Positions 1-64,000 of a stretch of 64,000 nucleotides of DNA are shown piece after piece. Below the pieces are notes generated by a model that saw only the letters and a list, made by a program, of their open reading frames with translations, did no database searches and was not told the origin of the DNA. Source of the DNA: Microglena sp. YARC. Taxonomy: Eukaryota > Chlorophyta > Chlorophyceae > Chlamydomonadales > Chlamydomonadaceae. The stretch's first letter is position 1. Each line of letters begins with the position of its first letter. The position numbers and the translations under genes are program-made. Location of the stretch: contig CM039462.1 of NCBI GenBank assembly GCA_022414725.1, positions 174,325,697 through 174,389,696 on the forward strand, given 5' to 3'.

Positions 1-1494
1 CCCACACCTAGATGTCTTTGCTCAAGAGGACATGGATTGGGGGTAGGAACTGAGGAATGTCCTCACTTCTCAAAGTCGACCCATAATCTTTAGGGTGTTA
101 AGTCATAGAGTGCAAAAATAGAGCTGACTCCATTCAGAGAAAACAGCAGCCAGGGTAAATTGGGGCTAAATTTCAGGGTTTAACAAAATGGAGAAGAGGA
201 TACATAAGAGATTTTTCAATCATAGTTCTGTAAGCTTTCGTGTCGAGTAATAACGGCCGGGTTAATCATTCTGATAACGCGATTAATGTGAGGGATGACG
301 AATAAGCGGCGATAGCAGTGTGTTTTTGGTAGCGGCACGGACCAATATTGGCGAATATTCCTACTCAATACGACCACAGTAAGCGCTCCATGATTCATTC
401 CAACACTTTTTTTGCCTGTGTTAACAGTCTAGCCAGAAAAATGCACATTGGTCAAATAGGCTAAACAGATTTGTCAACCAAAAAAGTTGGTAGGACTGTA
501 TACAAAAAACAAGGCACTTGGTGAACATTGACCACAATAAATCGGTAAACACGGGCAAGCGTTGGGTGGGGTGGGGCGGGCGGAGTTCCTGCCTAAATCC
601 GTATCATTAAACTCACGTTGAGCTCCACCTGGTGCAGTTGACGATCCCGTGCATGTCCACATTCCCTGAGCACTGCATGGGGGGAATGCGGAGGCATGCC
701 TCATGAAATCAGATTTCACACGTGGCAACTCAGTGTCGGTCGGGGAGCTGGAAAGGCAACAAACATGAAATCAGATTCACACTCATGAAATCAGATTCAC
801 CACAGCACCCAGGCTTGATCTTGGGAGTTTGGAAGGTTCAGCACAATGCAGAAGATTTTAAAACAATTGATATTTGGTGGTTGGCTCCAGCGAGCGGCTG
901 GCTCCCTAACCCACGCTTCTAATAAGGCGCTTTAATACTATCTATTCATTTTAACATATGATATATAGGTCATCCATAGAGCAGCAGCTGCTAATCTGTA
1001 CTGCAAAGAGGACGGCATGCCAAGGTACAGACACTCTTCCTCCCCAACTCCTACTCCTCATAGAGCAAGCAACAGATCATTTATTACTCATATAGCATAT
1101 GTGTAAACAAAAGTACCGGTTATATTTGTTAACATATATTGTATTCTACTCGTTGTACACATACTATGGGATATTTAGTACACATACTATGGGATATGGT
1201 GTACACATTACTATGGGATATTTGTACAAATCCGATGAACAAATCATCACGGCTACACGCTAGACTGAAAACATACATGCATTTGTCTTGATAGCCCATG
1301 TACGTAATCCAACCAATGTCTGCAGCTGAGCGTCTGTCTTTAATCTGCATTCATTATGAATTGCATTCATTTATAACATTGCAACTCATTTGACTTATTC
1401 ACTATCCATCATCGCGATTGTCGCCAGCACAGACTAATGAAGACGCAATGAACCCCCCAGCATCAAATAAATGTTGTAGGGGTGGGTCTGGGAG
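1..1494. other. Intergenic, no gene recognised
   Basis: No ORF with recognisable protein character is visible on either strand. The only structure noted is a short tandem repeat of about 24 bp at roughly 1,163-1,225, in three units containing 'ACTATGGGATAT'. Mixed base composition here changes abruptly into the G/T satellite near 1,495. Confidence 0.5.
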
Positions 1495-3076
1495 TGCTGT
1501 GTGTGGCTGGTATTGGGGTTGTGTGTGTGGGCTGGGGGGAAGTGTGATAGGGGGTGGGGGTGGGGGTGCGTGTGTGTGGGGGGGGAGGTGTGTGTGTTGT
1601 GGGCGGGGGGTGGGGGGGAGTGGTGGTGTGGGGGGGGGGGGGAGGTGTGTGCAACAATGTTGTGTGTGTGTGTGCCTGTGTTGTGTGTGTGTGTGTGTGT
1701 GTTGTGCAATATCCTTTTTCTTGTGTGTGTGTGGGGGGGGGGGGCGTAGTGTGGTTGTCGTGTGGTGTGTGTGTGATGGGGGGGGGGGGGGGGAGGGGGG
1801 GAGTGTGTGTGTGTGTGGTTTGTGCGTGTGTGTGTGTCCATAAAACTCGATTATCACACACCACTCTACAATTCTCAAGCGTATGTGTGGTTGTGTGGGG
1901 GGGGCGGCGGGGGGAGTGTGTGTGTGTGTGTGTGGTGTGTGTGGGGGGGGGGGGGGGGGGGGGGATGTGTGTGTGTGGTGTGTGTCTTATTCACGTGTGC
2001 CGTGTGGTGTGGTGTGTATGGTGTTGGGGGGGGGGGGGTGGTAGTGTGTGTGTGTGTGTGTGTGCGTGAATGTGGGGGGGCGGGGTGGAGGGAGTGTGTG
2101 TGTGTGCTACTGTGTGTGTGTTGTGTTGGTTCTTGTGTGCACTGCTCCGTTTCTGTGTGGGGGGGAGTTTGTGTGGGTGTGTGTGTGTGTGGGGGGGGGC
2201 GGGGGGGGGGAGGGGGGGGAGTGGTGTGTGTTGTTGGGGGGGGGGGGGGGGGAGTGTGTGTGTGTGTGTGTGTGTGGCTGTGTGCTGTGCGCGATCCTCA
2301 TCATACATCTACCAATGTCGTGTGTGGGGGGAGGGGGGGGGGGGGGGGGGGGAGTGGTGGTGTGTGTATGTGTGGGGGGAGGGGGGGGGGGGGAGTTGGG
2401 GGTGTGTGTGTGTGGGGGAATGTGTGTGGGGGTGTGGCGAGGTGCGGGGGAGGGTGTGTGTGTGTGTTGGTGTGTGTGGGGAGGGAGTGTGTGTGTGAGA
2501 CAATGTTGTGGGGGGGGGGGAGTGTGTGTGCTGTGTGTGTGTGTGGGGGGGAGGGGGGGGGGGGCGTGGGAGTGTGTTGTGTGTGTGTTGTTGTGTGTGT
2601 GTGTGTGTGTGTGTGTGGGGGGGGCGGGATGTGTGTGTTGGTCTGTGGGGTTGGGTGGTGTGTGTGGGTGGGTGGTGTGGGTGGTGGGGAGTGATGTGTG
2701 TGGTGTGTGTGTGTGTGTGAACAATATAGAACTACTGTAATCTACCGACACTCTTGAACGCGACAAATCTCAGCATGACTTGTGTGTGTGGGTGGTCGTG
2801 TGTGGGGGGGGGGGGGGGGGCCGGGGGAGTGTGTGTGTGTGTGTTTGTTGGTGTGTGTGTGGCGGGCGGGGGGGGGGGGGGGAGTGTGTATGTGGGTGTC
2901 GGTGTTGGGGGGGGGCGGGGGGGGGGGGGGGGTGGGGGGGAGTGTGTGTGGGTGGGGGGGGGGGTGTGTGGGTGGGTGGGTGGGTGTGGGGGGGGGGAGT
3001 GTGTGTGTGTGTGTGGTGTGTGTGTGTGTGGGGGGGCGGGGGGGGGTGTGTGTGTGTGTTGTGTGTGTGTTTGTGT

Positions 3077-3109
<33 letters not shown>

Positions 3110-3907
3110 TGGTGTGGGGTGGGTGGTGGGTGGCGTGGTGGGGGTGTGGCTCTCACATAACAAGTGTGCACAATCGGGTTAAGCAATTGGATGTGCTTGT
3201 AGTCGTGGGTGGGTGTGTGCCTGTGTTGGCGTGCTGGTGTTCGTGGGTGTTGTGGGTGTGTGGCGTGGTGTGGTGTGGGTGTTGTGGGTGTGTGTAGTGT
3301 GTGTGTGGGTGTGTGAGTGTTGGGTGTGTGTGTGTGTGTGTGTGGGTGCCATATTGCTCCTTGGTGTGTGAGGTGTGTGGGGCCAAAGAGAATCTGTGTG
3401 GGTGTGTGGTGAATGTGGTGCCCAAGCACTGTGCGATGTGTGGGTGTGTGGGTGTGTTGGTGTGTGGGTGTGGGTTGTGGTGTGGGCGCGTGGTGTTGTG
3501 TGTGGGTGGTGTGGTGTGTGTGCGGTGTGGTGAGGTGTGTGCGTGTGTGGGGTGTGGGTGTGTGGTGTGTGGGTGTCGTGGGTGTGTGGGTGTGTGGCGT
3601 GTGTGGGCCATATCACTTGGGGTGTGTGGGTTGTGGGTGTAGTGGGAGACCCAAAAACGCACGGTGTGTGGGGATGTGGGGTTGTGGGTGTGTGGGTGTG
3701 TGGTGTGTGTGTGGGTGGGTGTGTGGCAAAACTGTGTGGTGTGCGGTTGTGTGGGTGTGTGGGTGTTGTCGTGTGTGTGTGTGTGTGGGCTTGCCTCACC
3801 ATAATCAAACCGTGAGCCGTTGTGGGTGCACTGGGATGGCTGCTGCGGTGCTGTGGTGTGTTTTGTGTGTGCGGTGTGGGTGTGTGTGTGGGGGGGGGGT
3901 GTGTGTG

Positions 3908-3940
<33 letters not shown>

Positions 3941-5640
3941 TGCGTGGTGTGCACACTGTGTGTTGTGTGGCGTGGGTGTGCTGTTGTGTGTTTGTGTGTT
4001 GTTGTGTGCGTGTGGGTGTGTGGTGTGTGGGTTTGGCATACCTCGTGGGTGTGTGGTGTGTGGGTGTGGTGTGTGTGGTGTGTGTGGTGTTGTGTGGGTG
4101 CATCATCCATGTGGTGTGTGGGTGTGTGGGCCTGTGTGGTGTGTCGGTGTGTGGTGTGTGTGTGTTTGTGGGTGTGTGGTGACTTGTGTGTGTAGTGTGT
4201 GCGGTGGCATTAGTAGTGGCCTCCACTCGACTAACTCAACACAATGTGTGGTGTGGTGGATGTTGTGGGTGTGCTGGGATAGGTCACCACCAACACCTAT
4301 ACACAATGCAGCCTTCGTGGTGTGTGTGTGGTGTGTGGGTATCAATACTAATCATAGAGAACACCAGTTGTGTGGAGTGTGTGGGTGTGTGGGTTTTGGG
4401 TGTGTGGGTTGGGTGTTGGGTGAGATGTGTGTGAGCACATTGTGGTGTAGTTGGGTTGTGTGGTGTGTGGACGATACACTGTGTGGGTGTGTGGGTGTGT
4501 GGGGTCTGTTGGTCATGTGTGGGTGTGTGGTGTGTGGGGTGTGTGGTGGTGATGCTGTGGTGTGTGTGTGTGTGGGCTTGTGTGGGTGTGTGTGTGTGTG
4601 TGGGGTGTGGTTGTGTGGCGTGTGTGGTGTGTGGTGTGTGTGATGTGTTGTGTTGTGTGGTGACTATCGTGGGTGTGGTGTGTGTGATGTGGTGTGGTGT
4701 GTGGGTGTGTGGGTGTGTTCGTGTGGGGTGTTGTGAGGGTGTGTGGTGTGTGGGTGTGTGGTTGCTATATATACCCGTGTGTGGGTGATCTGTGGGTGGT
4801 GTGGCGTGTGGTGGTGTGTGGTGTGTGTGGTTGTGTAAAACGTCAGTGTGGGTGTGTGGGTGTGTGGGTGTGTGGTGTGGGTGTGTGGGTGGTCGGATTG
4901 ATGGTGTGTGGGTGTGTGGGTGTGTGCATGTGTGGTGTGTGGGGTGTGTGGTGTGTGGGTGTGGGTGGGTGGTGTGTGTGTGTGGTGTGGGGTGGTGGGT
5001 GTGTGGGTTGTGGAGTGTGTGGGTGCTGGGTGGTGGGTGTGTGGGTGTGTGGCTGTCGGTGGGTGTGTGGGTGTTGGTATGTCTGGGTGTGTGGGTGTAG
5101 TGGGATGTGGGCGCCCCCATAAGTCATCCATTCTGTCACGTGTGGGTGTGTGGATGTGTGGTGTGATGTGGGTGTGTGGGTGTGTGGTGTGTGGGTGTGT
5201 GTGGGGTTAGTGGGGTGGTGGGTGTGTGGGTGTGTGGCGTGTGTGGGGGTGTTGGCGTGTGTTGGGTTGGGGTGTCGTGGGGTGTGTGTGGAGTGTTGTG
5301 GGTGGGGTGTGTGGGTGTGTGTGGTGTGTGGTGTTGGTGTGTGTGGTGTGTGGGTTGTGTGGGTGTGTGGTGTTGTGGGTGTGTGGGTACGTGTTGGGTG
5401 TTGTGGGTGTGTGGGTGTGTGGGTGTGGGGTGTGTGGGTGTGTGGGTGTGGTGTGTTCTCTGGGTGTGTGTAGCGCCAAATACTAAACGGTGTGGGTGTG
5501 TGCGGTGTGTGGTGTGGTGGGGTGTGTGGTGTGTGGGTGTGTGGGTGTGTGGCGATGTGATGGGCATTCCAAACAGAGCGTCACCCGATAACTTCGACGT
5601 GATCAGTGTGTGGTGTGTGTGGGTGTGTGGGTGTGTGGGA
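1495..5640 (+). repeat. 4-kb G/T-only satellite
   Basis: The plus strand is almost purely G and T for about 4 kb. The first part (about 1,495-3,160) alternates (GT)n with G runs of 8-20. The second part (about 3,180-5,640) is built from GTGTGTGG/GTGTGGGT-type octamers broken by short unique islands, for example near 3,600-3,660, 3,800-3,840 and 4,200-4,320. The long ORFs in all six frames here encode only Cys/Val/Gly or His/Thr/Pro and are artefacts of composition. The G-rich strand could form G-quadruplexes or Z-DNA. It lacks a TTTAGGG-type telomere unit. Confidence 0.93.
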
Positions 5641-7600
5641 CTACAAACGACTGACTCAGAAGATACTGTTGAAGCGACCGCGATCCCGCCAACATCACTA
5701 AACACACGAATGTGTGGGGTGTGGTGATTCGTGGCTCTCTCAGCTGAGCTGGTATACACGCATAGGTATATATAGAGTAGAGTGGATCGCGACTTACGCA
5801 ACTCTCAGCAGTCCCTTGTCGTGACTCTCCGTGGAGTGATGTGCCGTTAGTGCGCATACCATGCTGTGGTGTGTGGTGTGTGGAGCGATGTGTAGGGTTG
5901 TGTGGGTGAAGCAGCGATTTTAGACTCGTGTGGATGTCATCCCGAGGACACTCTCTCTCGCTCTCTGGATCTCTCGTCGGTGCACTCGTACCGCGGATCT
6001 TGATTTTATGCTTCGTCAACTACCCGCGATAGTGTGGCACTCTAGTCCTATCTCTGCGGATATATATATATAGTGACACCAACACAATATACTATGCGCA
6101 TTATATTACTTCCTGAATTCCTTACGCTACGGAGCCTTTGCATACAGCCGTATCTGTCGGCATAGTATGTCACGTGTGTGTGTAACTCTCTCTCGGGAGA
6201 GATAATATAGATGGGTGTGTCGTGGTGCTGATCGCTCGTGTAATAGTGTAATGATAGCGTGATGTGTGAGGTTGCTGGCTCTCCGTGCTCGTGTCGATGT
6301 GTCGTGCTCGTATAACCTGCGTACGAATCATTAGGTTACTGTTTCGGAGGATGAGTAACCCTGTTATATCTCAATATATCACCGCCGTCCTCATTTGTAC
6401 AATTACGCGTATATGACTTTTGACCCTCTCTGCGCAGCGGGTCACATTGTCCATTCACATCAAACATCGCATGTCACTACGTCAAGAACAGCACTAGACA
6501 CTAGTGTCCGCGCTTTTCATACCGTCTTCGTGTGTGGCGCTTAAGACAAAATCTATGGTAGGATGCTTCAACAAAGGAATTCCGTGTGTGTGCGTGTGTA
6601 TATGGGCTGTTAGTGTGCCTCCTCTAAGTATGTCTATGGATCTGTGTATATACTATATATTGGTGCTCTGGGTGGCGGATCATGGCTTCACGAACTGTTT
6701 TTCTTGTCTGTGTGGGTAGTGTCATGGTAATTGTGTTTAGGTCGTGGGTATGGTGTGGATGTAATGGGAGTGTGTGTGATATTTTTTACTCGTGTGTGCG
6801 TAGTGGATGAACAATACGATGAAGAAAGAAAGATTCCCAATGTTTATCCTCGTGATATCGTGAAGAAACAGCGGTATAATGATCCTTTACGTAAACTAGA
6901 AGGAAATTTCCATCACTCGATTAATTCTAACCGAAGTATCGCAATATCGACAAAAAATGTAGTGGGTGATGTGGGTGTGGTGGTGTGTGGTGTGTGGGTG
7001 TGTGGGTTGTGGGTGTGTGTGTGTTGCGCGTGTGTGGGTGGGGGGGGGTCTTCATTTAAAAGGAAATACTGTCCGAGTCCTTGGTAATTCATCATGCAGT
7101 CTTCATATTTCCCCTGATAGTCTATGAGTTATCTTGCTTATTCGAGTTGGGCATACCGCTTTATCCTAATTGGCCACGCCTGAATGGAATATGATATAAT
7201 ACCATGGCGGGAAGGAGGTATAGAACCAGTTTTTCTTAAAGGTTGCAAACATATTAGCACAAGTGATCGATCTGTTGTTTCATGTAACTTGGTGTTTTTG
7301 AGGGGGTGCAAAGTTGGATTCTTTTGGGTGGGCAAAGAAGCTGCTAGTACCATTCCAAACAATACTATACTATGGTGCTACGTAAAGGCACTGATTCCCC
7401 TCCTCTAAAATTACATGGATAGTAAACTCTCTTGCCTGAGCAGCCGTTAACGAGCAGGCTCCTCCACCACTGCAATTTTGGGAGGTCCTTCGGCACCCTT
7501 TTTATTTGGCGAGTTGAAAAAGCGGTTGCTATGCGGGCTTGCTATAAGGTGCATATGTATCTATTGACAGAAAAGATTGGTGACGAAGGCCCCTCAAATT
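5641..7600. other. Intergenic with one possible coding remnant
   Basis: Mostly unrecognised sequence with remnants of the G/T repeat near 5,600-5,730 and 6,960-7,050. At about 6,790-6,960 on plus, a stretch reads as a normal-looking peptide (including DEQYDEERKIPNVYPRD) between G/T-rich flanks. It could be an exon or a fragment, and I recognise no family. Nothing else is supportable. Confidence 0.3.
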
Positions 7601-7625
7601 TGGCAGTGCCAGCATTGGATCTCAC

Positions 7626-8028
7626 CCTGCTCGCAATTAATGTTGGGTGTATCCAGATATGCCATGTCTCCTACCCACAACCAAGCATCTGGCTCAGAGG
7701 CAACCACTGCATCCCACACCGGCTGTGATCGTGGTCGTAGGCTGTGCAAGATCCAAAGGCGATTCGGTTCGTTGGCACCCAAGACGCTGCCACTGTTGAT
7801 GCCGATGGTGCGAGGTGATAAAGAGGTGCTTGGTGAGGAGATGGGGAAAGGAACCAAGGAAGCTGCTGCTCGAGACCAGTTTTCCGAGGTTGCATTTTGG
7901 ATGAGAGCGGCTGTAGCTAATATGATGGACAGCAGTCCAATGCAGAGGGCAACAACAGCAAGGGTGAATGTCCTGGTCTGACTGTGGCGCGGCCCTAAGT
8001 TGCCTCGTAGCAGGCCGTTGTAAACCAC
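7626..8028 (-). pseudogene. PhoD-like phosphatase, first exon with frameshift
   Basis: The ORF begins MVYNGLLRGN and has a hydrophobic signal-anchor (FTLAVVALCIGLLSIILATA) near residues 21-40, then a Ser/Pro linker. Two adjacent frames carry consecutive motifs of the PhoD/alkaline-phosphatase-D metallophosphatase family: RIAFGSC, then QPVWDAV and PDAWLWVGDMAYLDTP (the family pattern is AFGSC...QPIWDAI...PDLWLWLGDNIYAD). The frame changes around 7,745-7,755, so the copy is broken or one base is wrong. A donor-like GGTGAG follows the exon near 7,626. Later exons, with the rest of the metal-binding site, were not found at lower coordinates. Family membership is fairly clear, but whether the gene is functional is not. 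Confidence 0.6.
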
Positions 8029-8039
8029 AACTCATTATC

Positions 8040-10147
8040 AGGAAACGGGAGGCTGTTATGATATGTTCTTTGGAACATGACATGGATCCTGAGGTCAATG
8101 GTTGCATGGGTCTGACAAGAGTTGGTGCAGTGGGGAGTAAGAGAAAGGCTCCACCTCAATGAGGATTTGTCTAGTAGAGCCTATTTTGAACCGCCTACTT
8201 CATGGAGAAAAGCGCCCGAGTGCAAATCTTTTATGTTTTTCAGGGGTTGTCTGTCTCCTGCGCATATAAGAATTGCCGCATAGCGTGGCTTAGCCCGTTT
8301 CTGCCCATGAAAAAAACGCAACACGCGCCCAATAAATGTAAGCCCTGGTTGAATGTTCGATTTTTTTCTAGATCCATCTCCAGCTGTCGCTTTGCTGGGG
8401 GGCTTCCTTACTCGCGCTTCAATAATTCTCGTCAATTTCTGTTCATGCGGGTTCTCCATTTGGGGTCGTCAACGGCAGTCAGAGATGTTTGATGCTTTCC
8501 GCTGCATATTGGTTCTGGTTCGGCGTTGCACTACAGTCAGATAATGCTTCATCGCCCAGGTGTTTGCGCTATAGCCCCTTAAGCAAAGGCGATTCAATGG
8601 AACTGCGATACTGGGCGGGTTGTCGCCATTACTGCACAAGGTGGAAACGCTGAAGTGAATCGATGATTTGGTGGATCGGAATCGCATGTTGCACGTTATG
8701 GCTTATGTGGCGGTCATGTCTCCATCTAGAGACACATAGCGCATGGTACCATAGATTCATATCCATCAGCCACTAATGAAGATGACTGCATTTTCTGGTG
8801 CTGCACTCCAAATGTGCCCCATCACAGTGTGAGACTTATGGACATTCATTAGTGTGCCCCATCTGTCTAGTTAAAAACTTCTCGCTGGGCAGAGCAAATT
8901 ACTTGGTTGCTTGAGCGATTCATTCAATGGATGCATTGGTATATCTCATTGCAGGGCGCTAAGATTAATGAATGAATTAACAAAGCATTTGTTGTTCTGC
9001 CCTTAGAATCTTGTAGCCCCCTCATGTGTAACGTCTATGTCAACACACGTGAAAACCTTACCCTTGGCATGGTTACATCGTGCATTTGCAAGCACGACGA
9101 TAGGGTTGTGGAATAGGAAGTGCTAAAAGCCATTTTTGCGTTAGACCAACCAACCACCTTGCATGATTTTATGACCTTCAAATAGCATTCGGCATGAATA
9201 TGGCCTTTTCTTCCTCGGGTGCTCCGGTGTGAATTTGTCCACATTCCTAGATTGATCCCTGTGTACTTGGTTGAATGAAGCTGCCTGTTGTGAATCCCTT
9301 TGATGCTAGTTGTTGTTTTGTGTTGATAACATGCGATATCCAGGCCAGTTTTAGGCGAAGCGAGGAGAGCCCGTATAGCATGGTGTGAAAACTGACCACT
9401 GCTTTGGCGGGAGCTGCAAGTTGTAAAATTCGACTTCCCAAGTCAGCCATTGAGCGAGCATGAGCCGAACAAATCAAAAGAGCCAGAGATCTGTTATTGA
9501 AACAGACTTCATTAAGAACCTATACCCCCGAGGTGCATTTGTTAGTCACCGAATTTAAACAACCACCAAACATTAACAGTACATGCCTTTACATCAGTCC
9601 ACATAACAACCCCATTGCCTGGACTGCAAAATATAATAGATTAATACAGCATCACTCTCCCACGATTGCCACCCAGACAGACTCAGGCAGTCCTGGTAGC
9701 TTCCAGAATAAGAGGCTAAAGAACCTGGAAGAGCTGCTCAATACCCATCAACCTGGGAACCCGCCACAACCATCACCCACCCACTCTAAAATCACCAACC
9801 CCACTCACTGCATCAGCTCATATGAACATATATCCTGGCACCAAGGCTGTGCCCTCTCAGTGTATTAAATGGGCCCTCTGGGATTATACTTACTTTCAGT
9901 AATATAAAATACATACCTGGCAGCCATTGAAACTGCTGCGGTATACTTACAAGTGTCCTGAGTAAAGCTGAAGTGGTAGGATATAGAGAGTCACAAAGAC
10001 CCCCTTAATCTGCCCTGCAGGCCACAGACCCTCTTTCAAACGCCATTATATATAATATACAGGAGATTGTATCTTCATTCCTGCCATGTCTTGTTTTAGC
10101 ATGTTTTGTTCGACATACATGTTCTGCCGTCAGCCTTGGTACTCGTT
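8040..10147. other. Intergenic, no gene recognised
   Basis: Short ORFs only (for example 8,181-8,459 minus and 9,497-9,868 plus). None has recognisable family features, splice context or a signal peptide. I see no repeats longer than a few units. Confidence 0.4.
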
Positions 10148-13100
10148 TTACAGCAAGAAGGCAAAGCACATGGCTACCACCAGTGCCAAGACGGTAGATG
10201 GGTGCCACCAAGCCAGCAGAGTTTGCAGGAAGGCGGTGACATTGGCGACAGGAACGGCAACGATGATGTTGTCCGTCCTCGATCTAGAGGACCATCTGCT
10301 CCTTCCTGTTGAAGTCATGATGACAGGGAGGGTGGAACAGGTTGGAAAAGGAATGAGACCCCGAAGGCACAAAGGAAACAAGGTAGGAAAGGAGGAGGGG
10401 GGGGCGGGCGCAGGAAAGGGGGGAGTATGATAGGCGGGCGGGGGCGATGTTTTGGTTGAGGGTTGTGTGTTGTTGGTTCAAGTCAAGTCAAGTCAAAGGG
10501 CCCACCGGTCGTATCAGTTTTCTTTACTGGCGTTCAGATTGGCACATCGGGATGTCAAACCGATGAGCTGCAGTGTTGCTGTCATCATTCAGTTTGGGAC
10601 TAGCTTCCTATTCATGGTTGGCTAATCGCATCATCAAGCCTGAGCCCATTATTTGCGCTGTGCTCTTTGAGTCCATGAACAGTTGCAACTGTACTATTTT
10701 CTGTACTGAAATCACACTAGCATTCATGTATATTCTCATACACTCATTATTAACAGTACATTCGTGACTTCTAGGGAACGGCAATATGACCTCATATGAT
10801 ACCATCAGTCTGACTAGTTACCATTTAAATACAATCTTATGTGATGCACTTCGTATAATACCATATGATATCATACCCGCCTTTGGTCCACATCATAAGA
10901 TATGCTGGTCCCTAGTGATTTCTCCTGAAATTTGAGACCCGTCATAACCAAAGTAACCTCCCATCCTCAAAGGCCGAAGTAAGAACCAGTGTTTTTATTT
11001 TCAGCTACGAGCAGCAGCTTCTATGCAGCTCCCCTGTCAGGCTATTCAGCCAAACTTTGCGCAACCTCGAGCCCCTTGAATAACACGCTCAGCTGTCCTG
11101 GACTGCTGAAAAAATGCGGCGGAGCCCAGCACCTGACTCAGGGAGCTGTCTAGAAGCTGCTTAGAAGAGTCGAAAATGAAAACCCTGGGCCCAAGTAAGA
11201 ACAGTCTATCAACTCAATCCGATTGGGAGTTGTACATCTCGTCTTCTCATCTTTTGCCTCCCGTCTTTTTCGTAAACGACATCACTTTCCCCTGCATCAT
11301 TACTACACATACAACTACTACTTAAAAGGCAAAGATCCACGATACCAAGCCATGACATTATTATACAGGTATGACACTACTTAACTCAATCTGTCCCTCG
11401 GGTGGCGACAAACAAGGAGCCTGTTCCTATCAACTTACCACACTTGGTGCTGGAGGGTCCATCACCATATCATCTGGCATCCCACCGCCTACCACAGCGG
11501 GTGGGGTCATAGACATGGGCATTCTGTGTCCATAGCCTCCGGTGTGTCCATATCCCCAGGGGGGGTCATAACCACAGGCAAGGGAGATGATTCATCCGAG
11601 TATGGTGGGAACTCTCCAATCGGTTCATAATCAACAGGTGGGCTGTCCTCATCCGTGATATTTCCTAGGTCAGTCTCATTTGTTGCTGTGTCGTTGACCT
11701 CTTCTGTGTTGGCAGCATCTATGAATGCTTCTTCGACGCACTCCGGCACCTCGCCCTCTGAAGTACAGAGGATGGTGTGTACGTATGTATGTATGTTGCA
11801 GTCAACTCTTGGGTTATATCTTTGCATAGGCCGATGCATTTGCATTTGCATCCTGTCTGTTAATATAACCTTGAACTGTCTTCCTGTTGTTTGATCATTG
11901 AAATGCAAGGCACAGGCAGGCTGGCAGGCAGTGTTGATAACTATGTATGTTGTATGTATGCGTGTTGTTGTTGTGGATGTATTTGTGTACTTTGTTGCGT
12001 ATGTATGTTGTTCATGTGGATGAATGTTGTGTGTATATTGTTTGGCAGGCAAGCAGTGTTGATAACTGTTGTAAATGTATGTATGTTGAATGTAGGCGGT
12101 GTTGATAACTGTCGCCTTTTGCGTGAGCCGGTACATCATAGAAAGCAGCCAACTAGGAAAGGTCTTTTTTACGGGAGCACTCAAGGATTCACTTTTTTTG
12201 TTTCGGCTCACGTTTCACTGCTCACCGTGTATTGTTCTGCCCATTCAAATAACTGTTACAGGCAATACAGTTTGAGGTCTTCTACACAGTTGCCCTGAGT
12301 CCTTGGTTGGTTCTGTTTGCATTTGCACAGGCATTGGCCGTTGCAATATGTTCGGCATCAACCCGAGGACGCATATGGCACTATTTGTTAGGCCATAGTC
12401 TGTTGGTGAACTGTTACCTTATGTCTGCAGACAACACTACAAGGCCTTGCTGATACTAGCACCTTAGCATACCTACTTTATTCATTGTGCTTATTACGCT
12501 GCCTTACCAGGCACCTAAATGTAGGCTACAGGCAATGTGAGGATATATGGTCCTACCAAGTGGGCCGGTACCCTGCAGTGGATAACCAGTCTAGTCTCAC
12601 TCGAGCACCTCTTTGGTTGCATTTTTGCATAGGCCTATGCATTCGCAGCTGCATCATGTGTGCCTTTGCATCATATCAGGTACCTTGACCTGTCTTCCTG
12701 ATGATCATATTTAAATGTCTGTTACAGGCGCGCCCCAGCTTTGGTTGCTGCTGCACGTTAAGTTGCTAATATTGCTTGCAACTTGTCATTCTAATATATT
12801 ATACAGTCCAGTGGTGGCCAAATAGAAGAAGGGACTTGCCCAGCCTCGAACAATGAAGACCAGCTCCAGATTGCCAGGATGGTGAACATGCAAAGATGCC
12901 CATGAAAGTTTTGAGATGGAATCGGATGTGTAGGCTCCCAAAACAGCAACCATAAGAATAAGAACGGGTCTATGACACAAGATTCGATAAATGAGCAGTA
13001 TTTTCCTTCTTTCTGATACTGAACCTGTAGTATGCCTGTGCATCCTCTTGAATGGTCAACCCCTATCTTAATCACCAGCCTTCTTATTGTAAATGGTGCC

Positions 13101-15555
13101 ACCTGCTGCCAACATTGCCATAGTTGTGTTTGCATGGTTAATCAGCCTTTAGGCTGCTCACCCTCTGAGGGCTGAGTGAACGTGGTTAGTATAAACACTG
13201 CTGCACCACTCCTGATGAGTATAGAACACAAGGATGACATGGGCATTAAACGCAAACAAAGGCATGCACAGGTCAACAGTGCTGACAAGCCATCAGAAGT
13301 ATCCTCTGTGTCCCTGGTTTGTGTCGGAAGACCCACCTCCTGGGGTGAAAGTCCTTTCACAACTTAAAAAAATATAAAAAGGAGCTAGAGCCTATGCGAT
13401 CAACCAGCCAGCGTAAACGTATTCTTTCTCTTATTGTTTTTGCATTGTGTTTTCAATTCCCCCTTGACTCCAAGAAGCGGGAACGTTTGGAGTCCAGTAG
13501 GGTACCAGTAAAATGTGTTCATCATCATGTCAACAACTCACCAGGGAAGGTGCAGTTCCCCAGGGCTAGAAGACCTGTCAAGTCGATGCCACTTTCAACC
13601 AAGGGACCGGCGAAGGTAGTGCTGCATTCCTCGATCAGGGTTGAAGCTGGGATCAAGGGTACGGAACCAGTGAGGTTTGCCTGTTGAACCAGCCCTGATA
13701 CCCTGAATGCTGGCATGTAAAGCTTCACCTATGGTCACCAAGGAAATTCGTACGTGAGTGTGTGACACAGGCCAAAATCAACATTTTGATGATCACTGCG
13801 TGTTTTCCACGCGTAATAATCGGGGGGGGGTGAGGGGGGGGGGGGGGGTCATGTTTGCGGGCTCATGATTGCGTGACTAAGATCCGTATCACGTACATTT
13901 CGCAAGGGCACTGCATGATATATGTCACGCACATACTCAAAAGGCTTTAACTATCCTGTTGGTCACATGATTTGTTACTCAGTTCGCATGGTGTAGTGGT
14001 AACTTAGGTAAGGTCTGGATTTAAAAAGTTCCATTCCCAATGGCCTGTCTACGAGAATGTATTATTATGTAACTCAATGGAATGTAATGCACCGGTATTG
14101 CAGTGCAATGTAATGTAATGCAATGATACAATAGGGTGATATACTTATATTTTGTATTCCGACCTACGCACAAGTCATAGTTTATTTTTACCGATCTCAG
14201 ACGCATAATGAATTACCGGTAATGCTTTGTAAGTTGTTGGCGATGGCTTAGTTACAAGTTTGGCGTGTCCGGATTATAGTGATTTCTGTGTACCGGTATG
14301 AAGTTACTTGTGGGTAAACTTGAACTGTGTGGGTGTCTGATACAGCCAAGGGGTGGAGAATTAGTAGTGCTAGCAGTTACCTGAATGATCACACAGACAT
14401 AATCATTAAGCTTAGGTGTATTAAATCACTCATTGAGGTGAAAATCCTTACCGGTACTGTAAAAATAAAACTTACCAGTCCGCATAGACAAGCATCACAG
14501 AATCCTTGCGTAATGACTCCATCAAGTGCTGCATGGATGGTAGGAGTGGCAATATATCAGGAGGATGTTACATTGCATTATTATATTTTCATATACGAAT
14601 ATACCGTACATTGCTTGTTGATTAAGCGATTTAATTTTGTACAAAATATTGTACAAGTACATATGTACGAATACATCACATTATCACCGACAGGCCATAG
14701 TTGGCCCAAGTGAAGCCCTCTCCACAACATTCGGGGGGGGTCTTCTAACAAATCTCCGACAAAAGAAAGGCGATATTGCAGCAAGCAGGCGAGATTGAAG
14801 CAAGCAAGCAGGCAAGCAAGCAAGCAAGCATTATTATTAGCATTAATTCCATATTATAAACATATGGCATGAAACATTCGTTTCTCGAGGTTCTTCGGAT
14901 TGTATTATAGTAGTAGGGGGGGGGAGGTCTTCCAACCATCCTCAAAATCACAGTTTTTTTTTGCAAGAAGGATTTGCAGGATCTGCCCAGCATCTGACAG
15001 ACAAACAAGCCGGCACTGTTTTACATGTTATTGTTTATGGTATGTTGGTATGGTCGACAGGAACAGCAACGATAATGTCGGTGATGATAGGATTTATCAG
15101 TTAATGAGTTAACTGGTGTCGATAACATTTATAAGTAGAGACTGTGCTGGCCCATCGTGGGACAGTGCTGTGTTGAACTTAATCCTCGGTGTCGCTGGTT
15201 CGTGTAAGGAGACCCACCGCCTGGGTTGAAAGTCCTTTCACAACTTCAACAAAAGAGGCACGACAATCCCACACCACAAATGATCAAGGGTCCTCAAAAG
15301 ATCCGTTCACGATCAATTAGCAAGAGATGGCTCACCGCATCCTTCTGAGACACTTGTGAAATCGAGGTCGAGAGTGAGGGGATCCACCGGACAACTTTCC
15401 ACAGCATCTGTCGTATTTCCTGTCGTGTTGCCCGCGAGTGCTCCAGTGAGAACATCAATAAGGCGGGGTCGTAGAAACTGCCCGTGGGATATTTGCACAA
15501 AAATGCCACACAGGCATAGAAGCGCGAGAGTATTGGTGGCTCTCATCTGAAGCAA
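10148..15555 (-). CDS. Secreted, possibly GPI-anchored glycoprotein (multi-exon)
   Basis: Exon 1 (15,336-15,555) starts MLQMRATNTLALLCLCGIF, a signal peptide with likely cleavage after SHG, then has NTTGNTT sequons. Donor GGTGAG is in phase 1. Exon 2 (13,542-13,694) follows acceptor TATCAG and continues GLVQQANLTGSVPLIPAS with several Cys and N-glycosylation sites, also phase 1 to phase 1. Exon 3 (11,439-11,757) continues EGEVPECVEEAFIDAAN and NETDLGNITDED, then a Pro/Tyr/Gly/Met-rich stretch before donor GTAAGT. The frame changes at a C7 run near 11,561-11,567, after which the other frame stays open to the donor. A probable last exon (about 10,148-10,302) ends in a hydrophobic tail (STVLALVVAMCFAFLL, stop), like a GPI-anchor signal or C-terminal membrane segment. 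I recognise no family. Exons 1-3 are well supported by phase; the last exon's acceptor is not fixed. Confidence 0.6.
10991..11186. mobile_element. Miniature inverted-repeat element, family M1 (full copy)
   Basis: About 195 bp with terminal inverted repeats of about 45 bp. The left end contains TCAGCTACGAGCAGCAGCTT and the right end the inverse, GGGAGCTGTCTAGAAGCTGC. It has no coding capacity. It lies in the intron after exon 3 of the glycoprotein gene. Other full copies are at 19,548-19,748, 23,711-23,913, 24,684-24,903 and 27,862-28,056. Part copies are at 18,959-19,035, 23,166-23,313, 23,409-23,455 and 25,335-25,473. Confidence 0.8.
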
Positions 15556-17033
15556 TTGTGAATTGTGAGTACTCGAAGGAAATACAAATTATACAATGAA
15601 AAATTCCTCATACCGCATTTTGATCATTTGGAATGGATTCTTGGATCATGGAATAACGCTACGGGCATGTCGAGAGATAACCAGGTGCGCCCCCGCATAC
15701 AGCTAGCTAGAAGCTTCTCGGGAATCGATTTTCTGTAGACCATCCAAACGATCAGCCTGTCCAATTAAAAAGTACCGTGCGTGGTGAGAGGCCACTCACT
15801 TTTTGCGTCTGCGAGCTTAGCTACCTATAAATACCGGTAGCTTCTTAGCAGCTGTGAATTTTAGCCTGTGGGACGGAATCTTAAGCCGAGCAGCTGCTAA
15901 GAAGCTACATTTTTGTATGGTTCCGTCCCATAGGCTAGCATTCACAGCATTCGTCTGTGTTGTCTTGTGATCGTGTTCTGACTTTATTAATCCCGTTTCC
16001 CAGCTAAATAATGATTGGAAGACCCCCACCCCCACCCCCACGCCCACCGTTTGCATTTCCTTGTGTACACAATGACCTTCCTATAGTACGACAATATACT
16101 GCCATTATTACAGTCAAGTTAACGTGGCGTTGGACTAGCAGCACTTCCAAGGCTTTTCGTTAGCTTTGTCAGTTTACTCGGAAGGAACTTTCAGAAAGGT
16201 CGTAATCTACCAGTCTTTCTTTGTCTCATTCTCTGTCCTGGAAGTAATTGCGCGATTTCGGTGCACTAGTAACATGGGGGAAACGGAATCCAATAACCTG
16301 GCTATTGTTTGCATTATATCACTTTCTTCACTCAGGCATTCACCCGACGTCACTCCTCTCTCCTCAGACTCTCTTCAGACACCATCTTCACGGATAATAA
16401 TTCAAATATTTAGTCACCACTGACTACGCGTGGCACACCTTCAAGTTTTTGCGATATGTCGTTCGCTCATGTCACATACTATCTTTACGCTTCTTATCTA
16501 TAATATCATTCCTTGCCCTCCTTATTGCAGAGGGGGGAAATGGTATTTGATCGATATAATTTCCAGGCATTTTCCTTCACACATTTAAATACTCGTGCAG
16601 GACTCGTGTTACATGTTTCTCCTATTTACCCAGGTCGCTACATATTCATATGATCCATGCCTGGGGATCTGCTGAATAATATATGCGAATACCCCATGAC
16701 TCCGCATGAATACCGGTACAGAATGTGTTATTCTCCCCCTTTCAGTATTTTAATTAGGCAACACGGTACCGGTATCAACGTATGCGTATGTTCCCACCAG
16801 GGACACCTGCAGGGGCGTGCAGGGGTTTCCACGAATCTGCTACAAGCGGTACTTCAGTACGTGCCTGTGGACCATTACGGTACATCTGTCCCTTAGATCC
16901 GCATGAGCAACACGTAAGCCACCATATGGCAGTGGCAGTCGTGATATACAAAAAGAATGAGGGGATGCCGGATAAATTGACACAACTTGTTCACTAGCAC
17001 AGTATAGCACCAATAATAATAAAAAATACAAGC

Positions 17034-18225
17034 ATGATCTACTTTGCACGCCCAATTGTCTGCTGCGCTCCTCTGAGGAGTGCAGCTGCTTCCAAATCCT
17101 CATTTGGCCAGCTCTTTTCCACAACCTCGGCGTTTGGTAAAATAGCTATTCCTGATAAAATCCAGGCGGCAACTGGTGCTGCTGATAAAGCCGAGAGCAA
17201 AGAGGTGGAAAGCGCCACCCATACCAACAAGGTGGACGTGGTTCCGGCAGATGCAACCTTGTCCGAATTGGAGGCCGCAAATCACAAAGACTACCGATAT
17301 GAAAATTGCTTTTGGGAGTGTGCGGACACTGCCCCTTTCCCCAGCCCCTTCCCAGGATCGTTGAGTGTCGACAATCTGGACTGTGCCGTTGCTGAGAAGC
17401 CACAACCGTGCTATGTAAGTCTCTTCAAGACTGCGATTCTACAAACCCACAATTGAGATGTGTAACCTTGACCTCACCGGCCCACTGCCTCAGGCAATCA
17501 ACGATGTCCCAATAGAAATTACAGAACATAAAACCAGTTGAACAAGCAAAATAAGTGTCTTGATCCCCCCCCCCCCCCCCCCCCACACACACACAAATAT
17601 TTATTATACCTGCTAATAACCTGCACAGTGGTATGCCTTGTAGTATTTTTATTTCTCTCTATTGTCTTCCTCAAAATATTTGGACACGTGCATAGAAGAT
17701 ACAGCCATTGTCCAACCGAGCTTCCATAGTCTATCAATACTCATCCCTATTAAGGTCACACATTTCTCACCCCACTCACTATTTGTTTTGCTCATTTATG
17801 GCCTCTTTTTATTATTCTGTTAATCAAGTTAGCCTGCTTGCCCATATAAATTGGACCTGCTCCCTGCCTGCACGCATATCATTTGTTCTGCCCACGTTCT
17901 ACAGGAATAAGTAGTAAAGCCACTACATATCATGTACCGGTACGCTTTATGGACTGTCAAGATAAAGTTGTGGGGCGGGCTTGTCTTGGGCCAACAATGG
18001 CCTGTTGATGACAATGTAATGCAATGTGTAAGTACTGGTATCAAAACTATTAAGTATGGCCGAGTATGACATAAAAAAGGCCGATGTACACTTTCATTAT
18101 TTCTTAGCCCCCCCCCCCCCCCCCCCTCCTGTTGACAGCTGCCTCCTGGGACTTATCCAATTCACGACGACCCTGCCGCGCCATCCATGCATCCGAATGA
18201 GAAAGACAAGCACAGCCATTGCTGA
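17034..18225 (+). CDS. Two-exon small protein, paralog A; possible organelle presequence
   Basis: Exon 1 is 17,034-17,414 (127 codons, phase 0, donor GTAAGT at 17,415). Exon 2 is 18,139-18,225 (28 codons plus TGA) after an acceptor preceded by a run of about 20 C. The intron is 724 bp. The predicted protein has 155 residues. Its N-terminus (MIYFARPIVCCAPLRSAAAS, then SFGQLFSTTSAFGK) is rich in Ala, Ser and Arg and nearly free of acid, like a mitochondrial or plastid presequence. The mature part has CFWECAD, FPSPFPGSLSVDNLDC and a C-terminus LPPGTYPIHDDPAAP...EKDKHSHC. I do not recognise the family. Exon 2 encodes the same 28 residues as paralog B, which strongly supports the model and suggests selection. 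Confidence 0.72.
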
Positions 18226-18264
18226 CGAGCTTGCTGTTGATGCTGCTGCCACTGTTTGTTTTGG

Positions 18265-18448
18265 GGCTACTGTAGCAGCTTCTAGGTAGCTCCTTTCACC
18301 CACACTAGGGCCAAACCTGAAACAATATAGTGTGTCTGATAGCTGGCAAGACATGCATTCTAATGCAGCGGTCATCAGTGGGCTTGACTCAGTCGCTGGC
18401 TAATGGAGCTGAATGGAAGCTGCTACGCGTAGCCCAGAAATGAAACAG
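18265..18448. repeat. Diverged inverted-repeat element in the 3' flank
   Basis: The segment begins GTAGCAGCTTCTAGGTAGCT and ends with an inverted counterpart (ATGGAAGCTGCTACGCGTAG), resembling a diverged M1 element. The equivalent in copy B begins near 23,045 and is rearranged (see the local inversion at 23,314-23,408). Confidence 0.5.
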
Positions 18449-19068
18449 TGGATACTGCAAAAGCTGGAGAGCAGCCATAATGACCGGAGCCATGACAAAT
18501 ATTTGTACATCCAATTTCTGATTCTGTCGTCCTTAGTGCTGGAATTTCTGGAAATCAAGAAGCCTTTTCTACCTCAATAGTTGTGCACGCTGTCCTGGAA
18601 ATAAAAACAATATTGCACCTTGTTACCAGTTGTTAGCAGGCTTGCGGTTGTGGTGGTCGGCCTGTTTACTTACACTGGGGCCAACCACCAGCTTCCCTGT
18701 ATGAGATACACGGTAGATCTCGTTGCAGACATTTATGTTACAGTTGGCAATGCTGCCCAGCATGATATATACAGTGGACCATGTTGCAGACATTGCTGTT
18801 GAAGATGGCAATGCGGTCCTGTATGATGAACAGTAGACCTCCTTGCAGACATTGCTGTTGAAGCCGGCGATGGTGTGTGCGTAACTATGATGCATTCCAG
18901 GGGTAGCCAATTGATAATTCAGCAGACGATAATTCCACAGATTCCCTGTGATGTTGATAACTTGGGACTTGGCCCAGCGGCTGGCTCAGGGAGCTGCCTA
19001 GAAGCTGCAGCTCGTAGCTGAAAATAAAAGCTATGGTATAGATGGGTGTTCAAATTCTTCTTCTTCTT

Positions 19069-20155
19069 CTACTGCTCCACGGGGTCGCCCCCCTCCTCCT
19101 CCTCCTGTCTCCTCAGGTCCAGTTCTGTGAGGACAACGACCTTGTTTCCATCCATGGAGATGCTGCCCCCCTGCAGATATGCACATGGGTTGAAGTAGGT
19201 TGAAATAGGTTGGACTAGGACGAATATGAATGTGTTGAAATATGTTGGAATATATGCATAAATGCTTAAATTGAAACATATCACGCCTCTGCTTGTAGGC
19301 TTTAAAAATATACAGGCATAAGTATCCTCTGCCTACAACCAGATACTTGTAGGCCATATATGTAAGACATGTCTGAACAATTAAATGTCTAAACACCTAA
19401 ACACCCCAAACACCTTTCCCTCAATTGTTGATATTGATAAGCATTTGTGTCCTCAATAAGGTCAGATCATCCACGATCTGTCTATTTAGCGCGTTGGTAC
19501 GTTTCCCAGATTTCCTATGAGTAGCTTCCTCAATCCTCGTCCCAGCCATAGTTTTTCTTTTCAGCTACGAGTAACAGCTGCAAGGTAGCTTCCCTGACTG
19601 GCTATTTAGCTAAGCCTAACACACCCTAGTGCACCTTGAAGCTGGCACAATCTGCTGTCCAGAATTGCTGAAATATTTGGGTGTAGCTCAGTGGCTGGCT
19701 CAAGGAGCTGCCTAGAAGCTACTGCTCATAGCCAAAAAGAGAAGCTCTTGTCCTTGCCTCCCTTAACTCTCCAATGTACGGCCAGCACACATACTCAAAC
19801 ACCGGAACACCTGAAGATCTAAATTATTGATACTGACAACAATCCCACCTTAGGGGCCCCAAGAAGGTCAAATCCTCCCCGGTCAGGCCAATTCCTTCAA
19901 GTGCGCTTCCACTGCAGCGCCTAGCCTCCTCATGCCTGTCTCCCTCATTTCCTCAGCAGGTGCGGGAATTAAACCTAACCAAATACCTGAGCACCTAAAT
20001 ACCAACATTAGTGAACACCTAAACATTGATATCGATCAGAAGCCCACCTTCTGGACCTTGACAAGGTCAAATCCTCCCTAACCTGTCCATTCTTTCAAGT
20101 GCGCTTCTCTTGCACTCTTTTTTCTCATGCCTGCCTCCCTCAGCTCCTCAATCGG
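19069..20155 (-). pseudogene. Relic 3' exons of the cryptochrome gene in copy A
   Basis: 19,069-19,170 is an intact duplicate of the cryptochrome terminal exon: acceptor CTGCAG, frame [17 protein letters not shown], stop TAG. Two degraded copies of the 3' part of exon 16 lie at about 19,860-19,965 and 20,030-20,150 and carry in-frame stops. Full M1 and half M1 elements sit between them. The intact last exon could be used as an alternative 3' end only if transcription ran through copy B. It is more likely a leftover of the tandem duplication. Confidence 0.65.
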
Positions 20156-21611
20156 ATGTGCCCCTGCATACAGCTAGCTAGAAGCTTCTCAGGAATCGAA
20201 GTTCTATAGGCCACCCAAACGAGCAGCTGCTAAGAAGCTATTTATGGTTCCGTCCCCGAGGCTAGCATTCACAGCATTCGTCGGTGTTGTCTTGTAATCT
20301 TGTTCTGACTTAATTGTGCCCATTTCTGAGCAAAAAAATGGTTGGAAGCCCCCCTACTGTATGTATTATCCTGTTTACACAATGGCCTTCCTAATCAGTT
20401 CTTTTCTTTCGATGGGGGGTCTGTTTTGTTTTGGTGGGGGGGCCTTCGAAAACATGCATTTTGCACATGGATGACATACGTTACACTGGTTTGTAACAAC
20501 TTTGCCAAGCCTCTAATTGTAGAGAAAAGTAACCACTTGTCTAGTACTACGACCTAGCCCCATCATTCCGGCAAACCTAAAACATATTCACTATTAAGGT
20601 ATCAGAAATACACATTCCTTGCGTAGCAAAAAAAAGGGGTCAGCTTGATCATATCACGTCATGCAAAATGTGATACTGTCGACTGTGGTGTCAGCATTTG
20701 TGTGTGTGTGTTTGTGTGTGAGAGGGTGGTGGTGGTGGTGGTGGTGGTGGGGGGGGGGGGGGTCTTCACGAAAACATGCATTTTATGTTACACACGTCTG
20801 TTCGTCCAAGCATATAAAACACACGCGCGCAAGACACACATACACACGACACACCTACACAATAAGTACCCTCATCACACCTGTCTCCTGTATTGGTGCA
20901 ACCTCTGCAGGCATGGCCTAGACCTCAGCCTAAGCAATTTCCTTAAGGCAGGGCCTAGCCATCAACACAGGGGTTGAGGGGGAGGGGGCCACGCCTAAGG
21001 TCCGACTTCTTCCATGAAGTCGACGACTAGAGATGGTGGTGGTGCCTTGGTAGGACGTTGGAAGAGGGGTGGGTGGTGCGTATAGACTCGCATGGCTGTT
21101 CTAATGGGGTTCAAAGGAGTAGTCGCGACTGGCTTGAAGACGCTCAACAGAGTTTGCTGCCTTCACGCGAGCAGCGCAGGCGCGTGCGGTTTAGAACAAT
21201 AAGCAGCTCCAGGGCAGGACTCGAGTAGATTTTAGGAGACGTCGATTGGGCAAGTGGGCCCATACATGGGTCGCTTTCGCAGTCCTGACTAACTTTTAGG
21301 TGGGGTGGGGTAACTTTTGGGAGGGGGGGGGGGGGGGGGGGCGCGGGGCCCTGGCGCGGGGGGTCCCGCCGTCGACAGGACGGGCTCACTACCACTACTG
21401 TTAAGTGATACGTGCCTCTGACTCATATCGGTACATCTGTCCCATCGATCCTCATAAGCAACACGTAAGCCACCAGTGGCAGTCGTTTTCGTCGTAGCTT
21501 CGTCGTCGTAGTTAATATATAAAACCATGGAATGAGAAGTGCCGGATAAATTGACACAATTTGTTCTCTAGCACAGTATAGCACCAAAAATCCAAGATAA
21601 CTGTTGCAAGC

Positions 21612-23000
21612 ATGATCTACGTTGCACGCCCAATTGTATGCTGCTCTGCTGTGAGGAGTGCAGATGCTACCAAATCCTTATTTGGTCAGCTCTTTTCCAC
21701 AACCTCGGCGTTTGGTAAAATAGCCATTCCTGATAAAATCCAGGCGGCAACTGGTGCTGCTGATGAAGCCGAGACCAAAGAGGTGGAAAGCGCCACCCAT
21801 ACCAATAAGGTGGACCTGGTTCCGGCAGACGCAACGTCGTCCGATTTGGAGGCCGCTATCAAAGCCAACCGGTATGAGAGTTGCTTTTGGGAGCGTGCGG
21901 ACGCTGGCCCTTTCCCCAGCCCCTTCCCAGGCTCGTTGATTGTCGACAATCTGGAGTGCGCCGTTGCTGAGGATGAGAGGCAACAATCATGCAATGTAAG
22001 TCAGGGTACTACATTTAGTCATTTGGGTTGCTTCAAAAGCGCAACTGCCACCTTTTGGGTTGCGTTTTCGACTCAACTGAAGACACAAATCTGCGCGCTG
22101 CACCCAGAAGGGGATTTACAAATTGCCTAAACCCCGCAGTCGGGGTCCAAAACCTTGCGCGCTAGCGCGCAATAGCACGCGTCGTGTAGTACCCTGATGT
22201 AAGTCCCTTCGAGAATGCGACTCTACAAACCCATATTTGATATTTGTGACCTTGGCCTTGCCGGCCCACTGCCCCAGGCAATCAACAATGTTCCAGTAGA
22301 AATTGCATAACATAAAACCAGGTAAACAAAATAAAACAAGTGTCTTGCCCCCCCCCCCCCCCCCCCCCCACACACACACATATTTTAATTATCTGCTAAT
22401 AATCTGCGCGCTGGTATACCTTCTATTGTGGTATCTTCTTTCTCTCTATTTTCTTTCTCAAAATATTTGGACACGTGCATAGAAGATACAGCCATTGTCC
22501 ATATGAGCTCCCATAGTCTCACAATACTCATCCCTATAAAGGCCACACATTTCCCAACCCACTCACTATTTGTGTTACTCATTTACGGCCTCTTGCTATT
22601 ATTCTGTTGATCAACTTAGCCTGCCTGCCCACATAAATTGGACCTGCTCCCTGCCTGCCCGCATGTCATTTTTCTGCCCACGTTCTGCAGGAATAGGTAG
22701 TAAAGCCATGACATATCATGTACCGGAACGCTATGTGCACTGTCAAGATACAGTTGTGGAGCGGGCTTGTCTTGGGCCAACAATGGCCTGTCGATGACAA
22801 TCTAATGTAATGTAAAAGTACCGGTATCGAAACTTTCAAGTATGAACTAAATAAGGGCGTTGTCCACTTTCATTATTTCAAAGCCCCCCCCCTCCCCCCC
22901 CCCCTGTTCACAGCTGCCTCCTGGGACGTATCCAATTCACGACGATCCTGCTGCGCCATCCATGCACCCGAATGAGAAAGACAAGCACAGCCATTGCTGA
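21612..23000 (+). CDS. Two-exon small protein, paralog B
   Basis: Exon 1 is 21,612-21,995 (128 codons, donor GTAAGT at 21,996). Exon 2 is 22,914-23,000 (28 codons plus TGA). Intron 918 bp, phase 0. Roughly four fifths of exon 1 matches paralog A by eye, including the presequence-like start, the CFWE motif and PFPSPFPGSL, while the 28 residues of exon 2 are identical. A 195-bp element sits directly after the donor, and its target duplication supplies a second GTAAGT (22,199-22,204). Use of the upstream donor keeps the ancestral reading frame. Use of the downstream donor would add element-derived residues and a stop at about 22,130. The gene converges on the cryptochrome 3' end at 24,958. Confidence 0.72.
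22002..22196. mobile_element. hAT-like miniature element in the 5' splice site
   Basis: 195 bp with perfect 11-bp terminal inverted repeats (CAGGGTACTAC / GTAGTACCCTG), flanked by the 8-bp direct repeat ATGTAAGT (21,994-22,001 and 22,197-22,204). Eight-bp target duplications and CAGGG-type ends are typical of hAT transposons. No transposase is encoded, so it would be non-autonomous. It is absent from the corresponding place in copy A. An internal GC-rich inverted repeat (TTGCGCGCTAGCGCGCAA) lies near 22,155-22,172. Confidence 0.85.
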
Positions 23001-23165
23001 CGAGCTTGCTGTTGATGCTGCTGCCACTGTTTGTTATGGGGGCTACATGTAGCAGCTTCTAGGTAGCTCCTTTCACTCACCCTAGGGCCACACCTGAAGC
23101 AAGCTAGTGCGTCTGAAAGCTGACAAGACAGGCATTCCAATGCAGCGGTAATCTGTGGGCTTGAC

Positions 23166-23455
23166 ATAGCTTTTATTTCCGGCTACGAGCAGCAGCTTCT
23201 AGGCAGCTCCCCTGACTAGCTATTCGGCTAAACCTGGTGCAACCCAGTGCACCTTGCAGCTAACACAACCAGCTTTCCTGTATTGTTGCCATCTCGGGAC
23301 TTGGCCCAGTGGCTGCTCTCCAGCTTTGGCAGCATCCACTGTTTCAGTTTTGGGCTACGCATAGCAGTTTCCACTCAACTCCATTAGTCAGCGACTGAGT
23401 CAAGCCCCATAGCTTTTCTTTTCGGCTACGACTCCTACGAGCAGCAGCTTCTAGG
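23166..23455. repeat. Two partial M1 elements bracketing an inverted segment
   Basis: 23,166-23,313 is an M1 copy without its right arm, and 23,409-23,455 is an M1 left arm only. The 95 bp between them (23,314-23,408) is the reverse complement of the colinear sequence in copy A (about 18,380-18,476). Copy A carries no M1 there. Confidence 0.75.
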
Positions 23456-23710
23456 CTGTTTTTCTTTCTTAACAGTTGCGCACGCTGTCCTGGAAATGAA
23501 TAAATACTTTGCCTCATTACCAGGCCTGCACTTGAGGGGGCCAGCTCGTTTGCTTGCACTGGAGCCAACCACCATCTGCCCTGTAGTATATATATAGTGG
23601 ACCTCCTTGCAGTGCTGTTAAGTTGGCGATGGTGTGTGCGTAACTATGACACAGTCCAGGGGTAGCCAAGTGGTACTTTTAAAGGCACTGTGAGAACCCG
23701 AGTGATCATG

Positions 23711-23913
23711 GCTTTTATGCTTGGCTACAAACAGTTTCTAGGTAGCTCTCCTGGCTGGATATTCAGCAAAACCTCAAGATACATACCATAGTGCACCTTG
23801 AACCTGGTGCATTCAGCTTTCCAGCACTGCTGATTTTTTGTGTAACCCATTGGCAGCTGACTCAGGAGCTGCCAACAAGCTGCTAAGAAAAGCCAAAAAG
23901 AAAATCCCTGACT
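23711..23913. mobile_element. M1 inverted-repeat element (full copy)
   Basis: Left end near GCTTGGCTACAAACAGTTTC, right end near GGAGCTGCCAACAAGCTGC followed by AAAAGCC. It is diverged but has both arms. A 45-bp palindrome lies directly beyond it (about 23,930-23,973). Confidence 0.6.
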
Positions 23914-24683
23914 GTTGTCAAGCTGTGATTTTACCACGCAGACATCTGATCAGATGGCCGTGTGGTAAAACCACATCATCACTAAGTTTTGATTTATCCC
24001 CCCGTGTATCATTAGATGCAGCCTAGGCTGAATGTACAACACCTTACTTCCGTGTTCCATATTGTTCCTGTTTCCTCGTTCTACGCTGGTCCATATTGTT
24101 CCTGGTTCTATGTTCCTGGTTCCCTGTTTTTCCATGTTCTTACATGTTGTTCCTTGTTCCATGTTGGGCAAGGTCCCTGTTGTTCCTTGTTCAATGTTGG
24201 GCAAGGTCCATGTTGGGCAAGTCCCTGTCCCTAGAGTTGGCTACCCGTAGACTGTAACATACACACATAGATACATGAATGGTCACAGCATCCTCCTCTT
24301 GCTGGATACAACCGGCATGGAAATATGTACATCAAACCTGAGTGCAGTACACTAGTCAGCTGCTCAGCACCGATATACCCTCGTGCTGCTCCACGTAGTG
24401 GTAGAGCAGGGTAAATAAATGGTCTCCAAAACCCACCAGGGTTGTTCTACAAGCTGCGCTTTGCGTGACACACTCAGATTTGGGAGTGTCCTTTGCGTCG
24501 CAGACACAGATTATGAAACCGGTTGCATGTCATGATGCAGATTTTGAGTCCTCTAGAACAACCCTGCAACCCACACGTCCTGGGTCTGAATCCTCGTGGT
24601 CACAATCCTTGCTTCCCATGGGTATCGGAAAAAGGGACAAAAATAATTATGTAGACAGTTGGATGCCTTAATGAGTATAGAAC

Positions 24684-24903
24684 ATAGCCTTTTATGTCAG
24701 CTACGAGCAACAGCTTCTAGGCAGCTCCCCTGACTGGCTAGCCAGCCAAACCTGATGCAACCTAGTGCACCTTGAAGCTCAAACAAGCTAATTCCCTGCT
24801 CTTGACAACTTGGGACTTGGCCCAGCGGCTGGCTCAGGGAGCTGCCTAGAAGCTGCAGCTTGTGAAGCCTGTGAAGCTGCAGCTGAAAATAAAAGCTATG
24901 GGA
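24684..24903. mobile_element. M1 inverted-repeat element (full copy)
   Basis: Both arms are present: GTCAGCTACGAGCAACAGCT at the left and GGGAGCTGCCTAGAAGCTGC plus an extended tail at the right. It sits just downstream of the cryptochrome stop codon (24,958 on minus), so it may lie in the 3' UTR. An AAAATAAAAGC string at its end and a (TTC)n run follow. Confidence 0.75.
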
Positions 24904-24957
24904 TAGAAGCGTGTAACAATTCTTCTTCTTCTTCTTCTTCTTCTTCTTCTTCTTCTT

Positions 24958-25056
24958 CTACTGGTCCACGGAGTCGTCCCCCTCCTCCTCCCATCTCCTC
25001 AGTTCCGGTTCTGTGAGGACAACGACCTTGTTTCCATCCATGGAGATGCTGGCCCC
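24958..25056 (-). CDS. Exon 17: terminal exon of the cryptochrome
   Basis: 32 residues plus TAG after acceptor CTACAG, phase 0, joining exon 16 at Lys969. It reads [20 protein letters not shown] then an acidic end. The close match to the duplicate at 19,069-19,170, with frame and stop conserved, supports it. The C-terminal tail is short, unlike the long regulatory tails of plant cryptochromes. Confidence 0.78.
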   Translation of the reverse strand, partial: GASISMDGNKVVVLTEPELRRWEEEGDDSVDQ

Positions 25057-28000
25057 CTGTAGATATGCATATGCGTTGAAGTAGGTTGAAATAGATTGGA
25101 CTAGGACGAATATGAATGTGTCAAAAATGCGTTGGAATACATGCTTGTGGGTTGAAATAGGTTGGACTAGGTTCAAATTGAATATGTGTTCAAGCATGTT
25201 GTATTATATGCTTGTGGGTTGAAATAGGCTGGACTAGGTTAAAATATGATGAATATGAATATGGGTTCAAATATGTTGGAATATATGCATACATGCATAA
25301 TGCTCAAAATTGAAACATATCACGCCTCTGCTAGGTGTAAGCCTAACACACCCTAGTGCACCTTGAAGCTGGCACAATCTGTTGTCCAGAATGGCTGAAA
25401 ATGTGGGTGTAGCTCAGTGGCTGGCTCAAGGAGCTGCCTAGAAGCTACGGCTCATAGCCAAAAAGAAGAGCTCTGGTCCCAGCATCCCTTAACTCTCCAA
25501 TGTATGGTCAGCACACATACTAAAACACCTAAACACCTGAATATCTAAATTCTCGATACTGACAAGAATTCCACCTAAGGGGCCTCAAGAAGGTCAAATC
25601 CTCCCCGGTCATCAAATTTCTTCAAGTGCGCTTCCATTGCAGTGCGCAGCCTCCTCATGCCTGACTCCCTCAGCTCCTCAGCAGGTGCGGCAAATACACC
25701 TAACCAAATACCTGAGCACCTAAATACCTACATAAGAGATCACCAAAACATTGATATCGATCGGAAGCCCACCTTCGGGACCTCGACAAGGTCAAATCCT
25801 CCTCGATCCGTCCATTCTTTCAAGTGCGCTTCTCTTGCAGTGCGTAGCCTCCTCATGCCTGCCTCCCTCAGCTCCTCAACAGGTGTGGCAAACACACGAC
25901 TGGGGTAGGTGGTGCCAAGCGCCACACCAGCTCGACTGAGCTCCTCAGGGGGGGCGGTCCAAGGCTCGAATAGGTAGTCTAGGGGTAGGTTGGCTAGCTC
26001 CGGAACCCAGCGACGGATGCACTCCCCTGAGGGGTCCAAGGCTCGAGTGGTGGGAGAGAGGGAGAAGTTCCAGGGCTCTAATCCACATCTACCTACAAGG
26101 AGCAAGTTGAGTGGGAGGCATAGATGAATATTTTGAATATGCCAAATGCTCTTATTCAAGATCCAAGGCTTAAATTGTGGGAGGGAAAGAGGGAGCAGTT
26201 CCATGTATCCAATCCACACATGCCTGCATATATATATGAATGTCTCATTCATCTTTATGCACGTATACAGATGTCTAATGACACATTTTGAGGATAAGTG
26301 TGCTTGTCTTATACATATGTATGCATGTTTAATACGTATTTGTGCAGGTATAATACAGTCCAGGCGCAGCCAATGAAAGGGACTTACCCAACCTTGAATA
26401 CTCAATTTATGCATGTATATTACAGTCCAGTGGTAGCCTACTAGGCTAAAAAGAGTTACCACGAATGAAGCACATTTCTAGATTAACAGGAGGGGATAGT
26501 AGGATAATCAAGATAGTCCTATACTATCAGGACGGGCTACAACAAGCATACACAGCACAGGGAAATCAAGTTGTGTGGTTGGCATTGGAGCTGATTGGTT
26601 GGATAAAAATATCCTCATTCAAACAAATAATGATGGTGGTGTGGTAGAAGCATCCTCTTAATGGATCATTGGAGGGAGTGGAGGGAGTGGAAGGAGTGGA
26701 GGGAGGGAGGGAGGGAGGGAGGGAGGGAGGGAGGGAGGGAGGGAGGGTAGGAGGAAGGAGGGAGGGAGGGAGGGAGGGAGGGGAGGAGGGTAGGAGGAAG
26801 GAGGGAGGGAGGGAGGGAAGGAGGGAGGGAGGGAGAGGGGGAGGGAGTGGGAGTGGGAGTGGGAGTGGGAGTGGGAGTGGGAGTGGAAGGGGGAGTGGGA
26901 GGGGAGTGGGAGGGGGAGTGGGAGGGGGAGTGGGAGGGGGAGTGGGAGAGGGTGTGGGAGTGGGAGAGGGAGAGGGAGTGGGAGAGGGAGTGTAAGGGAG
27001 TTGGAGGGAGTGGGAGGGAGTGAAAGGGAGTGGGAGGGAGTGAAAGGGAGTGGGAGGGAGTGAAAGGGGGTGGGAGGAGTGGGAGGGAGTGGGAGGGAGT
27101 GGGAGGGAGGGAGGGGGAGGGGAGCAAGGGGGAGGGGAGTGGAGTGGAGGGGAGGGGTGGGGAGGGGAGTGGAGGGGAGGGAGGGAGGGGAGGGGAGGAG
27201 GGAGGGGAGGTGGGGAGGGAGGAGAGGGAAGGTGGGGAGGGAGGAGAGGGAAGGAGGGAGGAGAGGGAAGGGAGGAGAGCGAGGGGAGGAGAGGGAGGGG
27301 AGGAGAGGGAGGAGAGGGAGGGAGGAGAGGGAGGGAGGAGAGGGAGGGAGAGAGAGGGAGGAGGAGAGGGAAGGAGGAGAGGAGGAGGAGAGGGAGGGAG
27401 GAGGGAGGAGGAGAGGGAAGGAGGAGAGGGAGGGGAGGGAGGGGAGGGAGGGAGGGGAGGGAGGAGGGAGGGGAGAGGGAGGGAGGAGAGGAGAAGGGGG
27501 AGGAGAGGGAAGGGAGGAGAGGGAGGGGAGGAGAGGGAGGGGAGGAGAGGGAGGGAGGAGAGGGGGGAGGAGAGGGAGGGGAGGAGAGGGAGGGAGGGAG
27601 GAGAGGGAGGGAGGAGAGGGAGGGAGGAGAGGGAGGGAGGAGAGGGAGGGAGGAGAGGGAAGGAGGAGGAGGGAAGGGAGAGAGGAGAGGGAGGAGAGGG
27701 AGGGAGGAGAGGGAGGGAGGAGAGGGAGGGAGAGAGAGAGGGAGGAGAGGGAAGGAGGAGAGGGAAGGAGGAGAGGAGAGGGGAGGAGGAGAGGAGAGGG
27801 GAGGGGAGGGAGGGGAGGGGAGGGAGGGAGAGAGACCTTTCAGGGCTGCAGTCCACGAGGTATTTTCTTTTTGCCTTTTCTCAGCAGCTTCTAGGCAGCT
27901 CCCGAAGCCACCCAATGTGCTACACCCCAATATAACAGCACTTCTAGACAGCTTATTGTGTTAGCCGCAAGGTGTACTAGGCCATGTTAGGTGTAGCTGA

Positions 28001-31000
28001 AGCGAGTCAGGGGAGCTGCCTAGAAGCTGCTGCTTGTAGCGGAAAATAAAAGCTATTTAGTCCACATCTGCCTACATAGATGTGGGCAGCATGGGTGGAG
28101 ATTTGTTTTTTTGGTAACAATCCTCACATTGAAAATAATGATGGTGCTTTTGTGTAATGCATTCATAAAAACATAACTGATTTGCTAACCGCTATTTCTA
28201 AGTATATTTGAAGCTCTCGTTTTGAGCATAACACGGCTGGCCTGGGCCACTCACCAGCATTCTGCCACATTATGGCGTTCACTGGTCAGGCCAGGTCAAC
28301 ATCGAGCAGTGACTCATGGACCCATCATGCACCCTCAATCCACATTCCACTAAAGTTATGTGTGAGTCAGAGCGTAACAATGGCGCAAAGAACGAAACTG
28401 ACTGGGCTACTCACCAGCATTCTGCCACATCATGGCATTCACTGCCAGGTCAGCATCGAGCAGTGCTTCGTGGAACCATCGCGCACCCTCCGTCCATGTC
28501 ACACCAAAGTAATGTGTGAGGCAGCAAGCAACCACCATCCGGCTATTGGGACTGATCCAGCCTGTGTGTAAGAGCTCACGCATCCCTGAAAGAAGAGAGC
28601 CAGAGAAAAGTTAGTGGTTTTTACAACATGTTTGGTGGTTAGCCCCAAAGCAAGCGAACGGGCTGGCCACCTCAACCTCACGCCTCGTCATCAGGGGTAA
28701 CATTTATTATTTACTTATTTATTTAGCAATGGTCTTCAGTACTTTAGCCTACTTGGGTACCTACGAAATGAAGCATACATTTGTATAGGCAGGACAAACA
28801 CAGTGAGCAGCGCAATTGCAACCTAACAAAGCTGAGTGATTTCTGAGCTGCAAGTGGTGGTTAGACCTGCACCATACATTTCAATACGGTAGACAGGACA
28901 AACCACGGTGAGCAGTGCAAGTGTATGCTAACAAAGCCGAGTGCAACATTCAATTGCCTTTGCCTTTGCCTGTAAGAGTAGGGTCAGAGCAAAGTCAATT
29001 GTCTTTTGTACTAGGGGGTCTCAAAATTAACTTAGCCCTTACAATGATTTTTCACATTTATTTCTTGTATGGAACATAACACTATGCATGAGTGCAATGC
29101 ACATCCCTGTGCCATGTGCACGTGCCTGACCCCCAGCCAATCCAAATATAGAAGGCTCCTCTCCCTTCCTGATGACTCAATTACAAAAGCAATGTCGCAA
29201 CACATCAAAACAAGACCTAAATAGGAACCCACCCCATGGAACCCATGGACGCTTGTCTTCATTGACATTATCTACAGGTGGCATGGTGAGTTATACCTGA
29301 TTATGAAAACATACCAATAAATTTGCCAAGCCATGCTGTTGTGGCCATGTACTATGCATAAATTACTACCCACACCCATGAAAACCACACACTCATGAAC
29401 ATCCCATACGCACTGAGAACCCCTTGGATCTATTGTGGCATGTCATGGGGTGGTAGGCCCCAGGCCTTGCACTCATGTAACATGCAACACCTAACGTTGC
29501 TCTGGCATTCAAGGCCTTTGGCATGCAACAAGTCGGCGCTGCCCCAAAATACGCACCTCTTAGCTTTCTACATGTCAAGGTTTCCGCCACCGCCAACCAC
29601 TCCCGCGAGCACCAGGAAGATTTCCCTATAGATAGCCGTCAACTAGGGCGCACTAAGTATCGAAAATAGGCAGTGTGGGATTCGGAATTCGAATTCTTCG
29701 CCGTTAGTTTAATTGTGCAACGACAAGGTAACTTAATTTTGGCACCCCCTAGACTAAAGCCTACTTGGGTACAGCACCTACGGACTGGAAATTTGAAAAA
29801 TCTTACATCTGGCAACTGGGTATTGAGCTCAGGGAACCTTCCTGCTCGCTTGCGTTGGGGAAGGCTATCGCATCCTTGTTGCCAGGCGGCCGAATCGAAA
29901 AAGTAAAGACTATCGATAATTAGTTTTTGCCCCCTTCGTCTACCTACCAATTTCCAGGCAATACTAAATTCCGTGAAATCCAATGCTGGGGAAGGCTACC
30001 GCATGGACTGAATCATACATTTGAAGAGGCAGGACAAACACGACCAGTGCAAGAGCGCCTTTCCAAAGCAGAGAGCAACATTCATTTGCATGACTGAGAA
30101 AACAACAACAGGAAACAAGAGTGCCCCATACATACATTCAATTTCATGTAGCCGAGTTGTTTACCCCAGAGGGAGGGGCAGAGCAAAGTCAGTGGCATTC
30201 AATCCTTGTAGCAATTCAGCAGATGATTTGGATTTGTTTGTTCGAACAGGTCATAGGTTGTACTTTGTACCTATAAATTTGGCCTCACAATTCTGAGGAT
30301 TCTGAGAATTCTGGGAGAATTGTTGTCTGGAAATTTTGTCTGGAAAAGTCGAGCAGCAATACTATATGTTGACTTATCAAATCCAAATCATCCGCTGAAT
30401 TTCTATCAGCCTATTTAGGCATATCCTCCAGCCTAGCAGGCTACCCTTGGACTGTAACCTGTATGTACTATCCCTTTAGCACAGTTTGTCTACCCCTGGA
30501 CTGCACAATTCATACGTTAAAATCCCTTTAGCCTAGTTGGGTACCTTTAATTGTATAATTGTATAGGATGGGTAAGTAAATAGCTATGTAAGCTACCATT
30601 AAGGTCCCCGGTCTGAGTCTTCATGAACTTTCATATTTATATTAAAACATAATTTATCATGAACCCTTAAGTCTTGGACTGTACCACGCATACACACAAG
30701 CCTCTTTAGCCTAGTTGGCTACCCCTGGAGTCCTGGACTGTACCACGCATGCGCACAAGTCTCTTTGTTGCTTAACCCTAAGCCATACCTTTTTTCCGCT
30801 ACTTGTAGCGATTGCTACCTGGGACCCTGTTTTGGACGCTCAACCTCCCCTGCCCCGCCCCCCACCCTCCTGAACCCTTTGGGCCACCTACCAAAATCGC
30901 TACCAGGAGCCCAGCCTTAAAAGATACCGAATCCCTGATCGCAACCATAATACCCCTTTTCTGAAATGAAATAAATCTCTGACCTAAGCTACAACTCACA

Positions 31001-34000
31001 TACATACAAGTCCCTCCAGTCTGGTTGGCTACCCCTGGACTGCAACAAACGTACATAAAAAAGTAATGATGACGCCTGGTGGGGTTTGGTATTAACTATT
31101 GAGGGAGCCCTGTCTTACGGCGGTAGAGAACGGGCTGCTACTTTACCTGGACAGTGCTACCATGGCGGTTGACAGCGGCCGCGAATTGAACCCTGCACCT
31201 TCTAATTTCAGCGAGCTCGACGAAACGGGATAACTCGCGTACATACTTGTACATAAACGTACATTCATACATATACAGACATGTACATAAAAACATATAC
31301 AGGAACGTACATACAGACTTATTCAGAAAGGTACATACATACATACATATACAGAAACATGCATGCATACATATACAGAAACGTCCACACATTCATATAC
31401 AGAAACATGCATGCATACAAATACAGAACAGCGTTGTACCTGCATCAATCACCGGGTATCCTGTCCTGCCACATTGCCAGGCTGCCAAAAGCTCGGAGGA
31501 CTGAGTCCCCTGTTCTAGCACAGTGGAAGCTCCATCGCCTGCCCCCCACTGGACATCCTGATAAGGCCTATAAAATATAGACAGAGGAGGGTCACATTTA
31601 GTTGCAGCACATTTCTGTATTTGTATTTCCAGGCCTGAATGTCTTGTTCTGGCTCTGTGAAAGCCCCCCACTGGGCATCCTGAGGCATATGAAAGGTGGA
31701 GGGGGGCACACTTAGTTGCAACATATTTATGTATATATATTTGAGCATGCGCTGTCTTGTTCTGACTGACATAGCGGAATCACCACCACCTGCCCCCCAC
31801 TAGATATCCTGATACAGCCTGAGTAAAAGGAAAGGAGGAGGACGGCACAATCAGATGCAGCACGTTTCTATACATTAGTATACATATATATGAGCATTGA
31901 GTGTCTTGCTGTGACAGACATAGTGGAATCACCATTGCCTGCCTCCCACTACATATCTTGATACAGCCTGAGAAACTGGAAAGGTGGAGGGGGGCACACT
32001 AAGATGCAGCTTGTTTCTGTACATCTTTTACAGGATTTTTTTTCTGACTCTGACTTACAGTGGAATCACTACCGCCTTCCCCCCTACCAGATATCCTGAT
32101 TCTCTCTGAGACATAGGAAAGGTGGTGGTGATGGTAGTGGTGGGGGTGGGGGTGGGGCACTCAGATGCAACACATTTCTGTACATGTTTTTCAGGAAATT
32201 AGCTTTTTCTTCTGGCACACTGGAAGCTCCATAGCCTCTCCTCCCAGTATATCCCGACACGGCCTGAGAAACCCACTCCATTTCACCCCCACCCCACTCC
32301 ACCTCACATCACCCAAACCCACCCCACATCACCCCCACCCCCACTCCACATCAATATGAAGCAAAGCTGACCTTTTCAAACTTGTTGTAGGAAAACCACA
32401 CTCACACTCACACTCAAAATCAAAAGCTGATCTTTTTCAACCTTGCTGTAGGAAAACCACACTCACACTCACACTCAAAATTAAAATCAAAAGCTGACCT
32501 TTTTCAAACTTGCTGTAGGAAAACCACTCTCACACTCACACTCAAAATCAAAATCAAAAGCTGACCTTAGCAATTTTGTTGTAGGAAAACCACACTCACA
32601 CTCACACTCAAAATCAAAATCAAAAGCTGACCTTTTCAAACTTGCTGTAGGAAACCACACTCACACTCACACTCAAAATCAAAAGCTGACCTTTTCAAAC
32701 TTTCTGTAGGAAAACCACACTCAAAATCAAAATCAAAAGCTGACTTTTGCAAACTTGTTGTTGGAAAACCACACTCACACTCACACTCAAAATAAAAATC
32801 AAAAGCTGACCTTCTCAAACTTGTAGTTGCCAAGTAAGGCCAATGGTAGAGCTGCCAATATGCCATATCCCTGGAGATCAGCTTTATGCTGCATGTTCGA
32901 GCAAGGGCCCTATTCCTGGAGGGCAGAGGGCGGTGGAAAAGTGAGAATGTGTGAAAGCTAAAACAGTAGCTGATTCAGACGGCACATACTAAGTCAACTG
33001 ACTTAGCGGTACGGATTCAAACTGAAATTACTGACAGAGCATGGCCAAGGCAGACTGAATAAATTGACTCAAAATAAATTGACTAAAAATAATGACAGAA
33101 TAAATTGACTCAAAATAAATTGACTAAAAATAATGACGGAATAAATTGTCTCAAAATGAATTGACTGGGTAAACTGACTAAAAACAAATTGATTGAATAA
33201 ATTGACTCAAAATAAATTGAATTATTGAACCAATTTAAAGTGATCCAACTGCATGAGTACTACGTACTTGCATCTCCGTAGCTTCTGGTTGTACCTAGAG
33301 TCTATTACCTCCGCCTAGAAAGAGGATGAGATTCTTCCTGCATTGCCGTCGCCCGGTAGTCAAGCTCAGGTGCAGGAGTGGTCTGCGAAAACAAACACCC
33401 ACGGTAGCCTTCCCCAGAGCAATCGAATGGGAACATTCCCTTAGCTCCACGCCCCATTGCAAGGCGCAAGTAATCCGATTTTTCTGTTACCTCCTAAGCT
33501 CCTCTTCCTTTCCTAAACCCTAAACAGTACAGAGCAATACACAGTTGTACGTCCGTATCTTCTGCCAGTACATCCTGAAGTACACTACCTCCTAAGCTCC
33601 TCCTCTTCACAAAAAACACATGTAAGACCCAGTGATCACAACGTACTTGCATCTACGTAGCTTATGCCAGTACATCCTCGGGCTGAGCATCCCCCATCGC
33701 AGGTACGGTGACAGCCTGGAAACAGTGCTGTAGTCACGCTCGCTAGCCTGGCTGCCAGCCATACTGTCATCGCCACTCGTGGAGGCTGATTCTGTTGACT
33801 CCGTCGATTCTATTGATTCTGCTGATTCTGTTGATTCTGCTGATTCAGTTGGCTCTGTTGTAATAGCCCCAGGGAGCTGCTCAGCTGCAAGGTAGTCGTC
33901 GAGAAGTTGCAGAGCCGAGGTCTCCGACACAGTCCCCCATGCTGACTGCACATGGGTGGACCAGTCAGCAGGGCGGTGGGATGGGCCAGTCAAGCTGGCT

Positions 34001-37000
34001 AAGGGGAAGAGCTCTTCCAAGGCTGCAAGAGAACAGAAAGCATGCAGAGTATGCATCAGAAATCCAATAAAATAGTACAAATATATGTAAAACAACAACA
34101 GAATGAAATAATAATAGTATAATAATAGTAGTAAATCAGAGTAATTAGTACAAATATACTTCCAAGGCTGAAATATTACAAGTATGTCAAAACGCAAACG
34201 ATATAATCTATCTTTAAATCTATCTTCATGTATATATAGCTATATATATAAACCTACACTGATACCTGCATATTTTTCAAAATCTATGTATACGAAGTAT
34301 ACGTTATAGCTCATATGTTGAGCATTAGAAGAGCCATGGACTCTGGCTAACTCCCCCCATGCTTACAGCACCTGGGTGGACCAGTGAGCAGGGCTGTGTG
34401 TTGCAGACCAGCCAAGGCGGCTGAGTGGATGAGATCTTTCAAGGCTGCGACAGAACAGAGCTCAGTCAGAGGAGGAAACACAGCTCCCATAAAATATAAT
34501 ATGTAAGTATGAATATATAGAAAGACAATATAATATGTATCTCATATATGTGAATATATATAATCTTTAAATACAAATATATAGAAACATAATATACTAT
34601 TTGTACGGTACATGAATATATATAATATGTATAAATATAATTAAATTATCACTGTAGCACGAACTCAGGGCCCCCGTCCGTTATACGGTCGTGTGGGGTT
34701 CAGTTCATCAGTGCTTTTTCTTTTTAAGCCAATCCTATACGATTGGGCAAGTCCCTTTAGCCTATTTGGCCTACCCCTGGATTGTAGCATACATACATAT
34801 GAGTATAGGATGGACAGCTCAAGGCGGCTTAAGGGAAAAGCTCTCCCATTACATTACATGTTAAATGTTCAAGTCTACTTGACACCGCGAGGGTGTATGA
34901 AACTCTGTGCTTGAAACAAAAAGAAAAAGCACCCACAAAGCAAAAAAACCCATTACATCAGGGGTGTGTCGAGGACAAACAAACAAAACTCCCAACCACC
35001 GTTTTGGTGGCGTAGGTATTAAACTCCCTAGAGCAGGACCCAGATCTCAACCACTTACAGTGGCGGAGGTAAGAAGCTAACAAATGAGAAGTCACAAGGA
35101 AAAAAGGAAAGTAAATTACGGCGCCACTAAGCAGTCCAGGGCTTCCTGTCTTGCTCTTCTACAAGTAGAAAGATAGTCGGCTAGGTTGCTCCGAAAAGTC
35201 TTAGTGCCATTTCCATTCATAAAGGTCCTGAATGTGGAATCGCAGAATTCCACATTCCATACGCTTAAGTCAGTATCCTCATGGACATGCCTATAGATAT
35301 CTGTAAACAGCTTCTGGTAGCAGAGGCCAATATCATTATAAAAAGGGCACTCAAACATATGTATTTCATCCTCAGGTTTTTGGAACCCACACAGTTGACA
35401 GTATCTCATTGGGCGGGGTGTGTGTGCTCAATCCACCACCCTCATTCTTTCTGTGTTCAGCCAATGGGAGCCCATTCTAAACTGTGCTATAGAACAAATC
35501 TGATCCCGCTTATGTAAGGCAGATGTAAAGGGAATCAAGCCATTCTCATCATTACTGTTGGCTGCATACCATTTCTGGTATCAGAGGCGTTTCAAGCCAA
35601 CCCTTCTCTCATTAGGGATGTCTCTGACTGCATTGGTGTCACTTGGGTACTTGAACCTCCATGACTCAAAAACTTCAGACATAATACATTCGACATCGAC
35701 AGCCCTCAAAATGTTGAGGTTTTTCCTGGATCCTAGCTTGTGGAGAGCACAGCGTAAGTCATGAACCCAGCCAGTGTTGGGATCAAAAGATTCCTCAAGA
35801 GCCATTCTAATGAGATCCTCAGGTTCCTTATCTATGGTCTTGTTCCAGAAGCGCAAAGCTTGTTTAAGCCAAGCAAAACACACCGGGGTTCCACCCAGCT
35901 CTTCCATGATAATATTAGATGTAGTAGATTGTCAAACGCCCAACATTTGTTTACGTATACCTCCATGCCATTTCTCACAAGCATGGTCATTTGAGATAGG
36001 CGTGTTGTGCAGAATAGAAGGAGCTCAAACCTTACAACCAAAATCCAGAGGCTGCGACAGAATCAGAGTTTTTTTCCACTACCACTAGCGAGCATTACCT
36101 GGGACCCTGTTTTGACCAAGCCTTCCGCTACCATGAGACTCGAATCTCGGTCCCGCTCACGACCCCCCTCCTGTGGCTGCCTACCCAAATCGCTACCATG
36201 AGCCCAACTTTGAAAGACACCAATCCTTGATTGCTATGAAAGACCCCCTTTCTGAAGCAAACAAAGCTCTGGATAGAATGGAAGTCAGGCAGAGTAGAAA
36301 CCATACCCCCCAAAATAGTATCAATCTATGCATAAGATTTTTAATATCAATTAAAGTCTAGGGGTAGCCAATAAGCTACGTAGGGTGTACCATCAATGTG
36401 TGTGGGTACCTGGCCAACAAAACAGACGTATCCGAATAGGCTTTAGGGACTTGTCCAGCCTCAAATAATGAGCATTCTGCATGTTGTATGTTGTTGCAGT
36501 CCAGGGGTATACCAAATAGGCTAAAGAGACTTGCCCAACTATGAAAGGAGGGGCTATAACGGAGAAAACAAATGACCTGAACCCAAACAATCGTTTTACC
36601 GACGGGGGCCCTGAGTTTGTGCTACAGTGACAATAATTTAATTATACTAGCATGCTTTCCATATGACCACCTATTAGATTATGAATCAATTTTACTTACA
36701 TACAGCGTTTGTTTGTTTCTTTCTTTCTCACAGTCCAGGGGGTAGCCAAATATGATTGCTCAATCTTGGAACAAAAAGAGCTAAAAAGAAAAAGCACTGA
36801 TGAACTGAACCCCAAACAATATTTCGACGAGGGCCCTAAATTTTTGCTACAGTAATAATGTTATTTTGCGATTGGGGTAGCCAATGAGCTACGTAGGGTG
36901 TATGGGACCTCATGTTTGATTGCCGGCCAAACTAGTTGAAGCTCAAAATCATACCGACATGATCATCTCATAGATATAATGAATTCCTTAAAACCGCTTA

Positions 37001-38205
37001 AGTGTAGGTATGTATGTATTTATATATGTTACATTCCAGGGGTTGGCCTAATAGGCTAAAAGGAATTGCCCAACCACGCAAATAAATGCAAGTTGTGAAT
37101 AAACTTGTAAATAAACTTATAAATATTAAAATAAATCACACTACGATCCGCGCATCCTACCTAGGCCACCGCATAAGGCAGCTGGCGGTTCCGGAGCCAC
37201 GCTAACAGATTCAGGAGGTGGCAATGCTTCTGGCGGGCCTCCACGTACACCTTGGTCCCATGCCTTGTAATATGCATCCAGACTGCCAAAGCGATTTACA
37301 GATCGCTTGTGGCCTGCCTCCACACGAATATCCCAGGGCTCCCTGCAAGAGTCGTCAAATTGTTGGTTTCAGTTTCAGTTCCAGTATTCTTTTTGGTTTA
37401 GGTTTGAGGTTAGAATTGGAAGGGTTGGTCTCTGAAAGCCATACGAATGACGATAAAGAACCTAGTGGAGTTGGACGACGGAAATCCTATCAAGGCTTTT
37501 GTTGAGACTTGGCGGACACATGTTTTGAATTTGAATTTGAATTTGAATTTGAAAATGAACTGAGGGAATATAAGTATGAGGGAATATTAATCAGCCAACC
37601 TCCCACTCACCTGAACAAGGAGCTGTTACCTTTTTGGAGTGTCATGGAGGTGAGTAATGTATAGACGGATGAAGGAGAAGCGAGCAGTATACTGAAGAGT
37701 GTGAGGGAGGTAGCCAACACATGTAGGAGAGTCAGAGAGGTTACAAATGAATTCCAGGATGTAAGAGAAGTGACCAATAAATTGAACGGTGTAAGAAACT
37801 CACCCACCTCAACAAGGAGCTGTTGAAGACATTGAACACCACACCAGAGTCCTTCAGCCGTTCTTCAATTTTCATGTCTGCAAAGTACGTTGCAGGCTCG
37901 TAGCGGCGGTTCAAGAACACGTGCGAGGCGCCCATGGCTGTTGCAACCTGGGATCAAATGCTTTGTCATTATTACATTGCCATAGGCAGCCCATTGTTGA
38001 CACAAGACAAGCACGCACAACACATTCGAGGGGGTGTTGGTGGATGTGTGTGGTGGGGTCTTCCAACCTTCTTCAGCTGAAAATAAATCAGGATTGTTGC
38101 TTTGACCACGGTTGATTCCAAGCCCCAGGCAATGCAACTTGTTGGTTTATGTGTTTGCCTACTGTACAGTCACCCCCCCATTCCATTATTCCATCCATCC
38201 ATCTT

Positions 38206-38239
<34 letters not shown>

Positions 38240-41200
38240 CATCCAGTCAGTCAGTCAGCCAGCCATCCACTCAACCAATCAATCAATCACCATCCATCCA
38301 TCCATCCATCCATCCATCCATCCATCCATTTATCCATTTATCCATTTATCCATCCATTTATCCATCCATCCATCCATCCATCCATCCATCCATCCACTCA
38401 ACCAATCAGTCATTCTGTCAGTCAGTCAGCCAGCCAGTCATCTACCAGTCTGTTGGTTGTTTGGATAATATTCCATTTATTCCTTTCTTTCTTTGTTCTT
38501 ACCTCTTCTATGGCGCTGGCATAAGGTCCATTCTTGAACACTATGGACGCGCCAGCTCCAATCGTTGTTGTCAGATCTCGATCTAAAGATTCCAGAGCCA
38601 AGCGTTTCCACAGCTGGGAGGCAGGGCCAGGACGCCAGCTACCACCACACTCAATTTCTTCGCCATCCTAAGGACACACCAAAACAAACAAGGGGTAACT
38701 TTGTTTCTTGCCTTGCTCTGGCACTTGCTTTGGAAATGGATACTTTGCATTAGCATGGGCTGTCCCCCAAAGCTTAGACACCAACGCCCACCCCCTAGCC
38801 CCAAAGCCCAACTCACAGACCACCAACCTTTATAATTAATTTTGAATTATCTTATTTGTTTGTCCTATTTATTTTTATTTGTTGAGGTCAAGTAAGCCCC
38901 TTTAGCCTAGTTGACTACTCCTGAAATGTGACATACAGGCATAACAAACACACCAAACACCAAGGAACCAATTCATACAGCACATATAATCTTGACATGC
39001 GTGAATTGGATTTCAACGTCATCACTGAACAATGGGCAAGTCCCGTTAGCCAAAGTTGGCTACCCCTTGACTGTAAAATGCATTCATATACACATATACA
39101 TACACGACATGCACGCACAACCTACAAGCACGGCATACATGCCCAACATACATACATGACATGCATGCACATACACGTCCCCCATGGTGCACCTCAAGTG
39201 GTGAATGGACATACAAGAAGATAACAGCACCACCCAGTTGCCGGGCCATTTACAAGCAATACATAGCCTACCTAACATCCACAACCCCATGCCCATTGCC
39301 ATACACAACATGCATGCGTACACATACAGATCCCCCATTCCGTAGCCCTTTGGCGTACCTCAAGTGGTGAGTGCACGTACAAGAAGATGACCACACCACC
39401 CAGTTGCCGGGCCAGTTCAACGGCCCCTGTCAAAGCTGGTTGATCATGAAGGCGCAAATCCTTCAAAGAGTGTGTGAGAGAGGTGACACATGAATTGAAG
39501 GATGGCCATAATGAACGGAAGGATGTCCATAATAACAGCCCCTGTCAAAGCTGGTTGATCATGGAGGCTCAAGTCCTTCAAAGTGATCAGATCAAAGGGT
39601 GTGAGAGAGGTGGCCAACACATTTAGGAATTCATCAGAAAGGTAACACCTGCATTGAAGGATAGATGATTGACCACCATTTCAACGGCCCCTGTCAAAGC
39701 TGGTTGATCATGGAGGCACAAGTCCTTCAAAGGGATCAGATCGAATAGTGTGAGAGAGGTAGCCAACACATTTTTGAGAGTCAGTGTCTCAGTGAGGTGA
39801 CAAGTGAATAGAAGGATGAAAGAGTGACCACCATTTCAACGGCCCCTGTCAAAGCTGGCTGATCATTGAGGCGCTAGTCCTTCAAAGGGATCGGATGGAA
39901 GAGTGTGAGAGAGGTGACTAAAGAAAAGTGAGCAGTATGTTGAAGAGTGTGAGGTGGCTAAAGAAAAGTGAGCAGTATGTTGAAGAGTCAGAGGTGGCTA
40001 AAGAAAAGTGAGCAGTATGGTGAAGAGTGTGAGGTGGCTAAAGAAAAGTGAGCAGTATGTTAAAGAGTGTGAGAGAGGTGGCCAACACAGTTAGGAGTGG
40101 CAGAGAGTTGACGCATGAATTGATGGATGCAAGAGTGACCACCATTTCTAAGAGTGTGAGAGAAGCGACTAATGGATTGAAGACCATCTGGGGGTACACA
40201 AGTTCAAGACGTAGCCCAGGGTAGGCTGAGAGCATGTATACAGGCTAACAAAAAACGTATTGCTGCCTCAAGCAAATTGTAGGGGAAAAAACCTGATCTT
40301 CTTTTTTGTTTCCTCTCTTTTCCTCTCATCTTCCCAACATTGCCTTGGGAACCTCAGGCCCCATGTTCTACTTCCCAATCCAACCGAGTTAAGCACAACA
40401 GTGCCTTAGGCAGGCAGGCAGGTGGGTAGGTAGGTAGGTAGGTAGGCGGGTAGGTAGGCAGGTAGGTAGGTAGGATTTCATTCCCCTATCGTACCTGTCT
40501 GAGCCATACGATGACATTCTTTTTTGTGGATGAGGTCAGGGGCGCCTTGGGAGCCTCACGTCCCTTCTTTGCCCCCTTCTTCTCCTTCTTGCCCTCCTTA
40601 CCCTTCTTCCCTTCCTTCCCCTCCTTGCCCCCCATCACAGCCTTGGCGGGATGAGAGGGTCCAGAAGTAAACACGATGAAATTCGGGTCCATGAATCCAT
40701 CCACTGAACTTGTGGACTCGGCAGAATCGTCCTCAGGTGTCGTGGCTTTCAGCCGTGAGAGGTCAAATTCTTGATTTGTATCAATCAACTCTTGGGCTAG
40801 GATTTGGATGCGGGACCTGCACAGAGGTGAACAACAAATTGCAACAACACAGTGTAAGAGAGGTGACCAGAGAGTATAATAGTGGGGGATGCAGTGTATC
40901 GCCATGAGGTTTGTAGAAGTTACAATTCAGGGGGAGCCAAATGGGCCTGATGGCTTTAACGTTTGCTGCCATGCCTTTTGTGAATGCTTCTATTGTTTTA
41001 TTGATGCTTGGATTTGTGTCGATCAACTATTGGGCTAGGACTTGAATACGGGACCTACAAGCAATGCCGAGTTATGTCATGTGTGGAGTTACAGTCCAGG
41101 AGAAGGCAAGTGGGCTTGATGGCTTTAAGGTTTGCTGTTATGCCTTTTGTGAATGCTTTGCAAATGTTGTGTTGATGCTTGGACTTGAATTTCTTGCTTT

Positions 41201-44200
41201 AGTCAGCTTTAGTACATAAAAATGATGTTAATTTGGTATAAGTGAGGCTAAAGCCACAATTACATTTTCCAACCTCAAACTATGAAGCTTGCTAAGGTGC
41301 ATATATTAGAGTAGTAGACCATGATGCTATCAAAAGTCAGCCCATACCAGTCAAGGGTCTCCCAGCCTATCATCTGTTCCCCACCCTCCTCCTCCTCGCC
41401 CTCCTGCTCCTCGCCTTTCTCCCCTCCCCCCCCCCCCCCCTCATCACCTCTAGGAGCACAGGCATCATCACCCTAATCCTCTATATCCTCAACACTCAGA
41501 CTTGGCCTGCAACACTCACCCCTCAAGGATTTCCCACCCCCTCATCTGCTCCCCACCCCTGCCCCTCGCCCTCCTCCTCCTCCCCCCCCCCCCCCCCTCA
41601 TCATCTCTAGGAGCATTGGCATCATCACCCTCATCCTCTATATCCTCAACACTCAGACTTGGCCTGCAACACTCACCCCTCAAGGATTTCCCACCCCCTC
41701 ATCTGCTCCCCACCCCCTGCCCCTCGCCCTCCTCCTCCCCCTCCTACCCTTCATCATCTCTATGGGCATTGGCATCATCACCCTAATCCTCTATATCCTC
41801 AACACTCAGACTTGGCCTGCAACACTCACCCCTCAAGGATTTCCCACCCCCTCATCTGCTCCCCACCCCCTGCCCCTCACCCTCCTCCTCCTCCCCCTCC
41901 TACCCTTCATCATCTCTATGGGCATTGGCATCATCACCCTCATCCTCTATATCCTCAACACTCAGACTTGGCCTGCAACTCTCACCCCTCAAGGATTTCC
42001 CACCCCCTCATCTGCTCCCCACCCCCTGCCCCTCGCCCTCCTCCTCCTCCCCCTCCTACCCTTCATCATCTCTATGGGCATTGGCATCATCACCCTCATC
42101 CTCTACATCCTCAGCACTCAGACTTGGCCTGCAAAACTCACCCCTCAAGGAATTCCCACCCCCTCATCTGCTCCCCACCCCCTGCCCCTCGCCCTCCTCC
42201 TCCTCCCCCTCCTACCCTTCATCATCTCTATGGGCATTGGCATCATCACCCTCATCCTCTATATCCTCAACACTCAGACTTGGCTTGCTACACTTACAGG
42301 TCAAGGATCTCCCACCCCTTCATCTGCTCCTGCTCCTCTCTTTCCTCCCCCTCCTCTTCATCATCTCTAAGGGCATTGGCATCATCACCCGCATACTCTG
42401 TATCCTCAAGAACTAGAATTGGCGTGCAACACTTACCGGTCAAGGATCTCCCACCCCTTCATCTGCGCCTTCTCCTCTCTCTCCTCCCCCTCCCCCTCCT
42501 CCCCTTCATCATCATCATCCCTGGGTGCATTGGCATCAAAACCTTCATCATCTATGTCCGGCACATACTCAGGCTTTGGAGGGCTTGGGGGGGAGGCCGC
42601 TGCAGGGGTGTTAGCGGGTGAAGGAGGAGATGGTTTGGGGGCCTCCCCGGGGGGTGGAGGGAGGGTCTGAATCGAGCCTGGTACCAGGAATGGCTGCAAG
42701 GGGTGTGGGTTGGGTGGGTGGGGGTCAATGAGGGGAATGGGGGGATGATTGGTTGGTTGGTTGGTTGGTTGGGTAGTTGATTTGAAGGCGCAATGTGCGG
42801 CTTTTTTGCATGCAACCTTGTGATGGACTTGTTTGTTCATCGACTAGTGCATTCATGCATGCAGACACAGACACATCGCCCACATATCAATAAATTCATG
42901 ATCTGCATGCATGCACATACAAATACTAGCACATCATGGTTTCATTGGTAGGTGGGAGGAAGGAAAGGGGAGGGGGGGCGGAGGAAACGGTAGAAGGGAT
43001 GAATGAGAGGGGAGGAAGGACCCTGTATGAACTTACATCAATGCACAGGTTGAAGAGGGGCAATCTTTTGGGAGGCACTTCTACTCGCTTTCTTACACCC
43101 AATCATTTGGCATTTGGCCGCTCTTACGAGGAATGTAGTACTGGATTTCTTACCCACAATCATTTGGCACTTCAAAGAAACTGGTAACAGCACGTGGAAG
43201 CCAACAAACAAGCGTGATCCTGGCTGAGAAAGGCTCCTTAGGCGACACCAGGCGGGGCAATATGAAAACGCATGGCAGGACAGTTTGTAAACGCATGACA
43301 CAGTATGGACTAACACCAATGCACAGGTTGAGGAGAGGCGCTCTTTGGGGGGCATTATTACTGACTTTCTTATACAGTTATACATAATCATTAAACAGTT
43401 CAAATAAGTAAGAGCATGTGGAAGCCAACAAACAAGCGTGATCCTGGCTAAGACAAGCTCCTTAGGCAACACCGGGGGAGGCAGTGGGAAAACAGATGGC
43501 AGGATAGTTTGAAAATACATGGCATGGTCTGGACTTACATCTGGTTAGGCAACAGCGGGGGAGGCAGTGGGGAAACAGATGGCAGGATAGTTTGAAAACG
43601 CATGGCATGGTATGGACTTACATCTCGTTAGGCAACAGCGGGGGAGGCAGTTGGAAAACAGATGGCAGGATAGCTTGAAAACGCATGGCTGAGACAAGCT
43701 CTTTAGGTGTCATCGGGCGGGGCAGTAGGAAAACAGATGTTAGGACAGTTTGAAAAATCAAGGCATGGTATGGAATTACATCAGTGCACAGGTTGAGGAG
43801 GACCACCAGCCTATTGGGGACACTAGGCACCATCATGGATCCGGAGGAAGTGGGGAGGACGGAGGAGGGGGTGAGGGAAGAAGGGAAGTGGAAGAGGGAA
43901 GGGGGAGCAACTTACATCAATGCACAGGTTCAGGAGGGCAACTCTCTTGGGGACGCTGGGCACCATCATTGCTAGCTCCTGCAGGGGAGACAAGTGTCAA
44001 GACAGAGTATCTCAATACTTGATTGGCATACAAATGTAATTATATAACGCATGCATAAATACAGAATGATGATGTAGAAAATTGTGAAGAGCGACGCTGG
44101 GCACCATCATTGCTAGCTCCTGCAGGGGAGACAAGCTTGGAGCCCATTTATCTAAAAAGCTGATTGGCATACAAATACAATCCTATGAAGTATGCATGTA

Positions 44201-47070
44201 CCGGTATACAGACGAATGATATAACAAATGTGTAAAGGAGGGCCCTAGGCACCATCATGGCCAGCACCTGCAAGGCAGAGCAGCATCAAGACCAATTATC
44301 TCAATAGTTGATTGGCATAAAAACTTCATCATAAGAATAGGATTGTTAACATCATGCTGGTCCCGATTATATATATACTTATGACTGGGTTCAAGATTAC
44401 GTTTACATGATGCGACATGTCATTGATATAATGGAGTGATGCAGCAAATTTGCAAAGCAAAACATATATAAATTTAAATTTCATGTGAATTCGTGATGAG
44501 CGCAACAATGACATGCATCGACTATGATTATTACGAGTGCAATACGAGTATTATAACATACATAAAAATGTGCTTTAGAAACCTCACCTTGAAAAGCAGG
44601 TGGCCTTCAGGTCCAGCTGATCCAAAGATGGCGAAAAAACGATCACGATACTCTATGGGTGCAATGCTGCCCATCCTGGGGGTGAGGAGGTGGGGGTGGG
44701 TGGGGGTGGGGGTGGGGAGGTGTAAATGAGGAGGTGGGAATGGGGAAGGGGTCTGTGGGTGGGGAGGTGTTGGGGGGGAAAGGTCAGTAAGGTATTGAGA
44801 GAGGACTAGGAATGTGTGAGGGGGCGGACCCCCACACCCCAAACTGGAGGTACATGGTGATGAGCACCCATACTACTCGCACAAGCCTATGTAATTACAT
44901 TCTGTACTCAAGAGTGTGGTTTAGTTAGTGGTGGTGAGTGCCTTTATACTACTCATGGTTACTCTGTCCGCAGGCGGTGAACAGCCTGATGGTTGTCAGA
45001 ATCAATCTAACTAAAACTACTTGCATACTATCTGCGCACCAAAACAAACCCATTAACTAGAAGATTCATGCCGTTTAATAATTTCTGTCCTGATTGTTTA
45101 GCTACTGGACCTACACATATTTATTTCCAACTTGATTAGCTGTATGAAATGCACAGAGACCCAAATGTATTCCTTTCCATCTTGCTTTGAAATGCTATTG
45201 TAAACAAATCATTTGCAAAGAGCCGCTGAATTTTGCAAGACAGCAACTAATAATATCATTATAACGCATACATCATAACGCACACTAACTTATTAAACAA
45301 TAGGGATGATATTACATGCATAGCAAGACTACTTCTAGAAGCTCACAACTTAAATTTTGGAATCAGAAAGGAGTACCTCTTGTTCTGGAATAATTTGCAG
45401 GTGCTGTGATATGATGGTTGACGGTAGAAGAGCAGTCGAAGATGAAATGCGTTTCATATTGGAATGTCCGCTATACGCTGAGGATAGTTTTTTTTTTTAG
45501 AAATGAACATTCAACCTGAATTGGTGGATAAAAAACTCCTGTATGAAGCTGGTCATGAATCTTGATTCCTTTGAAGGATGGAAATACTTAATACAATCTA
45601 ATACAATTTATTAAAAATGCGATAATGATCGCACAATTAAATTATAATCCCTGATGAGATGATGATTTAATTATATAGTAGAATTAAATGATCACTGAAG
45701 CACTTTGTCAGGGCCCCTGTCAGTACACCGATTGTTTGGGGAGCAGTTCATCAGTGCTTTTTCTTTTTAAGCCCTTCCTATACGGTTGGGCAAGTCCCTT
45801 TACCCTATTTGGCCTACCCCTAGACTGTAAACAAATGTAATGATAACGCCTGGTGGGGCGTGGTGTTAAGGGAACCCGTCATACACGGGTAGGGAGCGGT
45901 CTTCTACCTCAACTGGACAAGCTACCATCGCGGTTGACAACGACCTGCAACGCCAAGAGCAACCGAAGAGGGAATCGAACCCCCGACTCTTCATCCTCAA
46001 AGTGATTTGGTCTACCACTAGACCAATGCATATCACTGAAAGGGGCTCCCTAGACTGTAACATACATACAAGTCATAACTGTTATAAATTAAGTTCCGAT
46101 TGTAAAATGTATGAGGCAGTATCTTATGCACATAGACAACTATATTATTTATATTGTCATGAGCGTCACTTACATGTATTCCTTTCCATCTTCCTTAGCG
46201 ATTTCAAATGCAAAGGGATCATCTGCAATGAGGCGCTGCATGTTGAAAGACAACAATCGGTTTCGATCCTGGGGAGGGAAGGGGTAGGCCATGTTCCACT
46301 CCTCCATAATCTCTTGAAAGTCGATTGGGCTGATCATGTGTGGGTAGCCACCTGCTTCGGGGGATCTAGGAGGGGGCATGCCTGGGTCAGGGAGGCCCTG
46401 GGAGGGCAGGCAAGGGTGAGGTGGGGTGGTGGTTGATTGGAGGGGGTGTAGGCGGGTGGGGCGGGTGGGGTGGAGGGGGTAGGGTGGAGTGGGGTTAAAG
46501 GGAGAGGCGGGGGATGCGTGCAGGGGTGCAGGGGATAGGGGAGCGGTTGTGTATGTTTGTGTGGAGGGGTGCGGCCATGCAGGCTGGGTGGTGGTAGGGG
46601 CGGAGGGGGCTGGCCTAAGGTTGAGCGTGGGTAGGGTGGGATACCGGGGTAGGGGCGGGATGGGATGGGGCACTTGCGAGCGTGCTCGTGTGTGTGATGC
46701 ATGGGTTGTTGTGTGGGGTGTGTGCGTGTGTGTACGTGTTTGCGTTTTTTATTTGTTTGTTTGTGTGCTCGAGTTTATGTTTGTGTTGGTGTTGGTGTTT
46801 TGGGGTGTGATAGGGGTGGGTTTGTGGGGTAACTGCTACCTGAGTGCTGCCGTCCGTATCATCCACACTGCTCATGGCCACCACCACTCTCCTCCGACCA
46901 TTGGACCGCATTTCACCGATGCATGCTTCACCTCGCCCGATGTTTGCTCTAGAGCGGTGATCGAGCGACGGATAGGTCGGAATTGTCCCACACGTCCTCC
47001 AGGGGGGGCGGTCATGGGAAGACGTGGATGCATGGCGAGAGATGCGGGGACCTCCCGCTGCTGACGGCAT
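24958..47070 (-). CDS. Cryptochrome/photolyase-family protein with long N-terminal extension (17 exons)
   Basis: Exons from 5' to 3' on minus: 47,070-46,840; 46,397-46,174; 44,675-44,588; 43,978-43,916; 42,693-42,437; 40,816-40,495; 39,460-39,359; 38,667-38,503; 37,947-37,808; 37,342-37,161; 34,022-33,643 (3' end uncertain); 33,382-33,309; 32,870-32,811; 31,567-31,440; 28,585-28,415; 26,092-25,773; 25,056-24,958. They sum to 3,006 nt, 1,001 residues plus TAG, with matching phase at all 16 junctions. Residues about 389-960 form the photolyase-homology region, which binds FAD and senses blue light or repairs UV damage. The Trp triad aligns as W770, W836 and W859, and Asn855 sits at the flavin-N5 position, as in photolyases rather than plant cryptochromes (Asp) or animal ones (Cys). 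Class (repair or signalling) cannot be settled from sequence alone. The start codon is the least certain part. Confidence 0.88.
25080..25300. repeat. Tandem repeat of about 65-70 bp in intron 16
   Basis: About four units containing GTTGAAATAGGTTGGACTAG with GAATATG spacers. Copy A has only about one unit (19,190-19,260), so the array expanded after the duplication. Confidence 0.7.
25573..25690 (-). pseudogene. Partial copy of exon 16's 3' end inside intron 16
   Basis: Reads [20 protein letters not shown] and [11 protein letters not shown] in one frame, then a TAG where exon 16 has AAG before its donor GTGGG. It is clearly a duplicate of the 3' half of exon 16 plus donor region. It may be skipped as intron. 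Confidence 0.7.
25773..34022 (-). CDS. Exons 11-16: FAD-binding domain of the cryptochrome
   Basis: Exon 11 holds [20 protein letters not shown], a Ser/Thr/Glu-rich insert ([16 protein letters not shown]) unusual for the family, and [20 protein letters not shown], the start of the FAD pocket. Exon 13 gives [13 protein letters not shown], exon 14 DVQW and [11 protein letters not shown], exon 15 [19 protein letters not shown] and [17 protein letters not shown], exon 16 [28 protein letters not shown] and GVALGTTYP. All are textbook photolyase/cryptochrome motifs in order. The exon 11/12 junction is the weakest: exon 11's 3' end occurs in several tandem copies and no single donor is clearly best. 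Confidence 0.88.
26669..27835 (+). repeat. 1.17-kb homopurine (GGGA/GGAG)n tract in intron 15
   Basis: The plus strand is almost wholly G and A, mainly GGGAGGGA, GGGAGT and GGGAGGAGA units. On the coding strand of the cryptochrome gene it is a polypyrimidine tract inside intron 15. ORFs here (Ser/Pro/Leu or Gly/Arg/Glu only) are compositional. Mirror-symmetric homopurine DNA can form intramolecular triplexes. Confidence 0.93.
27862..28056. mobile_element. M1 inverted-repeat element in intron 15
   Basis: Arms CAGCAGCTTCTAGGCAGCTC at the left and GGGAGCTGCCTAGAAGCTGC at the right, ending GAAAATAAAAGCTAT. The core differs from other copies. It lies between the homopurine tract and the partial exon-15 copy. 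Confidence 0.7.
28243..28365 (-). pseudogene. Partial copy of exon 15's 3' half
   Basis: Colinear with the second half of exon 15, including its end (CAGAATGCTG then GTGAGT), but with an in-frame TGA and small indels. It lies about 50 bp downstream of the real exon 15 donor. Confidence 0.75.
28590..31430. other. Intron 14, with dispersed repeats
   Basis: No exon seen. A unit of about 70 bp containing GGCAGGACAAACAC occurs near 28,780, 28,870 and 30,020. Fragments of a dispersed element (CCCCTGGACTGTA with GGCTACC) occur repeatedly between 30,420 and 31,040. (ACATACAT)-rich sequence fills about 31,230-31,430, just after the exon 14 donor. Confidence 0.5.
31063..31232 (-). mobile_element. tRNA-derived SINE, second copy (diverged)
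   Basis: On minus it has a degraded B box (GGTTCAATTCG) and shares with the SINE at 45,838-46,030 the 3' segment containing CCCCACCAGGCGT and ATCATTAC, and the middle GTTGACAGC / ACCATGG region. It is adjacent to the same CCTGGACTGYA element as the first copy. Confidence 0.6.
31640..32270 (-). repeat. Tandem partial copies of exon 14's 5' end with acceptor
   Basis: About five copies at a spacing of 110-160 bp. Each contains an acceptor-like CTCAG/ATCAG, then GATRYCYAGTGGGGGGCAG and a decaying version of the first half of exon 14. The 31,640-31,690 copy reads [13 protein letters not shown]; others carry TAG or TAA. The intact exon is 31,440-31,567. Confidence 0.75.
32362..32810 (-). repeat. 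Tandem copies of exon 13's 3' end plus donor
   Basis: Seven units 55-67 bp apart follow the real exon 13 donor. Each contains ACAAGTTTGAAAAGGTCAGC-like sequence (exon end and donor GTCAGC), then TTTTGATTTTGAG and GTGTGAGTGTGAGTGTGG. The array fills the 5' side of intron 13. Confidence 0.85.
33056..33225. repeat. AT-rich tandem repeat in intron 12
   Basis: Units of 16-40 bp based on AATAAATTGACTCAAAATAA and ATTGACTAAAAATAATGAC. Confidence 0.8.
34345..34450 (-). pseudogene. Partial copy of exon 11's 5' end with acceptor
   Basis: The acceptor (TGTCGCAG) and then CCTTGAAAGATCTCATCCA match exon 11's start (CCTTGGAAGAGCTC). Similarity continues to TGGTCCACCCA and a CATGGGGG segment. It lies upstream of exon 11 within intron 10. 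Confidence 0.7.
34650..34800 (+). repeat. Dispersed element E1
   Basis: Sequence with CAGGGCCCC, TTCAGTTCATCAGTGCTTTT, GGGCAAGTCCCTTTAGCCT and ending CCCCTGGAYTGTA. Further copies are at 45,690-45,832 (plus) and, inverted, near 36,480-36,640 and 36,735-36,865. The last segment also occurs alone many times. No ORF. It may be a short non-autonomous element of unknown class. Confidence 0.65.
34846..36043 (-). mobile_element. 5'-truncated LINE copy in intron 10
   Basis: About 1.2 kb closely matching the 3' end of the LINE at 61,011-63,822: the same C-terminal reading ([16 protein letters not shown], then FMNGNGTK), the same 3' UTR and a short (TAATG)n tail on minus. It starts inside the reverse-transcriptase ORF, as expected for truncated target-primed insertion, and is in several frames. 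It has the same orientation as the host gene. Confidence 0.9.
37161..39460 (-). CDS. Exons 7-10: antenna-binding alpha/beta domain of the cryptochrome
   Basis: Exon 7 gives [17 protein letters not shown] and [14 protein letters not shown], exon 8 [20 protein letters not shown], exon 9 [14 protein letters not shown], exon 10 [20 protein letters not shown] and [12 protein letters not shown]. These match in order the photolyase N-terminal domain: LRLxDNPAL, W..G.AS.WL..SL..L, N..YEP...., and the PPPxP linker. Phases 0/0/0/2/1 are consistent. Intron 8 has a (CATC)n tract (about 38,195-38,400). Introns 6, 7 and 9 hold partial copies of exons 7 and 9. Confidence 0.9.
37608..37627 (-). repeat. Short copy of exon 9's 3' end with donor
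   Basis: AACAGCTCCTTGTTCAG followed by GTGAGT, matching exon 9's end (AACAGCTCCTTGTTGAG then GTGGGT). It is about 180 bp into intron 9. Confidence 0.65.
38195..38400. repeat. (CATC)n tetranucleotide repeat in intron 8
   Basis: Long ATCC/ATCT runs with CAGT and CAAT interruptions. Apparent ORFs (Ile/His/Pro/Ser only) are artefacts. Confidence 0.9.
39190..39250 (-). pseudogene. Copy of exon 7's 3' end with donor
   Basis: Reads [18 protein letters not shown] followed by GTGCACC, almost the same as the end of exon 7. It is about 110 bp downstream of the real donor, in intron 7, and still open. Confidence 0.8.
39540..39890 (-). repeat. Three partial copies of exon 7's 5' end with acceptor
   Basis: Copies at about 39,540-39,585, 39,680-39,730 and 39,838-39,885. 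Each has TTTGAAG then a version of [14 protein letters not shown]. They lie upstream of exon 7 in intron 6. A further array of about 40-bp units (GTGGCTAAAGAAAAGTGAGC) fills about 39,911-40,070. Confidence 0.8.
40495..47070 (-). CDS. Exons 1-6: N-terminal extension of the cryptochrome
   Basis: Exon 1 is Arg/Ser-rich ([18 protein letters not shown]) and could be a targeting peptide. Exon 2 has [20 protein letters not shown]. Exons 3-4 encode [28 protein letters not shown]. The 12-residue loop S171-E182 has Gly at 6, Leu at 8 and Glu at 12 of the EF-hand pattern but lacks Asp at 1 and 3, so it is a degenerate EF-hand at best. Exon 5 is Pro-rich, then acidic ([25 protein letters not shown]), ending KGWEILDR. 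Exon 6 has [18 protein letters not shown], a Ser/Glu linker and a Lys/Gly-rich stretch ([15 protein letters not shown]) that could act as a nuclear-localisation or nucleic-acid-binding segment, then VIVWLRQ, the first strand of the photolyase fold. No known family was recognised before VIVWLRQ. Phase agreement supports one transcript, but a separate upstream gene remains possible. Confidence 0.72.
40990..41190 (-). repeat. Decayed copies of exon 6's 5' end
   Basis: At 40,990-41,055: GTCCCGTATTCAAGTCCTAG and CAATAGTTGATCGACACAAAT match the exon 6 start but contain TAG. A second, shorter copy with its intronic flank lies at about 41,095-41,190. Confidence 0.7.
41380..42420 (-). repeat. Tandem 156-bp array made of exon 5's 3' part plus donor
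   Basis: About seven units, the inner ones 153-157 bp apart. Each resembles exon 5 from [15 protein letters not shown] to WEILDR plus the donor. Inner units read [19 protein letters not shown] followed by TAG and have donor GTGAGT. The unit nearest exon 5 (about 42,290-42,420) is open throughout ([23 protein letters not shown]) with donor GTAAGT in the same phase, so it could serve as an alternative exon. On plus the array gives long but meaningless ORFs. Confidence 0.85.
43030..43850 (-). repeat. Copies of exon 4's 3' end plus donor in intron 4
   Basis: Copies near 43,035-43,080 (LFNLCID then GTAAGT), 43,310-43,360 and 43,780-43,835 ([19 protein letters not shown]). They are mixed with a repeat of about 115 bp containing GGCAACAGCGGGGGAGGCAG at 43,440-43,750. 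Confidence 0.75.
44087..44280 (-). repeat. Copies of exon 4's 5' end with acceptor in intron 3
   Basis: At 44,087-44,135: CCCCTGCAG then GAGCTAGCAATGATGGTGCC. At 44,236-44,280: CCTTGCAG then GTGCTGGCCATGATGGTGCC. Each diverges after the first half of exon 4. Confidence 0.8.
44880..45690. other. Intron 2, no exon seen
   Basis: Unrecognised sequence. At about 45,405-45,560 there is a stretch on plus with slight similarity to the LINE C-terminal region ([22 protein letters not shown] in minor frames), probably a small relic. Nothing else is supportable. Confidence 0.35.
45838..46030 (-). mobile_element. tRNA-derived SINE
   Basis: On minus it has a pol III A box (TGGTCTAGTGG, 46,025-46,015) and a perfect B box (GGTTCGATTCC, 45,981-45,971), 33 nt apart as in tRNAs, then an unrelated body and a 3' end with CCCCACCAGGCGTTATCATT. 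The tRNA-like head lacks a good acceptor stem, so it is not a tRNA gene. A related copy is at 31,063-31,232. Confidence 0.8.
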
Positions 47071-47420
47071 TTCGTGATAATGGAGGTGATTGAGCTTCGT
47101 ATTTGTGAATTGGCAGTAGTGCGCAAGTCCGGGCGGGATGGGAGCGGGAGATTGTAGTGGTCGGTAGCATGAGGAGAGTTGGCTTCAAACGTATGTCGGC
47201 GCTAGTTGGGCTGTTGTGACGAAGGGCCGGTCACACTCAGGTCACACCAATTGACGACACCATGCAAACACCATGTAGACACCATACAAGGTGTTTTCAA
47301 TTGCCGAAGACGGCGAGCAGCCTGATTGCTAGCTGGAGCCATCTAATCAAGTTCATTCCTTAAGTCACGCTGATTTGGCGCGCCTATGTCTTTCTTTCAC
47401 CTCCCGGGACATGCATTATT

Positions 47421-47506
47421 GTCAGCTGTACTACTAGGACACGAGTGCCTTATTGGCATCTGATCAGATGCCAATAAGGCACTCGTGTCCTAGTAGTACA
47501 GCTGAC
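47421..47506. promoter_or_regulatory. Perfect 86-bp palindrome upstream of the cryptochrome gene
   Basis: Left arm 47,421-47,463, right arm 47,464-47,506, no spacer, centre TGATCA. By eye all 43 positions pair. It starts about 350 bp upstream of the proposed cryptochrome start codon, so it may lie in or near the promoter, though no promoter elements were identified. It shares the core CATCTGATCAGATG with a 42-bp imperfect palindrome at about 23,930-23,973. Confidence 0.85.
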
Positions 47507-47509
47507 ATG

Positions 47510-49270
47510 TGTCTAGTGGCTTACTTAGGATACAGTGAAACGGCCACACAACATGCTGAGCAAGGCCACCATACTGCACCTAGTTAGGGGCAACACTGTC
47601 CTCAGTGCCCAAGGGACCACCGCTACACCAGACACCTGCAGCAGCATAAAGGAGTCATATAGCTTGCTTGGGATGCAGTGCAACGGCCACACAAGTACAC
47701 AACATGGACACAGCAAGGGCCACCAGACCACAGTGTGGTCACCACAACAAGGAAGTGCGGAAAAGGATTTGATCATTAACATCCCAGGTGAAGGGATGTT
47801 AGGGTTTAGGGCTTAGGATACCAGTCTAACCATCTTCGTCTTTTTTGCCATTTCCTAAACAATACTCACACATTTGGTGTCCAGTAGGGCTCCACGATAA
47901 CACTACCTTCATTCCATCAATTTCATGCTTTATATTGCGTTTCGTGTTTTCATGCTGTTTTCAGTGTTTCGTATTTTTTAGCTTCTTTAGTATACAGGTG
48001 TACCTTGGTGTGTCCTTCATTTCACGTCCTGTGAGTGAGTGCATTACACGGATGTAACAATTTCAATTTCAATACAGGTGTACCTTGTTGTACATAGGAC
48101 ACGGGTAGGTATTAAGTGGTTTTGTACTTGTACTTGTACTAGGACATGCACGAGTGATCAGGGTTTTTATTAAGGGAAGGAAACAGTGTTCTTCCTAACA
48201 TAGTACCATGATGCTCCTAGAAGCCTTTGGGGTGCTACTTGCAGCCTTTTCCACCATAGAAGAAACCCTCAAAATATAATGTACCACCCAAAACACACTG
48301 GTGAATAACTTAGCACTTTTGCTACCCTGCCAGTGATTTCTGAGGCACTGAACATGCACACCTACCAGGCATGGTGGATAGATACACTAATTCACCCAAA
48401 GCACTACATCAATGCAGCCTGCTTTGCTTCAGGATATTGGGAATTGAGATTGTATTGGAGTGAATGTGAAAATCCGTGTATACATTCAGAACCGCTAGAT
48501 GAAATCCTTCTTCAACAATATCAGTTGGATAGTATTGATTTTACTTCCGAAGACGGCAAGCAGCCCAATTGCTGTCTGGAGCCATGTAACCAAGTTCAAT
48601 TTATACAATTTATAATCCTCGTGACTAGGTTTGGGATTAGTGGGAATGCTGCAACGTACAAGCATGGATGTACGGTATGTATGCGTATGTTACAATCCAG
48701 GCGGTGGCCAACTCAGGCTTAACGGACTTGCCCAACCTCTAATAATCAAGACAAATCTAGAATATCAGGAGGGGCTGGATTAACACTACATCGTCTTACA
48801 GGACTGTTGACCCAACAGAGGCCATTGTTGACCCAAGACAAGCCCACTCCAAGTAATTATTGACCTGAGCCCCAACAAATCGCAAGAGCGCGGAAGAGGA
48901 CCTGAGATCAAGTACTAGTTAGAGAATTCAACTCAGTTTCCTTCATCACCCTTCTTAATGCAAGTTATTAAATATTTCAATCCTCATATCTCACCAACAC
49001 TTAAATAGCTAGCAAGGTCTATAATTGCTCAACTACATCATTACGCATCAAAGCAACATCTGTATCATGGTCATTAAAATGAAACTTCAAATCAAACCAG
49101 TTGCTTTCTAAAACGTCAAAAGCAGGGTTTATGATGGCGCACAATGCATCTCTAGCTCAGTTGCATACACCAACATAAAGCGGTCAGTGAAGTGGTAGGA
49201 TAATGCCATAGCTGAGTCACCGTTAGGCTGAGGCAGGCGGCATCGTGTATGTGTGTGCATGACAATAGCT
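47510..49270. other. Intergenic, no gene recognised
   Basis: A short dispersed unit (GAAGACGGCRAGCAGCC...TTGCT..CTGGAGCCAT) occurs near 47,303-47,365 and 48,546-48,606. An ORF at 48,333-48,722 (plus) starts MISEALNMHTYQAWW but has no recognised family and ends in a dispersed-repeat fragment. Confidence 0.4.
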
Positions 49271-49280
49271 TGTACATCCA

Positions 49281-49830
49281 TCAGTCAAATCCTCTAATCC
49301 GTAGTTTCACTAGCAGCTCGCCATTGTCGCTCAGGTAGCTTCCCAGGCAAGATAGGTCATCCAAAGCTTCCACTCTGGTCATTTCCCAAGCATGGGCCCC
49401 ATACAGGAAATCATCAACGGTCCCCAAGGTTACTCTCCCTTTACCAAGTTGACAGGCTGCTTGGACATGGACCAAGGTGTGAATTCCTTTGGATATGAGA
49501 CGTGACGTTTTTATGTCAAAACCAAGGGACAGCACAAACACTTTCTTGTTGCTGTCCGACACAATCTGAACGGAAAGAGTGGGAGTGATATCGTATCCGT
49601 TGAGTACTCCGTAACCTGTAGTCCGAGCTGTATGCATGTTTTCTTGTGCCCCGGAGTTATGCACTGATGCCAGAAGCTTGGCCAGATCTTCTTTAGAGAA
49701 GGGAAGGCTGAGGCAGAAGCCCCCAGGGATACAACTCCGTATCAGCTTTAACGCACTCCAGAGAGTGGACAGAGATGCTTGCGTGAAGCAGACGCGCCAA
49801 TCTATACACGGAGACGAGAATAACATTACA
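49281..49830 (-). CDS. Probable C-terminal exon of the BTB gene
   Basis: Open frame to a TAG-type stop at about 49,281. It contains GGFCLSLPFSKEDLAKLLAS, ENMHTARTTGYGVLNGYDIT, VFVLSLGFDIKTSRL and GELLVKLRIRGFD. The alternating strands ending in a short LVKLRIRGFD resemble the C-terminal beta-rich part of algal BTB-BACK proteins, but this is inference. Its 5' part (DWRVCFTQASLSTLWSALK) lies inside the left arm of the foldback, so the true acceptor is unclear; a TATAG at about 49,800 is one candidate. Confidence 0.5.
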
Positions 49831-50644
49831 AGCACAGGAGACCCATTAAGGGGCACCAGTGGAGGAAGGAGCGGCAGCCTGTACCCTGATAAGGGTACAG
49901 GCTATACAGTCCGTGTCAGGGGAACCGGTGACGCAGTCCACAGGAAGCTGTCACTACGGGAAGCTGTCACAGTACTGTCAGGACCGATAATTCTAAGGGA
50001 GTACACAAGGAGTCACCAAGACATAAAACAAGTGAGAGCACCGCTATTCATGCTGATACTCCGCTTGCCCTTAAACCATGCCACCTGACTGCCATGAACA
50101 GACTGCAGTAGTTTTTGCATGGAGGCAGATTTTAAAGGATACTGGATCTGACAACTCTTCCATGCTGCTGCTTGACCCAACACAACTGGGTCCACTGGTA
50201 GCTAAGGCGCGACAGCAGTCAAATTATATAGGAAGGAGGTGGTCAAGTGTCCCAGGCGGAGGATGTTCAAGAAATCAACCAGTTGGTCCTTGCTGATGCG
50301 GTCGGTCCAGTCCTCGCCCATCCAGTATCAGCATGACTAGCGGTGCTCTCACTTGTTTTATGTCTTGGTGACTCCTTGTGTACTCCCTTAGAACTATCAG
50401 TCCTGACAGTACTGTGACAGCTTCCCGTAGTGACAGCTTCCTGTGGACTGCGTCACCGGTTCCCCTGACACGGACTGTATAGCATGTACCCTTATCAGGG
50501 TACAGGCTGCCGCTCCTTCCTCCACTGGTGCCCCTTAATGGGTCTCCTGTGCTTGTAATGTTATTCTCGCCTCCGTGTATAGATTGGCGCGTCTGCTTCA
50601 CGCAAGCATCTCTGTCCACTCTCTGGAGTGTGTTAAAGCTGATA
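49740..50644. mobile_element. 905-bp foldback with 321-bp inverted arms
   Basis: Left arm 49,740-50,060 and right arm 50,324-50,644 are near-identical inverted copies, with a 263-bp spacer. Arms begin TATCAGCTTTAA and end GCTGATACT. Each contains the small hairpin GTACCCTGATAAGGGTAC. Both arms keep the same open frame (RDACVKQTRQSIHG and so on), which follows from their identity. No clear target duplication was seen. It could be a foldback transposon or an inverted duplication of part of the BTB gene. Confidence 0.85.
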
Positions 50645-51061
50645 GGTTATAGGGCTCCTCATGGTACCACTGCTTAATGCATCTTCTACGTCGTCCTCTT
50701 CTTGGCTTCTGACTTCATTCTGGAAGTTCCGAAGTCCTGCAGTGACGACGAATTGGCTTGATGTTTGCGCGCCAGCGGCCTCTGCTAACGGTCATGAGGA
50801 TCCTTCCGCCATCGTGGAAGTAACCCCCCCCAATCATTGCTCCATCTTCCCTTCCTTTTCCTCCCCTGCCGTCTGTCGCCTCCTCCCGTCTGTCGTAGAT
50901 GACTGTGACGTGCAGACTCAAGTCGGCGACTAGCCTGGACATCGGTGGAGGTTCCCCGTCTTCGTCTGCTCGCGTCCTTGACGTCGCTACCTTTATCCGG
51001 TGTTTGAGGCTCTGCCTGCGGACCCGGAGTTTGCCAAGCCGACCAAGCTCCCTGCTGATGT

Positions 51062-52144
51062 CTACGTCGTCTGTGCCCCCTTTGCTCTGCCCAGCCGACG
51101 GTCGGCTACTGGCATGAGCTTGCGCTCTAGTGGCTCTGTGCTACCTTCTGGAGATTTTTTTCGATCAAGCTGGCGGATCGCCGGCACTGCCGTAGGGTTC
51201 GCCAGAGGAGGACGACCTACGCGTCTGGCCCTGGAGATTCTGGAGGTGGTAGGAAGCAGGGGGGTATGGTGCGTTAAAGCTGATATCCAGGCGCCCATGA
51301 GCACAAGGATGTCATTCTCTGACACAACTTCCAAGTTGTCAGCGTCGAAGAAAGCAAGCACTGCAAGAATATCCAGTTGCTTGAATTCCATGAGTACATG
51401 CGGGTCGCTCCCAAACCACTCCCGTATCTGGCCGAAGCGTGCAACTAGGTAGGACAAGCACATCTCCACAAGAATCTGGATGACCGGGTGCTCAGCCAGT
51501 GCTGGGGCAGCCCTCTTCAAGGAGAAGACAGAGTTCACAACATTTCCCGACTCACAGTCTGCTGACGCAAGGGCAGATATGGCGTGGGCACACTGATCCA
51601 TGCACACCTCCAAACGATCAGCCAAGCGGTATGCCTGCACCAACAAGGTAACCCTGCTGACACCTGCCCCCTGCTCACTAGACAGAGCACTTCTCACTTC
51701 CTCAGCCAGGTCGTCCGAGTAGATAGCCCGAAACATCACCTCACATGCCAACAGCTCCTCTTGCTCAACTGACAGCTCCAATGTTTCAATTTGGAGGTCT
51801 GTCGGCTGTTGAGGATGAGGTGATACAACAAGTGCAACAGCCCCACTGCACTCTACCGGTACAAGACAAATACTCAAGCCAGCATCCATGGCCTGCTGGT
51901 GCCTGAGCTCCTTTGCTTTCTGTAACATAGTTTTGATGACTGGGGAGTTGGATGCTAAGATAACTTTGTGCGTGAGGAAAGAGTGCGCATCGTCCAAGGG
52001 CGATTCTGTGCACCGTCTTTTAGCTGGAGGACTGCCAGTGGCGAGGTCATTGGAAGTGCATCTGGAAGAGCCACCTTGCGAGCTCCGTAAGACTAGGCAT
52101 AGATCCGCAAAGTCAGGTTGGTTAAAATAGCCCTTCTTGAACAT
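51062..52144 (-). CDS. BTB-BACK domain protein, N-terminal exon
   Basis: Starts MFKKGYFNQP. BTB/POZ motifs are DFADLCLVL (residues 11-19) and FLTHKVILASNSPVIKTML (56-74), with an insert rich in Ser/Pro/Arg between them and YSDDL near 142-146. A BACK-like helical part follows: LLVQAYRLADRLEVCMDQCA (167-186), MEFKQLDILAVLAFFDADNL and SENDILVLMGAW. BTB-BACK proteins commonly act as substrate adaptors of CUL3 ubiquitin ligases. After about residue 295 (ISALTHHTPLL) the sequence becomes Arg/Pro-rich and no longer looks like the family, so a donor or rearrangement is likely near 51,260-51,290. Probable same gene as the exon at 49,281-49,830. Confidence 0.75.
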   Translation of the reverse strand: MFKKGYFNQPDFADLCLVLRSSQGGSSRCTSNDLATGSPPAKRRCTESPLDDAHSFLTHKVILASNSPVIKTMLQKAKELRHQQAMDAGLSICLVPVECSGAVALVVSPHPQQPTDLQIETLELSVEQEELLACEVMFRAIYSDDLAEEVRSALSSEQGAGVSRVTLLVQAYRLADRLEVCMDQCAHAISALASADCESGNVVNSVFSLKRAAPALAEHPVIQILVEMCLSYLVARFGQIREWFGSDPHVLMEFKQLDILAVLAFFDADNLEVVSENDILVLMGAWISALTHHTPLLPTTSRISRARRVGRPPLANPTAVPAIRQLDRKKSPEGSTEPLERKLMPVADRRLGRAKGAQTT

Positions 52145-52199
52145 GTCGTCGAGGGATCAGAATGCCTGGACAAAGAAAGGTGCACGGCAGAAAAATACA

Positions 52200-52610
52200 A
52201 TATTTAAAATCAAGTGCATCGTTGTCACAGAACAGTACCTTCCTTTGCCAGTGTTTAGTGTTGAACCAAGCTTAGGGGGTTGATATTCAGGGAGAAAATA
52301 GATAGACCAACTCCAAATTACTCGCTCAAAATGTTTTTAAAGCACTTTTTCCAGATGCCTTCCCAATCTTTCATGCTCCTACTGTAGGCTGGCTTGAAGC
52401 ATGGGCCCACAACCTCTTTGATTTGTACAGCCCTCTTTGGGTAAGACTCATGATGTATCGTGTAAAAAAAAAATGTAGTGTGTCAGGAGGGGGCTCAGGC
52501 CTCCAAATCTGTACTTATCCCGATCAATTTTGTCGGGGAATGGGGCTATAATGGCATGGTTCTTGTCGATGTTTTGAGCCATTTTCAGGTCATTCTGAAC
52601 ACCTTATTTT

Positions 52611-52679
<69 letters not shown>

Positions 52680-53900
52680 AGCCTTTCTCAGATTTTTGCT
52701 TTATATGCTATAAGTAATCATGAATTTGATTTGATTTGATTTGATATAATTTAATTCGATTTAATTATATTTTAATGGGATTTAACTAGATTAGATTTGA
52801 TTATATTTGATTACATTTGATTTAATTGTATAATGCTATAATTTGGTGTGGCAGTCTGAATTATTTATATGTGGTAGGTGGATAGGATTACGTGTTCACT
52901 GCAACCTGATTCAAAGTGTGCCGTGAGATATTGATGATCAGAGCAGGTGTTTGGAAACGCGAACACCCCATAAACGTGAATCATATGAAGATTGGTGCGT
53001 TGTGGCATACCCCTCACTACGATCAGAACTGTGTTTGGCGTTTCTATATGATTATATGTGGTAGGTGCATAGGATAACATGTTGATTACAACCTGATTCG
53101 AAGTAAGACGTGAGAAATTGATGATCAAAGTTGGTGTTTGGAAACGCGGACACCTCGTCCAGGTCCCTAGATTGAGTCCACAGGACAGGGAGGGAAACGA
53201 CAAATGAAAACGCCGCGTCCACAGTCCGCAACCCTGAGATCCGTACGCGGAAAAGGGCGCTCCGAGGAAATCCGCCCCCGACGGGAACCGAACATGGGTT
53301 GCGTGGATTAAAATTTGACCGGCTGATTTGACTGGTTTTCTTGGGAAAATATGAAGATACAGCAGGAAGAGCAGTTACACCACCAATTACACGATTTCGC
53401 TTAAGTATCGCATAGGTCTGTCCCCCCTAGGGGGGCCGACCAACGGTGAGCCACGTGCGTTCGAACAGATCTGATTTGCAGATATTCACTTCGGGACTGG
53501 CGACCTAGGACGCGACCTAGGGACTAGCTTCCCCCCTCCGGACCCGCCAGCCCAGGGCACCCTACTATTTTGACACGGGATGACGGGTCCATTTGTTTTT
53601 ACTCCTGGCTGTGTACATGATTATAGCCTCTTGGACAGCCTCAAAGTTAGGTCCGTCCAGGCCTCAAACAACCCCAAGAATCCAAGATCACATCAACAGC
53701 CTCCAAAAGATGGGGACATGGGGTGCACATTTGTTTCTGTTTGAGATGCTCATAAGTCCCCCTTGAATCAAGCTGCGGGCACATTTGGTGTTCAGTAGGG
53801 CACCCGGACATATATCGAGATACTAGGACTCGCGTTTAATAAAGACATAAAGACAGAAAGACATATGTAATCATCGTCATCATCACCATATTCACGGCCC
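52200..53900. other. Intergenic with long G run and tandem duplication
   Basis: (GT)n then about 35 G at 52,644-52,678, and (TTTGA)n near 52,728-52,830. A unit of about 180 bp is duplicated at about 52,860-52,985 and 53,040-53,160 (TGTGGTAGGTG.ATAGGAT, TTGGAAACGCG.ACACC). No gene recognised. Confidence 0.6.
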
Positions 53901-54498
53901 GAAACAAACCTTTGTAGACGCTGCGCTGATCTAGAATTTCGCATTTAAAGCGCGAACCATATCGCCCAATCCCGACCGACCGAGCCCATAAGTGGCACTT
54001 GAGCTAGCACTCCTGGCGTTTGACGATTTGCATTTGATCATTTTTTCGTACCTTATCAGCTATGCTTCAGAGGTTCCGAGTCACTGCCTCCCACCAGACT
54101 TGCAGAGGCTTTGGCGCTCCTCCAGGAGCTCCTCCAAGGATGCTTTCGTCCAAGAGTAGGACAGAGAACAGCTAAGCAGCTTGCAGCGCCCTCCAAGCGA
54201 AAGCTTCTCTGCCTCGTAGCGACAAATTTGCTGTAGACCTGAACGAGATCGAGAGTCTGAAAGGTTGTTCGAAGAGACGAAGAGGAGCTTGCAACGTCCC
54301 CCAAGCTGAAGATTCAATGCCGAAGTTAAGGCCTAGTAACGTACTTATCACGTTTGACATTTATGATGACAGTTATGATGACAACTTGAAGAAAAAAGGA
54401 AAAGCGAAACCAGGGTCCAGGGTATCGCCAGGATCTGCGTAAACCTCTCTTCGTGCGCAGTGTTTCTGTCTCAACTTCCCGCGTCCTTCACTTGGACC

Positions 54499-54538
<40 letters not shown>

Positions 54539-55646
54539 AGCTCCCGGGGGCCCGGGCCAAAGTTGAGTTGCTTCCTTTCCGATGTCTCTTTCAAAAGCAA
54601 AAGCAATCGCGAAGCATATTACGGAGTTTACATCGTAGTTTCACCTCCTGCCATGGCCTGTGGAGAAAGCTGCCCGAAAGTGCCGAGAGTACACGATCGT
54701 ACGTAAGCGACTGCCGCGAGCTCCACAGAGCACAGATCGAGCCAGGGAATAGATCAATCGCCATTAAATTGTTCCATCCATCACATTGCCTGATGTTGAA
54801 TGGTCAGAAACAGCGCGATTCTGCCCATCGTTCCGACTGCTGCGGGTCGGTATGCCAGCCTGGGATGGCTGGGAATGGCCTGGCCTGGTACTTGTGTAGG
54901 TCAAATGGGTGATCTTCTCAACTTCAACACCAAATCCATCTAGGCAGCATATGCGGGGAGGGTGCAAACTAGCGATTAGCAACTTGGGTAGAGTTTCCAA
55001 CTTGAAGCAGACTCCTGAAACATGGTGTATGTGCAATTTTTGCATATTTGGGGGCAAAATATACCATACCTGCCTTTTCTAGTCTGTATTCCATATACAG
55101 ACCTTCCAATTTTCTTGCAAGCGTTAAACGTTTCGGCTATATGTGTTTCATGTCGAAAATAAAAATTCGGCTCGGAAAAAGTGTAAAAATAGTAACTTGT
55201 TTTTCGGTTTTCGGATATTTAGCCATGTCGAGGCCGATATTTGGACTTATATCACCAACCGGAGCTGGGATGTTTTTTTGTGGTACTTATTACTACTTAT
55301 GGCCAAATTGACCAGCGCTTAAGCGCACAGCTCAAAAAAAAAACTGCGCGGTGAGCTCACAGCCCCCCAAAACTACAGCGCGGTGAAAAAAAAGCGCTCA
55401 AGAAAAAAAACTGCGCTTTCTTCACTCTTCTGATATTTTTTTTTCTGCGCTTTTTGTGCGCTATTTTCTACGCTCTGGAGTAGAGGGCTGGAACGATCGG
55501 ATCGGGAGTTTAGGATAACGCGTAGTAGGCAGAAACGACTCGAGAAACTGCGTCGAATCGCATAGGCTGACGCTCGGTTCACGGTATACAAGACAGTTAA
55601 GCCGACTATGGAGACAGCATCCAGGCAGAGGCAAAGCGTGGTCGCA

Positions 55647-55699
<53 letters not shown>

Positions 55700-56040
55700 T
55701 ACCCGCCGGCCATCACATGCGCCCCGGCCTGTCCCACCCCTTCATCCAGCTTCCTTCTCGGTTCGATTCCACGCGGGCAACAACGAACGAGAGCAAATGA
55801 GCAAAAGGCGAGTGCAAACAAGGAACGTGGAACGGGAGGCCAGAGGGCATTCATCATGAGGAGGAGGAGCGCGGAGGAGGAGCGAGGAGGAGCAGCAGGC
55901 GATGGAGGAGGAGTGGGAGGAGGACTGCACAGGGGAAAAGGAGTAGTTTAGAAACTTGAAGTTTTCAGCAATTCGGCAGGTTTGACTACTCGACTGGTCG
56001 ATTCAGAAGCAAACAAACTTTCGTTTGGTGCGGGGGGAGG
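53900..56040. other. Region without a convincing gene; extreme G and C runs
   Basis: A G run of about 30 at 54,508-54,537 and a run of about 51 C at 55,649-55,699. A minus-strand ORF at 54,081-54,317 has LQLGGRCKLL and LSLGGRCKLL about 35 residues apart and may be coding remnant, but no family was recognised. At 55,312-55,475 GCGC-containing motifs and A runs form several short inverted repeats. Confidence 0.4.
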
Positions 56041-56048
56041 AGACTATC

Positions 56049-56198
56049 TGTAACGTGCGAAACACGTCTAAGCTTGAAGCGAAGTATCAGGAGAGAAAGG
56101 AATCGAACCTCTCTGTTTTCTGGCCTAGAGAGTTAAGCTTCGGGCTTAAGTCTCATACATTCTCCCGTGGTTTAGCGATAAACCCGTTGATTCGAATT
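56049..56198. repeat. 150-bp terminal direct repeat, left (presumed LTR)
   Basis: Starts TGTAACGTG and ends GATTCGAATT; differs at only a few positions from 59,141-59,290. On minus it contains a perfect pol III B-box string (GGTTCGATTCC) and several short hairpins. It is short for an LTR and lacks an obvious TG...CA pair in the element's orientation. Confidence 0.75.
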
Positions 56199-58527
56199 AG
56201 CCTTCCAGAGTACTCGAATAGTCTGAAGGGCGCGTGTAGGGCGCGGACGTAAGGCGCGGACCTGGTTAACGGTTCGAACCGTCCGACAGGTCACGTCAGT
56301 TCCCCTTCCTCGGGGAAGTCGTCGCCACCTCGAGGTAGCGCAGGTGACGGATCGTTATCTGTCACATTTCCCCCCTCTCTAGCTCGCGACTTCTCCTGGA
56401 GTCGTGTGCTTTGTCGTAGGACGTACTCGTCAGGGGTTTCTGTCGAGTCCTCGCGACGAGTGCAGGGGCGGACCGGCGCGTGCGGATCAGGGACGTGTGG
56501 GACCTCGATGGGAGCGTTTGGAACAGCGAGGTCGGATTCGAGTTCCCACGTATGGACGTGATCAGAGTGCAGGCACTGTACGAAGTAGCGAAGGAGTCCT
56601 GAGTCGATTTGGTGGTCGACCACCACGCTGATTACGTAGACGAACCCGTTCGAATTTCGTTGAGGGGTCGTTGGTAGCCCAGAAATATCGGGGTTGGGGC
56701 GGATCACCGGAGATCCATCGGGGACGTAAAGCCTTGAGTATGGACACGAGGAACGTAGGGTGGATGCGCCAGCCCTCGAGGAGGTCGATGGTCGTTGTCG
56801 TATAGCGTCTGGGCGCTGTCGATCCTCGGAAAGGCCTGTTTCGCACAGTCCAAGGCGTTGGTCACATGTTGAACCCAAGACACCGCCTGAGGGCTGTCAG
56901 AAGGGAGTATCGTGTCGGGAGGTTGGAGAGCGACTCGTGTGAAGCAATCGGGTGCAATTGGTCTCAGTTGGTAAGGCGGTCGGGATTGCCATCGCTCGGG
57001 GTCAGCGTACGTGCGCTGTCGTTCGGAAGGGAGACTTATGAGGGGTGATCAGTCCCTGTTTTGTCCCGGTTCGTGTTCGTTGTGTGTACGGTTCGTTGTG
57101 TGTGTGTGTTACGGACCTGGCCAGGTATATTTTTCGTGGATTCAGACCCCTCTGGTTTTGGTAAGCCCACGAATGGGGAGCGGTTGTAGCGTGCCTTGGC
57201 AGCGCTCGTGTGAAGCCCTCACCGATTGGCACGAGTGACAGGATCGAACGTAATCGTTAACATCAAGGCGCATCGTAGGCCATCAGTAATAACGGCCGAT
57301 AGAGTTGAACGTGCGTTCGAACCCCGGGTGCCCGCCACACTGGGTATAATGGAAGGCGAACAAGATGCGACTCTTGAGGGCGTTGCCATTTGGGACCACG
57401 ATCTGCGCCTCGGATGCTGAACGTTTAAAGCGGCATGAACCAACCCAGGAGCCATCGGGGCGTAGGGTAAGGCGTTGCGTGTTTCGGGGACACCGGAACC
57501 AAGAGTCACGTTCGGACGCGAGCAAAATATCGGGGGAAATTTCCCGAGGGTGGATAGGGTCGAGTCGTTCCACAGAGGAAAATTCCATGTATTGCTTACG
57601 TGAAAGCCTCGGGCTTGCTTACGTGAAAGCATCGGTTGATTAGCGAGGTAGACTAGTGGTTCGTGATCAGTATCGATTTCGAATTCTCCTGTACATTCTT
57701 CGAGATAGCATCGCCATTCCTTAAGCGCGAGTTTTCGAGAACTTGTGGGAATGGAAAGCTATCGGCCAACCCTCCTGAAGGAGAACACCCCCTGTCCCTT
57801 CGATAGAAGCGTCCGTGACAGCTCGAAAATCCTTCGTAGGATCAGGGTGGGCAAGCAGAGGAGCGTTGGTAAGGCTTTCTTTTATTGCGTCGAAGGCACT
57901 TCGACAGTCTTGGGTCCAGATAGTCGCGAAATCTGATCCCCGCAGTCCGGCATTCCGTTTACCGAGGGGTTTTAGCGGCGTTGAAATTGGCGATCCAACC
58001 CCAGGGTGGTGTTTGTTTGCGATAGCGGTCAGAGGGGCAGCGAGCGAGGAGTATCCTTGGATGAATTTGCGGAAAAAGTTGGCGAGTCCAAGGAACTGTT
58101 GTACGTGCTTCGAGCAGGTCGGTGTCGAACAGGCGTGACTGCCTTGACGTGCGTTTCGTTGCATCGATTTCCATCCCCCGCCGAGAGCACGTGGCCGAGA
58201 TACTGCACTTCGGGAGTTCGGGTTGGGAGAATATGCCTGTGTCGTGTAGAAGAGGTGAGTCTTCCATTAGTTGTAGGACCATTCGGTTGTCCCTTCGTGG
58301 ACTGCATCGTAATAAATGGGCTGGCGAAGCCTATCGCGCCCAAGTCATGGACGCGTTGTTGAACCTCGAGGAGTCCAGCGTGAGACTCGCGGTGTCCGCG
58401 TGAGGACTTCGGGGCTGCCGCCAGTGATGGGGCGAATAAACGAGGTGTCCCTACGAGGGGCCTGAATTCGTATTGGCGTGGGGAATTCTGGAAGTCGAAC
58501 GAAGTCCCAATTGAACAGTTTCAGCTC

Positions 58528-58640
58528 GAGCTGCGTTCACTTTGCTAGTGAATATTCAGGTGGACACGAGCCCCGTCTCAGCTGGAGGTGCGCTCACTTA
58601 ACTTGTTAATTTCTGGTGGACAGTAGCCCAAGGGCGTTGC
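58528..58640. repeat. 52-bp imperfect tandem duplication
   Basis: Two units: TCAGCTCGAGCTGCGTTCAC to GACACGAGCCCC, then TCAGCTGGAGGTGCGCTCAC to GGACAGTAGCCC. Inside the gypsy remnant. Confidence 0.6.
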
Positions 58641-59140
58641 GTTCTGCAATTTCGAAGAGCACGTTTCGACCCAACCTGCAGGCTACAAGTACAGGGTGTG
58701 TTGTCGTGAGCCGTTGTCGTGTCAGGCCCGTCCTGGGGACCCAGAGGGTGGCCCGTGACCAGAGGCGAAAGCATGGGAGGTGTAATTCGGGGCGTGAGTG
58801 GGGACAGGAAACGGAACAAGGAACGAGCATTCGCTGCTGCAACGGAACAAGGGACAAGCGTAACGCAACAGGTATCAAAGGCATATTATCAATTTATCAT
58901 GGCCCGTCCAAATGGGGGTCTTTCGAGGGCAGGCAGAGGCATCACGACTTCTTACCGACGGGGTAGCAGCCTCGAGGTAGGAGAGCCTCTGTTCCAAGAA
59001 GCGGGGCGGACGGGTGGGTGGGTGGGTGCAGTGTCCAGCGAGGGTCCGGAAAGTAAGTCCACTGAAGAGGGCGTTGATCTGCGGATAGGTGGGGGGGTGG
59101 GCCAGCGTGAAAAAAAAGAGATCAGGCTCCGTAAACCAAA

Positions 59141-59290
59141 TGTAACGTGTGAAACACGTCTAAGCTTGAAGCGAAGTATCAGGAGAGAAAGGAATCGAAC
59201 TTCTCTGTTTTCTGGCCTAGAGAGTTAAGCTTCGGGCTTAAGTCTCATACATTCTCCCGTGGTTTAGTGATAAACCCGTTGATTCGAATT
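59141..59290. repeat. 150-bp terminal direct repeat, right (presumed LTR)
   Basis: Same 150 bp as at 56,049-56,198, in the same orientation. The B-box-like string carries one change here (AGTTCGATTCC). Confidence 0.75.
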
Positions 59291-59319
59291 TAATGGGCGT
59301 TCCTGCTTCCGAACGGATT

Positions 59320-59615
59320 TCCAATCTTACAATCACTTTTGGGGGGTCTTTTGATGCTTTTCAAATGCAATCTTACGATTAAAAACGTAAGATTGTAGTC
59401 AATTTTGACAAAATATGCTTGAAATGAGCTTGAAAGACGGAGAAACGTACAGATTGCGAATGTTACAACGTTGAAATGCCATATTTTGTAACAAAAGGTG
59501 TTAACATCAATTCGTGTCTTACAATTATAATTGTAAGAAATAAAGGGAAAGCGGACGGTTATAAGGCGGCAGGCAGAATTCAGCTTTTACATCTTACAAT
59601 AAAAATCGTAAGTAT
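59320..59615. promoter_or_regulatory. Cluster of CTTACAAT / ATTGTAAG motifs
   Basis: Inverted-repeat motifs occur at about 59,325-59,333, 59,371-59,395 (TCTTACGATT...CGTAAGATT), 59,518-59,537 (perfect 20-bp palindrome CTTACAATTATAATTGTAAG) and 59,593-59,612 (CTTACAAT...ATCGTAAG). They lie between the gypsy repeat and the 3' end of the acidic-protein gene. Function unknown; they could be binding sites, 3' UTR hairpins or ends of a small element. Confidence 0.5.
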
Positions 59616-59666
59616 AATTCATTTAATTTTTCTAATTTAGTAAAAAACGGCTATGTGTCAAACATC

Positions 59667-60988
59667 TTACTCCTCCTCCTCCCCCCCCTCCTCGTCCTCC
59701 TCTTCCTCCTCCTTCTCCTCCTCCATGTCCCCATCCCCATCTTCCTCCTCCTCCATCTCCTCCTCCTCAGCAATGTCTGCATTGTCTCCATCCGATTGCA
59801 CAGCCTCTGCCCTGGTGTCCTTCTCAATGGATTGACAAGCTAGGAGCATGCTTGTGTGGTACTTTCTCTGGATCTTCATACCCTTGGTGGGTTCGCAGCT
59901 AAATTGAAATGCGTCAATGGGAATATCGCCCGTCCATGTTGCTTTTCTCCTAACCCCCACGGTAATAGGCACAAGCTTGTGGTCCATCCAATCTTCTGGC
60001 CAAGTTGGGTATTGTGTTTCAGTGTACACCAACTTCTGACCCCCAAAGTACAAGGGCTTTAAATACACACATTCCACTTCTCCATTCACTGGTAGTGATT
60101 CGACCTCCACCACGTCCCATCCTCTCAATCCGCTAGAGTCATCCATTTGTACCTTGACCACAGCGACATGACCAACAACCAAATCAGTAGTGGGCTCGTA
60201 GGCTATTCTTCTATCCGGCTTCGTCCCTTGTGAAGAATATAAGTACAACACATCCTCCTCTGGCCTTTCCATATTAGTCTCCAAAGTGTGTGCAACCTTC
60301 ATAATCTTGGCAATCTCGTTACTTGCAGGTAAAAGGTCTGACACATCCATGGACAAGTCATCCAGTGCTGCTATCAAGCGCTTGGCCATTGATTTCTCAG
60401 ACTGTGTCAGAACACGACTGGTTGCTGACAACTCCGATGGGAAGTCGACAAAATGTTGGTCTTTCGGGTACTCCCCAGTCACAGCATCATCTGGTTGAGT
60501 GCTCCAATAACTCTTCTCAACTTTGAAGAAATCAGTCCACCACTTATTGCTGGCTTCCCAAGTTTCACGAAGCATCTCGGCAATATGTTTGAAGGACTGG
60601 GCATGGGATGGGCCATCGGCTGCTGGTTCATCCATCGGCTGCTGGTCATCGGCTGCTGGTTCTAGAACCAGAAGGTCCTCCGCTGCGTGTCGTACACGGA
60701 CATCAGCTACGGGTCCTGCACGGTCGTCACCGGCGGTTTGTACAGGACCATCGGCCATGTGGCCTGCAAGGACGTCACCTCCGGGCTTCTCGTTATGAAT
60801 AGTCTTCCAGACAGCCGCCCAGTTTGCCTCGATATTCTCGAGCTCTTCAATCTTGATCTTGGGGGCTTCCTTAAATACTGTTATGGTGTCCACCAGTGGG
60901 AAGCCTTGAAGGACGTAAATAGGTTCAGCGTCATTGTCCCACTGTCCTCTCCAAGATCCTGACTCGTCATACTCCTTGTAATAGACCC
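59667..60988 (-). CDS. Unrecognised protein with acidic C-terminus, last exon (partial)
   Basis: The frame is open from an acceptor (TTGCAG at 60,989-60,994) through YYKEYDESGSWRGQWDNDA and VLQGFPLVDTITVFKEAP to a stop at about 59,667. That gives about 440 residues in this exon, with more upstream. Visible parts: a Pro/Asp/Ala-rich segment with short repeats near 60,590-60,720, a helical middle (SMAKRLIAALDDLSMDVSDL), a beta-like stretch (DLVVGHVAVVKVQMDD, GWDVVEVESLPVNGEVECVY) and a C-terminus almost entirely Glu/Asp from about 59,667 to 59,780. No family recognised; a chromatin or transposon-linked role cannot be excluded. The 5' exons lie beyond the LINE, outside or at the edge of this window. 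Confidence 0.6.
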
Positions 60989-61010
60989 CTGCAATTGTTG
61001 GTGTGCAAAC

Positions 61011-63822
61011 ATTACATTACATTACATTACATTACATTACATGTTAAAGTCTACTTGACACCGCGAGGGTGTATGAGACTCTGTGCTTTAAACAAAAAGA
61101 AAAAGCACCCACAAAGCAAAAAACCCCATTACATCAGGGGTGTGTCGAGGACAAACAAACCAAACTCCCAACCACCGTTTTGGTGGCGTAGGTATTAAAC
61201 CCCTTAGAGCAGGACCCAGATCTCAACCACTTACAGTGGCGGAGGTAAGAAGCTAACAAATGAGAAGTCTCAAGAAGAAAAAAAAGGGATAATAAATTAC
61301 GGTGCCACTAAGCAGTCCAGGGCTTCCTGTCTTGCTCTTCTACAAGTAGAAAGATAGTCGGCTAGGTTGCTCCAAAAAGACTTAGTGCCATTTCCATTCA
61401 TAAAGGTTCTGAATGTGGAATCGCAGAATTCCACATTCCATACGGTTAAGTCGGTATCCTCATGGACATGCCTATAAATATCTGTAAACAGATTCTGGTA
61501 GCGGAGGCGAATATCATTATAAAAAGGGCACTCAAACATACGCATTTCATCCTCAGTTTTTTGGAACCCACACATTTGACAGTGTCTCATTGAGCGAGGG
61601 ATGTGTGCTCTATCCACCACCCTCATTCTTTCTGTGTTCAGCCAATGGGAACCCATTCTAAACTGTGCTATAGAACGAATCTGATCCTGCTTATGTAAGG
61701 CGGATGTAAAGGGAATCAAGCCATTCTCATCATTGCTGTTGGCTGCGAACCATTTTTGGTATCGGAGGCGTTTAAAGCCAACCCTTCTCTCATCAGGGAT
61801 GTCTCTAACTGCATTGGTGTCACTTGGGTACTTAAACCTCCATGACTCAAAAACTTCAGACATAATACCTTCGACATCGACAGCCTCCAAAATGTTGATG
61901 TTTTTACTGGATCCTAGCTTGTGGAGAGCACAACGCAAGTCATGAACCCAGCCAGTGTTGGAGTCAAAAGATTCCTCAAGAGCCATTCTAATGAGATCCT
62001 CAGGTTCTTTATGTATGGTCTTGTTCCAGAAGCGCAAAGCTTGTTTAAGCCAAGCAAAACACAACGGGGTTCTACCCAGCTCTTCCATGATAATATTAGA
62101 TGTAGTAGATTGGCAAACACCCAACATTTGTTTAAGTATACCTCTATGCCATTTCTCACAAGCATGGTCATTTGAGATAAGTGTGTTGTTCAGAATAGAA
62201 GGAGCCCACACCTCACAGCCAAAATTCAGGATAGGTTGTACAAGAGAATCAAACAGGTGGGTGAGAATATCAATATTGTATATCTCCATAGTATGGCATC
62301 GCCTACGAAGCATGTGGTGTGCCTTTTGGGCCTTAGTGAGCATCCTAGAAAAAGCAGCTTTTGCACGATTGCTTGAGTCACCATCCACAAAGAGGGATCC
62401 CAAGTAGATAAAAGATAACTTTGTAGAAAGTTGTGCTCCATCATAGACAAATTTGTAATCAGGATCCATGCGGGCCTCATCACAGAATTGTTTGTTGAAA
62501 ACGACAATCTCAGTTTTCTTTATATTCACAGCCATCTTAGTAGCCTCGCAGAAATCTCTCAGGCAGTCAAGCATCGCTTGCATATCTGCCGGGGATTCTG
62601 CCATTATAGCTAGGTCATCAGCATAAAGTAACAGTTGCAGAATCTTTCCCCTAAGCTCAGCCCCTACATTTGGGAGCTTGGATTGGAGGAACGATTCAAT
62701 TCTATCAATGAACAGACCGAACAGGAGTGGGGATAGGGGGTCTCCTTGTTTAACTCCTACAAGGGATGGAAAGGAGGATCCAATGTCCCCATGTAGGCGA
62801 ACTTGGAAAACAACATGATTATACATGGACTTCAGAATACTGAGATAGGGGTCCTTGACTCCTAGCCTTGCTAAGCAATCCCATAGCAAGTCTCTGTTGA
62901 CCCAATCATAAGCCTTCTTGAAATCAACAAAAGCCACAAAGAGTGGTTTTTTCTTTTCTCTATATTTATCTACAATATGGTTAAGAATGAATGATGCATC
63001 TGCAGTACCCCTACCACTTCTAAATCCATATTGGCCAGCGGCTCTGAGGTTGAATTCTTCTGACCAATCATCTAGTCTACGTAGCATGCAAAGGGAGAAG
63101 ATCTTTCCTATGGAGTTGCTCACCGCAAGACCTCGATAGTTGTCCTTGTCATACACACTGCCTTTGGATTTGGGTACGGGTACCAAGGCAGCTGCAGCCC
63201 ATTGGCTAGGGTAAGAAGTCTTCCAGATGAGATTAAACAGGTTAGTCATAGCTTGTACAAATCGGGAGTTGGCCTCATGGGAAGCAAATCTGTACCATTC
63301 TGCAGGGATACCATCTACCCCGGGGGAGGAGTTTTTCCGTAGGGATTGGAGAACAGAAAACACCTCCTGGGTGGTGAAGTCTTGACATAACCATGTTGGT
63401 GCGGCCTCTATCTGAGGTCCATCAGCTTGAGGGACAAAGTCCCTAGCATCCAGACTTGGATCAATACCTACTTGCACATCAAAGAGGTCTGCAAAATAAT
63501 CAGTCCAATCATGAATTGTGATATCTGCCGTAGTGGCCTTGTTAGGCTCACGCACGTCTTTCCAAAAACTTTTCGGATTATGCCGAAGATTCGTATGAAG
63601 GTTCTCCATGCGTGTTTCTAGCCACTTCCTCTTCTTTCTTCTGAGAATCCTCTTGTACTCCTTGTGCATAGAACCAGCCAAGTCAGAGCTAGAGCCATGT
63701 TGATGTTCTGCTTGGCTTGCTGCCTGTCTAGCACGATTGCATTCATCAAACCCTAAACATGTATTGTATATTAGTGAATCATTTAGGACACCCATATTCC
63801 TCCCGACTATACTCGGGAGCAT
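61011..63822 (-). mobile_element. LINE (non-LTR retrotransposon) with (TAATG)n tail
   Basis: The ORF 63,822-61,297 encodes 841 residues. Reverse-transcriptase motifs: VDFKKAYDWVNRDLLW (from about residue 299), GVKQGDPLSPLLFGLFID (356-373) and YADDLAIMA (400-408). A C-terminal Cys/His-type motif (CQMCGFQKTEDE...FECPFY) is typical of many LINEs. The frame is uninterrupted, so this copy is young. No apurinic endonuclease domain precedes it: a stop lies just upstream of 63,822, so it is 5' truncated or its first ORF lies outside the window. The 3' UTR (61,042-61,296) ends in a pentanucleotide tail of about six units, seen on plus as (ATTAC)n. A truncated relative is at 34,846-36,043. Confidence 0.92.
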
Positions 63823-63955
63823 CCCTTGGATAATACATCCTAGGTCCTAGGTACAACTTCCTTTGTATCATTTAGTTTCTATTGAAGACTGTACATGTAA
63901 ATCAATGAGGACATGGCACACCCATATTCCTCCCGAGCATAATCGGGAGCATTGT
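63785..63955. repeat. Duplicated hairpin at the LINE 5' boundary
   Basis: A block of about 35 bp containing CACCCATATTCCTCCCGA and TCGGGAGCAT occurs at about 63,788-63,823 and 63,917-63,953. Each includes an inverted repeat CTCCCGA...TCGGGAG. The LINE ORF's first codons fall inside the first block. Confidence 0.75.
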
Positions 63956-64000
63956 GCAGACAGTACATACACGCACGGTAGCATTTAATTTGTAAATATC

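Follow-up and report, generated by a model that had tools for sequence, protein, structure and literature searches.

The 64-kb window under study, by which we mean the whole stretch of DNA that was analysed, carries on its minus strand a photolyase/cryptochrome gene (24958-46397) with 15 firm exons, e2 to e16, an unbroken reading frame and GT-AG introns. In the direction of transcription the exons, each placed on the minus strand by reading frame and homologue alignment, are e2 (46174-46397), e3 (44588-44675), e4 (43916-43978), e5 (42437-42693), e6 (40495-40816), e7 (39359-39460), e8 (38503-38667), e9 (37808-37947), e10 (37161-37342), e11 (33647-34022), e12 (32811-32915), e13 (31440-31567), e14 (28415-28585), e15 (25773-26092) and e16 (24958-25056); a first exon is tentatively positioned at about 46840-47070. 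The gene model was tested by reading frame, by alignment to five green-algal homologues and by Pfam, the encoded protein matching FAD_binding_7 (5e-54) and DNA_photolyase (1.9e-25). Its top homologues are green-algal photolyase/cryptochrome proteins (Chlamydomonas eustigma, Chlamydomonas sp. UWO 241, Botryococcus, Sanguina), which marks the source of the DNA as a green alga, and identity to the five aligned proteins amounts to 36-44%. The N-terminal region encoded by e2-e6 is common to at least three of these five, and within it (46174-46397, 40495-43978) there is a weak Pfam match to PAH_ZNF598 (E 0.0005, under the curated cut-off), which recurs in four of the five homologues scanned, i.e. 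in five of six members when the present protein is included. An intronic read-through piece of the gene has no match among solved structures or phages.

This model has one exon fewer than the 17-exon numbering of the original prediction, whose exon 12 (~33309-33382) was dropped: it would break the frame, and e11 joins e12 directly in frame, so that it is unnecessary. Its place is overlapped by a decayed copy of the e11 donor (33253-33345). Exons 4, 5, 7, 9, 13, 15 and 16 of that numbering, named there for donor-side copies, are e4, e5, e7, e9, e12, e14 and e15 here, and exons 4, 6, 7, 11 and 14, named for acceptor-side copies, are e4, e6, e7, e11 and e13. A codon-usage scan of the 64-kb window yielded no other intact gene with introns for which a model could be built. 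At 49284-52144 lies a gene that we call BTB-BACK-like, with 10 homologues that are 59-64% identical, some of them with PF07707. Its second coding piece contains a stop and is flanked by two 321-base inverted copies (98% identical, with ends TATCAGC/GCTGATA), so that the whole has the look of a pseudogene, disrupted by the stop and by inverted-repeat elements; as a control gene for introns it is therefore uninformative. A 21-base repeat pattern of the window had 0 matches in viral contigs, and a search of prokaryote contigs with the window's reverse transcriptase gave 8 pattern matches, of which 0 were confirmed.

The introns of the photolyase/cryptochrome gene contain partial copies of the gene's own splice junctions. 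These adjoin 15 of the 28 junctions, as 9 donor-side and 6 acceptor-side families with altogether 37 copies, aligned with hand-chosen limits, and are present in 12 of the 14 introns, e8-e9 and e13-e14 having no counted copy. With an initial 14-exon model, junction queries of up to 80+80 bases were aligned to the introns and compared with 100 dinucleotide shuffles, making 26 comparisons, of which 18 lay above the shuffle maximum. Fourteen of these 18 reach the exon side (donors e4, e5, e7, e9, e11, e12, e14 and e15; acceptors e4, e6, e7, e11, e13 and e15), and 11 of the 14 alignments extend 5 bases or more beyond the junction in either direction. The e2 donor family was added by the 15-exon model and a profile search, which brings the total to 15. 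All the donor-side copies originally named at seven exons, and all the acceptor-side copies named at five, were recovered at 7-46 SD above the dinucleotide shuffles, which rule out chance or low complexity as their source. The e11 donor (z 10.8) and the e15 acceptor (z 6.4, on its exon side only in the shuffle test) were also found by the profile search; these two and the e2 donor are additions to the twelve cases originally named.

Some candidates were left uncounted, either as too weak, namely an exon-internal match of the e6 donor (score 27 against a shuffle maximum of 26; profile E 0.03) and the e14 acceptor (profile E 0.008), or, for the donors of e8 and e13 and the acceptor of e16, because the match is confined to the intron side; from the profile listing, self-matches beside query ends, weak matches and a few one-side-only matches were removed by eye. 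A second control aligned every intron with junctions belonging to different introns and gave a best score of 42-59 in 6 of 26 comparisons. Three of the six are explained by a short exon, e4 or e7, whose opposite junction served as the query, and one is the e4 acceptor on e4's own donor copies, which leaves two without explanation, the e13 donor on intron e4-e5 (42) and the e4 donor on intron e14-e15 (57). A further weak cross-match without explanation places the e9 donor on intron e6-e7 (score 40). In the two cases where own copy and cross-match compete, the own copy scores higher (71 vs 42 and 109 vs 57).

The families, all on the minus strand, differ widely in copy number and unit length. 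The final 83 nt of e2 recur once in intron e2-e3 (45107-45246), about 1 kb from the original and with the GT not preserved. Upstream of e4 there are two copies of the intron end, the AG and the 5' end of e4 (44038-44323), and on its donor side, within 42972-43838, three copies (43770-43838, 43307-43354 and 42982-43076), the first two of which are separated by an 83-bp array. The e5 donor is followed by seven copies of the exon 3' end with GT (41336-42400, unit 156 bp), and the e6 acceptor copy (41004-41061) lies inside a 169-bp direct repeat (40918-41187). Three copies of the e7 acceptor (39528-40148) have a unit of about 155 bp with a 40-bp sub-array, and a copy of the e7 donor (39138-39288) is found by both junction alignment and profile search, as are those of the e14 donor (28239-28370) and the e15 acceptor (26160-26228). 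The short e9 donor copy (37601-37628) is the weakest case counted (22 of 24 bases, z 7.1). Around e11 there are an acceptor copy about 420 bp from its original (34317-34498) and, by junction alignment, two decayed donor copies (33490-33578 and 33253-33345, spanning 33253-33578). Intron e12-e13 holds seven copies of the e12 3' end with GT (32330-32752, unit ~59-66 bp) and five of the e13 acceptor (31631-32271, unit ~122-149 bp), and the e15 donor copy (25526-25702) has a period of about 198 bp. A 67-bp array at 25063-25288 ends some 6 nt before the e16 acceptor and was not counted as a boundary copy. The pattern had been located at 25573-44280, where it is indeed present, and extends beyond these limits, to the e2 copy and to a duplicated locus at 19.4-20.15 kb. 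Only two of the 15 families, those of e2 and of the e11 acceptor, are currently out of tandem contact with their originals, and these copies too would presumably have arisen in tandem. As a separate observation, a segment of intron e9-e10 (37672-37776) is 75-78% like the region of the e7 acceptor array in intron e6-e7; the two lie about 2 kb apart across e7, e8 and e9, which simple tandem duplication does not explain.

Donor-side copies lie downstream of their exon and carry the exon end with the donor, and acceptor-side copies lie upstream and carry the acceptor with the exon start, a geometry which is forced, because only the outermost copy remains joined to the rest of the exon. Intron sequence is part of every family except that of e2, and the copies therefore originated at the DNA level. 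As originally noted, the copies decay while the true exon stays intact: the frame of the gene is continuous, and 27 of the 37 copies have an in-register stop (13) or a frameshifting indel (25), the other 10 having neither across the aligned part. Differences between copy and exon amount to 19.5, 24.1 and 30.4% at codon positions 1, 2 and 3, copies within one array not being independent, and this gradient fits a constrained exon facing a free copy. In each of the eight single-copy families likeness is greater on the exon side than on the intron side, by 0.15-0.44 with hand-set limits; this is expected if constraint acts on the exon while original and copied intron sequence both drift. Four of the seven multi-copy families differ: for the donors of e5 and e12 and the acceptors of e4 and e7, likeness on the intron side equals or exceeds that on the exon side.

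The splice dinucleotides themselves are retained in 33 of the 37 copies (GT in 21 of 24, AG in 12 of 13), which plain decay predicts poorly. On the acceptor side AG is the best-kept dinucleotide of all offsets, with a family mean of 0.97, against 0.60 on the exon side and 0.36 on the intron side. The copies do form trains of decoy splice sites, as had been proposed, with median scores close to those of the true sites: 5.6 for decoy donors (true sites 7.3; 95th percentile of intron GT sites 5.7) and 6.4 for decoy acceptors (true sites 7.4; intron-site 95th percentile 5.3). Retention and scores of this kind would suit copies that are selectively kept as functional decoys or alternative splice sites which tune splicing. 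We regard this as quite improbable, for the copies have decayed at the protein level, the intron sides of single-copy families are poorly conserved, and at donors several exon-edge positions are retained at least as well as GT (0.82). Moreover, low scores were obtained for several decoys (donors: two of e4, one of e11 and two of e12; acceptors: three of the five of e13), alignments centred on junctions favour matches at junctions, and many copies descend from one through array expansion.

The behaviour of the larger arrays was compared in four cases, and a homogenised centre is clear in one of them. The e5 array has five central units with 92-99% likeness to one another, the unit of the true exon and the first and last copies being 66-87% like the rest; likeness among copies is 78-96% for e12, 81-89% for e7 and 56-82% for e13, without a clear centre. 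The near-identical central e5 units are the ones that an assembly could miscount, and to this extent one might take the arrays for assembly artefacts. This is, however, exceedingly unlikely, as the mean exon-side difference of the copies in the 15 families is 15-42% and indels are copy-specific, a divergence that assembly does not create.

Further information on copy number comes from a tandem segmental duplication some 5 kb in length (15686-20354 vs 20157-25891, pieces 71-89% identical), which carries the 3' end of the gene. The duplicated end (18941-20151, minus strand) contains copies of the e15 end at 20038-20151 and 19841-19968, a decayed one at 19421-19486 and an open copy of e16 at 19069-19170. 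The third e15-end copy scores 40, while none of 1000 single-base shuffles scores above 28. The number of repeat units is thus unequal between the gene and its duplicated 3' end, one allele being at hand: the e15 end occurs three times in the duplicated locus and twice in the gene, and the 67-bp unit before e16 once in the duplicated locus against three matching stretches in the gene. Conservation of the second, open-frame e16 copy does not exceed that of its surroundings, with 92/99 identical aligned bases in the exon, 72/78 upstream and 103/109 downstream, and the idea that it does was abandoned. The same duplication also carries a small plus-strand gene-like reading frame (~17000-17421 and ~21582-22002). 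At 21994-22206 one copy of this frame has an extra piece of about 195 bases at its apparent donor, with inverted ends CAGGGTACTAC/GTAGTACCCTG. On either side of the piece stands ATGTAAGT, apparently an 8-base target duplication by which the donor is repeated, and in the other copy of the frame ATGTAAGT occurs once; this looks like a splice-site duplication made by a transposon insertion.

An analysis of intron composition, with intervals drawn by hand, assigns 5001 of 18698 intron bases (27%) to the boundary families, 3311 (18%) to recognised transposon sequence and 2111 (11%) to satellites, with a remainder of 8275; transposons were recognised by within-window matches only, which makes their share a lower bound. 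The boundary families make up 47% of intron e3-e4, 59% of e4-e5, 75% of e5-e6, 60% of e6-e7 and 86% of e12-e13, and the last, originally described as largely two meeting arrays, indeed has 1064 of its 1243 bases in them. For these five introns the proposal that introns grow by duplication across junctions holds; as the overall main mode of growth it is not supported, given the 27% share, and transposons and satellites are much of the remaining intron DNA, so that "main mode" is true for some introns only. Nor does this one gene support the proposal as a statement on the genome at large. When copies, satellites and transposons are taken away, 8 of the 14 introns measure 323-437 bp, the others 139, 502, 583, 1079, 1088 and 1871 bp. 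The eight are close to the median intron lengths of six core-Reinhardtinia algae, which are given as 198-343 bp (PMC8226300).

Among the transposon sequences, a 1.2-kb piece in intron e10-e11 (34847-36048) is 94% identical to 61025-62229, which overlaps an 849-aa reading frame (61297-63846) with an RVT_1 (reverse transcriptase) domain. Such transposon copies in the window are what could suggest that the boundary arrays, too, were spread by introner-like or other mobile elements. We consider this extremely improbable: of 36 far direct and 28 inverted matches none falls in a boundary array once the 5-kb segmental duplication is set aside, and within the 64-kb window there is no introner-type dispersal of the arrays outside that duplication, the exceptions being the segment of intron e9-e10 that matches the e7 acceptor array and the three weak cross-matches (scores 40-57). 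In intron e14-e15 there is, in addition, a 1.2-kb pyrimidine-rich tract of CCCT type on the coding strand (26671-27834), which gives long mechanical reading frames that are no evidence of genes.

The kind of structure found here is already known, contrary to the original view that it lacked a standard description: the amphioxus "mirages" are such structures (PMC3087553, PMC3902484). Mirages are tandem units of 10-160 bp across 5' or 3' exon-intron boundaries, with AG/GT signals in many but not all repeats, the true exon at the cluster edge, a homogenised cluster centre with divergent ends, and copy-number instability between alleles or cells (PMC3087553). In lancelet PGBD5, imperfect 60- and 108-bp repeats across splice sites are described, and troponin C is also mentioned (PMC3902484). 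The alga resembles these descriptions in its boundary-spanning units (~60-200 bp), in the duplication of both boundaries, in AG/GT in many repeats, and in the true exon at the cluster edge; the first three are structural features by which mirages are recognised. A homogenised centre with divergent ends is clear in the e5 array, one of the four compared. Unlike the mirages, which concern one or few junctions in a cephalochordate, those of the green alga involve 15 of 28 junctions of a single gene and their copies are mostly decayed; regular splicing is suggested by RT-PCR in amphioxus (PMC3087553), whereas in the alga only the intact reading frame speaks for it.

Other known cases share single features. 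In potato RdRp a duplication across the intron-exon boundary created a new intron (PMC4974935), and this case, one in Drosophila (PMC2891723) and those in a review (PMC3443670) have tandem duplication in common with the alga, in potato crossing the boundary and with the extra part spliced out; unlike these cases, in the alga existing introns lengthen and no new intron was seen. Human paralogues have variable internal tandem repeats at exon-intron boundaries, with intron-type units of 9-30 and 62-126 bp (PMC2812944), which similarly overlap the boundary and may be spliced out, but can yield alternative splicing and novel introns, whereas in the alga the reading frame is left alone. In the literature searched, which was mostly outside subscription journals, we found no report of mirage-type arrays in algae, nor of a single gene with so many duplicated junctions, and as far as searched it is the lineage and the density that are new.

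Whether junctions are special can be judged from how often repeats cover them. By hand count, junction-spanning families are 15 of 18 when units of at least 40 bp are considered and 15 of 23 when smaller units are included, against a share of 16% expected from random placement on the present introns and 33% on collapsed introns; with family counts and unit lengths set by hand, the excess has P values from 6e-10 to 0.002. If boundary copies stay detectable twice as long, P becomes 0.004-0.1 for collapsed introns and 1e-6 to 2e-4 for present ones. In an automatic test a strong local copy is found at 9-10 of 28 junctions and, away from the boundary families, at 63-94 of 944 intron points, and local repeats occur at 373 of 1341 intron points compared with 4% of 1841 points outside the gene. 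Junctions are thus probably over-represented among duplications, and all three of these counts argue for a duplication process targeted to splice junctions far above chance, for instance through paused polymerase, R-loops or AG|GT microhomology. Once array-internal points count too, however, local copies are no more frequent at junctions than at interior points of the same introns (9 of 28 junctions, where 8.3 would be expected; P 0.44). Furthermore, the exonic share of the copies varies widely, from about 9-18 nt (e12) up to about 125 nt (e11 acceptor, e15 donor), which indicates no fixed cut point and is as expected from random breakpoints, unlike a cut guided by the splice site. Short starting introns, together with easier detection and slow decay on the exon side, may suffice for much of the excess, and we hold a targeted process to be unlikely. 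It is also unlikely, and the most far-reaching reading of the data, that junctions are preferred sites of tandem duplication in this lineage, with introns growing outward from their ends and decoys persisting long enough to shape the choice of splice site.

We find it probable that the arrays are mirage-type boundary minisatellites, i.e. ordinary short tandem duplications that span junctions, are tolerated and in some cases become expanded. Starting from an intron apparently a few hundred bases long, a short tandem duplication, with a period of ~60-200 bp where the array is clear, would happen to cover a splice junction and thereby place a second partial exon and a second splice site in the intron. 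Intact mRNA would come only from the copy that is still continuous with the remainder of the exon, which is the 5'-most donor or the 3'-most acceptor copy, and such duplications would be tolerated because this exon-joined copy stays the spliced one. As long as the spliceosome picks that site and splices correctly past the decoys, as the continuous frame suggests, the extra copy would be nearly neutral, intronic and free to decay. Slippage or unequal exchange may then have built some of the pairs up into arrays with as many as 8 units, with longer introns as the result.

Intron lengths vary greatly, and the part of intron growth that is not due to transposons is little understood; the gene described here shows one way in which introns can lengthen without harm to the protein, and it makes the rate and placement of junction duplications measurable in a full genome. 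Its 15 junctions at different stages of decay, with many decoys scoring near the true sites, are a natural experiment on how the spliceosome chooses the site that is joined to the exon. If the pattern is confirmed in other genes, mirages would be extended from lancelets to green algae.
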